Source: Allolobophora icterica
Lineage: Eukaryota; Annelida; Clitellata; Crassiclitellata; Lumbricidae
Assembly: GCA_963556255.1 (NCBI GenBank)
Contig: OY744604.1
Coordinates: 73,667,130 to 73,731,129, forward strand
DNA: 64,000 nucleotides
Direction of reading: 5' to 3'
The translations under genes were made by a program, and so were the position numbers. Below the pieces are notes generated by a model. The model made no database searches, was not told where the DNA came from, and was given only the letters and a program-made list of their open reading frames with translations. Positions 1 to 64,000 of this stretch are shown here, in pieces; the stretch's first letter is position 1; each line of letters starts with the position of its first letter.

Positions 1-205
1 CTATCGTCATCATTGTCATCATCTTTCCTTCGGCTTCGGCTGAGCTACGGCGCTATAAAAATTGACTTATTATTATTATCACTATTATTATAATTATTAT
101 TATTATCATCATCATAATAATCGTCATTTATATCATCGGCATCACGATTTCAATCATCATTATTATCATAGTGATCATCATTATCATCGTTATTATCGCG
201 TTGTC
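1..205. repeat. ATC/ATT trinucleotide microsatellite
   Basis: Imperfect tracts of ATC and ATT units. Homologous tracts sit at 7,815-8,036 and 43,160-43,405, in the first intron of the R1-type genes. Confidence 0.85.
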
Positions 206-666
206 GAGATTCTGCGATCGTAATGGTCTTGGGCGCGTCTCCAGGCTGTGTTGTAGCCGAAAATTTGCGGGGGAGTCTACTCAACTGTGCAAGTCCTTTT
301 CTACCTGAGACAGCCCACATCTTTAGCTAAAAAAACTGAAGTATTATGCCTTTTACTTCAATATTTATCGCGATGTGGAATATTTCACAAGAATTATAAA
401 ATTAGACTAGGAAAGATACAAAATAAAAGACACGTAGAGAAACGAGACTGGCGTTAAAATATTTTGATTTCGGGCAGATGTTGTTAAAACTCTAGCATGT
501 CTGCTGTGCGGCCACTCTGTGTGGCTGAATCTTTCGACAGTAGTATTAATCCTTTAAGGACGGTATTTACAGCGTCAAATAAATTTAATGCAACGGTAAT
601 TCACCTGATAACAAACAACGTAGGTGTAGTAGATAACGAAAACAAATAACTTTGGTAGATATTTAC

Positions 667-748
667 CGAATCTACTGACTTGAAGTTCGACCGAAACCAC
701 TGCCAAAACCAAGAAGAAAGCTCGATATAGCCAGAAAGAATACATCAT
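667..748 (-). CDS. First exon of an R1-type receptor (signal peptide), gene cut by window
   Basis: The exon reads from ATG at 748 to a GTAAAT donor after 667. It is 82 nt long and ends in phase 1, exactly like exon 1 of R1 (8,593-8,512) and R1' (44,108-44,027). It encodes a hydrophobic signal peptide beginning MMYSFWLYRAFFLVLAVVSV. The stalk, transmembrane and tail exons expected from the other copies would be left of base 1. I cannot tell whether this copy is functional. The frame of this exon is intact. Confidence 0.6.
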
Positions 749-1548
749 CGTTTTTTTATGAAACTTTGTACTCTTTGCATACTCCGCAAAGTATGCTTCC
801 TTTAAAGCGCAAATGTAAAATTGACGTCAGCATAGATTGTGAAAGAAATGCGATGCATCATAGTATATAGGCTGGAAATGTACAACGGAACAAGTTAATC
901 CGTAAGATAGGGAAAATGCATTGTCATTCATTTGAGCGTAGGTTAATAGTTTGAAGCCCTTATAACTGTGAAAGTTTGCCCTTGGTAAACAGATAGTAAG
1001 TGATATAGGCCAGGGCTACTGAATGCACGCAGCGTCTATTGCACACCACTATCTATGAATAATTTGTTTCTTTACCTACGCTATGAAAATTAGTCATATA
1101 ATTTATCGGGTTATCAAACAAATAGACATAGGGCCCATATAAGCCGCTCCCCCTGAGACAAGATGTGGGGCCTTTTCCACAGTTTATTTATTCCAATCGT
1201 TCACAATTTATTTATTCCAATCGTTAAATTGAATTTTTTGTTATTATAATTATTACAACACGATTTTCAACGTGAGTAGTGTAGGCCTACCGACCGTTAA
1301 AATACGGTATACGCTCTACAAGTTGGACCTATGTCTTTGTTTAGGCATATCTTTGAAAATTTTACGTATAGAATTCTCTCTGGGTAATATGAAGATTCAT
1401 ATTGTCAACCCCGAGAGGGTCAAATCCATTCAGTCGTGTCGAACTGTCGGCTAATTGGTATCGTATTCCCTTTACCAGCGGTTCTTGTGTTGTTTTTAGC
1501 CGATCGATGCGAGATAACAGGTCTGGCCGGGGAACCGGGTAGTCAGGA

Positions 1549-1552
1549 CGTT

Positions 1553-1600
<48 letters not shown>
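1549..1600. repeat. TA dinucleotide microsatellite
   Basis: A nearly uninterrupted run of TA. The minus-strand open frame across it, which reads as alternating I and Y, is a by-product. Confidence 0.85.
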
Positions 1601-1602
<2 letters not shown>

Positions 1603-2619
1603 GGCTTATATGTGTAGACGGTATATCTGAACATTTCATGGCTCTTTTAATTACCAACTTAAAGTGAAAGAAATTATTTGCCAGAATCACACACATGTGC
1701 TTCGCGCATATTCAGGTCATCTAAGAAATTATCCGTAACTAATCAAACAGCTTCTACTTACATAACCCTTAACATTATTATTTATTATTTCTGTATTTTT
1801 CAAATTGATGCTGCGATCATAAAATTAAACAATTTTCACAACCGAGGCACTTAGGCTACTGTAATGATGCCAGCTCATTATTTTCATTTTTAAGATCATG
1901 GCGGAAGTTTGCGTAACGAGAATTCTGGAATATAGAGGAAGCTAAAATATCAGCGTTAATATATTTAGAAGCAAACTGAATGGCTGCTACCATTTCACTT
2001 TTATTTTTTGACAAAAGAGAAGATGTAATAGGAAGCATAATATTATTACTAACGTGTCCTGTTCATGTTAATTTTCTGTGACATTTTCTGGCCCCTTTAA
2101 GTTGCGGGCCCCGTGCGACCGCAAGGTTCGCACGCCGCTGTGGTCGACATAGATAACACATGCCTCAGTTTATTCTGATCGCAGCAAATTATGTGTCATA
2201 ACATAATTGTTATTCCCATTTTCTTCGATTTCACCATATATCTATTGATATTGACATGGTACACAATACTGAACAGAAATACCACTTGGTTTGCCGAACA
2301 GTAGGCCTATATGCAGCGTCCGGCCGGATGAGGCGCAACTGTCTATTAAAATTGCCTAACCTACACTAATACCAAAAGCACTTGCCACATATTCAAAACT
2401 GGTATCTCACATGAAATATTTCGCATTAGGCCCTATAATAATGAAGAACAGTTTGGCGAACGCGATTTGAATTAGAGCAGGATGTCAGAAGAGAAACGTT
2501 ATTATTGTTATTATTTTTTGTTGTTGCCCTGACGTACTTCATACCCTCAAGGCCTTAGACTCCTTAGAGATTAGGTAATTTTTTTCTGCAACGGTTATCC
2601 TTCATCCAAGTCAGCTTAT

Positions 2620-2912
2620 ATTATTATTATTATTATTATAATTATTATCAGTGCTTTTTTCTGGAAAAAAGGTTCCGGAACGGAACAATAGGTTCCGGAA
2701 CGGAATAATTATGGGAGGGCTAAAATCCCGAGAAAAATTGGATTGGGGGTTGGGAGGATCTCAATAAAAACTAAAACACTGAAATTAAATTAAAATAACT
2801 AAATTATTGTTTTTATTATTAAAATCAAGAAATTGATTTTTAGTACCTGAAAAAGGTGCCGGAAAGCCGTTACGGCTGAAAAAAGCACTGATTATTATTA
2901 TCATTATTATTA

Positions 2913-2984
<72 letters not shown>

Positions 2985-2985
2985 A
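2620..2985. repeat. ATT trinucleotide microsatellite split by a MITE
   Basis: ATT units occupy 2,620-2,648 and 2,891-2,985, separated by the hAT MITE. The tract marks the junction between the partial unit to the left and copy A to the right. Confidence 0.85.
2649..2890. mobile_element. hAT-type MITE (CAGTGCTTTTTTC family)
   Basis: Ends are CAGTGCTTTTTTC and its inverse GAAAAAAGCACTG. The flanks are ATTATTAT on both sides, a possible 8-bp target duplication, although the flank is itself an ATT microsatellite. A second member of the family is at 40,414-40,635. It is non-coding, 242 bp long, and inserted in the trinucleotide tract. Confidence 0.75.
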
Positions 2986-3025
2986 TATCATCATCATAAT
3001 TCATAAACGCACTGTGATCCTTCAG

Positions 3026-4816
3026 AGAACTTTGACGGTTGGTTTGTACTGGGCTGAGATAGCTCGTGCACTTGCTGATCCTTTGATTCTGCCACTTAAT
3101 GCTTCAACGTACTCATAGATGACTACCAACAGCGTCTCGCTCGATTATCAGTGTTCTGAGAAGTTTCAAAAATAATTAAGGACTACGGTGTGGAAAGTTT
3201 AGCCTTAAAACGAAATGGTTCTAATTAATTCCTTCGTGTTTCATGATGAAGTTTAGTTCGGGGTGCTCGGTAGTCTTGTGGTTAGCGCGCTGGACTGTCA
3301 ATCGAGAGGTCGGGTGTTCAAATCCCCGCCAGGGCAGAAATTAGGTTCGAGATTTCTGTTCCACTTGCACCCCCTAGCCAACTCAGCTATGATGAACACA
3401 CTGACCGTACACTGTCAGAGGGAAGATGAGCCGGCGAGAGAGAGGACTGGCCACCCGCCGTAATATGCCGAGGCTAAGTAAATGAAGTCGCTAACACTTC
3501 ATACCCATGGCTGCCTCAGGGCTAGCTTAAGGGACTGCTCTTCTTCTTCTTCTTCTTCTTCTTCTTCTTCTAACTATTAAGTACATTAGCAACTGTTGCT
3601 GTAGAGTAATCGCAAATAGGCCCAATGAGAAATCGTTTATATTTGGCTCCTCTCTTTGTTTTCTCGAATTAGTAGTGATAGACAGACCGCACTTTAAATT
3701 TCAATCTGCTTTCACAGATGGTCTGTATGATGCCGGCAGAAACTTCGAATTCGCGACTTATTCGTTCATGTGACCAGGCAAAAGTAAGTATGATATTTGA
3801 CCTTATTAGACAGACCATTGCTACTGGTATAGCTATGTCAGAGGTTGAGCAACTGAGAACAACCGATTACTAATTACTTTATTTAGCCAACTGGTATAAT
3901 ACTAATTCCGTATTTAATGACAGATTGCTCTTAGATTTGTTTAATAAAATGAAAATTAGATTAAATAAACAGTGACAATCATTACTGCCTGATAAGTTAT
4001 AAAATCATCAAAACGTGTATTTCATAAGCTAACTGTATACAGCTATTTGCTTTCGATGTTATGAAGATATCCCTCGGGTCGTGTTTAAATTGAATATTCC
4101 TAATATTCAGTTGTCAGTCCCATTGAAATGCGTATGTACAATGATCAACTGATGCGACTTGAGAGAGCTTTCATCAGCTTCGACGGTCTACCACTCAGAC
4201 CGATGACAAAGTAAGTTGTAATCTCTATTCATGATCCACTTCAACTCAAATCATGTCCAACAGTGACCTATTCAGTTTTATAGAGTCCCGTTTGCAGTCG
4301 TTTGCAGCTTATAATGAGCAAAAAATTCACATACAATGACCTCATTTTACCACACCGAAATGTACATCCTCAACAATTCTCTCATATCCCAATTACATGT
4401 TGCTCATTCCCAGCGTTAGTTCATACTCACAGCTAAATTTTCTTACAGTGATTCTTCGCAAATATGCACTTAGAATTACAATTATTGAGCTACAGTAAAA
4501 TGGCTTAATATAATGTAACTACTGATGGCAAGACTAAATATTACAAACCTTATGGCTAACGTGTTTTGAAAGACAAGTTGATTTAAATATTGATTTTTTT
4601 TAAACTTTCAGACACGTCCTGTTTGCACCCAGTTCGTTTGATACGTAGGCCTACGCTGGTGGTGAGACAGTTCCTGGTCTTGTGGATTTGATGTATGGAA
4701 TTGAGAAACTTGACGGTGAGAAGAAAATTAAACAGTGGGAAAGAGTAAAGGAACACCTTGCTACGATCACCTTTTGCATAGATTCGGCAACTTTTGGGTT
4801 AAAGCCGTGGACATGA
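3026..4816 (+). pseudogene. Glutamate carboxypeptidase II-like (M28B, PSMA/NAALADase) 3' exons, copy A
   Basis: Three exons of the C-terminal helical (dimerisation) part of the family are recognisable. Positions 3,026-3,143 read LYWAEIARALADPLILP but end in a TAG, and the donor and about 60 bp are lost. Positions 4,111-4,210 are intact and read RMYNDQLMRLERAFI, close to the conserved family motif RM.NDQLM.LERAFI. Positions 4,612-4,816 encode HVLFAPSS, then GLVDLMYGIEKL, and end at TGA. Phases fit (phase 1, then phase 2). The last exon carries an in-frame TAG created by the octamer TAGGCCTA at 4,646. Without those extra six bases it would read DTYAGGETVPG, matching the family's YAGESFPG region. 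The catalytic zinc-binding exons are absent, so this is a non-functional 3' fragment. Family assignment rests on recalled motifs. Confidence 0.8.
3260..3571 (+). mobile_element. tRNA-derived SINE, copy A only
   Basis: The 5' part is tRNA-like, with an A-box-like TAGTCTTGTGGTTAGCGCG and a B-box-like GTTCAAATCC. It is followed by a unique body (GGAAGATGAG, GAGGACTGGCCACCCGCC) and a TTC-rich tail. Copy B has the uninterrupted site near 38,475, so the SINE inserted after the duplication. Related copies are at 17,645, 28,718 and 51,380. Confidence 0.85.
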
Positions 4817-4826
4817 TTCGACTAAC

Positions 4827-5100
4827 TCATGAAAACATTTTGTTAGCCAGGCATTGTTTCACAATTGTTGACCAGTTCTCATTTATATTATCTATCCAGC
4901 TTAGTCTTGGTCTGCCTTTGTTTTTTTCCTTTCGAATCTTTTGCATGTGTGAGATTCGGTCAACTTGCATTCTCTCTACATGTCCAAACCATATGAGCCT
5001 TCTTGGGATTACATTGTCTAGCAGAGTTGTTTGGTTTACGCAGACATGTGTATTCTCGTGTTTATTTTGAATGTAGGTGCCTTCCTCGAATTTCAAACAG
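4827..5100 (-). mobile_element. Non-LTR retrotransposon fragment (reverse transcriptase C-terminus)
   Basis: The minus-strand frame contains RRLIWFGHVERM followed by KNKGRPRLSWIDNI. This is the RR...WFGHV.RM...GRPR..W.D signature at the C-terminal end of many LINE-encoded reverse transcriptases. It is a 5'-truncated relic just downstream of the carboxypeptidase stop codon. Copy B has the same relic near 39,800-40,080, so it predates the duplication. Confidence 0.7.
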
Positions 5101-5365
5101 CTTCTTGTCCTTCCACTATCTGGACTCATGCAGTTTCGCGATCTGGTAAACGGATGGGCCCGAACCCTGTTCGATGAATGTATCAATGAGCCATAACCAC
5201 GCAATGATTGTTTCTGCTGTAACTCGGGTGTTCATTGATTAGGCTTTATCTCTGACGTAATCTTTTCCTAATATATATTTTGCAATTAGCCCGAATCCGG
5301 ACTGAGTTTTATGCGTTATGTTCGATTCATACCCTCAATGCATTGTATGTATCGCTAACCAAACG

Positions 5366-5510
5366 TTGGGCCGTTTTAAGGTCATGGTAGGCCCTAGGCA
5401 CTCTTGGAATCGTAGGCCCCAACTCAACTTCCAACTCTGCATTAAAGCTAAACGCATTCACATTAGCTTAACTTAAACTGTTTCAGTACAAAAATTTATT
5501 GTATTATCTA
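5366..5510. mobile_element. hAT-type MITE remnant (GGGCCGTTTTAAGG family), one end
   Basis: The left end TTGGGCCGTTTTAAGG matches full copies at 13,483-13,766 and 40,302-40,793. The right end, present in copy B, has been deleted here. Confidence 0.5.
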
Positions 5511-6031
5511 AAACACTTGGAGCAACACTTAGACGGTAGACCTCGTTTATGCAGACATTGCAGTAATTGTTTACAATGACTAAGTAATATGAAACTTGTT
5601 TTTAAACGATACACGAAGTTCAACACGTAAATACAGAACACATGACTTTTTTTATACAAAACATCCTAACGTAGCCTAATCTAATTGGTGGCTTATTTAA
5701 CAGTTCTAAACGCAAACACTAAACGTTTTTGCTTATAAAATATAATCTTAGAATTATAATAAAATAATTTTATAAATATTTTGTGTGCGATGTTAGCCTG
5801 ATTTTATTCCATATTAGTAATCATTTATTTAGTTATCTAAACTCAATGTAAAAAAATTTGTAGCTAAAAAATCTGCCTACAAAGTTTGTATTCCTTGAGT
5901 ACGACTTTCTAATTAAAAGGCATTAATCGATGGTTATCAATAGACCTACTGGGATATGTTTATAATTGCAATATGTCTCATTATTTAATGGTTTTGTTCA
6001 GTCAAAAGAATTGAAAGTCACAGATCTTGTC

Positions 6032-8593
6032 TTATTTGCTGACCAGATCAGCATCTGCGATTCTGCGGTCGATAGTTCTCACCTCCTCGATATTCAGATA
6101 CGTGATCTGCGGTTCATCGAAGTCGTCGCTGCAAAATGTCTCTCTATTCTGATCGGGTGTAACTATTTCTTCTTCTCTCTGTTGTCCCAAGGCATCAGTT
6201 GGATCGACAGTGTAGTGCATAGATGAGTCTTCCTTAAAGTCTTTCATCCTTATCGCACTGAAGGTAACTTCTACCAAAGACATAGCAGGAGTAGACATAA
6301 TTATCTGCCTTGAGTAGTGGAATTTATGTGAGAGTGATTGAATGATTGATTGATTGATTGCTCCTTAAGGTGCAGTGACTTAGCTTAAATCGGTCATCAA
6401 ACATATACGCACTGAAGACGTGTCTGATCCATTTTATGACCTTGAGATAATGAAGGTGCGTCGAAGGTCAAGTTGAATATTCAAACGCATTTGACATCTA
6501 CTAAGTAAAATTGTTTGTCAAGGTGATTAAGAAAAAAGTGAACGAATATGATTCATACCCTGGATCGCACTGCTACGTCTTGATCGGCATTTGTCACGGA
6601 TGATCAGTGCTATCACAACGAGAAGACTCAGACCCAATAGAAATGTAAGTCCTAGTATCAGCAGCGCGGAAATGTCAGGACCTAAAGCTACAATCAATAT
6701 TAACGAAACGAATGCATAGCCTAAGTAGTCAGAATTCAAACATTCAAATATTCAGTATTTAAAATATCAAAAATCTATTCAAATACATTCACCAGAAAAA
6801 TGTATCAATATTACTTTAAATGCAAGCCAATAAACAAGTATTAACGCTGGCATAAAATACCGTCTCGTAATTTACGGTGCATGCGCGTAAAATAACATTG
6901 GTCAGGTTATGAGATCCTCTTCATGATAAGAAACATTCACAAAATGGAGCCTGATCATTTGAAGCTGATGCAGTTAGGATTAGATTGTTCAATTCAACGC
7001 ACCCTTAGAGATAACGTCGAGAATATCTTCGTTTACATCAATTGTAGTAGAATTGATTCCGAGCGTCGATGCCAAAGTAGGTTTGTAAGTTGGTGTCGAT
7101 GATGTTGTTTCTTTGCGAGTTCCTGTTGATGTCAGAGTCTGTTCGTGGCTTCTTGTCCTCGACAGTGTCTGTGTTATTAATTCTGAAACTTACATGAAGA
7201 ATTGTTGTTTAACCCTCGAATGCCCAAGGGAGGGGTCCGACCGGACCCAAACCCGCTTTTCCACGGATAACTTTAGAACGGCATCGAAATTGTAGCAATT
7301 GATTCAGGAAATCCTAAACCTATCAATTTGACTTAGTATGATATATTTTGCGTGATTATTCTCCCACGCTGATGGTCATACTCGATCATGGTTTACCAGC
7401 CCACAAATAAATTTTTCAACGCATGTTATTAGGCATCGTTTTAACGGCGAATTCATCTACTGTAGTGTCTGTTTCCTATTCGAAGTTATACAGCCCAAAA
7501 CTACACGCGTACAATTGAATACCTGTGAAAATCCCGAAAATTCAAAACAATACAAACGAGTATTAAAGTTCAAATAAGGTTTCACCAGGCGGCGCTACTG
7601 TGAAATACCATATATCAGTCGATTGCAAATTCAATTTGGATTATAACAAGCCAAATCCCATTAAAATACCACAATGAAAACACTGGGGTTCGGTCAGACC
7701 CCCCCCCGTTGGGCATTCGTGTTCCCAAAAATAGCTTGGGCATTCGAGGGTTAATTTGCCCAACAATTAAGGCGCAAAATAAGCCAAATGGCCCTATTTT
7801 CAAGGAAAGAGGAAGGTCATCATCATTTTCATCATTATCGTCATCGTTGTCGTCATCTTTCCTTCGGCCTTGGCTGGCCTACGGCGCTATACAAATCGTC
7901 TTTTTATAAATGTTATCGTCATCATCGTGGTAGTCATTTTTATCATCGACATTATAATCATCATTATCCATCACCATTATTATTATTATCATCATCATCG
8001 TATTCATCATTATCATCGTTATCATCGCATTGTCATGACTGAAATCGTCTTGGGCGCATCTCCAGGCTGTGTAGTAGCCTAAAATTGTCGAGGCAATCTC
8101 GATTGTATTCTCCGCAAGTGCAAGTCCTTCTCTGCCTGAGACGGCCCTACCTCTTTAGCTAAACAAAATTGGAGTGTAGGCCTATGCCTTTTACTTTAAC
8201 ATTTATCGCGATGTGGCATTTTTTACCAAGAATTATAAAATTAGACTTGGAAAGATACAAAATAAAAGACATACAGAGAAACTAAAATGGCGTTAAAATA
8301 TTTTGAATTCAGGCAATCTTCTCAAAACTCTCTCATGTCTGCTCTTCGTCCACTCTGTCTCGCTGAATCCAGTAGTTTTAATCCTTTAAGGACGGTATTT
8401 ACAACGTCAAATAAATGTAACGGTATTCAATGCAATAACAGAGAACAGTCAGATGAATAACGTAGGTGTATAACTGGACAACAAAAACAAATAACTTTGG
8501 TAGATATTTACCGACTCCACTGGGTTGAAGTTCGACCGAAACCACCGCCAAAACCACGAAGAAGGCTCGATATAGCCAGAAAGAATACATCAT
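6032..8593 (-). CDS. R1: signal peptide-stalk-TM receptor with ITIM-like tail
   Basis: Four exons on the minus strand join into an open 209-residue frame: 8,593-8,512 (signal peptide), 7,182-7,003 (stalk), 6,687-6,559 (transmembrane) and 6,270-6,032 (tail). All introns are GT-AG and phase 1. Residues 1-23 are a hydrophobic signal starting MMYSFWLYRA. Residues 28-87 are rich in Ser/Thr and probably an O-glycosylated stalk. Residues about 95-117 form a Leu/Ile-rich membrane helix, followed by the basic RDKCRSRRSS. The 79-residue tail contains HYTVDP and ITYLNI. The latter fits the ITIM pattern [SIVL]xYxx[IVL]. I recognise no folded ectodomain. A piggyBac-type MITE (7,213-7,750) sits in intron 1. 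The protein is probably a single-pass surface receptor or ligand; its function is unknown. R1' (41,414) is the duplicate. Confidence 0.75.
7213..7750. mobile_element. piggyBac-like MITE in R1 intron 1, TTAA flanked
   Basis: The element starts CCCTCGAATGCCCAAG and ends with the inverse CTTGGGCATTCGAGGG. It is flanked by TTAA at 7,209-7,212 and 7,751-7,754. The same intron of R1' shows the intact single TTAA site at about 43,092, so this insertion is specific to copy A. It carries C-runs and no transposase. A longer relative lies at 62,386-63,977. Confidence 0.9.
7815..8036. repeat. ATC/ATT trinucleotide microsatellite
   Basis: Imperfect TCATC/ATTATC tracts in intron 1 of R1, homologous to 1-205 and 43,160-43,405. 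Open frames across it, rich in H or I/S, are artefacts. Confidence 0.85.
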
Positions 8594-9294
8594 CGTTTTG
8601 ATAAATTATTGATTTCCTGCTGGTTGTATTGTCCGCTAAGTATGCTTCCTTTAAAGCGCAAGTGTAAAATTTACTAACTAGTGTTGACACCCGCTTAGAT
8701 TGTGAAAGAAATGCGATGCATCATAGTATATAAGCTGGCACTGTACAACGGAACAAGCTACCCCGCAAGATAGGGAAAATGCATTGTCATTCACTTGAGC
8801 GTAGGTTAATAGTTTGAAGCCTTACTGTGAGAGTTTGTCCTTGGTAGCTAGATAGTATAGTGTAGCCTATGGGCCTATACCAGGATTGCTGAATGCACGC
8901 AGCGTCTAATTGCACACCACTATCTATGAATAATTTTTTCTTTACCTACGCTATTAAAATTAATGGCAAAACCAACTAGATGATTTAACAGTGTAACTAT
9001 TCCACAACACATATTTTATTTTTTACAAAAATAGTCACACAAATAGGCCCTAAACATAATTATACAAGCAGATTAGGATAGATAATAGCAGCGCCGGCCT
9101 TAGGATATTTTTGGCCCCGTGCAGAGTATAGTGTACTGGCCCCATGGCACACGTCGAATTGTTTTTCTCTGTTAATCATTTTTATTGATCTTGCAATAAA
9201 AAATAAATTACATAAACATGGAATGATAGATTTACTGTTAACAGCAAATTTTGCCAAACATACGTACAACGTCGTACATTATACAATACATGAC

Positions 9295-9297
<3 letters not shown>

Positions 9298-9371
<74 letters not shown>
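9298..9371. repeat. TG dinucleotide microsatellite, left half
   Basis: A GT/TG run ending against the short-repeat tail of a LINE. It is the left half of the tract that is continuous at 44,724-44,930 in copy B. Confidence 0.9.
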
Positions 9372-9374
<3 letters not shown>

Positions 9375-9803
9375 TGTAATTGTAATTGTAATTGTAATTG
9401 TAACCGAAAACTTATATAGCGCCACTCAAATCAGCGGCGCTTTCAACCCGCATCAATGCCGGCACCGGCAAAAAGGAAGGTTTTCAGGCGTTTACGGAAC
9501 TGGAGAGGAGAGAGGGCAAGAAGCTCTTGGCGGAGAAACAAGGGGAGACAGTTCCAAGCAGAGGGGCCAACATAGGCGAAACTTCTGGATTGTGCCGTGG
9601 AAGATCGCATGCGAGGGACAACCATTAGGCCGCGAGCCGAAGATCGCAAGGAAGCCCTCGCAGGCAAGGAAGAAACTGGGTTGCAAAAATTCATTAGGTA
9701 AGACGGAGCAGAGGCAGTAAGGCAGTTGTGCATGACAGTGAGGGTTTTAAACTGAATTCGCTGTTGAGCAGGGAGCCAGTGGAGGGAATCACGAATAAAG
9801 GCA
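9372..9803 (-). mobile_element. CR1/L2-type LINE 3' end inserted inside a TG microsatellite
   Basis: The minus-strand frame has LHWLPAQQRIQFKTLTVMHN, then SAPSYL, LMVVPRMRS, FAYVGPSAWNCLP and FRKRLKTFLF. This is the conserved C-terminus of CR1/L2-like reverse transcriptases. The 3' end (low coordinates) carries a TATATAGCGCC box and a tandem TTACAA-type tail (9,372-9,400), typical of the clade. The element is 5'-truncated, and both flanks are TG repeat. Copy B has an unbroken TG tract, so the insertion is specific to copy A. Confidence 0.8.

Positions 9804-9805
<2 letters not shown>

Positions 9806-9884
<79 letters not shown>
9806..9884. repeat. TG dinucleotide microsatellite, right half
   Basis: A pure TG run to the right of the LINE fragment. 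Long open frames across it (CVCV or HTHT) are artefacts. Confidence 0.9.
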
Positions 9885-9885
<1 letters not shown>

Positions 9886-10822
9886 ATATATGTGTAAAAT
9901 AATAAACCATAACAAATAAATGCCTTGAAAATGTAAAAGGAGAAAATAATAAAATATAGTAAATAGAAGTACCATATATACTCGCGCACAAGTCCACTTT
10001 GCGTATTAGTCGACCACTAAATTTTCGACCTTGGAAATGGAAAAAGTATACGACTCGCGAATAAGTCGATGCGTGCTTTTATGTATAGACAGTAAATCTG
10101 AACATTTCATGGCTCTTTTAACCACCAACTAAACCTAAAAGAAATTATCTGCCAGAATTACGAACATGTGCTTCTGTCATATTCGAGTCATCTAAGAAAT
10201 TATCCCTCACTAATTAAAAAGCTTCTGTTTATATAACCCTTAAAATTATTTCTGTATTTTCAACTAGAGGCCAACAGCATAAATTAAAACAATTGACACT
10301 ACCGAGATATACTTACTGTAATTGGCAGCTCATTGATTTCATTTTTAAAATCATTTCGGAAGTTCTCGTCACGAGAATTCTGGGATATAGAGGACGTTCA
10401 AATATCAGAGCGCTAATATATTTTGAAACAAACTGAACTGCTGGTACCATTTGACTTTTATTTCTCGACAAAAGAGAAGTTGTAATCGAAACCATAATGT
10501 TATTATTAACGTTTCCTGTTCATGTTCATTGTTCATGTTTTCTGTGACATTTTCGGGCCCGCTAAGTTGCGGACCTAGTGCGACACGGTTCGCACGCCAT
10601 ACTAAGGCCGGCACTGATAACACATGCCTCCTTTTATTCTAATCGTAACAAATTATGTGTCGTAACATAATTTGTATGTCCTTTTTTCGATTTCAACCAT
10701 TTATCTACTGATTTTGACATGGTACCGAGATGAATATCTATGCACAACACTGAACAGGAATACCACTTGGTTTGCCAAACAGCGGCCCATGCAGCGTCCG
10801 GCTCACAATGGGCGCAACTGTA

Positions 10823-12003
10823 GGGGAGACCGGGGCTATATGTTACAATTCCGACTTTTTTGTAAATTGGCTGTTCCTCAGCACCTGAGTTTTCCTAAGA
10901 CCAAGGGGGTTTAGTACTTCATTATGTTACACACAGATTGGTCACAGTAGATTTTGTTAATAGTTAATGAATTTTGTGCAATATTGGTGTTAGGCAAGCT
11001 ACTGGAATGTAACAAATAACCCCGATAAAGGGGTTACATGTTACATTCCCCGGGGTTGCAATGTTACACAGGTAGAATTGACATTTTTACAGTAAATGTA
11101 AAGTGATTATTAAACAGGAACATCACTAAAAATACAAAAGATTATTCAGAACTGATTAGGCCTATGTAACGTCTGAAGTTCTTCAACAGTTGATGAAATA
11201 TAAACGACGAAAAATAAACTGAACTACTAGTTAAATCAGAAATCAGTTAAATGGGTCTACTTAAGCTTAGGCCTAGTCAGAGTCATAACAGTTGTGGCAT
11301 ACATAATAATCGTTTCCATCAGTGCAATTGTCGTGTACCCATTCACCACATTCTAGGCATTGTACCCAGTCCTCATCGAACGATTCGCCGCAAACCAGGC
11401 AAACCGTTTTCTTAGATTTATTATAATTGTCGCTGTTTTTCGTAACTGAACTCTTTTTGCGGCTTTTCGGAGCAGATTATTCAAACATTAACCTAGTGCC
11501 CGTTGCAGTTACACGGTAGCCTACAGCTTATTCTTAATGACATAGAAATCAAGACTTACTGGCCTACATAGGCCAATAAGTCAATAGCACAAGTTAATAA
11601 TGCGGGGCTATATGTTACAAATGTAACATATAGCCCCCTAGGCACATCTTCGTAAACAACAAGCTTTTACACATACAACGGTCAAGCTACATCGCTAGTA
11701 ATATTCTGTTTATAAACACATATCACCATGCCACCAACACGCAGAATATGACAACCGAAGTACTAAAACTGGCCGCAGAAATAACAAAAGTGCGCACTTA
11801 CCTTTGAAAAAGATATCTGCTCAAAAAACGTTTATTTGCCCTAAATTGATCACGCTGTCAAATATATCAACAGCTCCGCCATTATACCTGCAGGCCAACT
11901 GTGTGCATGTGCTAGAACATAGATATACACTACAAATAAGTAAACACCATAGATATATCGATATAACATATAACCCCCTGTAACATATAGCCCCGGTCTC
12001 CCC
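10823..12003 (-). mobile_element. pogo-like (Tc1/mariner superfamily) element with TA target duplication
   Basis: Terminal inverted repeats of about 25 bp begin GGGGAGACCGGGGCTATATG and end with the inverse at 12,003. They are flanked by TA at 10,821-10,822 and 12,004-12,005. Homologous sequence without the element is visible near 2,340 and 45,725, so it inserted in copy A. It encodes only the last part of a transposase (11,273-11,476). Short GGGGTTACATGTTACA-like repeats near 11,030-11,070 echo the ends. The superfamily call rests on the TA duplication and the C-terminal finger. Confidence 0.8.
11273..11476 (-). pseudogene. pogo-type transposase C-terminal PHD-like zinc finger, remnant
   Basis: The open stretch from after a stop at 11,477 down to TAG at 11,273-11,275 begins SAPKSRKKSS. 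It contains CLVCGESFDEDWVQCLECGEW (split here as CxxC, DEDWVQC, LEC, EWVH), then NC, YVCHNC and DSD. The CxxC-x-WxxCxxCxxWxHxxC-x-CxxC spacing is the finger that often ends DDE transposases of pogo-like elements in marine animals. The DNA-binding and catalytic parts are missing, so it is not functional. Confidence 0.65.
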
Positions 12004-13482
12004 TATATTAAAACTGCCTAACCTACACTAATACCAACAGCAATTGCCACATATTATTCAGAAGTGGTATCTGACATAAAATATTTCGCATCATTGTAAT
12101 GAAGAGAACAGACTGTTGGCGAAAGCGATTTACATTAGAACAAGATGCCAGAAGAGAAACCAGAATTTGATGCATGTATAAGCATTAGTCAGTAACCGCA
12201 AATACAAACACAATTACATGAATTAGGCTGCTTCCGTTATCTTATTTTAGGACGTCGTTTTTCGTTTTAATTAATTGTCACCATGTTAGAATCACAGTTC
12301 AACTTCGATAAGCAATTCATCGTACGCAGCTCTGAAGTACTTCCAGGTCTACAAATCAAATGCACGCCGTTGTCGTGGCATGCTCGGGGTGTCAATATGT
12401 GGCAGAGTTGTCTTGTCTCTGATAAAATAAATGTAGTATAATGACAAAATGACGTACAAATGCGAAGCAAGAAAAACACAACACCAACGCCGCTGAATTC
12501 CACCGAAGCATCAGCAAATAACCTAATTTCTATTAGATACATTTTGGACGAAACAGAAACCAACAGTGAACGAAGATGGCTTACAAGTGCTCTTTCAATT
12601 ACTAAAGTCATTTCCGAGTGACTGACTAAATGTTTAGGCCTATTCTGCTTAGCGGAAGTTTGGTATTGGCAATCAAGGAAATTGCTCTGTGCGGCAGAGA
12701 AAAGTGATTGAACATAATTGGACATTTTTACAATTAGGCCGAACAAACTGAACAGTTACGTTTGATTTCAAACCGAACTCGAGTCTTCTGTAAAGATTTG
12801 ACACACCGCAATCACTATAGCAGTGTAGATTCAACTGAAAGAATCAGTAAGCTGTTAGGATTTTCTTACGAGTGGTTCAATTTAGAATAGCCGCTAGTTA
12901 AATAAATCAACACCATTTGGATTAGAAGAGTTGTAATTTCTGACAAGTTAGATCCGTCTTCAGTCCCACAAACAGTTTATTTCCTCGAGTAGGCACTAAT
13001 AAAAAAATTCTCCCAAAGATTGCAATGTTTACCACGTCTGTCCTCATTCAATAGGGCCTGCCAGATTACTCATTTCATAGTGACTGGCTGTAAATGTTTT
13101 AGTCCTGCTCTGTTTAACGGAAGCTTGACATTTAATAATCTAGCAAATTGCTCTGTGTGGTAGAGAGAAGTGATTGAACATAATTGTACAATTTTAAAAT
13201 TAGGGCGTTTTTTGGGGCAACATAATCTATCCGAATCTAGAGGTTGATAGTGAATGGTCATATGTAAGTCTCAGAAAAGTGTTTCAGTACGTAGGACGCT
13301 ATCCTAGCTACATATAGTATAACTAGTAACTGCCATACTGGCCTGACCTGGGCCCAAGTAGTCTGTAGAGATCCGGGTTGGTTAGTATAAAGTCGGTTAT
13401 ATTTAGTAAAAAGCGAAGGAGGGATAGGACATAGAGAAGATGCTTGCACTTAGACTGACTTAGTTGTTCTCAGGATGCAGTT

Positions 13483-13766
13483 CAGGGCCGTTTTAAGGTC
13501 GTCGTAGGCCCTAGGCACTCTTGATTTGTAGACCCCGACACAACTGCCAACTCTGCATTAAACCATTCACATTAGTTTAAACTTAAACTGTTTCAGTACA
13601 AAAAGTTATTAAATTTGAATTTGTTGCTATTTGCAATTTTCCTTTTCTATTTTTCCGGTCAATTATTCAATAAGCTTATCTCATTTTTAGACTTCGTACC
13701 CCCCCTTGAAAGTTTCGTAGGCCCTAGGCACACTGCCTACTGTGCCCAGTGGATAAAACGGCCATG
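13483..13766. mobile_element. hAT-type MITE (GGGCCGTTTTAAGG family)
   Basis: Ends are CAGGGCCGTTTTAAGG and GGATAAAACGGCCATG, imperfect inverted repeats. The interior contains two GTAGGCCCTAGGCAC motifs. The matching place in copy B (about 48,395) lacks it. The target duplication is imperfect, so the outer limits are uncertain by a few bases. Confidence 0.65.
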
Positions 13767-14387
13767 TGACTGTTATCTGTAAGCTGCATTTTTCTGTGCG
13801 CAGGACGGATTTAGATTAACTTAATCTCCATTACAGTAGTCGCTTTCGGCAAGTTTGGTTGTAGTCTTCAGAAGTCGTTACGAATGGAGTGAAGTGTAGT
13901 CTAGGCGTAGTCTAATATGAACTAGACAGAGATTCGTATTAAAATAACAATTTAAATAATCTGCAAACTAACTCTCCGGATGTATTATGAACTAAAGCAA
14001 CAGTACTTTAAAGCTGTTTGGTAATATTTCCAAGCCACTGCCAATGGTGACTCGGTATTGCGAGTAAATGATCACATGGGTCAAGCTTCCCAGAGGCATG
14101 TTTACCCCTTTTAAATCGAAACCCCTTAAATGACTGCTTTCAATTTGATAAGAGTGATTAGTTTTCTTAACGAATACTCCTGTTAAACAAGAACTACGGT
14201 ACCTACTGTATCATAAAACATGTGGCGCTTCGTGGCATCAAACATCCATTGCTAAATTTCTGTTTCTATACGAATTCAGAACAGACTGTTGGTCAAAATC
14301 CCTGATTAATACTTATACGGAATCACTCGAAGAAATAGATTATGAACGTGACTTTTCTAATGAAGAGTTTTCAGTTAATTTGCAGTA

Positions 14388-14727
14388 GAGTAAAGGATAA
14401 CACACTGGCATGAAGAGCAGTAGGCACCAAGATCGAACCTGGTAGACCCCGTTAGGTTAATTCAGCCTTCCACTCGCTAGGTGGCGGCGGTGATTAAATG
14501 AATAGTAGGCCGTGATTGGCGCCCTGTTGCGGCCGTATAAAACAGTTATATTCGACTCCTGTAAAACTGTTATAATGTACTTCTAGTCTTCTACTGTATG
14601 CATGCATGTAAGGCGCCATGCGTGGCTGCCGTTTCTAATATATGTATGTTCACTGTACAGCGCAGTGCGGTTAGCAGGCGCCTTAATAAAGAAAAGATCA
14701 TTATTATTATTATCATCATTATTGTTA
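14388..14727 (+). mobile_element. SINE-like retroposon with ATT tail, copy A only
   Basis: About 340 bp absent from copy B (junction near 48,990). It ends in GCGCAGTGCGGTTAGCAGGCG, then CCTTAATAAAG and an ATT/ATC tail. A related 3' end (CCGCAGTGCGTTTGCAGGCGG, then an ACTT tail) lies at 30,975-31,033. The class is inferred from the tail; I find no clear tRNA or 7SL head. Confidence 0.5.
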
Positions 14728-15879
14728 TAATTTTAACACGATATAAATAATACTTTTTAATGTCTGACAGTTTTATGTTTCAAGAAGCGCACACATTACA
14801 AAGCGTTAGCAAACAGTAGTTATAGAGCAGTGGTGCACAACATCCTGACTGCGGGCAACAACCATCTCGCTACGAGTCGTCATATGGCCCGCGATAACCA
14901 TCGTGGAAAGGAACTTTTTAAGAGACGGCACTGACATTAAGTCTACAGTGGCTTGCGCACTGTCGTCATTGGAAACACTAACAGCAATTTAGTAATACAG
15001 AACTACTATGAGTCATTTTTCTATAACTCTTTATGATACTGTTATGTGTGATTTACTGCTCACGTCATCTTCATAAATTTTGGCATGCATTCATCTGGAC
15101 TAAGCTAAGTTGTCACACTGGTTTATGCCTAGAAGGGCTTAAGAAATCGTTTAGTGGCCTGGTCGAAAAAGGTTTTGTATCACTGCTATAGAGTGTCGCA
15201 CAAATTCAACACAAGTTTACATTCATTTCATTTGCGTTAAAAATAATGGCGAAGAAGCATTTGAAAATTTGTGTAAATGAGGGAAAGGAAATCAGAGACA
15301 GGTCAGTTCAAGGATTTGATTTACACTGCAGTGTTGACGGCCAATGTATAGCTTACGGATACCTTTAAACGTTTCAACATATTCATTTAAATGATTAGTG
15401 ATTAACCTGACAAGTCATCACACTGCCTTGCTGGCAATTTTCAAAGGGTACCCGCTAACATCCAATTAACCCTCTAAGGGATATGGGACATATATGTCCC
15501 ATGTCGGAAAAAAGTATGTAGACTATTTAGATCGAGCAAACTTTTTTGTTTAACGATTTTATTTATTAGTTAAGTATTTGGTCAATCTAAATATGACCTT
15601 ACGATGAGTTTCCGCAAATACTATAGGCCAAATATATTTATTTTAAGATTATACATTTTTAAAAAAAAAATAATTTGTAATTTTTTATTTTTTCTCACAG
15701 GAAAATAATACGATACAAAACTTTTAAATAGTGTATATCAACTCTTCATAAAAGGGGATATTCATTGACAAGAGCCATTCGCATTACAGTCTTGCAGATA
15801 TTGAAGAAAATCTTCATGGGACATATATGTCCCATTGTCCCTTATGCAGTTTCATAAAATGCCCGTGCATGGAATTCGC

Positions 15880-17090
15880 GAAAATGACGTTTTTGACAAA
15901 ATCAAGAGTTAGACCGGAACTGGTTGTCGTATTTTCATGGACAACTTTTTCACATCGTGCCACATGCTTTACATACTGTATAGCCACAGATTAGATGGTA
16001 GGGGTACTGTTAGAAAAAAAAATCGAATGGGCTTGCCGGAAGCTAGGTAGGACATATATATGCCAAGAGGATTCAGTCCCTCCAAATAACGGAAAAGATT
16101 ATAAAATTTTGAAGTGGATGGACATAAAGGCTGTCCATCTCATATCCAATTCTGAACCATACATAGGTACAATATCTATAGATAGACGTCAGAAGAGTTC
16201 CGCTGAGAAGGTTGTTGTCAACGTTACATCATTGGTAAAAGGTTACAACAAATATATGGGAGGAATTTATTGATCTGGCAGACTAGCTAAGATCACATTA
16301 TGGAATAGATATATCCGGTGCCGAAACAAGTTTTATCTGAGAATGGTATCTGATAGCCTGCAGGGGCGTAACTTTGGTCTAAAAAGTGGGGTTGTACCAT
16401 TGACTAAGATAACTGTAAGGCGGAGAGTGAGGGTGATGTCAGAAATCTGTGTCGCCTGCGGGCACGACGGTCTGTCTACCGGGTGACCTATGTGGATGAA
16501 AGTCTGACTGCTTGTGACTCTGTTTGTCTGGCTCTCGGTTTACCTGTATACCTAAGTACTGTCGTATTTCACGGGGTACATACTCTTCACTCTGTCTACA
16601 TACACGAGGCAAGGCGGAGACTGTGATCTCTGGGAAGGCACTATTATAAAATATTGATTGGCATTGTTGTAAAAGTGAGCGTACGGTACCCCCAGTTCAT
16701 AAAGTGGGGGTACGGGTACCTCTCGTACCCTCACATATTACGTCTATGATAGCCTGGACATAACGGTGGTGAATGGCTACTTGAATTACAAGTCTCTCAA
16801 CGGGGACACCAAAATAACACATTTGAAGTTCAGACAGCAGGTGGTTCATGGTCTCATAGGTACTTATACTTCCAGAAAGAATACTTTTCCGACTTTTCCA
16901 TCAAGAGAAAGGCGTCTCCAGTGATAATACATGATCAATTGCCTCACATCATGCCCAACAGAAAGAGATGCAAGCTTTGTCACAAGAGGGGTAAAGATAA
17001 CCAGCGGGTCAAGATTTTAGTGTTGTGTTGCTCTGTGTTTGCATAGTGAATGTAACTGTTTCACGGAGTTCAACACTAACCAACTATCAT
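15880..17090 (+). pseudogene. PGBD-type (piggyBac) transposase, broken
   Basis: Recognisable in order, in shifting frames, are FMDNFFTSCHML with GTVR (second catalytic Asp), KWMDIKAVHLIS (third catalytic Asp), RRQKSS with KVVVNVTSLVKGYNKYMGG, LKFRQQVVHGLIG, and a C-terminal cysteine-rich stretch with RCKLC and HKRG. Several frameshifts and stops, plus the hAT insertion at 16,361-16,748, interrupt it. The N-terminal half is not identifiable. The protein would excise and insert DNA at TTAA sites; this copy cannot. Confidence 0.8.
16361..16748. mobile_element. hAT MITE nested in the piggyBac-like element
   Basis: Starts CAGGGGCGTAAC and ends TTACGTCTATG, flanked by a perfect 8-bp duplication ATAGCCTG at 16,353-16,360 and 16,749-16,756. 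Removing it rejoins the transposase frame around SLDITVVNGYL. Its length is 388 bp, and it is non-coding. Confidence 0.85.
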
Positions 17091-17644
17091 AACTGTGCAA
17101 TTAAATTCGTTGCTACATGGTAATGATCATATTCTGACATTTAACCAACATACTCCAACAATTTTCAAGACTGCTACAAAAATGTACTTTTTCCGCTTAA
17201 CGGACAATGGGACATATCTGTCCCATAAAATAAAAGTAGCCATATTGCAAACGTGTAATGCTAAGCACGAAATAAACTACATTATATTGACAGGAGAACC
17301 CAAGACGATGTATTTGTGTTAGTTGTGAAGATTTTGCAGACCAAAAAAAATCTTGTCCCTTAGAGGGTTAAAACATAAAAATTATACCAAAGTATGCTTC
17401 TGCTGATAACACAATATTTAATTTCATCATTGGATCGCTCATTCCCTGACACAATATTAAAACACTTCCAAAAAATATATCAACCTAAATGTAGTCCACA
17501 CTTTTGTGTCGCAAACCTTCAGAAACAGAATTATAAAACTGCAATCATGAAAACTATACAAGCTTTATTACCATTGTTTTGAAGAGGAGTTAACCTCACC
17601 TGCACCTTGGGTGCACCTCCAGTTCGTAATTTGGGCAAACATTA

Positions 17645-17910
17645 GGGGTGCTCGATAATGTAGTGGTTAGCATGGTGGACTGTCAATCGAGAGATTGGGA
17701 GTCAATCTTCGTCAAGGCAGAAATTTGGTTTGAGATTTCTGCTCCACATGCACCCAACCCTAACCAACTCAGCTGTAATGAGTACACTAACCATACACTG
17801 TCAGTGGGAAGATGAGAAGCCAATGGAGAGGACTAGTTACCCGCCCTCATGTACTCATGTACCCTAGTGTACTCATTACAGCCGAGGCTAAGAAAATGCT
17901 CTTCGTATTT
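17645..17910 (+). mobile_element. tRNA-derived SINE, shared with copy B
   Basis: Same family as the SINE at 3,260 (GGTGCTCGATAATGTAGTGG head, GAAGATGAGAAGCCAATGGA body). Its counterpart in copy B is at 51,380-51,680, so it predates the duplication. A short local duplication (TGTACTCAT...) has arisen near 17,850. Confidence 0.75.
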
Positions 17911-18623
17911 TCTTCTACCTTTGCTAATCCCGTCTCTCTGTTTTCTCTCAGTTTTCTCATTTATTCGTCATCTGATCATAAGTCGCCTAATGCATTATTA
18001 TTGAACCGCTTTTCCAATAGTGGAAACCATCTCAACGTCGTCGTCGTCGTCATAATTATCATCGTCGCCATCATCATCAGCATCATTACAATCATCATTA
18101 TCATCTTAATTTTCTTGTGTCTTTTATCTTTATCTTGTTTTATATATGCTCTTATCTTTCCATTTTCTTTATACAATCGTTTTTGCCAGATATTTGTAAG
18201 GAAGTGATCATTTGTTTTTGGTCGTTCACCATGTCTAGTCTTTTCTAAGGATCAAATCAAATGTTGCTTTTATCAGCTTATATTGTCAGAGCACATTTTA
18301 CAATATATACATCTTATAAACTTGTCTGGCTAACCAAATGTATATTGATACTCTCATCAGCTATGTCTCTATGAATTCTTGTACTAAAACATTTCAATTC
18401 CGGCCAACATTTTCTGGAATTCGGCACATCATCATATCTACTTCGGAATAAATATCGACATACGATTAGTAATATTATTGCAAAATACAGCGTATGTCAG
18501 TTTGAAGTTCATTATTGTTATTAATAGATTTTGCATATGATTCAGTTTGAAGTGCATTTCTCATTTTATGCAAGCAATGCGATTGCGAAGTTCTTGCCTC
18601 AAGACTTAAAGCGTAGTAGGCGA

Positions 18624-21600
18624 TCAACGTCGTCCTCTGGTAACAGTGTTGATTTCGTCAGGAAACTCATAATCAACGTCGTCAGGGCGTTCGTAGTCGT
18701 TTTCACTTATACAGGACTCCCGAGCATTATCGACTCTTCCGGTTTCATTCTTTCTTTCTCCTCTCTCCTCAGTTGGATCGAGTGTGTAATGTTCTGTCGA
18801 TTGACTCTGTGACTCCTGTCTGCGTGTTTTTTTGCCTTAATATGCGAAAAAATGCGAAATTCAGAATAATTCATATCTACAGACTCTGCATCATCTTGAT
18901 TAACATTGCACATGTTCATTGTTCAAGTAGCCCAGATGAAATGCGGCATTGTGTCAAATTGTACCTTAATATTACTTATTGCTATTGTTTCAGAAAAAAA
19001 TATTTTAGCCTATTTAAAAGTTGCTTAACTTCGCCTACTATTATCCTCTAGGCAGTCCGCTAGCTGAATCCTTATCCTACAAAGTGAACTCGATAGGTCC
19101 CTCCTGATTTATCGCATGATATGTTTCAGTTCATTAGTACGTAAGTGGGTGAATGCAATTCGATTCAGTCCTCAGACATGACGGATGAACCTATGGTTTC
19201 GGGTGATGTTACACATTTTAATACACTAACCATGCAATCATGGCGTTCCATGTACAATTGTACAAAGAAAATGAGTTATATCAAATACTGAATACCAACT
19301 TTATAGTTTTAATTTGATATGTTTCTTAAATAAGCTCAACTAAGTAGGCTAGAAAACCTCAATGCTAAGACCATTGATTATATTAATCGCAAGAAATGAT
19401 ATCGAATGTGAAAATGATTCATACCTTTATCCGCTTTGCTTTTTCTTGACCTGCGCTTTAGAACGATGATCAGGGCTACTACAAATAGAAGACTAAGCCC
19501 GAGGAGACCACCAAGAACTAATATCAGAAGAGCGGATACGTTTGGACCTAATGCTACAATCAATAATATGATAATAGTATAGGAAGCATTCTTCCATATA
19601 TACCTTAGAATCCAGAAATTAAGCCACGAGAGGAATAAGATACACGCGACGTTACAGTAGATAGTTATGTATGTGTCAGGACTCAGCAGCACAAAAGGGG
19701 ATTATTAGAATGCTCTACTCTGTAGCTGCCGTTTGAAACTTTTCAAGATCGTGAGCTAAGTTGTAATTAGATATTCCCATATATTTTATTATAACACTGG
19801 CAGAATAGTAGATGTGATAACATTTCTAATAACAATGGTCCAAATGTACCCAATGAGCAGGTTTCTTACATTTCTGAATCCTGCAAATGATTGCTTGGTA
19901 TTTAGTCATGATTTGTATATCGCTGCTCACTTAAGCTTATATGTAGGAAACGCTTCATGAAGGTTGCATACTTCTAAATTTGCAACTCTTGCCACTAGCC
20001 TTCTGAGTTGTTAGAGGAAACGCACCTGTGGCGATATAGCTGAGGATGTCGGTGGCGTCTGGATATTCTGTGACAATTATCAAAGCAGAGGTGGCTTCAG
20101 TTGTTGGTGAAAATGTAGTTCCCATCGTTGTAGTTGCAGGCCTTCTTTTTGTTGCTGATGCACAGACAACTTTAACATACAAAGTTCCAAAGAAATAAAC
20201 GTAACCGTCAACTTTTTTTTAGCAAAACTAGAACAGTGTGTTCATAATGTCTGAAACAGCATGTATCTAGTTGTTAAATGTTTTTGTTTGGGGCAATCTC
20301 ATTGTTATTAGGCCTACAGTGGTAAGTTCGGCGCCTTGTGACCGGAGGGTTGCAGGTTCGAATCCCACTCTAGCCGCTGCGTACGGACCTTGGGCAAGTC
20401 CTTCACGCGCAATTGCTCGTGTCGCTTCGGCGTGAAAATTCCGGCACAGTATCAAATACTGTAGTCGGGAGCGCCTCTGAGTAGTAGTAGACTTCGAGAG
20501 GCGCGACAGAAATATCCGAAATAAATAAACAAATAAATAAAGAACAAAGCGACAGCCATTTCCAACGTTGACAGCTTTCGTTTCCTTTTGATGCGATTAT
20601 GGATTCTTACAAAGAACAGTAACTGTAATCTACCACCATACATAACTTAAGAAAAAGACCCGCTCAAAGAATGTTTCTAAAAACTAATATGTTTGCTCAA
20701 AGCATCCTATCTCCAAAACGTCCGCAATTAGCAGATAGAAAATCATCCACAACGTTAAATTCTCTACTTAGCAAGATTCTTTACTTAGCAAAATTAGTGT
20801 AAATGTTTTTGAATTCATTTGCAGACTAGATACATGTATCTAAAGTGAACTGACAACTGCGAAAATTTTAACACATTTTGTGATTGTAACGGAAACGAAA
20901 TTGCATCTGAATTTATATGGGTCATTTTATTATATTTTCTATTGCGCTGTCAATCTAGAGCACTAAAAGCAATAGGCAATCGTGTCCAGTCTTCACACTT
21001 GGAGCCAAGTGTCACTTATTACTTTCAAATTGGCAGTTATTTAATGTATTGCACATGCATGTAAATCGGCGTTTAACGTTTGAACTCTTACCTCGCTGAA
21101 AACTGTAATAAAATTGAAATCCTTTCCCTGAATGTGAGCCATCTGTACGGAATCTTATAATAGCGAAGTTGCAAGATGCATAAGAAACTGAACGAGTCTC
21201 CCCTAAACGACAGATTTTTCCTGTACTCTCGTTATTTCCTGAACACCGTATCTAAAACATAATTACAGCATTCCATTACAGATGCTATTCTTTTATTCAG
21301 ACCTTACCTAGCATAAAATAATTTGAAGGTTTTGATTTCGTGGAATGCCTTCAGCTTAAGTCTGTTGTCATAATACTAGAGTATTTGCCCATCATATGAC
21401 GGGTGGAAAAAGAAAATGAATGGATTGATAGGAAGTGAAACGAATTTGTTTATTGGAATACTTGATTATAAGTGATATTGGTAATGAAAATTCGAACATC
21501 AGTTAGCAAATGACCTTGACGGTCGGTTTTTTTTATGAGTGCTTTGGTGTTGTTTCGGTCTCGTGAACGAGAAAATGCAACATAAAGCTAGTTATGTGAA

Positions 21601-24600
21601 AATATGGGTTCGGTAAAAATGGTCCTACGTGGTCGGAGGTTTCTCCTTGCGACTTTACTAGCTTTTATAATTCGGCCTCTAAGGCATGGTTAGCAGCACC
21701 CGTGTGCAGCATCAGTAGGGAGAATCAGTAGGGATTATCAGTAGGCAACATCAGCAGGAAGGTCTGCGAACGGCGTCTCAGGTATGGTTAGCAGCGCCCG
21801 TGTGCCTGCATCGGCCTTCGCCCAATTCAGCCTTAGGCAACATCAGTAGAAAGTCTGCGAACGGCCTCCCAAGCATGGTTAGCATGCTCCGTGTGCCTGC
21901 ATCGGGCGAAGAAGCAGCAACAGTTACATTCCATACATTTAACAGCACAGCGCCCGTGACCCTGCATCTGGCTCGGCCCGAATCAGGCCTTAGGCTGCCG
22001 ACCGGAAATGGCTAGGAGACTTGGATGCCTAGCTTGAGGAGCGATGTTTGGAAATCTATTTGGGAACTAATAAGAGATTGAACAACGTGGCAAGTGACAT
22101 TCCATACATTCCAGAGCGTTTATCGTAGGACACACAGATCTGGGAAACTAAATAAGAGATTGAACATCGTGGCGAGTGATAAATTTCCAAACCTCGCTTT
22201 TCAGCTCGGCGTCCTAGTTTCCTACCCATTTCCGGTGTAAAGCAACTCTGCCACTTCAATCATGTGCCTACAGTTAATGTAGAGTGGCTTTTAAAAATAA
22301 ATCTAACCCTAATTCTTGACAAACTATTTCTTGTTTGCAGAGAACAAAACACTTATTAGGCTACTATCACGATGCCTGTTTCGAACATTTTCATACATGC
22401 CTCCACCCAGTCGAATTGACAATCAGAACCAAATTCAAGATCAACTGTATGAAAGAAAATAGTCAAGACAGTTTGTCCAGAATATCTTAGATTGTAGATG
22501 CAGTCGAGTCTATGGGTGTAATTGTTTGGAAACCCCGGAGAAGAGACGTAACCAGCAGAAGCTGAGTATTCCCTTGTATCACACGCTGTAAAAAGACAAT
22601 GATAAATATTATCAAATAAATCATTATTTTGGGATGAAACCAATATTACATAAATCGTAACAAATGCAACTTGGGTTTAGTTTGCAAGTCGATATAAGTA
22701 GTGCTATCTAAGTTGCTATGTTTTGTTATATTGTTGCTATTTTATCGTTATGAATTGATTACATGGTGTAGTTATACACCGTCGTGTTAACGGGAATAGA
22801 ATATTTACGAATCACCAGTCACTCAAATGTCAAGAATAGAAACTGTGATTTGCAAATGCAACAACTCATCAGTGGTGCTCCCGTCCCGAACCAGTGAAAT
22901 TACTGTCGAATAATACAGATTTCAGGCGCTAGCGAAACTTTGGAAAGGGCCAACAAAGGAGCTCGAGCCGCAGCTCTGGCGAAAAGCGATTCCAGCTGGT
23001 GGGCCCATAATAGGCCAAGCTTTTGGACTGAGTTGCAGCAATATGCGTACGAGGGACAGTCAGGAGTCCATGAGCAGCGCCTGAAGGGTGCCACGACCCG
23101 AGACCTAGGAAATTGAAGTCTATAAGGTATGATGGAGCAGAGCCAACAAGACAATTGCGGTCAAGATCTTAAACTGAACACGTTGCTGGATTTTAGATTG
23201 CAGCTGCAGTCGAGTTCATGAGCGTAAGAGCTGGGAAACCACTGCAAAGTATCTCGCATCAAGGAACCTATAGGCCTAATTATGGCCAAAGACTGGTAGC
23301 GGCATTAAGAACAGACTGAAGCCATGAAGTATTAGCCAGTTAGTGAAAGTCGATTATTAGTGACACGTCTGCCAGAGCCGTAGCAACAAAGAACGTGGCC
23401 CCTTCCGAACATACGTCCGGGGCCCCTTACAATGCGGAAACTGGAATACAGTAGGCCTAATATACAATATACAGGGTTCATATTATGTATACATAGGCCT
23501 ACGCCAGTGATGTCAAAGAGCAGGCCCGCGGGCCATTTCTGGCCCGCCGATGATTTTTTTCTGGCCCGCGGCTGTATGCCTAAAGACTAAAAAAATTTGA
23601 GAATAAGTGTTCGATATTTTTCTCGGATATTGTGTTTGTTTGCCAGCGCGTACTTATGCGAGCAAGCATATTCAAAGATGACTCTTGTTAAGACAAGACA
23701 TAGATCACGTCTGACTGACTCAAATCTACATGCAAATCTCAGAGTAGCGTTAGCTGTAGATATGCAGCCTGCATCCCTACTCTGGTCAAAAGAAAACAGT
23801 GTCAAGTTTCCAGCGCCACTGTTAGGCCTACTAATCAGTAAAATTGAGTAAATGTTTCCGTGATGTACACTGGAGAGACATTTCATTCAAACTTAACTCC
23901 TTAATTTTTATTGCGAGCTTACTATGCGTTTGACAGGGGATTATTCAAATTTTTAAATATCAGAATAAGATAATTTTGAGTTATTTATGAACAATAGGCC
24001 AACAAGAATACATTGACCGTAGACTTGATGAGTTTTATGTGATGTTCGTGACTGATAATGAAGATCAAAATTAAAATTATATAGGCCTACAAAGCCCTAC
24101 ATCATTTGACTGTTTCTATGTTAAAAGATGCACCATTTAAGATTTAGTTTTGCAAAATTATCTCACCGAGCCTCGATCCCTACCACATTTTGCTCAGGAG
24201 CCTTCGACACCTTGGCCCGCCACTTGCTGGAAAGTAATGCCACTGGCCCGCCACTGAAAAAGGTTTGACACCCCTGGCCTACGCCTACAGTGTACAAGCA
24301 TTCCATTTCGTATTGAAAAATCGAAATGACGGACAGACAACTGAAGTTTACGGCTTTTTCGCCACTTTTAGGGCCCCCATTCCTTGCGGGGCCCCCTCCG
24401 GTCGGAGGGTACGGAGGGCGGTCGCTACGCCTCTGACGTCTGCGCTTCAACGACTGGACTTTCAACCTCTATATTTGACATGGCAACTGCTTGGAAGAAT
24501 ACACAGTACATTAATTTACATATCTTATCTTATACGGCGAACTAGATAATTATGAAATAAGGTAACAAGTTAATGTAGGTCAATATTCACATATGATAAT

Positions 24601-24682
24601 TACCTTGGGCATGATACACAACGAAACACCTTGTCAACACTAACGTTAAACACAATGCCTTATTCATCCAGATGCTTTCCAT
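18624..24682 (-). CDS. R2: CUB-domain transmembrane receptor with tyrosine-rich acidic tail
   Basis: Six minus-strand exons give an open 302-residue frame: 24,682-24,604 (signal peptide, MESIWMNKALCLTLVLTRCF), 22,585-22,401 and 21,251-21,092 (CUB domain), 20,169-20,026 (stalk), 19,553-19,425 (transmembrane) and 18,835-18,624 (tail). The CUB halves read CDTREY, GYVSSPGFPNNY, LDC, LTIFFHTVDLE, DCQFDWVE, then RCSGN, KICRLG, FRTDGSHSGKGF. The four canonical cysteines are present. The stalk is Thr-rich. The helix is LLILVLGGLLGLSLLFVV, followed by LKRRSRKSK. The tail has HYTLDP, DYERPDD and DYEFPDE. Introns are phase 1 except the one inside the CUB domain, which is phase 0 and seems to use a GC donor (GAG|GCATGT). 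The R2 stalk acceptor is the one kept in the other copies. R2' is the duplicate. A role in recognition or signalling is inference. Confidence 0.78.
20311..20544 (+). mobile_element. tRNA-derived SINE (second family) in an R2 intron
   Basis: The head GTGGTAAGTTCGGCGCC with the B-box GGTTCGAATCC resembles a tRNA. The body has CCTTGGGCAAGTCCTT, and the tail is AAATAAAT repeats. The matching intron of R2' (56,560) and of the relic at 35,260 lacks it, so it inserted in copy A only. Confidence 0.75.
21670..22010. repeat. Minisatellite of about 118-bp units in the R2 CUB intron
   Basis: Units share GGTTAGCAGCGCCCGTGTGC, CATCAGTAG and GGTCTGCGAACGGCCTC in the same order. Shorter or variant arrays occupy the same place at 36,680-36,830 and 57,735-58,030. 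Unit number differs among the three copies. Confidence 0.7.
22925..23200 (-). mobile_element. CR1/L2-type LINE 3' relic, shared with copy B
   Basis: The minus strand, allowing frameshifts, reads CLVGSAPSYLID, then LLTVPRTHI, LAYYGPTSWNRF and KSVLFDS. This matches the C-terminal pattern of the LINE at 9,372-9,803. The counterpart at 58,975-59,290 shows that it predates the duplication. It lies in the first intron of R2. Confidence 0.65.
23373..24435. mobile_element. hAT element (outer), interrupted by another hAT
   Basis: Ends are CAGAGCCGTAGC and GCTACGCCTCTG with a perfect 8-bp duplication ACGTCTGC at 23,365-23,372 and 24,436-24,443. Copy B has the single, unoccupied site ACGTTTGC near 59,430. 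Without the nested element it is about 280 bp and non-coding. Confidence 0.92.
23505..24276. mobile_element. hAT element (inner), nested
   Basis: Starts CAGTGATGTCAAAGAGCAGG and ends TTTGACACCCCTG, flanked by the perfect 8-bp duplication GCCTACGC at 23,497-23,504 and 24,277-24,284. The GGCCCGCGGGCC near its left end is typical of one large hAT group. The interior has only short frames. Confidence 0.9.
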
Positions 24683-25222
24683 TGCTGAGCTCTGGATATA
24701 GCCTTGATAGAGTGATTGATTTTTATCAATATCGATGATGTTTCTGAAATTAGAACAATTTCCTTCTGCATACAGAATTGGGTTCGTCGCAAAATTTTAC
24801 TTTGTTTCATACGGAAATTCGTTGAACTGTTGACTCTTAAGGTGCGCTTGTAGCGAATGGGTTAAGATTACCATACTTGCATCGAAAAGAAGATTTTAAA
24901 TGGTTTCTATTCTATCATACCTGAGAATGGAGTGCAGGAATAAAATGGATATTTTCAGGGCATTGCATAAATTATAGCTTAACACATTCAACGCCCGGGT
25001 CGTATATATACGTCCCAAATATGGCTATCCGCTGGGCCCGCGACGTATATTTACGTCCTATATACTACCTATTTATTATCGATGATTGGCCTGCAGAGAG
25101 TTATTAGACCGGCCTGTATTGCACGAATATAATGTACAGCCTTATAGAGGTGACACCTGGCGAATGTTTTGAAACGCTTCAACACGTCCAGAATCGCTGG
25201 CAACGACCTCTTCAAGCCATAA

Positions 25223-25675
25223 GGGGCCATCCACATATTACGTACGCACTTAGGGGGGGGGAGGGGGGTCGGATTTTGGCGATTTTGCGTACGGGTGCGA
25301 ACGGGGGGGTAACAAAATGTGTACGTACCCAAAATAAATTTCTAATTATGACGTCCACATTAGCCTATTTATAACTCTGTATTATCCTATAGTCGTCCCA
25401 TGGCATTTTATTACATTATATAAAAGCCATGTGCAGTTATTCTGTGCTGTGAAAGACACCTATAATTTGTCTATATTGGCCCTTCAATAATCTGGCCTAA
25501 AGTGCAGACAGGCTGCCTGGAGACACTTTCTGCAGCTGGTCATCGGGGGGGGGGGTGCGTCAAACGTACGTACTCAGGGGGGGGGGGGGTGGTGGAAGAA
25601 AGTACGCTTGCGAACAGGGGGGGGAGGGGGTCCAATTTTCCCGGATTTTTGTGTACGTAATATATGGACGGCCCC
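25223..25675. mobile_element. MITE with TAA target duplication (PIF/Harbinger-like)
   Basis: Starts GGGGCCATCCACATATTACG and ends with the near-inverse CGTAATATATGGACGGCCCC. It is flanked by TAA at 25,220-25,222 and 25,676-25,678. The interior is rich in G-runs. The 3-bp TAA duplication suggests PIF/Harbinger, but I do not recognise the ends as diagnostic. Confidence 0.7.
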
Positions 25676-25687
25676 TAAGGTCACAAT

Positions 25688-26142
25688 TAGGGACAGTAGA
25701 AAATCACGGTAAAAAATACCAAAAACACGGCATACTTTTTAAAAAATCGCGAAAAACACGGCAAAAACACGGCATCAAAATTCCACAGTTTCCTTGTAAC
25801 ACATTAGGCCTATATGTTTATTTTTCATATTCATTGTTCATTGACAAATTGACAATTGTCAACCATTTGTCAGTCATTGGTTCCTTGCTGTAACAGTTTA
25901 GCTGCGAGCATTGAATACCAATTATACCATCATAACATGAAGCGCTAAATTGTCATCTGTCAAATTTTGACGCTGAGGTGCATTCACCGTTCTGCATCAA
26001 CAGAATTGCCAGGAAAAATTGCAACAAACACGGCATTTTTTACGAAAACACGGCAAATGTCAAAAATCACGGAAAACACGGCAAATGCCGAAAAACACGA
26101 CTTCCGTGTTTGCCGTCTTTTCGTGCTTTTCTACTGTTCCTA
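25688..26142. mobile_element. hAT MITE (TAGGGACAGTAG ends)
   Basis: Ends are TAGGGACAGTAGAAAA and TTTTCTACTGTTCCTA, with a perfect 8-bp duplication GTCACAAT at 25,680-25,687 and 26,143-26,150. The interior repeats AACACGGCA several times. It lies 12 bp to the right of the TAA-type MITE. Confidence 0.85.
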
Positions 26143-26350
26143 GTCACAATTAGCTCTGACTGTCAATGACGTGTATTACGCTGTACCGAGAGTATATTTC
26201 TTTTGATTTCGGAAAATAAAGTATTCAGCCCTAGATTTCGCCATTTGTCGTGCTATTAGCTTGTTATTGTCAGAGGTTTTTAGTTTTGCTATTAGCTTGT
26301 TATTGTCAGAGGTTTTTAGTTTTGATAAATAAATCTTACAAAAAATAACA

Positions 26351-26509
26351 ATGAAAAGGCGTTTCACAGCAGAAGACGTTCGGAAAGCTGTTTTGACGTC
26401 TAGTGATGAAAGTTTTTGCGATGTGGACACAGACAGAGAGGATTGTAATCTATCTGTTAAAAATGTGAAATTTCGCATTTTCCTAAATGTTCTCTGGCCC
26501 AGCCGGTAA
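26351..26509 (+). pseudogene. Probable piggyBac transposase N-terminal fragment
   Basis: A 52-codon frame starts MKRRFTAEDVRKAV and continues through SSDESFCDVDTD. This resembles the short helical plus acidic start of piggyBac-like transposases. It stops at TAA 24 bp before the element's right end and reads outward, so it cannot continue into a catalytic domain. Confidence 0.4.
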
Positions 26510-27018
26510 AAAAGGGCCGGCGTTGAATGTGTTTTAATAATACCTCGTATCAAGATGCAGAATTATTTGTATTTTTCTGTACGATAATCCTGGCTAAGCT
26601 ACATGATAACAGTTGCTAAGCTACAGTGTAGCATGAGCAGCGTATGAACCATGCATATGACTTCGTTCAGATCACACACGTATTGAGCACCATAATAGAG
26701 TGGCTTCGTATTAATTCAGGATATAAAAGGTCTTATCTAGTTTTCGCGTATGAATCCTGGTTAGCTGCAATTGAGTTCCATCATGCTGGCATAGACAAGC
26801 ACAGTTTAACTAATAAAATAACCACGCGACATCGGTCAACAGATGGTAATATCACATTACAACCACAGCTCGTTTACTGTGTTCCAGTGAGTTTCAGAGC
26901 AAATGTCAGTCTTGTGTGTTTCATACTAAGACATTCACCATAATACAATTCCAATACTAAGTTGAGAGCCAACGTAAAAATGACTATATATTACTAGATT
27001 AGTTATCTAGTCACTACC

Positions 27019-27516
27019 CAGTGATAGGCAACAGTTAACTAAAATTTAGTTAAGGAAGAAGTTTAACTAAAAAAAATAGTTTAGTTAAAACCATAGTTTA
27101 ACTAAAAAAATCAGCAATATCCAACTATTTTTCCACAGTGAACATTGAACACTGTCAACAAAAAACATTTTAACGCTGCATGGTTTTAGCATTAACAGCC
27201 TGTGTTTTCAAATTCATACACTACTTACAGTACACATGTAACTGTATGCCAGAACAGTACACATTGCACAGTACACATTGCATAGTTTGAAGGTGAAATT
27301 GTCATTGACGCTTGCATTATTGCAGTTCACTTAACGTCTTTAATTGTGAAAATGTTTCTTGTAAAAAGTTGGAAAAAAGTTGGAGAAAGTTTAACTACTT
27401 TTTTAAGTTTAGTTAACTAATTTCCAAAATTAGTTGCCAACTTTAGTTAAACTATTTTTTTTAGTTGGAAAATAGTTTTAGTTTAACTAAAAAAAATAGT
27501 TTAGTGCCCATCACCA
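27019..27516. mobile_element. hAT MITE with TTTAACTAAAAAA internal repeats
   Basis: Starts CAGTGATAGGCAAC and ends GTGCCCATCACCA, flanked by the perfect 8-bp duplication TCACTACC at 27,011-27,018 and 27,517-27,524. Copy B keeps the single site at about 60,433. The interior has inverted and direct copies of AGTTTAACTAAAAAAA. Confidence 0.87.
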
Positions 27517-27524
27517 TCACTACC

Positions 27525-28707
27525 ACATATGAAGCATCTCGCAAAAGGGAGTTCGTTTAAGGACAAAATCACAAGAAAACAGTGTCAAGTAGCTAGCAAG
27601 GTCGCCACAGCAGCTCCCTCACACACGTAAGGCACAACCAACGGAATTCCCTTCCTGAGGTAACAGTTAAAACAATATTAAGACTCTCTGGACTAATAAC
27701 ATGTGTCAATTGTTAGCTCTGACATGTCTCTTCTTCATCGAGGATGAGGAACGATGACAGCCGATTAAGTCCGCCACACAATGTTACCTCACCGTCTAGT
27801 AGTCACTAGTAAAAGCAAACGACAAAGCGTCCTGATATCTCGCGATCATAAGTTCTATTCATGACACATGCATAAGCCGCCAGAGTGATTTTAGAAAACT
27901 TTCGTGATTAACAATCGACGCAATTCCAAAGACTCCTCACAGGACCAAAAATTCCCATTTACAGACAAGATAGTGGCATTCTAATGTCCGGTTGGTAACT
28001 TTCAAACCATTCATAGGTGGACCGACTAAAGATGACGACCAAGCCTCGATGACATAATCAACCACCGTCCAAAAAACAGGATATCCACAGAATCACGCAA
28101 AACTATGAAACGCACATTCCGTTAAAGTAAAAGGTTGAACTATCGAAACTAAAAAATGATTAAGCTTATAGGCATAATAACGGCCATCTTTCTCACGGAC
28201 TGGTGCAGAACATGTATTCTTCAGTAAGTATTTACATGAATTTACCCAATCTAATTTTGATGAACATATTTACAGCAGTTTTCCATATTTATTGATGTTC
28301 ATATTTTATCAGTTCTTCTTCTTTTGTGAATGTAGTAGTTTCTTTTGTGCCAGAAAATGCCTCATTATCACTTTCTGCACACCATCATTTGTCATTTGGT
28401 TAATGCACGTCTTTGAATGAAATGAGTTCTACAATGGGCCCTAAAATGCTCCAGTGATTATCGGTTTTAAAATGGTGTTATGACATTGTGTCACACTGTA
28501 TTAAAATTTTGCACGTCTGACAAAGATATGGCCAAGCGCGATGTTCATTCACAGGTATGCATGAAACACTTACCCCAGGAAATGAACATAAATGAACCCA
28601 ATTACTCAACTTTTTTAAACTGAGCACTTTTTACGGAGATTATTTTCTATGCTAAAGATATGCCAAATATGCATTTTCTTCTTCTAAAACTCAGACTAAC
28701 GTGACGT
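27525..28707. other. Spacer, no gene seen
   Basis: Pairs with 60,435-62,335 of copy B, including TTCTTCTTTTGTGAATGTAG near 28,315 and its partner near 61,919. No open frame shows a recognisable family, and none is kept open in both copies. Confidence 0.5.
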
Positions 28708-28717
28708 TTAACATGAA

Positions 28718-29004
28718 ACGGGTGCTCGGTAGTCTAGTGGTTAGCGTGTTAGACTGTCAATCAAGAGGTCGAGGGTTCAAATCCCCGCTGGGGCAGAAAT
28801 TTGGTTCGCGATTTCTGCTCCATGTGCACCCCTGAGTTTATCAAACTCACCTATAATGAGTACACTGAGCGTACAATGTCAGAGGGAAGATGAGATGGCG
28901 AGGGAGAGGACTGGCCATCCGCCCTCAAACGCCGAGGCTAAGAAAATGAAGTTACTAACACTTCATACCCATGGTTGCTCAGGGCTAGTAAGGGATTGCT
29001 CTTC
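28718..29004 (+). mobile_element. tRNA-derived SINE with clear target duplication
   Basis: A full-length member (287 bp): tRNA-like head (TAGTCTAGTGGTTAGCGTG, GGTTCAAATCC), body and CTCTTC end. It is flanked by TTAACATGAA (28,708-28,717) and TTAACATCAA (29,005-29,014). Copy B has the unoccupied TTTAACATGAAGCAACATT near 62,332, so the insertion is specific to copy A. Confidence 0.9.
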
Positions 29005-29014
29005 TTAACATCAA

Positions 29015-30235
29015 GCGACATTAAGTCTAATACTCTAAGAAATTGCATACCATATTAGGGCATATATTTTTTAAATAGTTTGTATAGTTATATTTAACTT
29101 ACGTACAACTGAGTTAAATAACTGCGTGAAGTATGCAACTATGTCGAAAAGATGACTGTCCCAGAATGACAATTTCGAGTAGCGTCAATATCTTTCCATG
29201 TCTGTTGTTTAGCCACGTACGGCAATTACGGCGTCACATTGCATACATAGCCGATTCATTAATCTAATGTAATCATCAGTCTAATTTAGGAACTAACGCT
29301 TGCTAACCGAGTATTCGAAAAAACTGTGTTTGCATAGTGCACATTTTCTATGTGTTACTTAACTAAGTTGAGTAATCCAATAGCAGATGTGAATGAAAGA
29401 AATGTCAAAAATGCATATGCATTGTTCAAGCCAAACGCTCGTGAAGTATAACTTTAGCTTTTGCAATAGCTTCATATTTCTCTGCTATTCCAAATCTGGG
29501 CTACCAAAATATGAAAACAACATTTTGAAGGTTCACAGTAATTAAAAACAGCAAACAAAAAAAAGACACGATTAATTGGAATTTATTTCATAGTTACTTA
29601 AATACAACATAATTGCAATCGTTATTGCAAACTCTAAATCTTAAAGTGTTACCCTAGACTAGAGGCTAAGCTCAGGTCATCAGCCCATTCACGAGTGCTG
29701 CGTCGAGTCAGAGAGGTTGTCCAGAGATGCCAAGAGAAACGCCAAACGTCAACAAATTCATGTGAACCTAGACTTAAGTGGACTTAAATACAAATAACTA
29801 ATTGCTTATGATGCATTTGACCCGTTTGTATAGCCCTAGTGAAATTAATAACTTAAGTTTAATGTTAAGGTTGCTCTAGTTTTTATGGCGAAAATTAAAT
29901 GCAAAGCATAGTTAAATTTGATCCTTTCAAGATGTTCCTTTTGATTAAGAGATGTTATTTGCAAATTTTGAGCAAACAGTTTTAATATTTACTGATGGCT
30001 AAACGACATAATAGCGTATGATTTAAAGTAAAATGTTTGCCATCAGTTTCACTAAATCATGCGTGAAATCAAGCACCAAGATACTACTTAACAGCCTCAG
30101 GCCAATACAGGAAAAGGTTCTGAAATTAAACTATACACTCTATGGTGTTTAAGTAGCGTTGATTTTCTCGCATCGAGAACGTTTTTCTGACTCAGCTTGA
30201 TAACCTGTATTACATACTGCAACTATTCTTCACTC
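29015..30235. other. Non-coding stretch, nothing recognised
   Basis: The first ~65 bases continue the duplication and include the site that is occupied by the piggyBac-like element at 62,386 in copy B. Beyond that I see no open frame, RNA gene or repeat that I can name. Confidence 0.5.
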
Positions 30236-31589
30236 TTAAAGAGCCCTGACTGTGCCGCGTCTCAGATCATGGCTATAAACTGGTTCTGTCTGATTGGTGA
30301 TGTGCTGACGATTGACTGCTTTCTTGAAGCCAACCGTACTGTTTAGCGTATCAGGGTATTTGGTTAGGAATTCAACCGGTATGTCCAGCTTAACAAATGC
30401 ATTTATGCTCCTCTTTGTCATGAAATCAACAAGAGTCCTCCTCTCTCTGTTGATGCTTTCAGCGTGGCCCGTTTTGTGGTCATGTCCACCTCCGGATCAA
30501 AGAGGCTAAGAAGGATCAAATCCTCGGAAAGGAACAAGAGGCGCCCGGCTAGCTTCCGTGAAGTAGTTGCACTGATATCTCGGGTAATCTTAAAGTTCCA
30601 CCAGAAGACCAGATATGCTTTGGAAACCATATGTCCCAGGAACCAGAACTTGATGTAAATTTTTGCAAGAAATTTTTTCTTGTGTAACAGTCCCCTGGAA
30701 TAAACTCATCGATAGCTTGAACTGCAACCGGATATACTAAACATTGATACTGTAAACTTCTTTTTATAATCAGAATGCTGTATCTGTAAACCACTGGCTG
30801 GGGTTTGGCCGTCCCTTTGGTCTTGTGATTAGAGTACTTAGAGTATCTGAGACGCTTTCCTTCTTTCTTTAAGGACATTTTTCTAATAACATTTTTCTAA
30901 TAACATTTTCCAATTGCATTTTTCTTTTATTGTATTTCCTTTGTTTCTTGCGCCTCTTTTGTGCATAGCATGTCTGTTAGCCGCAGTGCGTTTGCAGGCG
31001 GTTCATTAAAGAATATACTTACTTACTTACTTTCGACATCCAGCGAGACTGATGCATCGGCCAAGGCGCTCGGAAGTTTATCCCATGATTTGGCGTTCTT
31101 CTAAATAAGGCAAGCATTGGTGGGAGCAGTTCGTGGTCGTCGTCACAAGGTTTTTAATCCTGCAGCTCGGATATCGATGAACTCATATGAGGCAAAATCA
31201 TCTGAGAAGGCATCTTCATGTCCTTCTTTGTCAAAGAAACCACTGTCCAATTGTCCATTAAACCGTTTCAAATCGAGGACTTCAAAATATTCCAAGGGTG
31301 GCAGCCACTACAAGTTATATAGCATGAAGTAGACAGCCGGCATGTAGAAGAGGTCGAACATGTAACTCCTCGAGAATGATGCAGGCACCTGAATATCGTC
31401 CGGCGTTAGAAAACACATGCCCCAGACCAAGTTTACCAGGCACCATTCTCTTCTCGGATTGCTTTGCGCACAGCATCGACAACAGCTTGGCCAGTCTCTT
31501 CGTGTATCTTTGGTATTGAGGAAGATGTCTATTATGGTAGTAGGCCTACATAGTAAATTTTTGCCCTCTTGAGCCACCTCTATATGCAA
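30236..31589 (-). pseudogene. Unrecognised degenerate coding-like region
   Basis: Several overlapping minus-strand frames look like one decayed protein-coding sequence rather than noise. Stretches include FMLYNL, LEYFEVLDLKRFNGQLD, DAFSDDFASYEFIDI, FTSSSGSWDIWFPKHIW, LLFLSEDLILLSLFDPEVD and FVKLDIPVEFLTKYPDTLNS. They are in different frames with stops between. A retroposon 3' end (30,955-31,033) splits the region. I do not recognise the family, and it could be an old retrotransposon or a retrocopy. Confidence 0.25.
30955..31033 (+). mobile_element. Retroposon 3' end with ACTT tail
   Basis: TAGCCGCAGTGCGTTTGCAG followed by GCGGTTCATTAAAG and three to four ACTT units. The 3' end resembles the one at 14,660-14,727, so both may derive from the same LINE/SINE family. 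The 5' limit is not clear. Confidence 0.45.
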
Positions 31590-32895
31590 ATCAGTATGCT
31601 TACAATAAATGTTTTTACTAAAGTGAAACCATTTCAGATGTTGAGAGTTACTTATCTAAAATGAGAAAATAAGGGCCATTAAGAACTTATATATTTAATA
31701 TCCGAATTATATTCTAGTTTACGTAAAATGAAGAGTTGTTTAGCTCTTTTTATTACGAACACGGTGTAGCACATAATAGCGCAGAGCACAGTGCGCAGCA
31801 CATAATTTTTTGCCTGCACCTCTCAGCGGTCACGTCGGGTAATGAATCGGCTTTTGTGTCATGAGACCGGATTACAACTTTATGTGCATTGTTTTGCGTA
31901 CTGGTAATATTTATGTTCTTAATTACATGTAACATACATAAGGAGCGCCCCTTTTGATTTTTTCTTTAAATGGCACTATTCAAATTTCAAACTACAGTCA
32001 CAAAATTACAACTGCAATAATTCTGCTAGACCAGTATTAGGCCACAATAGGATGATGTTCTTGATAAGCGAAATGCGGAAGTAAGTCTAGCTACTTGTGG
32101 GGTTCCCGAAACTCGTGACAGACTGTAATTGCTGACGGTCATATCTGCACTTTCAATTAACTTGTGTAGGTTATATTATATTACTCCGTTGAACTCGCGC
32201 TAAGTCCAGGCACAATAATTAATGCTTCATTCCACACGTAGAAAAAAGGAGACACCAGTTTTGATTTTAACCTCACAGATGTTACTGACCACAGAAATGC
32301 GGTCAGATGTTAATGACCGCATTTCTGGCCGACTTCCGGACACCAGGACCTCATCAGACGATGGGTCGGTCAACCGTTCGAGGGCAGTCGACCGCTTTCA
32401 AAATCAGGGAGTTCAGATCATCCACCACGCAGACTACGTTATGTTTACACAACAACCGACGTTACAACTTTGACGGAGTCGGTTATTGTTTCACAGTAGT
32501 TTATTGTAACAAATTGTCGGGATAGCAAAGAGTGCAGAACTGCTTGGCTAGAGCCATAACTAATCGTCGAACCGTGAACATAATAACCTTTAGTTCGCCT
32601 AAGGTCGCGTACATTCGATGCAAGTTTCGTTCTGTTCAAACCACCTGGCACTGACAAATAGAGATTCCGTCTGGAACTCGAATAATCCGACGCTACACTT
32701 CCTATGTTTGGCAAGAGAATCTAGGAAAGTCGAACTTTGTGCTATCTGCGTCACTACAAATTGCATCATGTCTTCATCAGATACTTCCAATATCAGTCAC
32801 TGTGGTGGTTCTGTAACACATGTTTGCCCGTCAATGAACGAGTTCAGTGTAGTTACAGGCATCAATCTTTAGCACAAGAACAACGATTTTCGAAT
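31590..32895. other. Non-coding stretch, nothing recognised
   Basis: Short frames overlap on both strands at 32,220-32,870, but I recognise no motif, start context or splice pattern in them. GGTCAGATGTTAATGACC near 32,300 is part of an imperfect inverted repeat. Confidence 0.4.
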
Positions 32896-32903
32896 TCCAG
32901 ACC

Positions 32904-33077
32904 CAGGGGCGTCTATCCCCCCTAAGTCATTGGAGCAACGTCCCTTTTCCCCTCTTCTTCCCCCCCTCCCCGATCCTCCCCCCCCCTAAAATGGTGGCAA
33001 ACACATGGAGAAATCTTTCCCCCCTATTTCTTGGATGGAGCATTTGCTCCAAGGTTTCTATGGTGTAGACGCCCCTG
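32904..33077. mobile_element. Short hAT MITE, CAGGGGCGTCTA ends
   Basis: Starts CAGGGGCGTCTAT and ends GTAGACGCCCCTG, flanked by the perfect 8-bp duplication TCCAGACC at 32,896-32,903 and 33,078-33,085. Its length is 174 bp, it is C-rich, and it has an inner GGAGCATTTGCTCC palindrome. Confidence 0.88.
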
Positions 33078-33295
33078 TCCAGACCGTATAGTTATCCTAG
33101 CTTTTAGGATATGACGCATTCCAATTTTCAAATTTTCTTACCGTCATCAGTTAACATGGAGCAATTTACGTTAAATGCAGTGCTTCGAAGCCTTCAAATC
33201 AAAGTCCTTGGGCACCTCAAGGACTCATCCCCAAAATTCCCAAATTTACATGCTAACTAAGCAGTACAAAAGGCAACTATCGGCAACTATTAAAA

Positions 33296-33440
33296 TACTA
33301 GTGTATTTTCCCGTCATAATTATGACGGCAGTATATAGTGTTAGAGTATTAACCCGTCATATTATGACGTCATATTATAGACCTATATGTGTCGTCAAGA
33401 CCGCCGTCGTCAAGACGGCAATACTGACGTCAAAACGGTT
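33296..33440. repeat. Cluster of CCGTCAT/ATGACGG palindromes
   Basis: CCGTCATAATTATGACGG is a perfect 18-bp palindrome near 33,312. CCGTCATATTATGACG follows near 33,355, and CCGTCGTCAAGACGG lies near 33,403. The surrounding sequence has no open frame that I can name. It may be a MITE fragment. Confidence 0.4.
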
Positions 33441-34649
33441 TCACAATAGAACAGTAGCCGTTTGTGACGTAGCGTCCTACGACGGACAAATTTACATATA
33501 AAGAAACTATTTATATAGATTCTTTTCAAACAAATTTTTTTCAATGCACCTTAATAATTACCGTTGATAATGTAACCATGTGTGTAAATCCATGTATCTG
33601 TTCACCCCAACATCCGCGTCCCTTTGAAACTAAAATCAGGGTACAGAACCCCGATAAATATCAAAATAAAACTACATAGCTGGAGTTCGCACCCAGTCCT
33701 CGGAAGCTGTACATAACGAACCTCTAAATAAACACAATCCACAAACTCTTCAAAGAAACTCTCTGTTGCATATAGAACAAACTCTCCTAACTCCTTGATA
33801 AACAATGTGAATAGTCAGTAATTTCTGGCTACGAAAACACATCCAACAAATAGACTACAATATTAACCAATTTGTCACTCTTTCTTTATGTCGCTCTTTC
33901 GATACTAATCCATTTGAAAGACTAAACACTTTCTTTTAAATTTTCAATCATGTCAGCTGTGATCAATGGAGACAGAGCCTACAGTTAGGCAAGGATTTAT
34001 TTAAACAATTTCAGGACAATGATTTATTTCTTGCACCAAAAAAGATACTATAAAAGTTTAATACTTTCATCATTTCCCTCAGTGCAGAAATCCTACTGAA
34101 TTTCATGCTAGCGAATTTCAACTTATCCTGTTTACAGAAGCTACCGGTAATTTGGGTCCATCCATCGCTCATAGTTCGTAGAAGACGCGTTCAGATATCC
34201 CAAGGCCAACAGGCCTGTGCAGGGCAGATATTCCTCAGTAGCTGGCCGACTGGTTGTAAAGCTTCAACATCTGGAAACCTTTTCACCTCTCCAGATGAAA
34301 ACACCCTAAATTTCTGTCAGGACTGGATTAAATGCAACCTTGCACATTCGAAAATCACATGAAAGGCACGGCAGGGTCGAGAACTAACTCATAAATGCTG
34401 ATTTTGACAAAGTACTTGCTCAAACATACAGTAAAAACTACTCAGGAAATTCCGCAGATGTCGAACTAATAAATAAAATGGCAAAAGAAGGGAGACATTT
34501 GGTGGAATCGAACGGAATACACGATCTGTGGACGAGCTCAGAATACGTTACCATGCACGGCTGGCAACCTGTTGCGCAACGACAACGCTCCAAAGGATAC
34601 GCTAATGATGACGTGAGCTGAGCTGCAATTAGATATTTCCATAAATTTT

Positions 34650-34745
34650 ATTATTATTATTTTTTTTATTGAGCTTTTATATAGCGCCCCTTCAAGGTTA
34701 TCTACTCAAAAGCGCTCCTAGTCCAACCACGGCTAAAGAGAGTAG
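34650..34745. mobile_element. LINE/SINE 3' tail (TATATAGCGCCCC)
   Basis: TTTTTTATTGAGCTTTTATA followed by TAGCGCCCCTTCAAGG and AAAAGCGCT. This resembles the 3' terminal box of the CR1/L2-type LINE at 9,405-9,430. It interrupts the third copy, and both other copies lack it here. Confidence 0.5.
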
Positions 34746-34982
34746 TTTTCAAGTTTGCAAGAAACATTGACAGAATATAGATGCGATAAAATTTCTAATA
34801 ACAATGGTCCAAATGTACCCAATGAGCAGGTTTCTTGCATTTCTGAATCCTGCAAATGATTTGCTTTGTAAATACAAAGCAATCACGATTTGTATATCAT
34901 ATGTAGAAAACGCTTCATGAAGGTTGCATACTTCTTTTGCAGCTCTTGCCACTTGCCTTCTGAGTTGTCAAAGGAAACGCAC

Positions 34983-36002
34983 CTGTGGCGATATAACTGA
35001 GGATGTCGGTGGCGCCTGGATCTTCTGTGACAATTTTCGAAGCAGAGTTGGCTTCAGTTGTTGGTGAAAATGTAGTTCTCATCGTTTTAGTTGTAGGCAT
35101 TCTTGTTGTTGTTGATGCACAGACAACTTTAACATACAAAGTTCCCAAGAAACAAACGTAACCGTCAACTTTTGTTAGCAAAACTAGAACAATGTGTGCA
35201 TAAGTCTGAAACAGCACTGGTCTAGTCGTTAAATATTTTTGTATACGGTGATCTTAGAGTCATTATTGACTAAAGAGCAAAACAACAACTATTTCCAACG
35301 TTGACAGCTTCCGTTTCCTTTCGCAACATGCATCGGTTGATTCGATTATCGAATCTTATAAAGAACAGTAACTGTAATCTACCACGAAGCATAAATTAAG
35401 AAAAGGGTCCACTCAAAGAATGTTACTAAAAAAAATAATATGTTTGCTAAAAGCATCCTATCTCCAAAAGGTCCGCAATTAGCAGATAGAAGATAATCCA
35501 CAAATATAAATTCTCTACTTAGCAAGATGCTTTACTTAGCAAAATTAGTCTAAATGTTTTTGAACTCATTTGCAGACTAGATGCATGTATATAAGGTGAA
35601 CTGACAACTGCGAAAATTTTAACACATTTTGTGATTGTAACGAAAACGAAGTTGCATCTGAATTTATATGGATCATTTTAATATATATTCTAGTGCGCTG
35701 TCAATATAGAGCACTAAAAGCAATAGGAAATCGTGTCCAGTCTTCAAACTAGGAGCCAAGTGTCACTTATTACTTTCAAATTGGCAGTAATTTAATGTAT
35801 TGCACATGCATGTAAATCGGCTTTTAACGTTTGAACTCTTACATCGCTGAAAACTGTAATAAAACTGAAATCCTTTCCCTGATTTTGAGCCATCTGTATG
35901 GAATGTTATTACAGCGTGGTTGCAAGATGCATAAGAAATTGAATGAGTTTCTTCTAAACGACAAATCCTTTGTGCGTTCTGGTGATTTCCTGAGCACCGT
36001 AT
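34983..36002 (-). pseudogene. R3: two-exon relic of an R2-type receptor
   Basis: Only two exons remain on the minus strand: 36,002-35,843 (second half of the CUB domain, IRCSGN, RICRLEE, FHTDGSKSGKGF) and 35,126-34,983 (Thr-rich stalk, CASTTTRMPTTKTMRTTFSP). Both are open and have usable splice sites, but no signal peptide, first CUB exon, transmembrane or tail exon is present nearby. Just upstream of the CUB exon (about 36,035-36,119), roughly 85 bp including its 5' part is duplicated. On its own it cannot make a membrane receptor. It could act as a donor of exon sequence by gene conversion, which is speculative. Confidence 0.7.
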
Positions 36003-36245
36003 CTCAAAGATAATTACAGCATTCTATTATAGATACTAAACGACAAATCCTTTGTACGTTCTGGTAATTTCATGAGCACCCTATCTGAAAGATAATTACC
36101 GCATTCCATTATAGATACTATTCTTTTATTCTGACCTTACTTAGCAGAGAATACCTGTGAAGGTTTTGATTTCGTGGAATGCATTCAGCTTATGTCTGTT
36201 GACATAATACTAGAGTATTTGCCGATCATAGGCCCCTATGACGGG

Positions 36246-36412
36246 CAGTGCTCGAAATGGAAAATTTTACGAAACGGAACGCTAGTCAAAGATATGGGAG
36301 CATTCACGTTAATTTCATTGCATTTTCCACAATAATTCAATTGACAAACCGGAACGGAACGCTGACGAACCGGAACGGCGTTCCGGTGCGTTCCGGTCCA
36401 TTTCGAGCACTG
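36246..36412. mobile_element. Short hAT MITE in the third copy only
   Basis: Starts CAGTGCTCGAAATGGA and ends TCCATTTCGAGCACTG, flanked by the perfect 8-bp duplication ATGACGGG at 36,238-36,245 and 36,413-36,420. The equivalent sites at about 21,397 and 57,455 are unoccupied. Confidence 0.92.
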
Positions 36413-36679
36413 ATGACGGGTTAAAAACGAAAATGAATGGATTGATAGGAAGATAAACGAATTCGTTTATTGGAATGCTTGATTATAAGTCACATTGCGA
36501 GTGAATATTCGAGCATCATTTAGCAAGTGACCTTGACGGTAGGTTTCTTGATGAGTACTTTCATGTTGTCTCTGTCTCTTGAACACGAACATGCAACATA
36601 AAGCTGGCAATGTGAAAATATGGGTTCGGTGAGAAAAGTTCAACGACTTCACTCGCTTTTATAATTCGGCCTCTCAGAC

Positions 36680-36830
36680 ATGGTTAGCAGTGCCCGTGTG
36701 CAGCATCAGTAGGAAGCATCAGTAGGCTGCATCAGTAGGGAGGTCTGCGAACGGCCTCTCAGTAATGGTTATCAGCGCCCATATGCCTGCATCGGGCTCG
36801 GCCCGATAGGCCTTAGAGAGCATCAGTGAC
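36680..36830. repeat. Minisatellite, short version
   Basis: Fewer units of the GGTTAGCAGYGCCCGTGTGC / CATCAGTAGG array than at 21,670 or 57,735. Confidence 0.6.
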
Positions 36831-37010
36831 ACTCCATGCATTTCAGAGCGTTTATCGTAGGACACACAGATCTGGGAAACTAAATAAGAGATTGAACATC
36901 GTGGCAAGTGATACATTTTCAAACCTCACTCCTCAAGTTCGGCATCCAAGTTTCCTTTCCCATTTCCGGCCTCTTCATTCATGTGCCTACAGTAAAGTAC
37001 TATCACGACA

Positions 37011-37480
37011 CTGTGACCTTTCTAGTTGTGTGATTTACTTTGTCAGGAATACTATTGAAATTCCTGTTCCTAATGAAATTTTAACGGACATATAGGCTTA
37101 CGTGTAAATGGCCTCTGAGTAATTTTTCTTGAAAAAGCGCTATATAAATATCTAAATGTAATTATAATACAAACATACATTCATACACGTATACATGCAT
37201 GCATACAAACATTAATACAATCATGCATGCATGCATAAATACATACGTGTACATTCATTGAAACATTCATATAAAGATGCTTACATACATAAATGCATAC
37301 ACTCATACGAGGAACTTCTTTGCTGATCAGAGACATTGTGTCTCAGTTTGCAATGCCATATACAGAAATAAAGAGACACCTTTTTACTGAGGTCTCACTC
37401 AGTCAGAATAATTATATGGCATTCATTAGGCTACTAGCCTTAGTCGAATAAATAAATTTAAAGTCGATTCAAATTAGATC
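37011..37480. other. Low-complexity stretch, no gene
   Basis: TACA/CATA-rich sequence at 37,150-37,310, with repeated ATGCATGC, followed by AT-rich DNA. No open frame of note. Confidence 0.5.
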
Positions 37481-37481
37481 T

Positions 37482-39805
37482 GACAGCGGATACGGAGATC
37501 AAATACGGGCCAACAATGATTCGTTTGGTTAGTATAATTTAATATTTCTATTTTATCTGATTCAAATTATATATATATATATATATATATGAGATCCAGG
37601 TTTATATATATATGTATATATATGTCCCGTTATTTTTAATTTCAAGGGTTGAGCAGTTGGGTGGTGGAAGTGACTTTGAGGCGTTCATTGGGTTCGCTGG
37701 TGTTCCATACTACACTTACAACTACACGATAATCAGCTACCCTCCGTACCACTCGCCTACGAAACCTACGATGTAGTCAAGGTCCACATGGACCCTGAGT
37801 TCAAGGTTTGATAGAAGCTTTAGCCTGGAAACAAATAATAACAGGACAAAAAGGAAAACAACAGACACGTCAAAATAATAATCACAATCTACAAGAGCTA
37901 ACAGAGCGTATAAAGTTAGAATACATTATTTAGATTACCGAATATTGAATTTCTCATAATCTATAATTGTTCTAAATCAAGTTTGCAAGAATAAGTTGCA
38001 TACTATCTTGTGGAGTAGAGCGTTCCATCTAGTTGAATCACCTAGTTTGTGAAGTTGAGTTTCAAATTGAACATAATGAATTCTACTCAAGTGTTGTTTA
38101 CATAACTTACTAAAATGTTAGACAAAAGCCTAATTAAATTGTAATAAATTATGTCAATTAATTATTATGGCAGTTCATGAAATCAATGTAATTCATGTTA
38201 CAGATATCTTTGGCGATTGGCTTATTCTGGGCTGAGATAGCTCGCGCACTTTCTGACCCTTTGATTTTGCCATTTAATGCTTCAACGTACTCTGAGATGA
38301 TGACCATTTACATCAGTGACTTCGACAAAGGATACGGAGATCTCATGCGTACCAAAAACGTATCGCTCGGTTAGTTGTGTTCTGAGAAGGTTCAAAATAA
38401 TTAAGGACTACGGTGTGGAAAGTGTAGCCTTAAAACGAAAGGGTTCTAATTAATGAAGATCCTTTGTATTTCATGATGAAGTTTAGTTCGGGTATACTAT
38501 TAAGTACATTAGCAACTGTTGCTGTAGAGTTATCGCAGGTAGGCTCCAATGATTTCGAGTTAAGAAATCATTTATATTAGGCTCCTCTCTTTGTTTTCTC
38601 GAATTAGTAGTGATTGACAGACCGCACTTTAAATTTAAATCTGCTTTCACAGATTTTTTTTATGATTCCGGTAGAAAGTTCGAATTCGCGACTTATTCGT
38701 TCATGGTGACCAGACAAAAGCAAGTATGATATTTGACCTTATTAGGCCGACCATTGCTACTGGTATAAGCTATGTCATAGGTTGAACAACTGAGAACAAC
38801 CGATTACTTCAATTATTTTAATTAGCCAATTGGCACAATAATGAGTCCATTTTTAATGACAGATTGCTGTTAGATTTGTTCAACGAAATGAAAATTAGAT
38901 TAAATAAACAGTGACAATCATTACTGCCTGATAAGTTAGAAAATCATCAAAACGTGTACTTCATAAGCTAACTGCATACAGCTATTTGCTTTCAATGTTA
39001 TGAAGAGATCCCTCTGGTCGTGCTTTAATTGAATATTCCTAATATTCTGTTGTCAGTCCCATTGAAATGCGTATGTACAATGATCAACTGATGCGACTTG
39101 AGAGCTTTCATCAGCTTCGACGGTCTACCACTCAGACCGATGACAAAGTAAGTTGTAATCTCTATTCATGATCCACTTCAACTCAAATCATGTCCAACGG
39201 CGACCTATTCAGTTTTATAGAGTACCGCTTGCTGTGCTATATCAGGCTATAAGAATCAAAAAGTCAACAAACAATGACCTCATTTTACCAACGCCGAAAT
39301 GTACATCCTCAACATTCCTCTCATATCCCAATAACATGTTGCTCATTCCTAGCATTAGTTCATATTCACAATTTTCTTAAAGATATTCTTCGTAAATAGG
39401 CCTAAGCACTTGCAATTACAATTATTGAGCTACAGTAACATGGCTTAATATAATGCAATTACTGATGGCAAGACTAAATATCAGAAACCTTATGGCTAAC
39501 GTGTTTTGAAAGACAAGTTGGCTTAAATGAATCCTTTTAAATGTTGATTTTTTATTTTTAACTTTGCACCCAGTTCGTTCGATTCGTGCGGTAATGATAT
39601 ATTTCCTGGTCTTGTGGATTTGATGTATGGAATTGAGAAGCTGGAGGGTGAGGAGAAAATTAAACAGTGGGAAAAAGTAAAGGAACACCTTGCTACGATC
39701 ACCTTTTGCATAGATTCGGCAACTGTTGGGTTAAAGCCGTGGACATCATTCGACGAACTTATGAAAACGTGTTTTATTAGCCAGGCATTGTTTCACAATT
39801 GTTGA
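37482..39805 (+). pseudogene. Glutamate carboxypeptidase II-like (M28B) 3' exons, copy B
   Basis: Exons are: 37,647-37,805, reading EQLGGGSDFEAFIGFAGVPY and then PPYHS and YETYDVVKVHMDPEFK, with one missing base between; 38,204-38,369, reading FWAEIARALSDPLILPFN and DFDKGYGDLMR, open with donor GTTAGT; 39,050-39,147, where the acceptor CAG has become CTG and two bases are lost; and about 39,563-39,805, reading FAPSS, FPGLVDLMYGIEKLEG and ending at TGA, with its acceptor deleted. A stray exon end (37,482-37,527, GYGDQIRANN) precedes the set, pointing to an older tandem copy. The order and phases match the C-terminal half of the PSMA/NAALADase family. Several lesions make this a pseudogene or the ruined 3' end of a gene. 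Confidence 0.8.
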
Positions 39806-39819
39806 CCAGTTCTCATTTA

Positions 39820-40080
39820 TATTATCTATCCAGCTTAGTCTTGGTCTGCCTTTGTTTCTTTTTCCTTTGAATCTTTTGAATGTTGTGTACTGTGTGAGAT
39901 TCGGTCAACTGGCATTCTTTTTCTACATGTCCAAACCATCGGAACCTTCTTTGGACTACATTGTCTAGCAGAGTTGTTTGGTTTACGCAGATATGTGTAT
40001 TCTCGTGTTTATTTTGAATGGAGGTGCCCTTCCTCGAGTTTCAAACAGCTTCTTGTCCTTCCACTATCGGGACTCATGAA
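39820..40080 (-). mobile_element. Non-LTR reverse transcriptase C-terminal relic (pair of 4,827-5,100)
   Basis: The minus strand retains the WFGHV-like and GRPRLSW-like segments with frameshifts. It lies directly after the carboxypeptidase stop, as in copy A. Confidence 0.55.
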
Positions 40081-40301
40081 GTTTCGCGATCTGGTAAACG
40101 GATGGGCCCAAACCCTTTTCGAAGAATGTATCAATGAGCCTTAACCACACAATGATTGTTTCTGCTGTAACTCGAGTGTTCACTGATTAGGCATTATCTC
40201 TGACGTTATCTTGTCCTAACATATATTTTGCAATTAGCCCGCATTGAGTTTTATGCGCTATATAACACCCTCAATGCACTGTATGTATCGCTAACCAAAC
40301 G

Positions 40302-40793
40302 CTGGGCCGTTTTAAGGTCATCGTAGGCCCTAGGCACTTTTGCGTCGTAGGCCCCAACTCAACTTGCAACTCTGCATTAAAGCTAAACGCATTCACATTA
40401 GCTTAACTTTAAACAGTGCTTTTTTCAGCTACTAAACATAATTTAGTTATTTTAATAACAAAAACAATAATTTAGTTATTTTAATTTACTTTCGGTGTTG
40501 TGAACTGTTTTCAGTGTTTATTGAGACCCCTCCCAACCCCCAATCCCGTTTTTCTAGGGATTTAACTCTACCATAATTTTCAGTTCCGGAACCTATTGTT
40601 CGGTTTCGGAACATTTTTCTGGAAAAAAAGCACTGACTTAAACTGTTTCAGTACAAAAGTTATTATATTTGAATTTGATGTCATTTTGCAATTTTACATC
40701 TTCCCGGTCAACCATTCAATATCTCATTTTCAGATTTTGACTTCCGTAGGCCCCTGACAGTGCCTAAAGTGCCTAGTGGATAAAACGGCCCTG
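40302..40793. mobile_element. hAT MITE (GGGCCGTTTTAAGG family) with a nested MITE
   Basis: Starts CTGGGCCGTTTTAAGG and ends GGATAAAACGGCCCTG. Flanks ACCAAACG (40,294-40,301) and ACAAAACG (40,794-40,801) are a 7-of-8 match. Copy A keeps only its left end (5,366). A second MITE is nested at 40,414-40,635. Confidence 0.75.
40414..40635. mobile_element. hAT MITE (CAGTGCTTTTTTC family), nested
   Basis: Starts CAGTGCTTTTTTCAG and ends GGAAAAAAAGCACTG. The flanks (ACTTTAAA, ACTTAAAC) derive from the sequence GCTTAACTTAAACTG still intact at 5,467 in copy A. Relative of 2,649-2,890 in the opposite orientation. Confidence 0.8.
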
Positions 40794-41413
40794 ACAAAAC
40801 GATATCCGGTTGTCTTAACGCGTATAATTATAGTAACAACAGCTCAAGTTAAGGTTTTATTTGTATTATCTAAAACAGTTGGAGCAACATTTAGGCCTCG
40901 TTTATACAGACATTGCAGTAATTGTTTACAATGACTAAGTAATATGAAACTTGTTTTTAAACGATACACGAAGTTCAACACATAAATACAGAAAACATGA
41001 CAAATGTTTGTACAAAACAACCTGACATAGCCTAATCTAATTGGTGGCTTATTTAACAGTTCTAAAAGCAAACACTAAACGTTTTTGGTTATAAAATATA
41101 AACTTAGAATTATAATAAAATAATTTTATAAATATTTTGTGTGCGATGTTGGCCTGATTTTATTCCATATTACTAATAATTTATTTAGTTATCTAAACTC
41201 AATGTTACACCTTTTTGTAGCAAAAAAAATCTGCCTACAAAGTTTGTATTCCTTGAGCACGACTTTCTAGTTACAAGGCATCGATGGTTATCAATAGACC
41301 TACTCGTTAAACTGGGATAATTATGTTACTAATTGCAATTTGTCTCATTATTTAATGGTTATGATCAGTCAAAAGAATCTAAAGTCACAGATCTTGTCTT
41401 TTTGCTGACTAGA

Positions 41414-43166
41414 TCAACATCTGCGGTCGATGGTTCTCACCTCCTCGATATTCAGATACGTGATCTGCGGTTCCTCGAAGTCGTCGCTGTAAAATGTCTC
41501 CCTACCCTGATCGGGTGTCACTATACTTTCTTCTTTTTGTAGTTCCACGGCGGCAATTGGATCGACAGTGTGGTATCTAGAGGATTCTTCCTTACAGTCT
41601 TTTATCCTTTTCGCTCTGAAGGAAACTTCTACCACATAAATACCATGGGTAGAAATATCTGCCTTGAATATTGGAATTTATGTGAGTGAGGGAGTGAGTG
41701 AATGAGTGAGTGGGCCTATGCTCCTTAAGGCGCAGTGACTTGCCTAACTTGATCTTCAAACATAATTATACGCATTGATGACTTATCTTATCAAAGTCAT
41801 GCCCTAGAGATAATAAAGGTGCGTCGAGGGTCCAGTTGAATATTCAAATGCACTTTAAATCTACTAAGTAAAACTGTTTTGTTAAGGTGATTCAGAAAAA
41901 GGTGAATGAATATGATTCATACCACTGATCTCACTGCTACGTCTTGATCTGCATTTGTCGCGGATGATGAGTGCTATTACAACGAGAAGACTCAGACCCA
42001 AGAGAAATGCAAGTCCTAATATCAGCAGCGCGGAAAATCTTGGACCTAGATCTACAAACAATATTAACGAAACGAATATATAAGTAGTTAGAATTCAAAT
42101 AATCAATATTCAATATTCAAACTATTAAACATTTATTCAAATATCTTCACTAGAAAAATTTATTTATCAATATTAGTTTAAATGTAAGTCAATAAACAAG
42201 TATTAGGCCTAACCCCGGCATAAAATACCGGCTCTCAATAATTTACGGTGTATGCGCATAAAATATTATGATAATTGCTCAGTTTATAAATAAGAGCCTG
42301 TTTATGATAAGAAACAATCACAAAATAGAGTCTGATCATTTGAAGCTGCACGCTTCTGTAGAATAACATTAACCAATCTGTGCAGTCTCGAGTTGTATGT
42401 TGAGGCCCATACCGTGTTGCAGTAGGCTAGGCAGAGGCGGTGCTACACCAGGGCGCGCCAGGGCAAATGCCCTGGTAAAAAAGCCTTTGCCCTGGTCGAT
42501 GCCCTGCCAGAAATTTTGACCTGTCCAGAATTTGTTCCGGCATATTTGTTATATCCTCAGATATAAATTCACTTAATTCACTGAAATGTTAAAATTTGCC
42601 TTACAAATGTCAAAAAGCATTCAATTTCCGGGGCTTCGCGGCCTTCGCCCATCTGACCTGCTGAATATAGACAAATATACAATAGTGCTGGGGGCGATTT
42701 ATGGCAAGCGCGCTCTCCATAAATCGCCCTCTGCACTGGTTACTTGTATAACTGCCTGGCTATGCTCTGGTTACAAAAAATGTCTGGCACTGCCACTAAG
42801 GCTAGGTAACGGTAATCCTAATCTAATTAGGATTAGAATGTTCATTTCAACGCACCCCTTAAGATAGCGTCGAGAATATCTCCCTTTACATCAGTTGTAG
42901 TGGAACTGACTTCGGGCGTTGATGTCAAAGTAGGTTTGTAAGTTGGAGTCGGTGAGAAAGTCGATTCGTAGGTTGAGGTCGGTGTCCTAGCTTTTTTGCG
43001 AGATGCTTTTGATGTCAGAGTCTGTTCGTGGCTTCCTGTTCTCGACAGCGTCTGTGTAATTGATTCTGAAACTTGCATGAGGAATTGTTGCTTAATTTGC
43101 CCAACAATTATGGCGCGAAAATAAGCCAAGTGGCCTTATTTTGAAGGAAAGAGGAAGGTGATAATA

Positions 43167-43198
<32 letters not shown>

Positions 43199-43204
43199 CA
43201 TCAT

Positions 43205-43267
<63 letters not shown>

Positions 43268-44108
43268 GGCATCATCATCATTATATCATCATCATCATCA
43301 TCATATCATCATCATCATTCATCATCGTCATCATCATCATCATCATCATCATCATTATCATTATCATTTTCATCATCATCTTCATCGTTGTCATCATCTT
43401 TCCTTCGGCCTCGGCTGGCCTACGGTCCTATACAAATCTTCTTATTATTGTTATCATCATCATCGTGATCGTCATTTTTATCATCGACACCACATCACCA
43501 TCGTCCATCACCATTATTATTATCATCATCATCATCGTGTTCATCTTTATCATCGTTATCATCACATTGCCGTGACTCTGCAATCGTCTTGGTCTTGGGC
43601 GCGTCTTCAGGCTGTGTAGTACCCCAAATTTTGCGGAGAAGTCTACCTCCACAGTGCAAGTCCTTTTCTACCTTAGCTAAAAAATTGAATTCTATGCCTT
43701 TTACTTTTATAGTTATCGCGATGTGGAATTCTTACCAAGAATCACAAAATTAGACTAAGGAAGATATAAAATAAAAGACACACAGGCAGTCTAGAATGGC
43801 GTTAAAATATTTTGAATGCAGGCAGATGTTCTAAAAACTTTAGCATGTCTGCTGTGCGGCCACTCTGTGTCGTTGAATCTTTCGACAGTAGTATTAATCC
43901 TTTAAGGACGGTATTTACAGCGTCAAATAAATGCAACGTTACTTCACCTGATAACCGATAACGAACGGTCAGATGAATAAACGTAGGTGTATTAGACAAC
44001 AAAAACGAGTAACTTTTGGTATTTACCGAATCCACTGAGTTGAAGTTCGACCGAAACCACCGCCAAAGCCACGAACAAAGCTCGATATAGCCAGAAAGAA
44101 TACATCAT
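41414..44108 (-). CDS. R1': signal peptide-stalk-TM receptor with two ITIM-like motifs
   Basis: Four exons join into an open 211-residue frame: 44,108-44,027, 43,065-42,856, 42,051-41,923 and 41,628-41,414. Introns are GT-AG and all phase 1, as in R1. The signal peptide starts MMYSFWLYRALFVALAVVSV. The stalk (residues 28-97) is Ser/Thr/Pro-rich with STYESTFSPTPTYKP. The helix is about residues 105-127, followed by RDKCRSRRSS. The tail has SRYHTV and ITYLNI, both fitting [SIVL]xYxx[IVL]. Relative to R1 the stalk is ten residues longer, and the C-terminus is cut short by an 8-bp deletion (ends RRC instead of RRIADADLVSK). The second intron holds a hAT element (42,432-42,798). R1' is probably a surface receptor; ligand and partners are unknown. 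Confidence 0.75.
42350..42825. mobile_element. Copy-B-specific insertion containing a hAT element
   Basis: Copy A runs straight from GAAGCTGATGCAG into TTAGGATTAGA (6,961-6,985). Copy B has about 475 extra bases here. The core is the hAT at 42,432-42,798. The remaining ~100 bases I cannot assign. Confidence 0.6.
42432..42798. mobile_element. hAT MITE, CAGAGGCGGTGC ends
   Basis: Starts CAGAGGCGGTGCTAC and ends GGCACTGCCACTA, with the perfect 8-bp duplication AGGCTAGG at 42,424-42,431 and 42,799-42,806. The motif GCCCTGG is repeated near the left end. Non-coding, 367 bp. Confidence 0.87.
43160..43405. repeat. ATC trinucleotide microsatellite
   Basis: Long ATC tract in intron 1 of R1', expanded relative to 7,815-8,036. 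Open frames of S, I or H runs across it are artefacts. Confidence 0.9.
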
Positions 44109-44723
44109 CGGTTTGATAAAACTTCTGGCTTCGTACTGGTTGTATTCTCCGCGAAGTATGCTTTTTAAAGCGCAAGTGAAAATTTACTAACTAGTGTTGA
44201 CGTCCGCTTAGATTGTGAAAGCAATGGGATGCATTATAGTTTATAGGCTGGCACTGTACAACGGAACCAGTTACCCTGTAAGATAGGGAAAATGCACTGT
44301 CATCCATTTGAGCATAGGTTAATAGTTTGAAGCCTTTCTGTGAAAGTTTCTCCTTTGGTAGCTAGATAGTATATAGGCCAAGGCTTTTGAATGCACGCAG
44401 CGTCAATTTAACACCACTATCTATGAATAATTTGTTTCTTTACCTAGGCTATTAAAATTAGTCATAATATTATATTTTATCGGGTGATCACACAAATAAA
44501 CATAAAAAGCAGATTAAATGAGCTAATAGCAGCGCCAGGCTTAGGATAGTTCGGATCCGTGCAGAGTACGCTGTACGGGCCCCCAGGACACAAGTCAAAT
44601 GGTTTTTCATTGCTAATCATTTTATTGATCTTGCAATAAAAAATAAATCACATGAACATGAAATATGGATTTACTTTTAGCAGCAAATTTTGACAAACTC
44701 TCGTATACACGCATACACACACG

Positions 44724-44930
<207 letters not shown>

Positions 44931-46958
44931 TGCAAAATAATAAACGTTAAAATAAAATCCTTGAAAATGTAAAAGAAAACAATAAGGAGATAATAAATAA
45001 AAGTACCGCATATACTCGCGTACAAGTCCACGTTGCGTATAAGTCGACCACTAAAGTTTCGACCTTCGAAATGGAAACTCGCGAATAAGTCGATGCGTGC
45101 TTTTATGCATAGACTAAATCTGAACATGTTATGACTCTTTTAACCACCAACTAATCGTGAAAGAAATTATCTGCCAGAATCACGAGCCCATCCATCACTA
45201 ATCAAACAGCTGCTACTTATATAACCATTAAAATTACTATAAATTATTTCCGTATTTTTCAACATGAGGCTAAGAGCATAAAATAAAATTGATTTTCACT
45301 ATCGGGTACTTGTACTGCAATCGCCAGCTCATTGTTTTCATTTTAAAATCATGGACGAAGTTCTCGTCACGAGAGTTCTGGCATATAGGCCTATATACAG
45401 GAAGTTAAAATATTGTAGCGCTAATATATTTTGAAACAAACTGAGCTACTGGTACCATTTGACTTTTAATACTTGACAAAAGAGAACGGGTAAAAGAAAC
45501 CATAATATTGTTAACGTGTCCTGTTCTATGTTTTTCTGTGACATTTTCGGGCCCCCTAAGTTGTGGGCCCCGTGCGACCGCACGGTTCGCACGATCCTAA
45601 TATCTACCGATTTTGACATGGTACCGAGATGAAAATCTAAACACAGCACTGGATAGGAATACCACTTGGTTTGCCGAACAGTAGCCTAGGCCTATGCAGC
45701 GTCCGACTCTGAATCAATGCAACAATTAAAATGGCGTAGCCTACACTAATACCGACAGCAATTATTGCCACATTTTCAAAAGTGAATCTCACATAAAATA
45801 TTTCGCATTATTATGATGAAGAGAACAGTTGGATTTGCATTAGAGCAGGATGTCAGAAGAGAAACTAGAATTCGCTATAAGCATCAGTCAGTACCAGCAA
45901 ATACAAACACAATTGCATGAATTAGGCTACTTCCGTTATCTTTTTTACGACGTCGTTTTTCGTTCTAATCAATTGCCAGCATGCTAGAATCACAGTTCAA
46001 CGTCGATAAGCAATTCATCGTTCGCAGCTCTAAAGTATTTCCAGGTCTATAAATCAAATGCATGGCTTTGCCGTGGCATGCTCCGGGTGTCAATATGTGG
46101 CAGAGTTGTCTTGTCTCTGATAAAATAAATGTAGTATAATGACGAAATAACGTACAAATTCGATGCAAGGAAAACACAACGCCAACGCCGCTGAATTCTA
46201 CCGAAGCATCAGCATACAACCTATAGTTTCTATGCGATACATTTTTGACGAGGGCGAACCAATACCGAACGAAGATTGCTTACACATCCTCTTTCAATTA
46301 CTAGATATATATCTCATTTCATAGTGACTGACTGTAAATGCTTAGGCCTATTCTGCTTAGCGGAAGTTTTGGTATTGGAAATCAAACAAATAGCTTTGTG
46401 TGGTAGAGCAAGGGATTAGAACATAATTTATTGTACATTTTCACAATGAGGTTGAATAAAACAAACAGTTCCGTTGATTTGAAACTGAACTCGAGTCTTC
46501 TGTAAAGATTAGAAGCTCTGCAATCACTATCGCAGTGTAGATTCAAACGAAAGAATCAGTAAACTATTATGATCTTCTTACGAGTGGTTCACTTTAGAAT
46601 AGGCGTTACTTAAACAAGGCAGTACCATTATGATTAGAAGAGTTGTAAGTTCTGACAAGCGAGATCCGTCTTCTGTCCCACAAACAGATTATTTCCTCGA
46701 GTAGGCACTATTAATAGTTCGTCCAAAACTTGCAGTGTTTACCACATCTGTCCTCGTTCAATTGGACCTGCTGGATTACTCATTTCATAGTGACTGGCTG
46801 TAAAATTATGTTTAGGCCTGTTCCGTTTAACGGAAGCTTGGCATTGGTAATCTAGTTAATTGCTCTGTGTGGTAGAGCGAAGTGATTGAACATAATTGTA
46901 CAATTTTAAAATTAGGCTGTTTTGCGGGAACATAATCTGTTCGAATCTAGGGGAGATG
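44931..46958. other. Spacer (copy B), no gene seen
   Basis: Pairs with about 9,890-10,820 and 12,006-13,240 in copy A. It contains TACCGCATATACTCGCGTAC, a motif also seen at 9,972. No recognisable coding sequence. Confidence 0.5.
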
Positions 46959-47985
46959 GTGACCCGTCAAAAGAGCGACCGACAAAAGAGCGCCGACAAA
47001 AGAACGCCGACAAAAGAGCGCCGACATAAGAGCGCCGGCGAACACTGTATATTGAGGGTTCAATACCGAAACTTGTATTAGCATTCAACGTTGAGGGACA
47101 GCTGAGAGATTATCAAATCACTTAAACATTTATCAGTGATTGCTACCGATTGCGTTGTATCAACTGGTATGGGAAATAAACAAGTATTTATTTTATTTTA
47201 TGTAACATAGTTGAGCGCCGACATAACCATTAAATCGCGCAGGTGACGCGACCAGAATCCTGGTATTCGGAACGGAAGAAAACATGATTTGCTTTGTAAC
47301 CTTTTTCGTTGCATTCCGTTAATAAATCTTTTATCTTTTTCAATGCATTCCATTACTACAATAAATTCGGTTACAAGACAAATGGTTCACCGACGAATGG
47401 TTCACGATAAATAATTAATATTTTAAATAATCATCGAGAATTCAGCTTCTAGTTTCAGCTATAATTTCATCGATCTTCCAGCTACTAGTTTGCGCTATAT
47501 TTTCATCGGCCATCCAACATCTAGTTTGAGCTTTATTGTCGATGAAAATATAGCTCAGACTAGAAGCTGGATGAGTGATGAAAATATAGCTAAAACTAGA
47601 AGCTGGATCATCCATGAAAACATACTCAAACTAGAAGCTGGATAAGCGATTAAAATATAGCTCACACTAGAAGCTGGATTATCAATGAAAACATAGCTCA
47701 GACTAGAAGCTGGATGAGTGATGAAAATATAGCTAAACTAGAGGCTGGATTATCGATGAAAACATACTCAAACTAGAAGCTGGATGAGCGATGATAATAG
47801 AGCTCACACCAGAAGCTGATAGAGCGTGAACCTTTCGTCAGTGAACCATTTGTCGTGAACCATTTGTTCGTGAACCATTTGCCGGGACACCTTAAACTTC
47901 TTGTCGGCGCTCTTATGTCGGCGCTCTTTTGTCGGCGCTCTTTTGTCGGCGCTCTTTTGTCGGGCGCTCTTTTGACGGGGTGCCA
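46959..47985. mobile_element. Layered foldback element with satellite core, copy B only
   Basis: The outermost inverted layer is a tandem array of GACAAAAGAGCGCC on the left (46,965-47,040) and its complement on the right (47,905-47,978). A second layer is AATGGTTCACGA (47,380-47,410) against TCGTGAACCATT (47,845-47,880). The core is a tandem array of about 45-bp units containing GAAAATATAGCTCAGACTAG and AGAAGCTGGAT; the first three units (47,440-47,530) are inverted relative to the later eight or nine (47,540-47,815). Flanks GGGGAGATG and GAGGAGATA suggest a 9-bp target duplication. Copy A is unoccupied near 13,235. No coding sequence. It is a foldback-type or Mutator-like element by structure; the superfamily is not proven. 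Confidence 0.8.
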
Positions 47986-49658
47986 GAGGAGATAGTTTAA
48001 TGGTTATATGAAAGTCTAAGAAAAGCGTTTAAGTACGGTAGGACGCTATCTAGCAGTCATATAGTATAACTAACTTAACTTTATTCCACGAGTGCTTTAT
48101 AAGACAGTTTCTAAGAGCAAGACTGTTTAACCTATCAGTCCAAGTGAAAACTTTATTTTCTTGCCCATGTTTGTAATGAGTTGCGGTTTGACAACTCACC
48201 ATTATTGTCGATAAACGAAGTAATAACTGGTAACTACCATACTGGCCTGTCCTAGGCCCAAGTAGTCTGTGGAGAACCGGGTTGGTTGAGTATAAAGTCG
48301 GTTATATATAGTAACAAAAAACGAAGGAGGGATAGGATACAGAGAAGTTGCTTAGTTGCTCTCAGAGTAGTCGACTGGCAGTCAACCAGGATGGCAGTTA
48401 TCTGCAAGCTGAATTTTGTTGTGCGGAGGACGGACTCAGATTAACTTAATCTCCATTATAGTAGTCGCTTTTGGCAAGTCTGGTTATAGTCGTTACGAAT
48501 GGAGTGGAGTGTAGTCTAGGTGTAGTCTAATATGAACTAGAAAGAGATTTGTATTGAAAAAAAATATAAATGATCTGCAAACTAACTATCTGGATCTATT
48601 ATGAACTAAGGCAAGTTAGAAGCCGTTTGGTAAAATTTCCACGCCAATGCAAATGGTGACTCAGTATTGCGAAAATGTTCACATGGGTCAAGCTCCCCAG
48701 CGGCATGTTTACCCCTTTTAAATCGAAAACCCCTTAAATGACTGCTTTCAATTTGACAAGAGTGATTAGTTTTATTAACGAATATTCAGTTAAACTAGAA
48801 CTCCAGTACCTACTGTATCATAATACATGTGGGCCATGATGTGGCGCTTCGTGGCATCAAACATCCATTGATAAATTTGGGCTTCTATGCGAACTCAGAC
48901 CAGACTGTTGGTCAAAATTACGCAATCACTCGAACAAATAGATTTTGAACGAGGCTTATCTAAAGAAGAGTTTTCATTTAATTTGCAGTCAAATAATTTT
49001 AGCACGACATAAATAATACTTTTTAATGTCTGCCATTGTTATATTTAATAGGCGCATACATTACAAAGGCGTTAGTCAACAGAAGTTACAGAGCAGTGGT
49101 GCACAACATCCTGACTGCGGGCAACAACCGGCTCGCTACGAGTTGTCATGATTATGGCCCGCGATATCCAACGTGGAATGCAACAATTTAACAGACGGCA
49201 CTGACATTAAGACTACAGTGACTTGCGCACTGTTGTCATTTTAAAACACTAACAGCATTATAGTAATACAGAAGTACTATGAGTCTCGTTTCTCTATAAC
49301 TCTTTATGATACTGTTAGGTGTGATTTACTGCTCACGTCATCTTCATAAATTTTGGCATGCATTCATCTGAACTAAGCTAAGTTGTCACACTGGTTTATG
49401 CCTATAAGGGTTTTAGAAATCGTTTAGTGGCCTGGTCGAAAAAGGTTTTGTATCACTGCTATAGAGTGTCGCACAAATTGAGCACAAGTTTACATTCATT
49501 TCATTTGCATTTTAAATATTAGTGAAGAAGCATTTGGACATTTTTGGAAATGAGGAAAACGAAATCACAGACAGATCAGTTCAAGGATTTAGTTTACACA
49601 GCAGTGTAAACTAAACTAAGGCATACATTGGCCGTCATGGCCAATGTATGCCTTATTG
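47986..49658. other. Spacer (copy B), no gene seen
   Basis: Pairs with 13,240-15,345 in copy A. Near its right end two adjacent perfect hairpins occur (49,588-49,615 and 49,617-49,655) that copy A lacks. Confidence 0.5.
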
Positions 49659-50934
49659 CAGCGTTTCCCAAAGTGGGTTCCGCGGAACCCAAGGGTTCCG
49701 CGGGGTGATCCCAGGGGTTCCGCGAAAAGCTGTAATTTAACAGAATTTTCATTGAGAAATTTCATTGGAGTAAAACATTCCAAGCGGTTTTTTTAAATAC
49801 ACAAATAGTTTTATAAAAGTTTAAAACTGCCGTCAGTCGTCTCTTTTGTATGTTAACCCCACTGAGCGAAAATCCGGACTTTCGATGCCCTTTAGCTATC
49901 CAGTAATTATACAGAATTATAGATTGTAGAGGTCACTGCAGGGACCTATGTAGGGCCAGGCCTACATAGGTTAGAGCTGTAGACTTGTGTGAATATGGAC
50001 GTAGCCATCTTTGTTATCGTTACCTCGACGAAACGAATCCGAAAATGATTTTTAAAAGTACAACTGAGTCTGATAATCGTACAGCAGTATTAGCAATTAA
50101 TTTTTTTATTTGCTGGTATGAAAATCTGACATGGAGCGTTGGCTCAAGGATGGAAATTTAAGGGTTCTGAGCCTATGTTCAAACTAGTACTGGTTTGTGG
50201 ACTGTTTTCCAATCTTGTATGAGTTTTTAGTTGAAATGGACTGTTCTCGACCAAAATATTCGTTGAAAAATTGCAGGTCATATTCACGACCTGGAAGCAA
50301 ACTTGGTTAAATACTTTCCTCCCACGAAGGGTGATATTAATTGGATTCGAAACCCATTTAAAGTAGCCGAAAACCAGCAAACCTTTGTAATAAAGGTTAT
50401 GAACTTCTTATTAAGATAACGTCGGACTCGCAAGAACTTTCCGTGGCCAATTAAAGAATACCCCACTGTCGCGAAATGTACAGTTAGTGTGATTCTGCCA
50501 TTTGCAATAACGCATTTGTGCGAAGCCGAAATCTCATAGTAGGCTATACTGCAACAAAAACCAAATATAGAAATTGACTAAATGCTGCACCTGTCATAAG
50601 AATTCAGCTTTCTAGCATTAGGCCTAAACCAAATATAAAAAATTGGCACGAGAAAAAACAAAATCACTGTACACATATTAAAACTTCATGTAGGCCTAGG
50701 CCAATATTGTGCTCCATAAGTCTTGGTCTTAAAAACTGTACACTTTAACATTTGACATAAGAGAATATAAATTGTTTTACAAACTCCTTATATGGGTGTA
50801 TGTTTAGTTAGGCTTATATTAGTATGCTTCTCATGTGCTACGTATGCCTCAATACGCTTAGTTCAGGTTGGGGTTCCGCCATGATTTTAAAAGGTGACAA
50901 GGGTTCCGTGGCCGAAAAAGTTTGGGAAACGCTG
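49659..50934 (+). mobile_element. hAT element with ZBED-type transposase relic
   Basis: Starts CAGCGTTTCCCAAAGTGGG and ends AGTTTGGGAAACGCTG, flanked by CCTTATTG (49,651-49,658) and CCTTATGG (50,935-50,942). GGTTCCGCGG repeats lie inside both ends, typical of one hAT lineage. Copy A lacks it near 15,350. It contains a broken transposase C-terminal fragment. Confidence 0.88.
50273..50539 (+). pseudogene. hAT (ZBED-like) transposase C-terminal fragment
   Basis: Reads AGHIHDLEANLVKYFPP, INWIRNPFKVAENQQTF, then after a frameshift FPWPIKEYPTVAKC and VILPFAITHLCEAEIS, before TAG at 50,537. The last part is the hAT dimerisation region, where relatives have EYP.L...AL..LLPFATTYLCE.GFS. The catalytic and BED-finger parts are not identifiable. 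Confidence 0.6.
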
Positions 50935-51379
50935 CCTTATGGATTGGATACCTTTAAACGTTTCAACAGATTCCTTTAAATGATTAACGATTAGCCTCAC
51001 AAGTCCTCACACCACCCTGGTGTCAATTTTCGAAGGGTACCCACTAACATCCAATTAAAACATAAAAATTATACCAAAGCATACTTCTGCCGAAAACACA
51101 ATATTTAATTTCATTTTTGGGTCGCTCATTCTCTGACACAATATAAATACACTGCCAACATATACATCAACCTAAATGTATTCCACACTTCTGTGTCTCA
51201 AACCTTCAGAAATAGAATTCTAAAATGCAATCCTGAAAACTATAGAAGCTTAACTACCAGTTTTGAAGAGAAGTAAAACTCACCTGCACCTTAGGTGCAC
51301 CTCCGTAATTTGGGCAAATATTGTATTTGGATATTTATAAAGCGCTTCTAGCGGGAGGGCCATTCAGAAGCGAAATATT

Positions 51380-51680
51380 AGGGGGTACTCGATAATGTAG
51401 TGGTTTGCGTGTTGGACTGTCAGTCGAGAGATCGGGGGTTCAAATCCCCTCCAGGGCAGAAATTTGGTTTGAGATTTTTGCTCCACATGAATTCCAACCC
51501 TAACCAACTCAGCTATAATACGTACACTAACAATACACTGTCGGTGGGAAGATGAGACGCCAACGGAGAGGACTAGTTACCCGCCCTCATATGCCGAGGC
51601 TAAGAAAATGATTTCGCTAAGACTTCAAGTGCATGGCTGCCTCCGGCTAGCTCAATGGACTGCTCTTCGTCTCTTCTTCA
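51380..51680 (+). mobile_element. tRNA-derived SINE, shared with copy A
   Basis: Counterpart of 17,645-17,910: GTACTCGATAATGTAGTGG head, GGTTCAAATCC box, GATGAGACGCCAACGGAGA body. A ~55-bp piece with ATTTATAAAGCGCTTC lies just upstream (51,325-51,378), flanked by AAATATT on both sides, and is absent from copy A. Confidence 0.75.
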
Positions 51681-51924
51681 ACCTTTGCTAATCTCGTCTC
51701 TCTGTTTTCTCTCAGTTTTCTCACTTATTCGTCATCTGATCAGAGGTCGCCTAATGCATTATTATTGAACTGCTTGTGCAATAGTGAAAACCACCTCAAC
51801 GTTGTCGTCATCATCAGCATCATCACAATCATCATTTTCAATTTCATTTTCTTTTATCTTTTATCTGTATCTTATCCTACCCAATTGTTTTAAGGAAGTA
51901 AACATTTGTTTTGTCATTCACCAT

Positions 51925-54459
51925 TAGGGTGGAGTGAAAAACATAAAAATTCTAGAAAATGATCGTAATAGTGATGAATAGTTGCCCTTTGGTATAGTTA
52001 TTTATCACGCAAAATATTTTTTTAAAATTCGTTCGGGAAGATGTGCCCCAACGAGTTTTAAAATTTGATAACTTTTGAAAAAAATATCAAATTTAGGAAA
52101 ATTTCAATTTTTTAAAAAAATTTTACACACTAATTGTAATGGTGTTTAGGCATTAATTATGACGTATTTAATGACCATGGAAGAGAAAATTTATAAAATC
52201 TGCCTTCTAAGATGTGCCCCAACGAGTTCTAAAATTTAACATTTTCCACAAATTCGTCAAAATTTGTAACAATTGTATAAACTTAAAGAATTTAAAAACG
52301 TTAAGTGTAAAATAGTGTTTAAGCATTTAATTATGATGTATTTAATGACCATGCAAAATAAAATTAATAAATGATTGTATGTTAGCAATATTAAATAACC
52401 ACAAAAACAATAAACAACCCGAACAGACTATACTTTTTTATCACTGAAAAGTGAATCAATACTTATTTTATTCCATTGATTTAACTCGTTTGAAATTCTG
52501 CTTTGTATTAAAACAAGGAATTAGTTAACGTGATTCCAATCTGGCAAGGATAAAACCATGTCTAGATGTTTGCCCAATAACAGCAGCAGGTGCCTCAGTA
52601 ACAAGTTTTACAGAGCGTTCCCCCGATTGTGATGGCATTGAAATTCTGGAAAATCCAGTATTGACACACACACTCACAGGCGATAAATTCCTCAAGGTCA
52701 GCTTTGGACAGTGTGGAAATGACCGGTGCTGTTGTTACTTTTACGTTTTGCCAATCAATTAAATCGATGTAGTCATTTGCAGCAAAGTTAAGTTCTGCAA
52801 TAGAAAATTCACGTATTCTGTTTGCCTGTTGACATTCTATCTTTCGATCACAAGAATGTGCTTAGGCCAAGTCCTAGAACTAATATATAATCCTTGCGCT
52901 GGCATGGCATTACGTCACCAGCGAGATTCAAAGAAGTTTTGCTAAGCTTTTGTAGCTATTTGGAAATTCTGGAAAATCCTTGCAGTCTCAGTTAAGTTCT
53001 CAGAATAGCTTTTGATAGTCCAAAAGTCTTGCAAAACAACTGAAGCTAACATCCCGCTCGATTGATCCGAAATTGCATGTCGTCATACGCTCTTTGCAAA
53101 TGCCAAGCAATTGATTACGTACTGTAGAGAGTGGAGATAATGTTTCAGTCTGGAGAATGGTTGACACATAGAGGCCGTTCCATCAGCAAGTTCATTCTCA
53201 ATAGTTCAATCATGATCAGACATTATTGCGGTTCATTACTGTGTTAGATCCAGGACAAATTATCTGCTGCCATTTTGTTTGCGTTGGGATCACTGTGTAT
53301 TCTTGTAAAATTTGGGCTTACTCCTGTTATACCTTCTTTATTAGCTTTCAAACTTTTTAACGAAAAGTACAAGAAGGTAAAAGAGTAAGCAAATTTAAAA
53401 AAACCAGTGATCCCAAAAACAAAATGGCAGCAGATAATTTGTCAGGATCTAACACAGATAATGAAACCAATAATTCTGATCATGATGAAACTATTGAGAA
53501 TGAACCTGCTGATGGAACGGTCTTCGTGTCAACATCCCATTCTCCAGATGAAACATTATCTCCACCTCTACAGCTACGTAAAAAAATTGCTGGCATTTGC
53601 AAGAGCGTATGACAGACATGCAATTTCGGATCAATCAGCGGGACTGTTAGCTTCAGTTGTTTTGCAAGACTTTGGCCTTATATCAAAAGCTATTCCAGAA
53701 CTTAACTTTGCTGCAAAGGATTTTCCAGAATTTCCATTTCACACATAATCGGTTGAGCGCTCTGTAAAACTTGTTACTGAGGCATCTGCTGCTGTGGTTG
53801 GGCAAACATCTAGACATGGTTTTATCCTTGCCAAATTGGAATCACGGGAACTAATTCCTTGTTTAAATACAAAAGCAGAATTTCAAACGAATTAAATCAA
53901 TGGAATAAAACAATGGAATAAAACAAGTATTGACTCACTCTTCAGTGATTAACAAGTATAGTCTGTTGGGATTGTTTATTGTTTATTCAATATTGCTAAT
54001 ATACAATCATTTATTAATCTTATTTTGCATGGTCATTAAATAACTTACATCACAATTAAATGCTTAAACACAATTACACTTAGGGTTTTTAAATTTTTTA
54101 AGTTTATACAATTCTTACAAATTTTGACAAATTTGTGGAAAATGTCAAATTTTAAAACTCGTTGGGGCACATCTTAGAAGGCAGATTTTATAAATTTTCT
54201 CTTCCATGGTCATTAAATACGTCGTAATTAAATGCATCAACACCATTACAATTAGTGTGTGACATTATTTAAGAATTTTGAAATTTTCCTAAATTTGAAA
54301 TTTTTTCAAAAATTATCAAATTTTAAAACTCGTTGGGGCACATCTTCCCGAACGAATTTAAAAAAAATATTTTGCGTGATTACTAACTATACCAAAAGGC
54401 AACTATCCATCACTATTACGATCATTTTCTAGAATTTTTATGTTTTTCACTCCACCCTA
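51925..54459. mobile_element. Giant palindromic hAT-type element, copy B only
   Basis: Starts TAGGGTGGAGTGAAAAAC and ends with the exact inverse GTTTTTCACTCCACCCTA. A perfect 8-bp duplication TTCACCAT lies at 51,917-51,924 and 54,460-54,467, and copy A has the single site at 18,225. The inverted repeat is not only terminal: matching segments can be followed inward (GATGTGCCCCAACGAG; ACCATGTCTAGATG; AGCAAAGTTAAGTTCTG; CAAATTATCTGCTGCCATTTTG) to a centre near 53,345, so the arms are about 1.2 kb. The arms differ by scattered substitutions and indels. Each arm carries the same N-terminal coding piece. The element looks like a head-to-head dimer of one transposon end. Confidence 0.92.
53424..53746 (+). 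pseudogene. N-terminal piece of an unknown element-encoded protein (right arm)
   Basis: From ATG at 53,424 the frame reads MAADNLSGSNTDNE, DHDETIENEP and LRKKIAGICKSV before a stop. In the next frame the protein seems to go on as LAFARAYDRHAISDQSAGLL, ASVVLQDFGLISKA and PELNFAAKDFPEF. One frameshift therefore separates an acidic start from a helical segment. The left arm holds a mirrored, more damaged version on the minus strand (about 53,270-52,780). I do not recognise the domain. The protein is probably the start of this element's transposase. Confidence 0.45.
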
Positions 54460-54839
54460 TTCACCATGTCTAGTCTTTTCTAAGGATAAAATCAAATATT
54501 GTTTTATCAGTTTATATTGTCAGAGCACATTTTACAATATATAAATCTTATAAACTTGTTGGCTAACCAACTGTACCAACAGCCTTGTCAATATGAATTC
54601 CTGTACTAAAACATTTCAATTCCGGCCGACATTTTCTGGAATTGGACACGACAGCATATCTACTTCGGAATAAAATGTACGTTTGGTAATATTATTGCAA
54701 AATACAACTTATGTCAGTTTGAAGTTCATTATTGTTATTAATAGATTTTGCATATGATTCAGTTTGAAGTGCATTTCACATTTTATACAGCAATGCGATT
54801 GCGAAGTTGTTGCCTCAAGACTTAAAGCGTAGTTGGCGA

Positions 54840-57800
54840 TCAGCGTCGTCCTCTGGTAACAGTGTTGATTTCGCGAGCATTCTCATAATCAACGTCAGGG
54901 AGTACACCATCAGGATTCTCATAATCAACGTCGTCAGGGATTTCATAGTCGTTTTCACTTATACAGGACTCCCGAACAGTATCGACTCTTCCGGTTTCAT
55001 TCTTTCTTTCTCCTCTCTCCTCAGTTGGATCGAGTGTGTAATGTTCTGTCGATTGACTCTGTGACTCCTGTCTGCGTGTTTTTTTGCCTTAATATGCGAA
55101 AAAATGCGAAATTTAGAATAATTCATATCTACAGACTCTGCATCATCGTGATAAACATTGTACATGTTCATTGTTCAAGTAGCCCAGATGAAATGCGGCA
55201 TTGTATTAAATTGTATCTTAATATTACGTACTGGTAAAGATTCGGTAAAATTATTTGGCCTATTTAATAGTTATTACTCACAGTGAATCCGTCATATTGC
55301 TTAACTTCGTCCACTATTATCCTCTCGGCAGTCCGCTAGCTGAATACTTATCCTACAGAGTCAACTCGGTGGGTCCATCCTGATTTATCACATGATATGT
55401 TTCAGTCCATTAGTACATAAGTAGTTGAATGCAATTCGATCGAGTTTTTATACATGACGGATGAACCTATGGTTTCGGTTTATGCTATACTTTTTAGTAC
55501 GGTACTATAGCCATGCAATAATAGCGTTCCTTGTAGGCCTACATTAATAACAAAGCAAATGTATAATTTGAAATGCTGAAAACCAGCTTTTATTTTTGCT
55601 TGATGTGTTTTTAAATACGCTCAACGAAGTAGGCTAGAAAAACTTAAGTCTAAGAGCATTGACAATATTAATCCTAAGAAATGATGTCGAATGTGAAAAC
55701 GATTCATACCTTTATCCGCCTTGCTTCTTCTTGACCTGCGCTTTAGGATGATGAGCAGGGCTACTACAAATAGAAGACTAAGCCCGAGGACACCACCAAG
55801 AACTAATATCAGAAGAGCGGATACGTTTGGACCTAAAGCTACAATCAATAATATGATAATATTATGCGAAGCATTCTTCCATATATACCTTAGAATGCAG
55901 AAATTGAGCCACGAGAGGAATAAGATACACGCGACGTTACAGTAGATAGTTATGTATGTGTCAGGACTCAGCAGCATAAAAGGGGATTATTAGAATGCTC
56001 TACTCTGTAGCTGCCGTTTGAAACTTTTCACGATCGTGAGCTGAGTTGTAATTGGATATTCCCATAAATTTTATTATAACATTGGCAGAATAGTAGATGT
56101 GATAACATTTCTAATAGCAATGGTCCAAATGTACCCAATGAGCAGGTTTCTTACATTTCTGAATCCTGCAAATGATTGCTTGGTATTTAGTCATGATTTG
56201 TATATCGCTGCTCACTCATGAAGGTTGCATACTTCTTTTGCAACTCTTGCCACTAGCCTTCTGAGTTGTCAAAGGAAACGCACCTGTGGCGACATAGCTG
56301 AGGATGTCGGTGGCGTCTGGATCTTCTGTGACAATTATCGAAGCAGAGGTGGTTTCAGTTGTTGGTGAATGTGTAGTTCTCATCGTTGTAGTTGTAGGCA
56401 TTCTTTTTGTTGTTGATGCACAGACAACTTTAACATACAAAGTTCCAAAGAAATAAACGTAATCGTCAACTTTTGTTAGCAAAACTAGAGCAATGTGTTC
56501 CTAAGTCTGAAACAGCACTGGTCTAGTCGTTAAATATTTTTGTATAGGCCTACAGTGATCTTAAAGTTATTATTGACTAAAGAGCAAAACGATAACCATT
56601 TCCAACGTTGACAGCTTGCGTTTTCCTTTCGCAACATGCATCGGTTGATTCGATTATCGAATCTTATAAAAAAAACAGTAAGTATAATCTACCACTAAGA
56701 ATAAAGCCCAACTAAAGAATGTTACTAAAAAACTAATAGGCCTTTTTTCGATAGAAGCATCCTATCTCCAAAAGGTCCGCAATTAGCAGATAGAAAATCA
56801 TCTACAACTTTACATTCTCTACTAAGCTTATTCTTTACTTAAAAAATTAGTCTAAATGTTTTTGAACTAATTTGCCGACTAGATACATGTATATAAAGTG
56901 AACTGACGACTGCGAAAATCTTAACAGAGAATATTTTGCGATTGTAACGAAAATGAAGTTGCATCTGAATTTATCTGGGTCGTTTTAATATATTTTCCAT
57001 TGCGCTGTCAATCTAGAGCACTAAAAGCAATAGGCAATCGTGTCCAGTCTTCTAACTAGGAGCCAAGTGTCACTTATTACTTTCAAATTGGCAGTAATTT
57101 AATGTATTGCACATGCATGTAAATCGGCGTTTAAAGTTTGAACTCTTACCTCGCTGAAAACTGTAATAAAATTGAAATCCTTTCCCTGAATTGGAGCCAT
57201 CTGTACGGAATCTTATAATAGCGTGGTTGCAAGACGCATAAGAAACTGAACGAGTCTCCCCTAAACGACAGATTTTTCCTGTGCTCTCGTTGTTTCCTGA
57301 GCACCGTATCTAAAACATAATTACAGCATTCCATGACAGATGCTATTCTTTCATTCTGACCTTACTTAGCATAAAATAATTTTGAAGGTTTTGATTTCGT
57401 GGAAAGCATTCAGCTTAGTCTGTTGTCGTAATACTAGAGTATTTGCCCATCATATGACGGGTGGAAAAAGAAAATGAATGGAATGATAGGAAGTGACAAG
57501 AATTTGTTTATTGGAATGCTTGAATATGATGACATTGCTGATGACAATCGGGCATCATTTAGCAAGTGACCTCGACGGTTGGTTTTTTGATGAGTGCTTG
57601 ATTTTGTCTCTGTCTCTTGAACGCGAAAATGCAGCATAAAGCTGGCTATGTGAAAATACGGGTTCGGTAAAAAAAGGTCCTACGTGGTCGAAGGTTTGTC
57701 CTTGCGACTTTACTAGCTTTTATTATTGGGACTGTCAGGCTTGGTGAGCAGCGCCTATGTGCAGAATCAGTAGGGAGCATCAGTAGGCAGCATTAGTAGG

Positions 57801-59661
57801 AAGGTCTGCGAACGGCCTCTCAGGTATGGTTAGCAGCGCCCGTGTGCCTGAATTGGGCATCGCCCAATTCAGGCCTTAGGCAACGTCAGTAGAAAGTCTG
57901 CAAACGGCCTCCCAAGCATGGTTAGCAGTCTCCGTGTGCCTGCATCGGGCGAAGAAGCAGCGACAGTTACATTCCATACATTCAACAGCACAGCGCCCGT
58001 GTGCCTGCATCTGACTCGGCCTGAATCAGGCCTTAGGCTGCCTACCGGATATGGGTAGGAAACTTGGATACCGAGCTTGAGGAGCGAGGTTCGGAAATGT
58101 ATCTGGGAAACTAAATAAGAGATTGAACATCGTGGCAAGTAACATTCCATACATTCCAGAGCGTTTATCGTTGGACACAGAGATCTGGGAAACTAAATAA
58201 GAGATTGAATATCGTGGCAAGTTATAAATTTTCAAACCTCGCTCCTCAAGCTCGGCATCCAAGTTTCCTCTCCCATTTCCGGTGTAGACTATATCTCCCT
58301 CATCATTCATGTGCCTACAGTTAAAGTAGAGTGGCTCAAATAAATATGACCCTAATTCTTGACAAACTATTTCATGTTTGCAGAGAACAACACACTTATT
58401 AGACTACTATCACGATGCCTGTTTCGAACATTATCATACATGCCTCCACCCAGTCGAATGGACAACCATCAGGAGCTTCAAGATCAATTGTATGATAGAA
58501 TATAGTCAAGGAATTTTGTCCAGAAGATATTAGATTGTAACTGCAGTCGAGTCCATGGGTGTAATTCTTTGGAAACCCCGGAGAAGAGACGTAACCAGCA
58601 GAAGAGTATTCCGTTGTACTACACGCTGTAAAAAGATAATGATAAATATCATCAGATAAATTATTATTTTGGGATGAAACCAATATTACACAAAATCGTA
58701 AGAAATCCAACCAGGGTTTAGTGTGTATGTCGTTATACGTAGTGGTATCCAATATGCTATGTTTTGTACATGGGTAGATCTTTTGTTGCAATTTTATCCT
58801 TATGAATTGATTATATGGTGTAGTTATGCACCGTCGTGTTAACGGGAATAGTATATTTACGAATCACCAGTCACTCAAATGTCAAGAATATAAACTGTGA
58901 TTTGTAAATGTAACAATTCGTTAGTGGTACTCCAGACCCGAACCAGTGAAATTACTGTCGAATAATACAGATTTTCAGGCGCTTGCGAAACTTTGGAAGG
59001 AGCTCGAGCAGCTGTTCAACTGAAACTAAGGAGCTCGAGCAGCAGTTCTCGCGAAAAGCGATTCCAGTTGGTGGGCCCATAATAGGCAAAGCTTTTTGAC
59101 TGAGTTGCAGCAATATGCGTACGAGGGACAGTCAGGAGTCCATGAGCAGCGCCTGAAGGGTGCCACGACCCGAGACCTAGGAAATTGAAGTCTATAAGGT
59201 ATGATGGAGCAGAGCCAACAAGACAATTGCGGTCAAGATCTTAAACTGAACACGTTGCTGGATCTTAGATTGCAACTGCAGTCGAGTTCATGGGCGTAAG
59301 AGTTGGGAAACCAGTGCAAAGTATCTCGCAAAAAGAAATCTATATGGCCAAAGACTGGTAGCAGCATTAAGAACAGACCGAATCTATGAAGTATTAGCCA
59401 TTTAGTGAAAGTTCATTATTATTGACACGTTTGCACTTCAACGAATGGACTTTCAACTTCTATATTTGACATGACAACTGCTTGGAAGAATACACAGTAC
59501 ATAAGTTTACATCTTTTATCTTATTCGGCGAACTAGATGATTAGAAAATGAGGTAAAAATTAAAGTAGGTCAATATTCACATAATTATGATAATTACCTT
59601 GGGCATGATACACAACGAAACACCTTGTCAACACTAACGTCAAACACAATGCCTTATTCAT
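54840..59661 (-). CDS. R2': CUB-domain transmembrane receptor with expanded DYEN tail
   Basis: Six exons give an open 308-residue frame: 59,661-59,598 (signal peptide), 58,625-58,444 and 57,309-57,150 (CUB), 56,427-56,284 (stalk), 55,838-55,710 (transmembrane) and 55,087-54,840 (tail). The ATG used in R2 is ATT here, so translation probably starts five codons later (MNKALCLTLVLTRCFVVYHA). The CUB reads CSTTEY, GYVSSPGFPKNY, LDC, LTIFYHTIDLE, GCPFDWVE, RCSGN, KICRLG, GSNSGKGF. Splice phases equal those of R2, including the phase-0 GC donor inside the CUB. The tail has HYTLDP, then DYEIPDD, DYENPD and DYENAR, one more repeat than R2. YEN fits the pYxN pattern bound by Grb2-type SH2 domains. The extra repeat is an in-frame internal duplication. 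Function is inferred as signalling at the cell surface. Confidence 0.78.
57735..58030. repeat. Minisatellite of about 118-bp units in the R2' CUB intron
   Basis: Same units as at 21,670-22,010 (GGTTAGCAGCGCCCGTGTGC, GGTCTGCGAACGGCC). Followed by two copies of a CATTCCATACATTCCAGAGC / CTGGGAAACTAAATAAGAGA block (58,095-58,230). Confidence 0.7.
58975..59290 (-). mobile_element. CR1/L2-type LINE 3' relic (pair of 22,925-23,200)
   Basis: Same decayed C-terminal LINE sequence in intron 1 of R2'. The hAT pair found in copy A beside it is missing here, and the uninterrupted site is at about 59,430. Confidence 0.65.
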
Positions 59662-59984
59662 CCAGATGCTTTCCAATGCTGAGCTATGGATAAAGCTTTG
59701 ATAGAGTGATTGATTTTATCGATTTCAATGATGTTTCTGAAATTAGAATAATTTCCTTCTGCATACATAATTGGGTTCGTCGCAAAATGTTATTTTATAT
59801 CATACGAAAATTCATTGAACGTTTGACTCTTAAGGTGCGCTAGTAGCAAATGGGTTAGATTAAAAAATTGCCTCGAAAAGATTTCAAATGGTTTCTATCG
59901 TATCATATCTGAGGATGGAGTGCAGGAATAAACGAACATGTTCAGGGCATGGCATTAATTATAGCTTAATAATACCTCGCATCA

Positions 59985-61075
59985 AGATGTCAAATTATTT
60001 GTATTTCTCTGTAAGATAAACCCGGCTAAGCTACATACAACAATTGCTAAGCTACAAGGTAACATGAGCAGCATATGAAATTTAATATGATTTCGTTTTG
60101 ATCACCCTAATAGCGTGGCTTCGTATTAATTCAGGATGTAAGGTTATGCCTAGTTTTCAGAAATGAATCCTGCTTGGCTGCAATTATTGAGTCCCACCAA
60201 GACAAACACAGCTTAACTGATAAAATAACCACGTGATATCTTTCAGGAGATGATATATCACATTACAACCACAGCTTGTTTACTCAGTGTTCAAGTACGT
60301 TTCAGAGCAAATACACAAGACACAAGACTGGTTTTGTGTGTTTTATACAAAAAACGTTCACTATAAAACAATTGCAATGTTGAGTTTCCAGCCAACGTAA
60401 CAATGACTACATGTTACTCTGTTGGTTATATAGTCACTACCTCGTTTGAAGCATCTCGCACAAGGCTGGCTACGTCAATCTATATCGTTTAAAATTTGAT
60501 TAAGGACAAAATCATAAGATGACAGTGTTTAAGTAACTAGCAGGGTCACCACAGCAGCTCCCGCAAACAAGTATAGCACAGCCAACGGAAATCCTTCATG
60601 AGTAAGATGACATTTGAAACAATATTCAGAGTGTCAGGAATAATAGAACACATCAATTGTTAGCTCTGGAATGTCTCTTCTTCATCGGGATTGAGGAACG
60701 ACTAGAGTCGAGGAAGTCCGCAACGCAGTGTTACCTCACCGCCTAGTAGTCATTTGTAGACGCAAAAGACGAAACGTCCGGATATCTCGCGAGCCACCAT
60801 TTCTATGCAGGACAGACATTCGTCAAAAGCCGCGAGAGTGGTCGTAGAAACCATTCGTGATTAACCCTCATTCCAAAATCTCCCTTACATGTCCTTCAAG
60901 GGACCAAAAATTTCCCATTTACAGTCGACACACTGACATTCTAATGTTCGGGTGGTAACTTGCAAGCCAATCCTAGGTGGACCAACTACATACAACCAAC
61001 CACCATCCAAAACAGATTCAAGAAAATGTTTTGAAACGCACATTCTGTCCCAGTAGAAGTTTGAACTATCGAATT
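59985..61075. other. Spacer (copy B), no gene seen
   Basis: Pairs with 26,540-28,120 of copy A. Nothing recognisable is encoded. Confidence 0.5.
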
Positions 61076-61077
61076 TA

Positions 61078-61420
61078 AGAAACAAGGGGAGACAGTTCCA
61101 AGCCGAGGGACCCACTTAGACGAAGCTCATGGATAGTGCCGTGGAAGAGCGCATACGAGGGACTGCTATAAGGCCGCGGGTCGAGTATCGCAAGGAAGCC
61201 CTCGCAGGCAAGGAAGAAACCGGGGTGCAAAATTCATTAGGGAAGACGAAGCAGACCCCGTGAGGCGGTTGCGTTGAGGGTCAGGGTTTTAAACTGAATT
61301 CTCTGTTGGACACGGAGCAAGTGGAGGGGATCACGAGTAAAGGCGGAAATGTGGGCACACTTAGGAATATCACATATAAGCCATACAACAGCATTAAGAA
61401 TAGTCTGGAGTTTGTGCATA
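61078..61420 (-). mobile_element. CR1/L2-type LINE 3' fragment, copy B only
   Basis: The minus strand reads RDPLHLLRVQQRIQFKTLTL and, further along, GPSAWNCLPLF, the same C-terminal motifs as the LINE at 9,372-9,803. Copy A runs through this point (about 28,145) without it. It lacks an obvious short-repeat tail, and its outer limits are uncertain (up to 61,560). Confidence 0.7.
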
Positions 61421-62381
61421 TTGGAGGAGGAAAGGTAAATGTAGGCCTACACAGAATTGCCAAAGTCCACCCAAGTGCAGATCAAAGCGTGGACCAATGT
61501 AGTGAGAGCTTGAAGTGAAAGATACTTGCTGATGGATCTAAGCTCGCGTAGATGATAAAATTAAGATCGGGATACAACGTTAACTAAATGTAGAAGTTTC
61601 GTTCTATTTTGCCACAAAATGTCTCATTATCTCTATCAACAAGCTACCAATAGCGATTCGTTAATGCACCTCCATGAATATAATGAGTTCTACAATAGTT
61701 CCTAACTTTCTGCAATTATTTTCGGTTTTAAAAGGTTGTTAAATGTCACCGTGTATTAACATTTGAACGTCCTATTAATAACGGCCATCGTTTTCGCAAA
61801 CATGTGCAGAATTAGTATTCTTACAATTGCAAGTTTTTACATAGATTTACCTAAACTTAATTTGATGAACGTATTTACAACAGTTTTCCATATTTATTGG
61901 TGTTCATATTTTAATAATTCTTCTTCTTTTGCGAATGTAGTAGTTTCGTTCTTTTGTGCCAGAACGTGCCTATCATATTTTTGCACGCACCATTACTCGC
62001 GATTCGATTAAAACACCTCTTTGAATTTAACGAATTCTACACTAGTCCCTAAATTGCTCACGGGATTATCGGTTTTAAAGGGTGTTAAATGTCATCGTGC
62101 ATGAAAAATTTGCACGTCTTACACAGATATGGCCATTGGCCAAGCGCAAAGTGCATTAGCAAATGTCTACGAAACCATTTCAATACAACAGGAAACGAAC
62201 ATAAATGAACCCAATTACTCAACGTTTTTGTAACTGAACGCCCTTTACGAGGCTTATTTTCTGTGCAAAAATATATCTTTTGTTCTTCTAAGCCCCTGTT
62301 CTACTTACTAAAACTTAGATTAACGTAACGTTTAACATGAAGCAACATTAGGTCTTACACTCTACAAAATTGCACACTATA
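61421..62381. other. Spacer (copy B), no gene seen
   Basis: From about 61,765 it pairs with 28,165-28,715 of copy A. The 82-codon frame at 61,763 is not open in copy A. Confidence 0.5.
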
Positions 62382-62385
62382 TTAA

Positions 62386-63977
62386 CCCTCGAATGCCCAA
62401 GGGGGGAGGCCCGACCGGACCCCAGTGCCGCTTTTCCACGGATAACTTTAGAACGGTTACGAAATTGTAAAAATGACTTCAGGACATCCTAAAGCCATCA
62501 ATTTGGCTTCGCATGATATATTTTGCGTAATTATTCTACCGCCCTGTACCCCACAACCATAGCATATACTAAGGACACTCCCAAGATATGCGGCTGATGG
62601 TCATACTGGCAAATGGTTTACCAGCCCAGAAAGAAATTTTTCAACGCACGTTTTTAGGCATCGTTGGACGGCGAATTCAACGCTGAGTGTAATACAGTTT
62701 GATCTACTGTAGTGTATGTTGCCTATTCGAAGTTATACAGGCAAAAGATACATGCGTACAATTGAGTACCTGCGAAAAACCCCGAAATTGCAAAACACTA
62801 CAAACGAGTATTAAAGTTAAAATAAAGTTTCGCTGTCAGTGGCGTACCGAGCTGAAATGCCGCCCGGGGCGAGAGCCCAAAATGCCGCCCTTGGCCACTT
62901 AATTTTCGATATGCTATTTTCTCTAAGATACTGCATGACGATAGTCATGGGCGACGATCTGGGGAGGGCGAGGGGACAAGACCCAACCTTTAACAATGGG
63001 GGGACACACTATACAGTTGTCCCCCAAATTTGGAAGAAACACCAAAAAAGGTCACCTATACAGCGACGTATATCCAGGATATTTTGCGCCTGGGGACGAA
63101 CTATGAAACTGTCGCCCTCCCTGTTTTATTTATTTCACATTTTCGAAATACCGTACGTCGATGGCAATTTAAATTTTAATGAAGTAAAATTTACAAATAT
63201 ACAGATAGTATAAGGTGCCATTGGTGCTCAATGGGGCGCCAAAATCACGCCTGACAACTGGTTTGTAAGTAATGAGAATATAACTGGAGTTTTTTTTGGG
63301 GGCGCCAAAATTCAATCTTATAAATGTCTTTGGGGTAAATTAGTTAAATTGCATAAGATTAAGAGTAAAACTATTTATTTTAACCCTTATATTGGCGCAC
63401 CTTCTTTGGTGCCCGGGGACATAAGTACCTCTGAACCCCTAACCACGCCTCTGGCGGCATAACAAGAATATGCTATTAGACTATGCTGCATGTTGTCTCT
63501 TACTCTGCTTACAGTTTACTAGATAAAATACGATTCCGCTTCCTTTTCTGCAATTTTCGTTAATGTCTAATGAGAGTGATGCCGCCCCTAACGATCAATG
63601 GAACCCAAGCCGATTTGACCAAAGTCACGGTCTCTTTCTTTCCTTCGTTTTCTGTCTCTCTTTCTCTCCTTCTTTCTCCTATTATATCCAAAATTCATTG
63701 TTTTTTTTATTTTCTTCAACCCTATTTTGCCGCCCCCGCAAAAGTGCCGCCCGGGGCGACTCGCCCCCTCTGCCCCTCCTTCCGTACGCCACTGTTCGCT
63801 GTGAAATACCATGTATCAGTCGATTGCAAATTGAATTTTGATTATAACAAGCCAAATCCCGCTAAAATATTCCAATCCCTTCTCCAGATATATCACAATG
63901 AAAAAACTGAGGTCCGGTCGGACCCCCCCCCCGCTTGGGCATTCGTGTACCAAAAAACTAGCTTGGGCACTCAAGGG
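62386..63977. mobile_element. piggyBac-like MITE with a nested hAT element
   Basis: Starts CCCTCGAATGCCCAAGG and ends GCTTGGGCACTCAAGGG, flanked by TTAA at 62,382-62,385 and 63,978-63,981. It is the same family as 7,213-7,750, and the two align outside the nested insertion (CTTTTCCACGGATAACTTTA, ATCAGTCGATTGCAAATT). Copy A is unoccupied near 29,055. A hAT (62,837-63,794) lies inside. Confidence 0.92.
62837..63794. mobile_element. hAT element nested in the piggyBac-like MITE
   Basis: Starts CAGTGGCGTACCGAG and ends CCGTACGCCACTG, flanked by a perfect 8-bp duplication TTCGCTGT at 62,829-62,836 and 63,795-63,802. GCCGCCCGGGGCGA occurs near both ends. It is 958 bp with no transposase that I recognise. 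Confidence 0.92.
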
Positions 63978-64000
63978 TTAAGGAATATTTTTTTAAATAG

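What the first reader, a model, noticed from the sequence alone, without database searches (positions are those of the whole stretch)
4646..61449. TAGGCCTA palindrome scattered as apparent TA-targeted micro-insertions
I found the exact octamer at 25 places by eye (e.g. 1,282; 2,302; 4,646; 8,177; 11,157; 23,271; 31,541; 39,397; 42,204; 45,386; 50,691; 55,534; 56,545; 61,442). In DNA this AT-rich, base composition predicts about one or fewer. Duplicate pairs show it arriving: GTATTAACGC (6,839) against GTATTAGGCCTAACC (42,202); AAATATGC (4,461) against AAATAGGCCTAAGC (39,394); TGTACAA (19,250) against TGTAGGCCTACA (55,533); TGTATACGG (35,240) against TGTATAGGCCTACAG (56,542); AGTATTATGCC against AGTGTAGGCCTATGCC (8,174). 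Each is consistent with GGCC inserted at a TA with the TA duplicated. It also occurs inside transposons, so the process outlived them. I know of no described mechanism for this. One idea is an excision footprint of a TA-targeting element ending GG...CC, such as the pogo-like element at 10,823 (GGGG...CCCC, TA flanks).
Basis: partly seen in the sequence, partly recalled or inferred. Interest (0 to 1): 0.9.

Follow-up and report, generated by a model that had tools for sequence, protein, structure and literature searches.

The report
Transposon scars at TA sites
An eight-letter palindrome scattered through this genome (probably an animal's) appears to be a small scar inserted at TA sites, most likely left when cut-and-paste "jumping genes" left those spots, and it is so common that it could serve as a mileage counter of past jumping.

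Summary
TAGGCCTA occurs exactly 25 times in the window (shuffle mean 0.54) and 273,201 times in the 1.118-Gb assembly, against 7,459 for the reversed word. Tandem paralogues show it arriving as an insertion: 9 of 12 window sites with an in-window paralogue face a gap of at least 4 bp, against 3.5% of comparable 8-mers. Several are clean TA to TAGGCCTA differences (+6 bp); four sites are polarised as insertions. The sites share a direction of target preference (purine-TA-pyrimidine) with a pogo-like element that begins TA-GGGG. Pogo-type transposase genes are numerous: 145 of the 150 best DDE_1 matches have no stop inside the match. TAGGGCCTA is 30-fold over its control; the double form TAGGGCCCTA is not enriched. 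I read the motif as an excision scar of pogo-type transposons: TA, GG from one end, CC from the other, TA. Insertion at TA is near certain. The pogo part is supported but unproven: no site was found with an element in one copy and the scar in another, and scars outnumber the perfect element ends counted by about a thousand to one.

The parts
1282..1289 (.). TAGGCCTA site
   Evidence: no paralogue
2302..2309 (.). TAGGCCTA site; copies at 10783 (CGGCCCA) and 45682 (TAGCCTAGGCCTA) differ, complex
4646..4653 (.). TAGGCCTA site, complex difference
8177..8184 (.). TAGGCCTA site; absent in copies at 344 and 43692 (net +5/6), polarised insertion
11157..11164 (.). TAGGCCTA site inside the pogo-like element; inherited, present in all 4 other copies compared
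11268..11275 (.). TAGGCCTA site inside the pogo-like element; inherited, present in all 4 other copies compared
12635..12642 (.). TAGGCCTA site, shared with 46343
20309..20316 (.). TAGGCCTA at the 5' junction of a SINE-like insertion; may be coincidental
23271..23278 (.). TAGGCCTA site; +10 bp against the copy at 59343
23452..23459 (.). TAGGCCTA site within a hAT-like insertion
23494..23501 (.). TAGGCCTA site older than a nested hAT-like element whose 8-bp duplication GCCTACGC overlaps it
23823..23830 (.). TAGGCCTA site inside the nested hAT-like element (may be inherited with it)
24082..24089 (.). TAGGCCTA site inside the nested hAT-like element (may be inherited with it)
25805..25812 (.). 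TAGGCCTA site
31541..31548 (.). TAGGCCTA site; clean +6 bp against L018 (GTAGTACATAG)
39397..39404 (.). TAGGCCTA site; clean +6 bp against 4463; a third copy (L020) carries the motif nearby, so direction unclear
42204..42211 (.). TAGGCCTA site; clean +6 bp against 6842; a third copy (L020) has TAGCCTA nearby, so direction unclear
45386..45393 (.). TAGGCCTA site; about +10 bp against two other copies, polarised insertion
45687..45694 (.). TAGGCCTA site within TAGCCTAGGCCTA, looks like a double scar
46343..46350 (.). TAGGCCTA site, shared with 12635
50619..50626 (.). TAGGCCTA site
50691..50698 (.). TAGGCCTA site within TAGGCCTAGGCCAA, looks like a double scar
55534..55541 (.). TAGGCCTA site; clean +6 bp against 19253
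56545..56552 (.). TAGGCCTA site; +6 bp, absent in three other copies (35244, near 20300, L017): polarised insertion
61442..61449 (.). TAGGCCTA site; clean +6 bp against L019 (AATGTACACAG)
9044..9052 (.). TAGGCCCTA variant; +7 bp insertion TA[GGCCC]TA against its paralogue
10821..12006 (.). pogo-like non-autonomous element with its flanking TAs: TA-GGGGAGACCGGGGC...GCCCCGGTCTCCCC-TA; carries a PHD-like finger
11276..11476 (-). PHD-like finger coding stretch (E 5.9e-5, 23.4 bits, just under the Pfam cut-off of 24)
2342..2346 (.). approximate empty site matching the pogo-like insertion in a paralogous copy (reads TCTA); no scar there

Best explanation
TAGGCCTA is the excision scar (footprint) of pogo-type Tc1/mariner transposons whose ends are 5'-GG(G)...(C)CC-3'. 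The element inserts at a TA and duplicates it: TA-GG...CC-TA. On leaving, the transposase cuts two nucleotides inside each 5' end, so GG stays on each flank as a 3' overhang. Repair joins the flanks as TA-GG-CC-TA, a net gain of 6 bp over the empty site. An occasional extra G/C on one side gives TAGGGCCTA/TAGGCCCTA, and loss of one nucleotide gives TAGGCTA/TAGCCTA. Each jump leaves one scar while element number need not grow, so scars can accumulate far beyond the number of elements. SHOWN: the enrichment; the +6 insertion at TA; the target preference; the presence of elements with matching ends, one family with intact transposase frames; the one-sided variant spectrum. INFERRED: that these elements made the scars; the 2-nt cut (by analogy with ISY100, PMC2170065); the repair step.
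For: 25 in the window against 0.54 expected. 273,201 genome-wide against 7,459 for the control word. 9 of 12 sites with an in-window paralogue face a gap of at least 4 bp, against 3.5% of 9,223 (overlapping) 4-G/C 8-mers (binomial P 1.8e-11, taking sites as independent) and 13 of 276 other TANNNNTA words. Clean +6 at 39397, 42204, 55534, 31541, 61442 and L020:4051; 56545 is +6 with one substitution. Absent in two or three other copies at 56545, L020:4051, 8177 and 45386. Base before the TA: G .38, C .08 at TAGGCCTA (158 half-sites) and G .64, C .04 at the GGGGAGACC element (55 half-sites), against G .19, C .17 at all TA (P 7.7e-10 and 2.7e-16). A member of the family in a (CATA)n array keeps the array's phase only if one TA was duplicated (L030). 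210 perfect TA-plus-terminus 16-mers for that family and 125 for a second, larger one, control 0 in both. A third family appears to begin TA-GGG (left end inferred). 145 of the 150 best-scoring DDE_1 matches (of 381 candidates) have no stop inside the match, several sets with identical scores; two copies of the GGGGAGACC element are 98.6% identical. In 224 kb the extra base in TAGGNCCTA is C 9, G 9, T 1, A 0, as expected from a G-run end. [quoted passage not shown]
Against: No locus was found with an element in one copy and TAGGCCTA at the same TA in another; the paralogous empty sites of the window's element show no scar. About 340,000 words of the two main kinds stand against 335 perfect termini of the two families counted; some of the words are copies carried by repeats, as the pair inside the element shows. 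TA on both sides of the 20 element pairs fetched is no independent evidence, since the search word contained the TA. The element's preference for G before TA is stronger than at the scars (P 0.0099), and only one family was measured. TAGGGCCCTA (729, control 1,508) and TAGGCGCCTA (444, control 423) are not enriched, which rejects independent variation of overhang length at the two ends (about 3,900 expected) and forces an added one-sided step. TAGGTA/TACCTA are not enriched (15 against 24.3). Outside the window only 1 of 6 TAGGCCTA sites with a copy is clean (L020:4051); L015:9886 differs without a gap (73.6% identity), the rest are complex. Of 10 TAGGCCCTA/TAGGGCCTA sites with a copy, only 2 (window 2427, 9044) face a gap of 4 bp or more. 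At 39397 and 42204 a third copy carries the motif or TAGCCTA nearby, so precise loss is possible there. Laboratory pogo/Tc1 footprints are described as a range of lengths (PMC9976928, PMC7913693), not one dominant form.
Confidence: 0.7

Rival explanations
1. Direct micro-insertion: a transposase or repair pathway writes GGCC plus a TA copy at TA sites without a full element ever having been there (abortive transposition, or joining of two nicked transposon ends).
For: Words outnumber the perfect element termini counted by about a thousand to one. Sites cluster at short range: 6 of the first 99 spacings on C1 within 50 bp against 0.7 expected. No filled/scar pair was found.
Against: No such reaction is known to me. 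The end nucleotides and the direction of target preference match existing elements, which ordinary excision explains. Clustering can also come from local hopping, target preference or repeats.
Confidence: 0.16
2. Footprints of a different TA-targeting family with GG...CC ends (another Tc1/mariner lineage) rather than the pogo families found.
For: A DDE_3 mariner/IS630-like fragment is present (L013). The target preference of the one measured family is not identical to that of the scars.
Against: A scan of 224 kb for TA-flanked inverted repeats (14-bp arms, at most 2 mismatches, 60-5000 bp apart) gave no other GG...CC element except the hAT-like one. No TAGG-starting 12-mer other than those containing the motif recurred in more than two loci. 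The pogo families whose ends I read begin with GGG, the third by inference.
Confidence: 0.11
3. A selected sequence motif (a protein-binding palindrome kept by selection, as HIP1 is sometimes viewed in cyanobacteria; recalled).
For: Exact palindrome; one-mismatch neighbours are only weakly enriched (86 against 59 expected).
Against: It mostly differs between window paralogues by indels at TA, not by substitutions. It occurs inside transposons. The TAGGGCCTA companion is 30-fold enriched.
Confidence: 0.02
4. An ancestral sequence that is lost by deletion between the two TA repeats.
For: Third copies at 39397 and 42204 carry the motif or TAGCCTA nearby. Deletion between 2-bp repeats is easy.
Against: Four sites are polarised the other way by two or three other copies. 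It does not explain why the word exists.
Confidence: 0.01

Closest known systems
Excision footprints of Tc1/mariner/IS630 elements (Tc1, Sleeping Beauty, ZB)
   Same: TA target duplicated; a few end nucleotides remain between two TAs. 2-4 bp is quoted for Tc1/mariner and 0-3 bp found for ZB (PMC7913693, passages). The Tc1 scar TACATGTA is recalled.
   Different: Here one scar type dominates and has accumulated to hundreds of thousands of copies in one genome; end nucleotides are GG/CC.
Passer, pogo superfamily
   Same: pogo-type transposase, TA duplication, footprints of 0-4 bp (PMC9976928, section 19 and passages).
   Different: Passer footprints were read in an assay from donor plasmids; here they are inferred from a genome. 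Passer's terminal sequence was not compared here.
ISY100
   Different: Bacterial; its terminal sequence was not compared here.
HIP1 palindrome of cyanobacteria (recalled)
   Same: An over-represented octamer palindrome genome-wide.
   Different: TAGGCCTA differs between copies by insertion at TA, and a candidate source element exists.

Membership tests
Tc1/mariner-pogo excision footprint | Insertion relative to the empty site with duplicated TA | tested here: met
   Clean +6 cases; 9 of 12 window sites gapped against 3.5%
Tc1/mariner-pogo excision footprint | Left-over bases equal the terminal bases of an element in the genome | tested here: met
   GG/CC match TA-GGGGAGACC and TA-GGGGGAAGTG termini; TA-GGGCAAAG is an inferred left end
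Tc1/mariner-pogo excision footprint | Target preference like that of the element | tested here: inconclusive
   Same direction at -1 and -3 and off background, but weaker at the scars (P 0.0099; one family measured)
Tc1/mariner-pogo excision footprint | Filled and scarred alleles of the same site | tested here: inconclusive
   None found in the few copies compared; no population data
Tc1/mariner-pogo excision footprint | Excision by the transposase gives this scar | not testable with these tools
   Needs a bench assay
pogo superfamily (window element 10821-12006) | TA target duplication and terminal inverted repeats | tested here: met
   Inverted repeats and TA flanks; empty copies (the one at 2342 reads TCTA, so one substitution must be assumed); array phase around L030
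pogo superfamily (window element 10821-12006) | DDE_1 transposase | tested here: inconclusive
   The window copy carries only a PHD-like finger, just under the Pfam cut-off. The longer copy L030 has a stretch that looks like a pogo DNA-binding domain to my eye but has no Pfam match. The larger family with similar G-run ends has DDE_1.
selected palindrome (HIP1-like) | Differences between copies by substitution, no insertion bias | tested here: not met

The most novel reading that the evidence does not exclude
The scars are not ordinary excision footprints: pogo-type transposases of this genome write GGCC at TA sites directly and often, without a full element having been there, so that a transposase acts as a mutator with one fixed product. 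This would explain the thousand-fold excess over element ends, the short-range clustering and the absence of the double-sided variants.
Probability: 0.13. Interest if true: 0.92.

Novelty: new variant of a known kind. Interest (0 to 1): 0.77.

Why it matters
If right, one footprint type is the most over-represented 8-mer outside simple repeats in the 224 kb sampled, with over 300,000 copies and about 2 Mb of added DNA in the assembly. Footprints are usually treated as rare and varied (recalled). Here they would be a countable record of past jumps, a transposition odometer that does not depend on element copy number, marking which places were visited. The spectrum (GGCC, GGGCC and GGCCC, but not GGGCCC) would also be a large natural data set on how a cell repairs transposon breaks. 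Eight searches of an open-access library listed no report of such a motif; the lists were capped.

Tried and rejected
Independent 2- or 3-nt overhangs at both ends were rejected by TAGGGCCCTA for GGG ends and TAGGCGCCTA for GGC ends. The long-inverted-repeat element at 51925-54459 was first taken as a second TA-GG element and rejected: its duplication is 8 bp (TTCACCAT), so it is hAT-like. The ACCCTC elements at 7210, 62383 and 15467 do not have GG ends, and TAACGTTA, the scar they might leave, is not enriched (1 against 1.3). A telomere-fusion origin was considered and dropped because the flanking base is not fixed. The Tc1-type word TACATGTA is 22 against 6.2, but several cases sit in simple repeats; not pursued. 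The sites inside the window's element were first counted as later insertions; one search shows they are inherited, and the odds were lowered slightly (0.72 to 0.70) for this and because TA flanks of fetched elements are built into the search word. Species identification failed: a protein search gave no names. The genome-wide microsatellite test (CATACATANNNNTACATACATA) and the TAGGGGCCTA count did not complete.

Rows dropped before counts: blast matches under 150 bp or under 100 bp; window-against-window rows. In one search each position is scored against its best-scoring paralogue only. In one search only distinct 25-base flanks were kept (55). Of the 210 and 125 termini, only the first 100 places of each were listed.

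Full report
THE OBSERVATION. Among palindromic 8-mers seen at least three times it has the highest ratio under order-1, -2 and -3 models. It is not local: 16 other 10-kb stretches, at the 10-Mb mark of 16 contigs, hold 40 in 160 kb, and the whole assembly (1,117,693,669 bases, 328 contigs) holds 273,201 against 7,459 for the reversed control word. In the 224-kb sample only simple-repeat words scored higher under the order-2 model.

IT ARRIVES AS AN INSERTION AT TA. The window lies in a tandem array with copies mostly about 75-89% identical. Of 25 sites, 12 have a paralogue inside the window by the rule. Nine of these 12 face a gap of 4 bp or more, against 3.5% of 9,223 overlapping 8-mers with four G/C and 13 of 276 other TANNNNTA words (binomial P 1.8e-11, taking sites as independent). 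Two of the 12 are the shared pair 12635/46343, and one (2302) is complex. Clean TA to TAGGCCTA differences of exactly 6 bp are seen at 39397, 42204 and 55534; 56545 is +6 with one substitution. Neighbouring stretches fetched later newly covered two window sites, 31541 and 61442, both clean. 23271 and 45386 are about +10, 8177 a net +5, 4646 and 45687 complex. Outside the window six TAGGCCTA sites have a copy: L020:4051 is clean; L015:9886 differs without a gap at 73.6% identity; L018:1920, L019:1018, L020:4493 and L020:4631 are complex. For the longer variants TAGGCCCTA/TAGGGCCTA, 2 of 10 sites with a copy (window 2427 and 9044) face a gap of 4 bp or more; the other 8 are shared or differ otherwise.

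DIRECTION. At 56545 three other copies lack the insert. At L020:4051, 8177 and 45386 two others lack it. These are insertions by parsimony. At 39397 and 42204 a third, more distant copy carries the motif or TAGCCTA nearby, so loss cannot be excluded there. 55534, 31541, 61442 and 23271 are not polarised.

CHRONOLOGY. Site 23494 overlaps the 8-bp duplication of a nested hAT-like element and so predates it; 23823 and 24082 lie inside that element but may have come with it. The two sites inside the pogo-like element are present at the same places in all 4 other copies compared (2 of them 1,185 bp long, 2 about 1.4 kb), so they are inherited and not later events. In the 224-kb sample one-mismatch neighbours number 86 against 59 expected, against 65 and 2.2 for the exact word; under simple decay this suggests an average age of some 5% substitution per site, a rough inference.

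THE VARIANT SPECTRUM. In 224 kb, words TA-G(a)C(b)-TA occur as follows (observed against order-1 expectation): (2,2) 65 against 2.1; (2,3) and (3,2) 9 each against about 0.4; (2,4)+(4,2) 3 against about 0.16; (2,5)+(5,2) 2 against 0.03 or less; (1,2) and its complement 22 each against about 11; (1,1) 43 against 55; (3,3) 0. The extra base in TAGGNCCTA is C 9, G 9, T 1, A 0; six of the 18 G/C cases belong to two sets of related copies (contexts). Genome-wide, TAGGGCCTA in both orientations is 65,378 against 2,168, but TAGGGCCCTA is 729 against 1,508 and TAGGCGCCTA 444 against 423. Independent variation of the two ends would give about 3,900 of one of these, so it is rejected. The added base comes from a G run and is added on one side only. 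My inference is one-sided slippage of the repair polymerase while copying a GG overhang across the break.

THE SOURCE. The window holds one element with TA-GG...CC-TA ends, at 10821-12006: GGGGAGACCGGGGC inverted repeats, empty copies near 2342 and 45725, and a PHD-like finger just under the Pfam cut-off. Its TA-plus-terminus 16-mer occurs 210 times in the assembly and its reversal never. Among the 100 places listed many pair at 1,185 bp and other lengths, down to a 63-bp element. TA on both sides of the fetched elements is built into the search word; better evidence of duplication is the member in a (CATA)n array, whose phase is kept only if one TA was duplicated. Two copies are 98.6% identical. 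The base before the TA is G in 64% of 55 element half-sites and 38% of 158 TAGGCCTA half-sites, background 19%; C is depleted in both and A is raised at -3 in both; the difference in strength at -1 has P 0.0099. A search for the pogo transposase domain (PF03184) scored the 150 best of 381 candidates; 145 of 150 have no stop inside the match and several groups share identical scores. One family (1147-aa frame) begins TA-GGGGGAAGTGGGGC; that word occurs 125 times, reversal never, and in the listed places many pairs 4-5 kb apart enclose a DDE_1 match. Another (911-aa frame) appears to begin TA-GGGCAAAGTGAC, judged from repeats near its left end only. Both carry a C-terminal finger.

HOW IT WORKS. 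In this superfamily the transposase cuts at the 3' ends and a few bases inside the 5' ends; two for ISY100 (PMC2170065, passages). Passer, a pogo element, leaves 0-4 bp (PMC9976928, section 19), and 2-4 bp is quoted for Tc1/mariner (PMC7913693, passages). With ends GG...CC and a two-base stagger the expected scar is TA-GG-CC-TA. Because each cut-and-paste move leaves one scar without adding an element, scars can outnumber elements; a thousand active elements each leaving once per thousand generations would need a few hundred thousand generations. That figure is arithmetic, not measurement.

WHAT IS MISSING. No site was seen filled in one copy and scarred in another. The words exceed the perfect termini counted by about a thousand to one; other families and diverged ends were not counted, and some words are copies spread by repeats. 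I hold insertion at TA as near certain, the pogo excision reading at about 0.70, and direct micro-insertion as the main rival.

LITERATURE. Eight library searches were answered; one more was rejected for its wording. None of the capped listings showed a paper on TAGGCCTA as a genome-wide scar; 182 papers hold the letters, of which 20 were listed. Papers seen only in listings are not cited as evidence. For PMC7325037 I saw passages; the main text holds no word beginning GGG and no word 'footprint'.

Noticed in passing
window 1-64000 and L017-L021: Tandem array with units of roughly 36 kb holding CUB-domain exons, continuing on both sides of the window.
   Followed up: partly
51925-54459: hAT-like element with 8-bp duplication TTCACCAT and long inverted repeats, absent from the paralogous copy near 18.2 kb.
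   Followed up: partly
about 23372-24436: hAT-like insertion (8-bp duplication ACGTCTGC) holding a second nested hAT-like element (duplication GCCTACGC) and four TAGGCCTA sites.
   Followed up: partly
7210-7753, 62383-63980, 15467-17370: Elements with ACCCTC inverted repeats flanked by TA; they look like TTAA piggyBac-type elements (recalled resemblance; Pfam gave no match on pieces of the one at 15467).
   Followed up: no
20309-20540: SINE-like insertion whose 5' junction reads TAGGCCTA.
   Followed up: partly
45682 and 50691: Apparent double scars (TAGCCTAGGCCTA, TAGGCCTAGGCCAA); on contig C1 spacings within 50 bp are 6 of the first 99 against 0.7 expected.
   Followed up: partly
L031 (C1:80107822-80107884): A miniature element, 63 bp between the listed ends with their TAs, with perfect GGGGAGACC termini.
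   Followed up: no
L030: 3871-bp member of the GGGGAGACC family inserted in a (CATA)n array; it also carries long frames of unknown kind.
   Followed up: partly
L002: Locus with an integrase and other genes that look like a Polinton/adintovirus-like element.
   Followed up: no
L001-L016 and window: TACATGTA, recalled as the Tc1 scar, is 22 against 6.2 expected in 224 kb, partly from simple repeats.
   Followed up: no
G000:C3:77.97-78.13 Mb: Four copies, 52-56 kb apart, of a GGGGAGACC element: a good place to look for scarred copies.
   Followed up: no
window 11157 and 11268; L022, L024, L026, L029: Every compared copy of the GGGGAGACC element carries the same two TAGGCCTA words 110-111 bp apart, so its progenitor already bore the motif.
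   Followed up: partly
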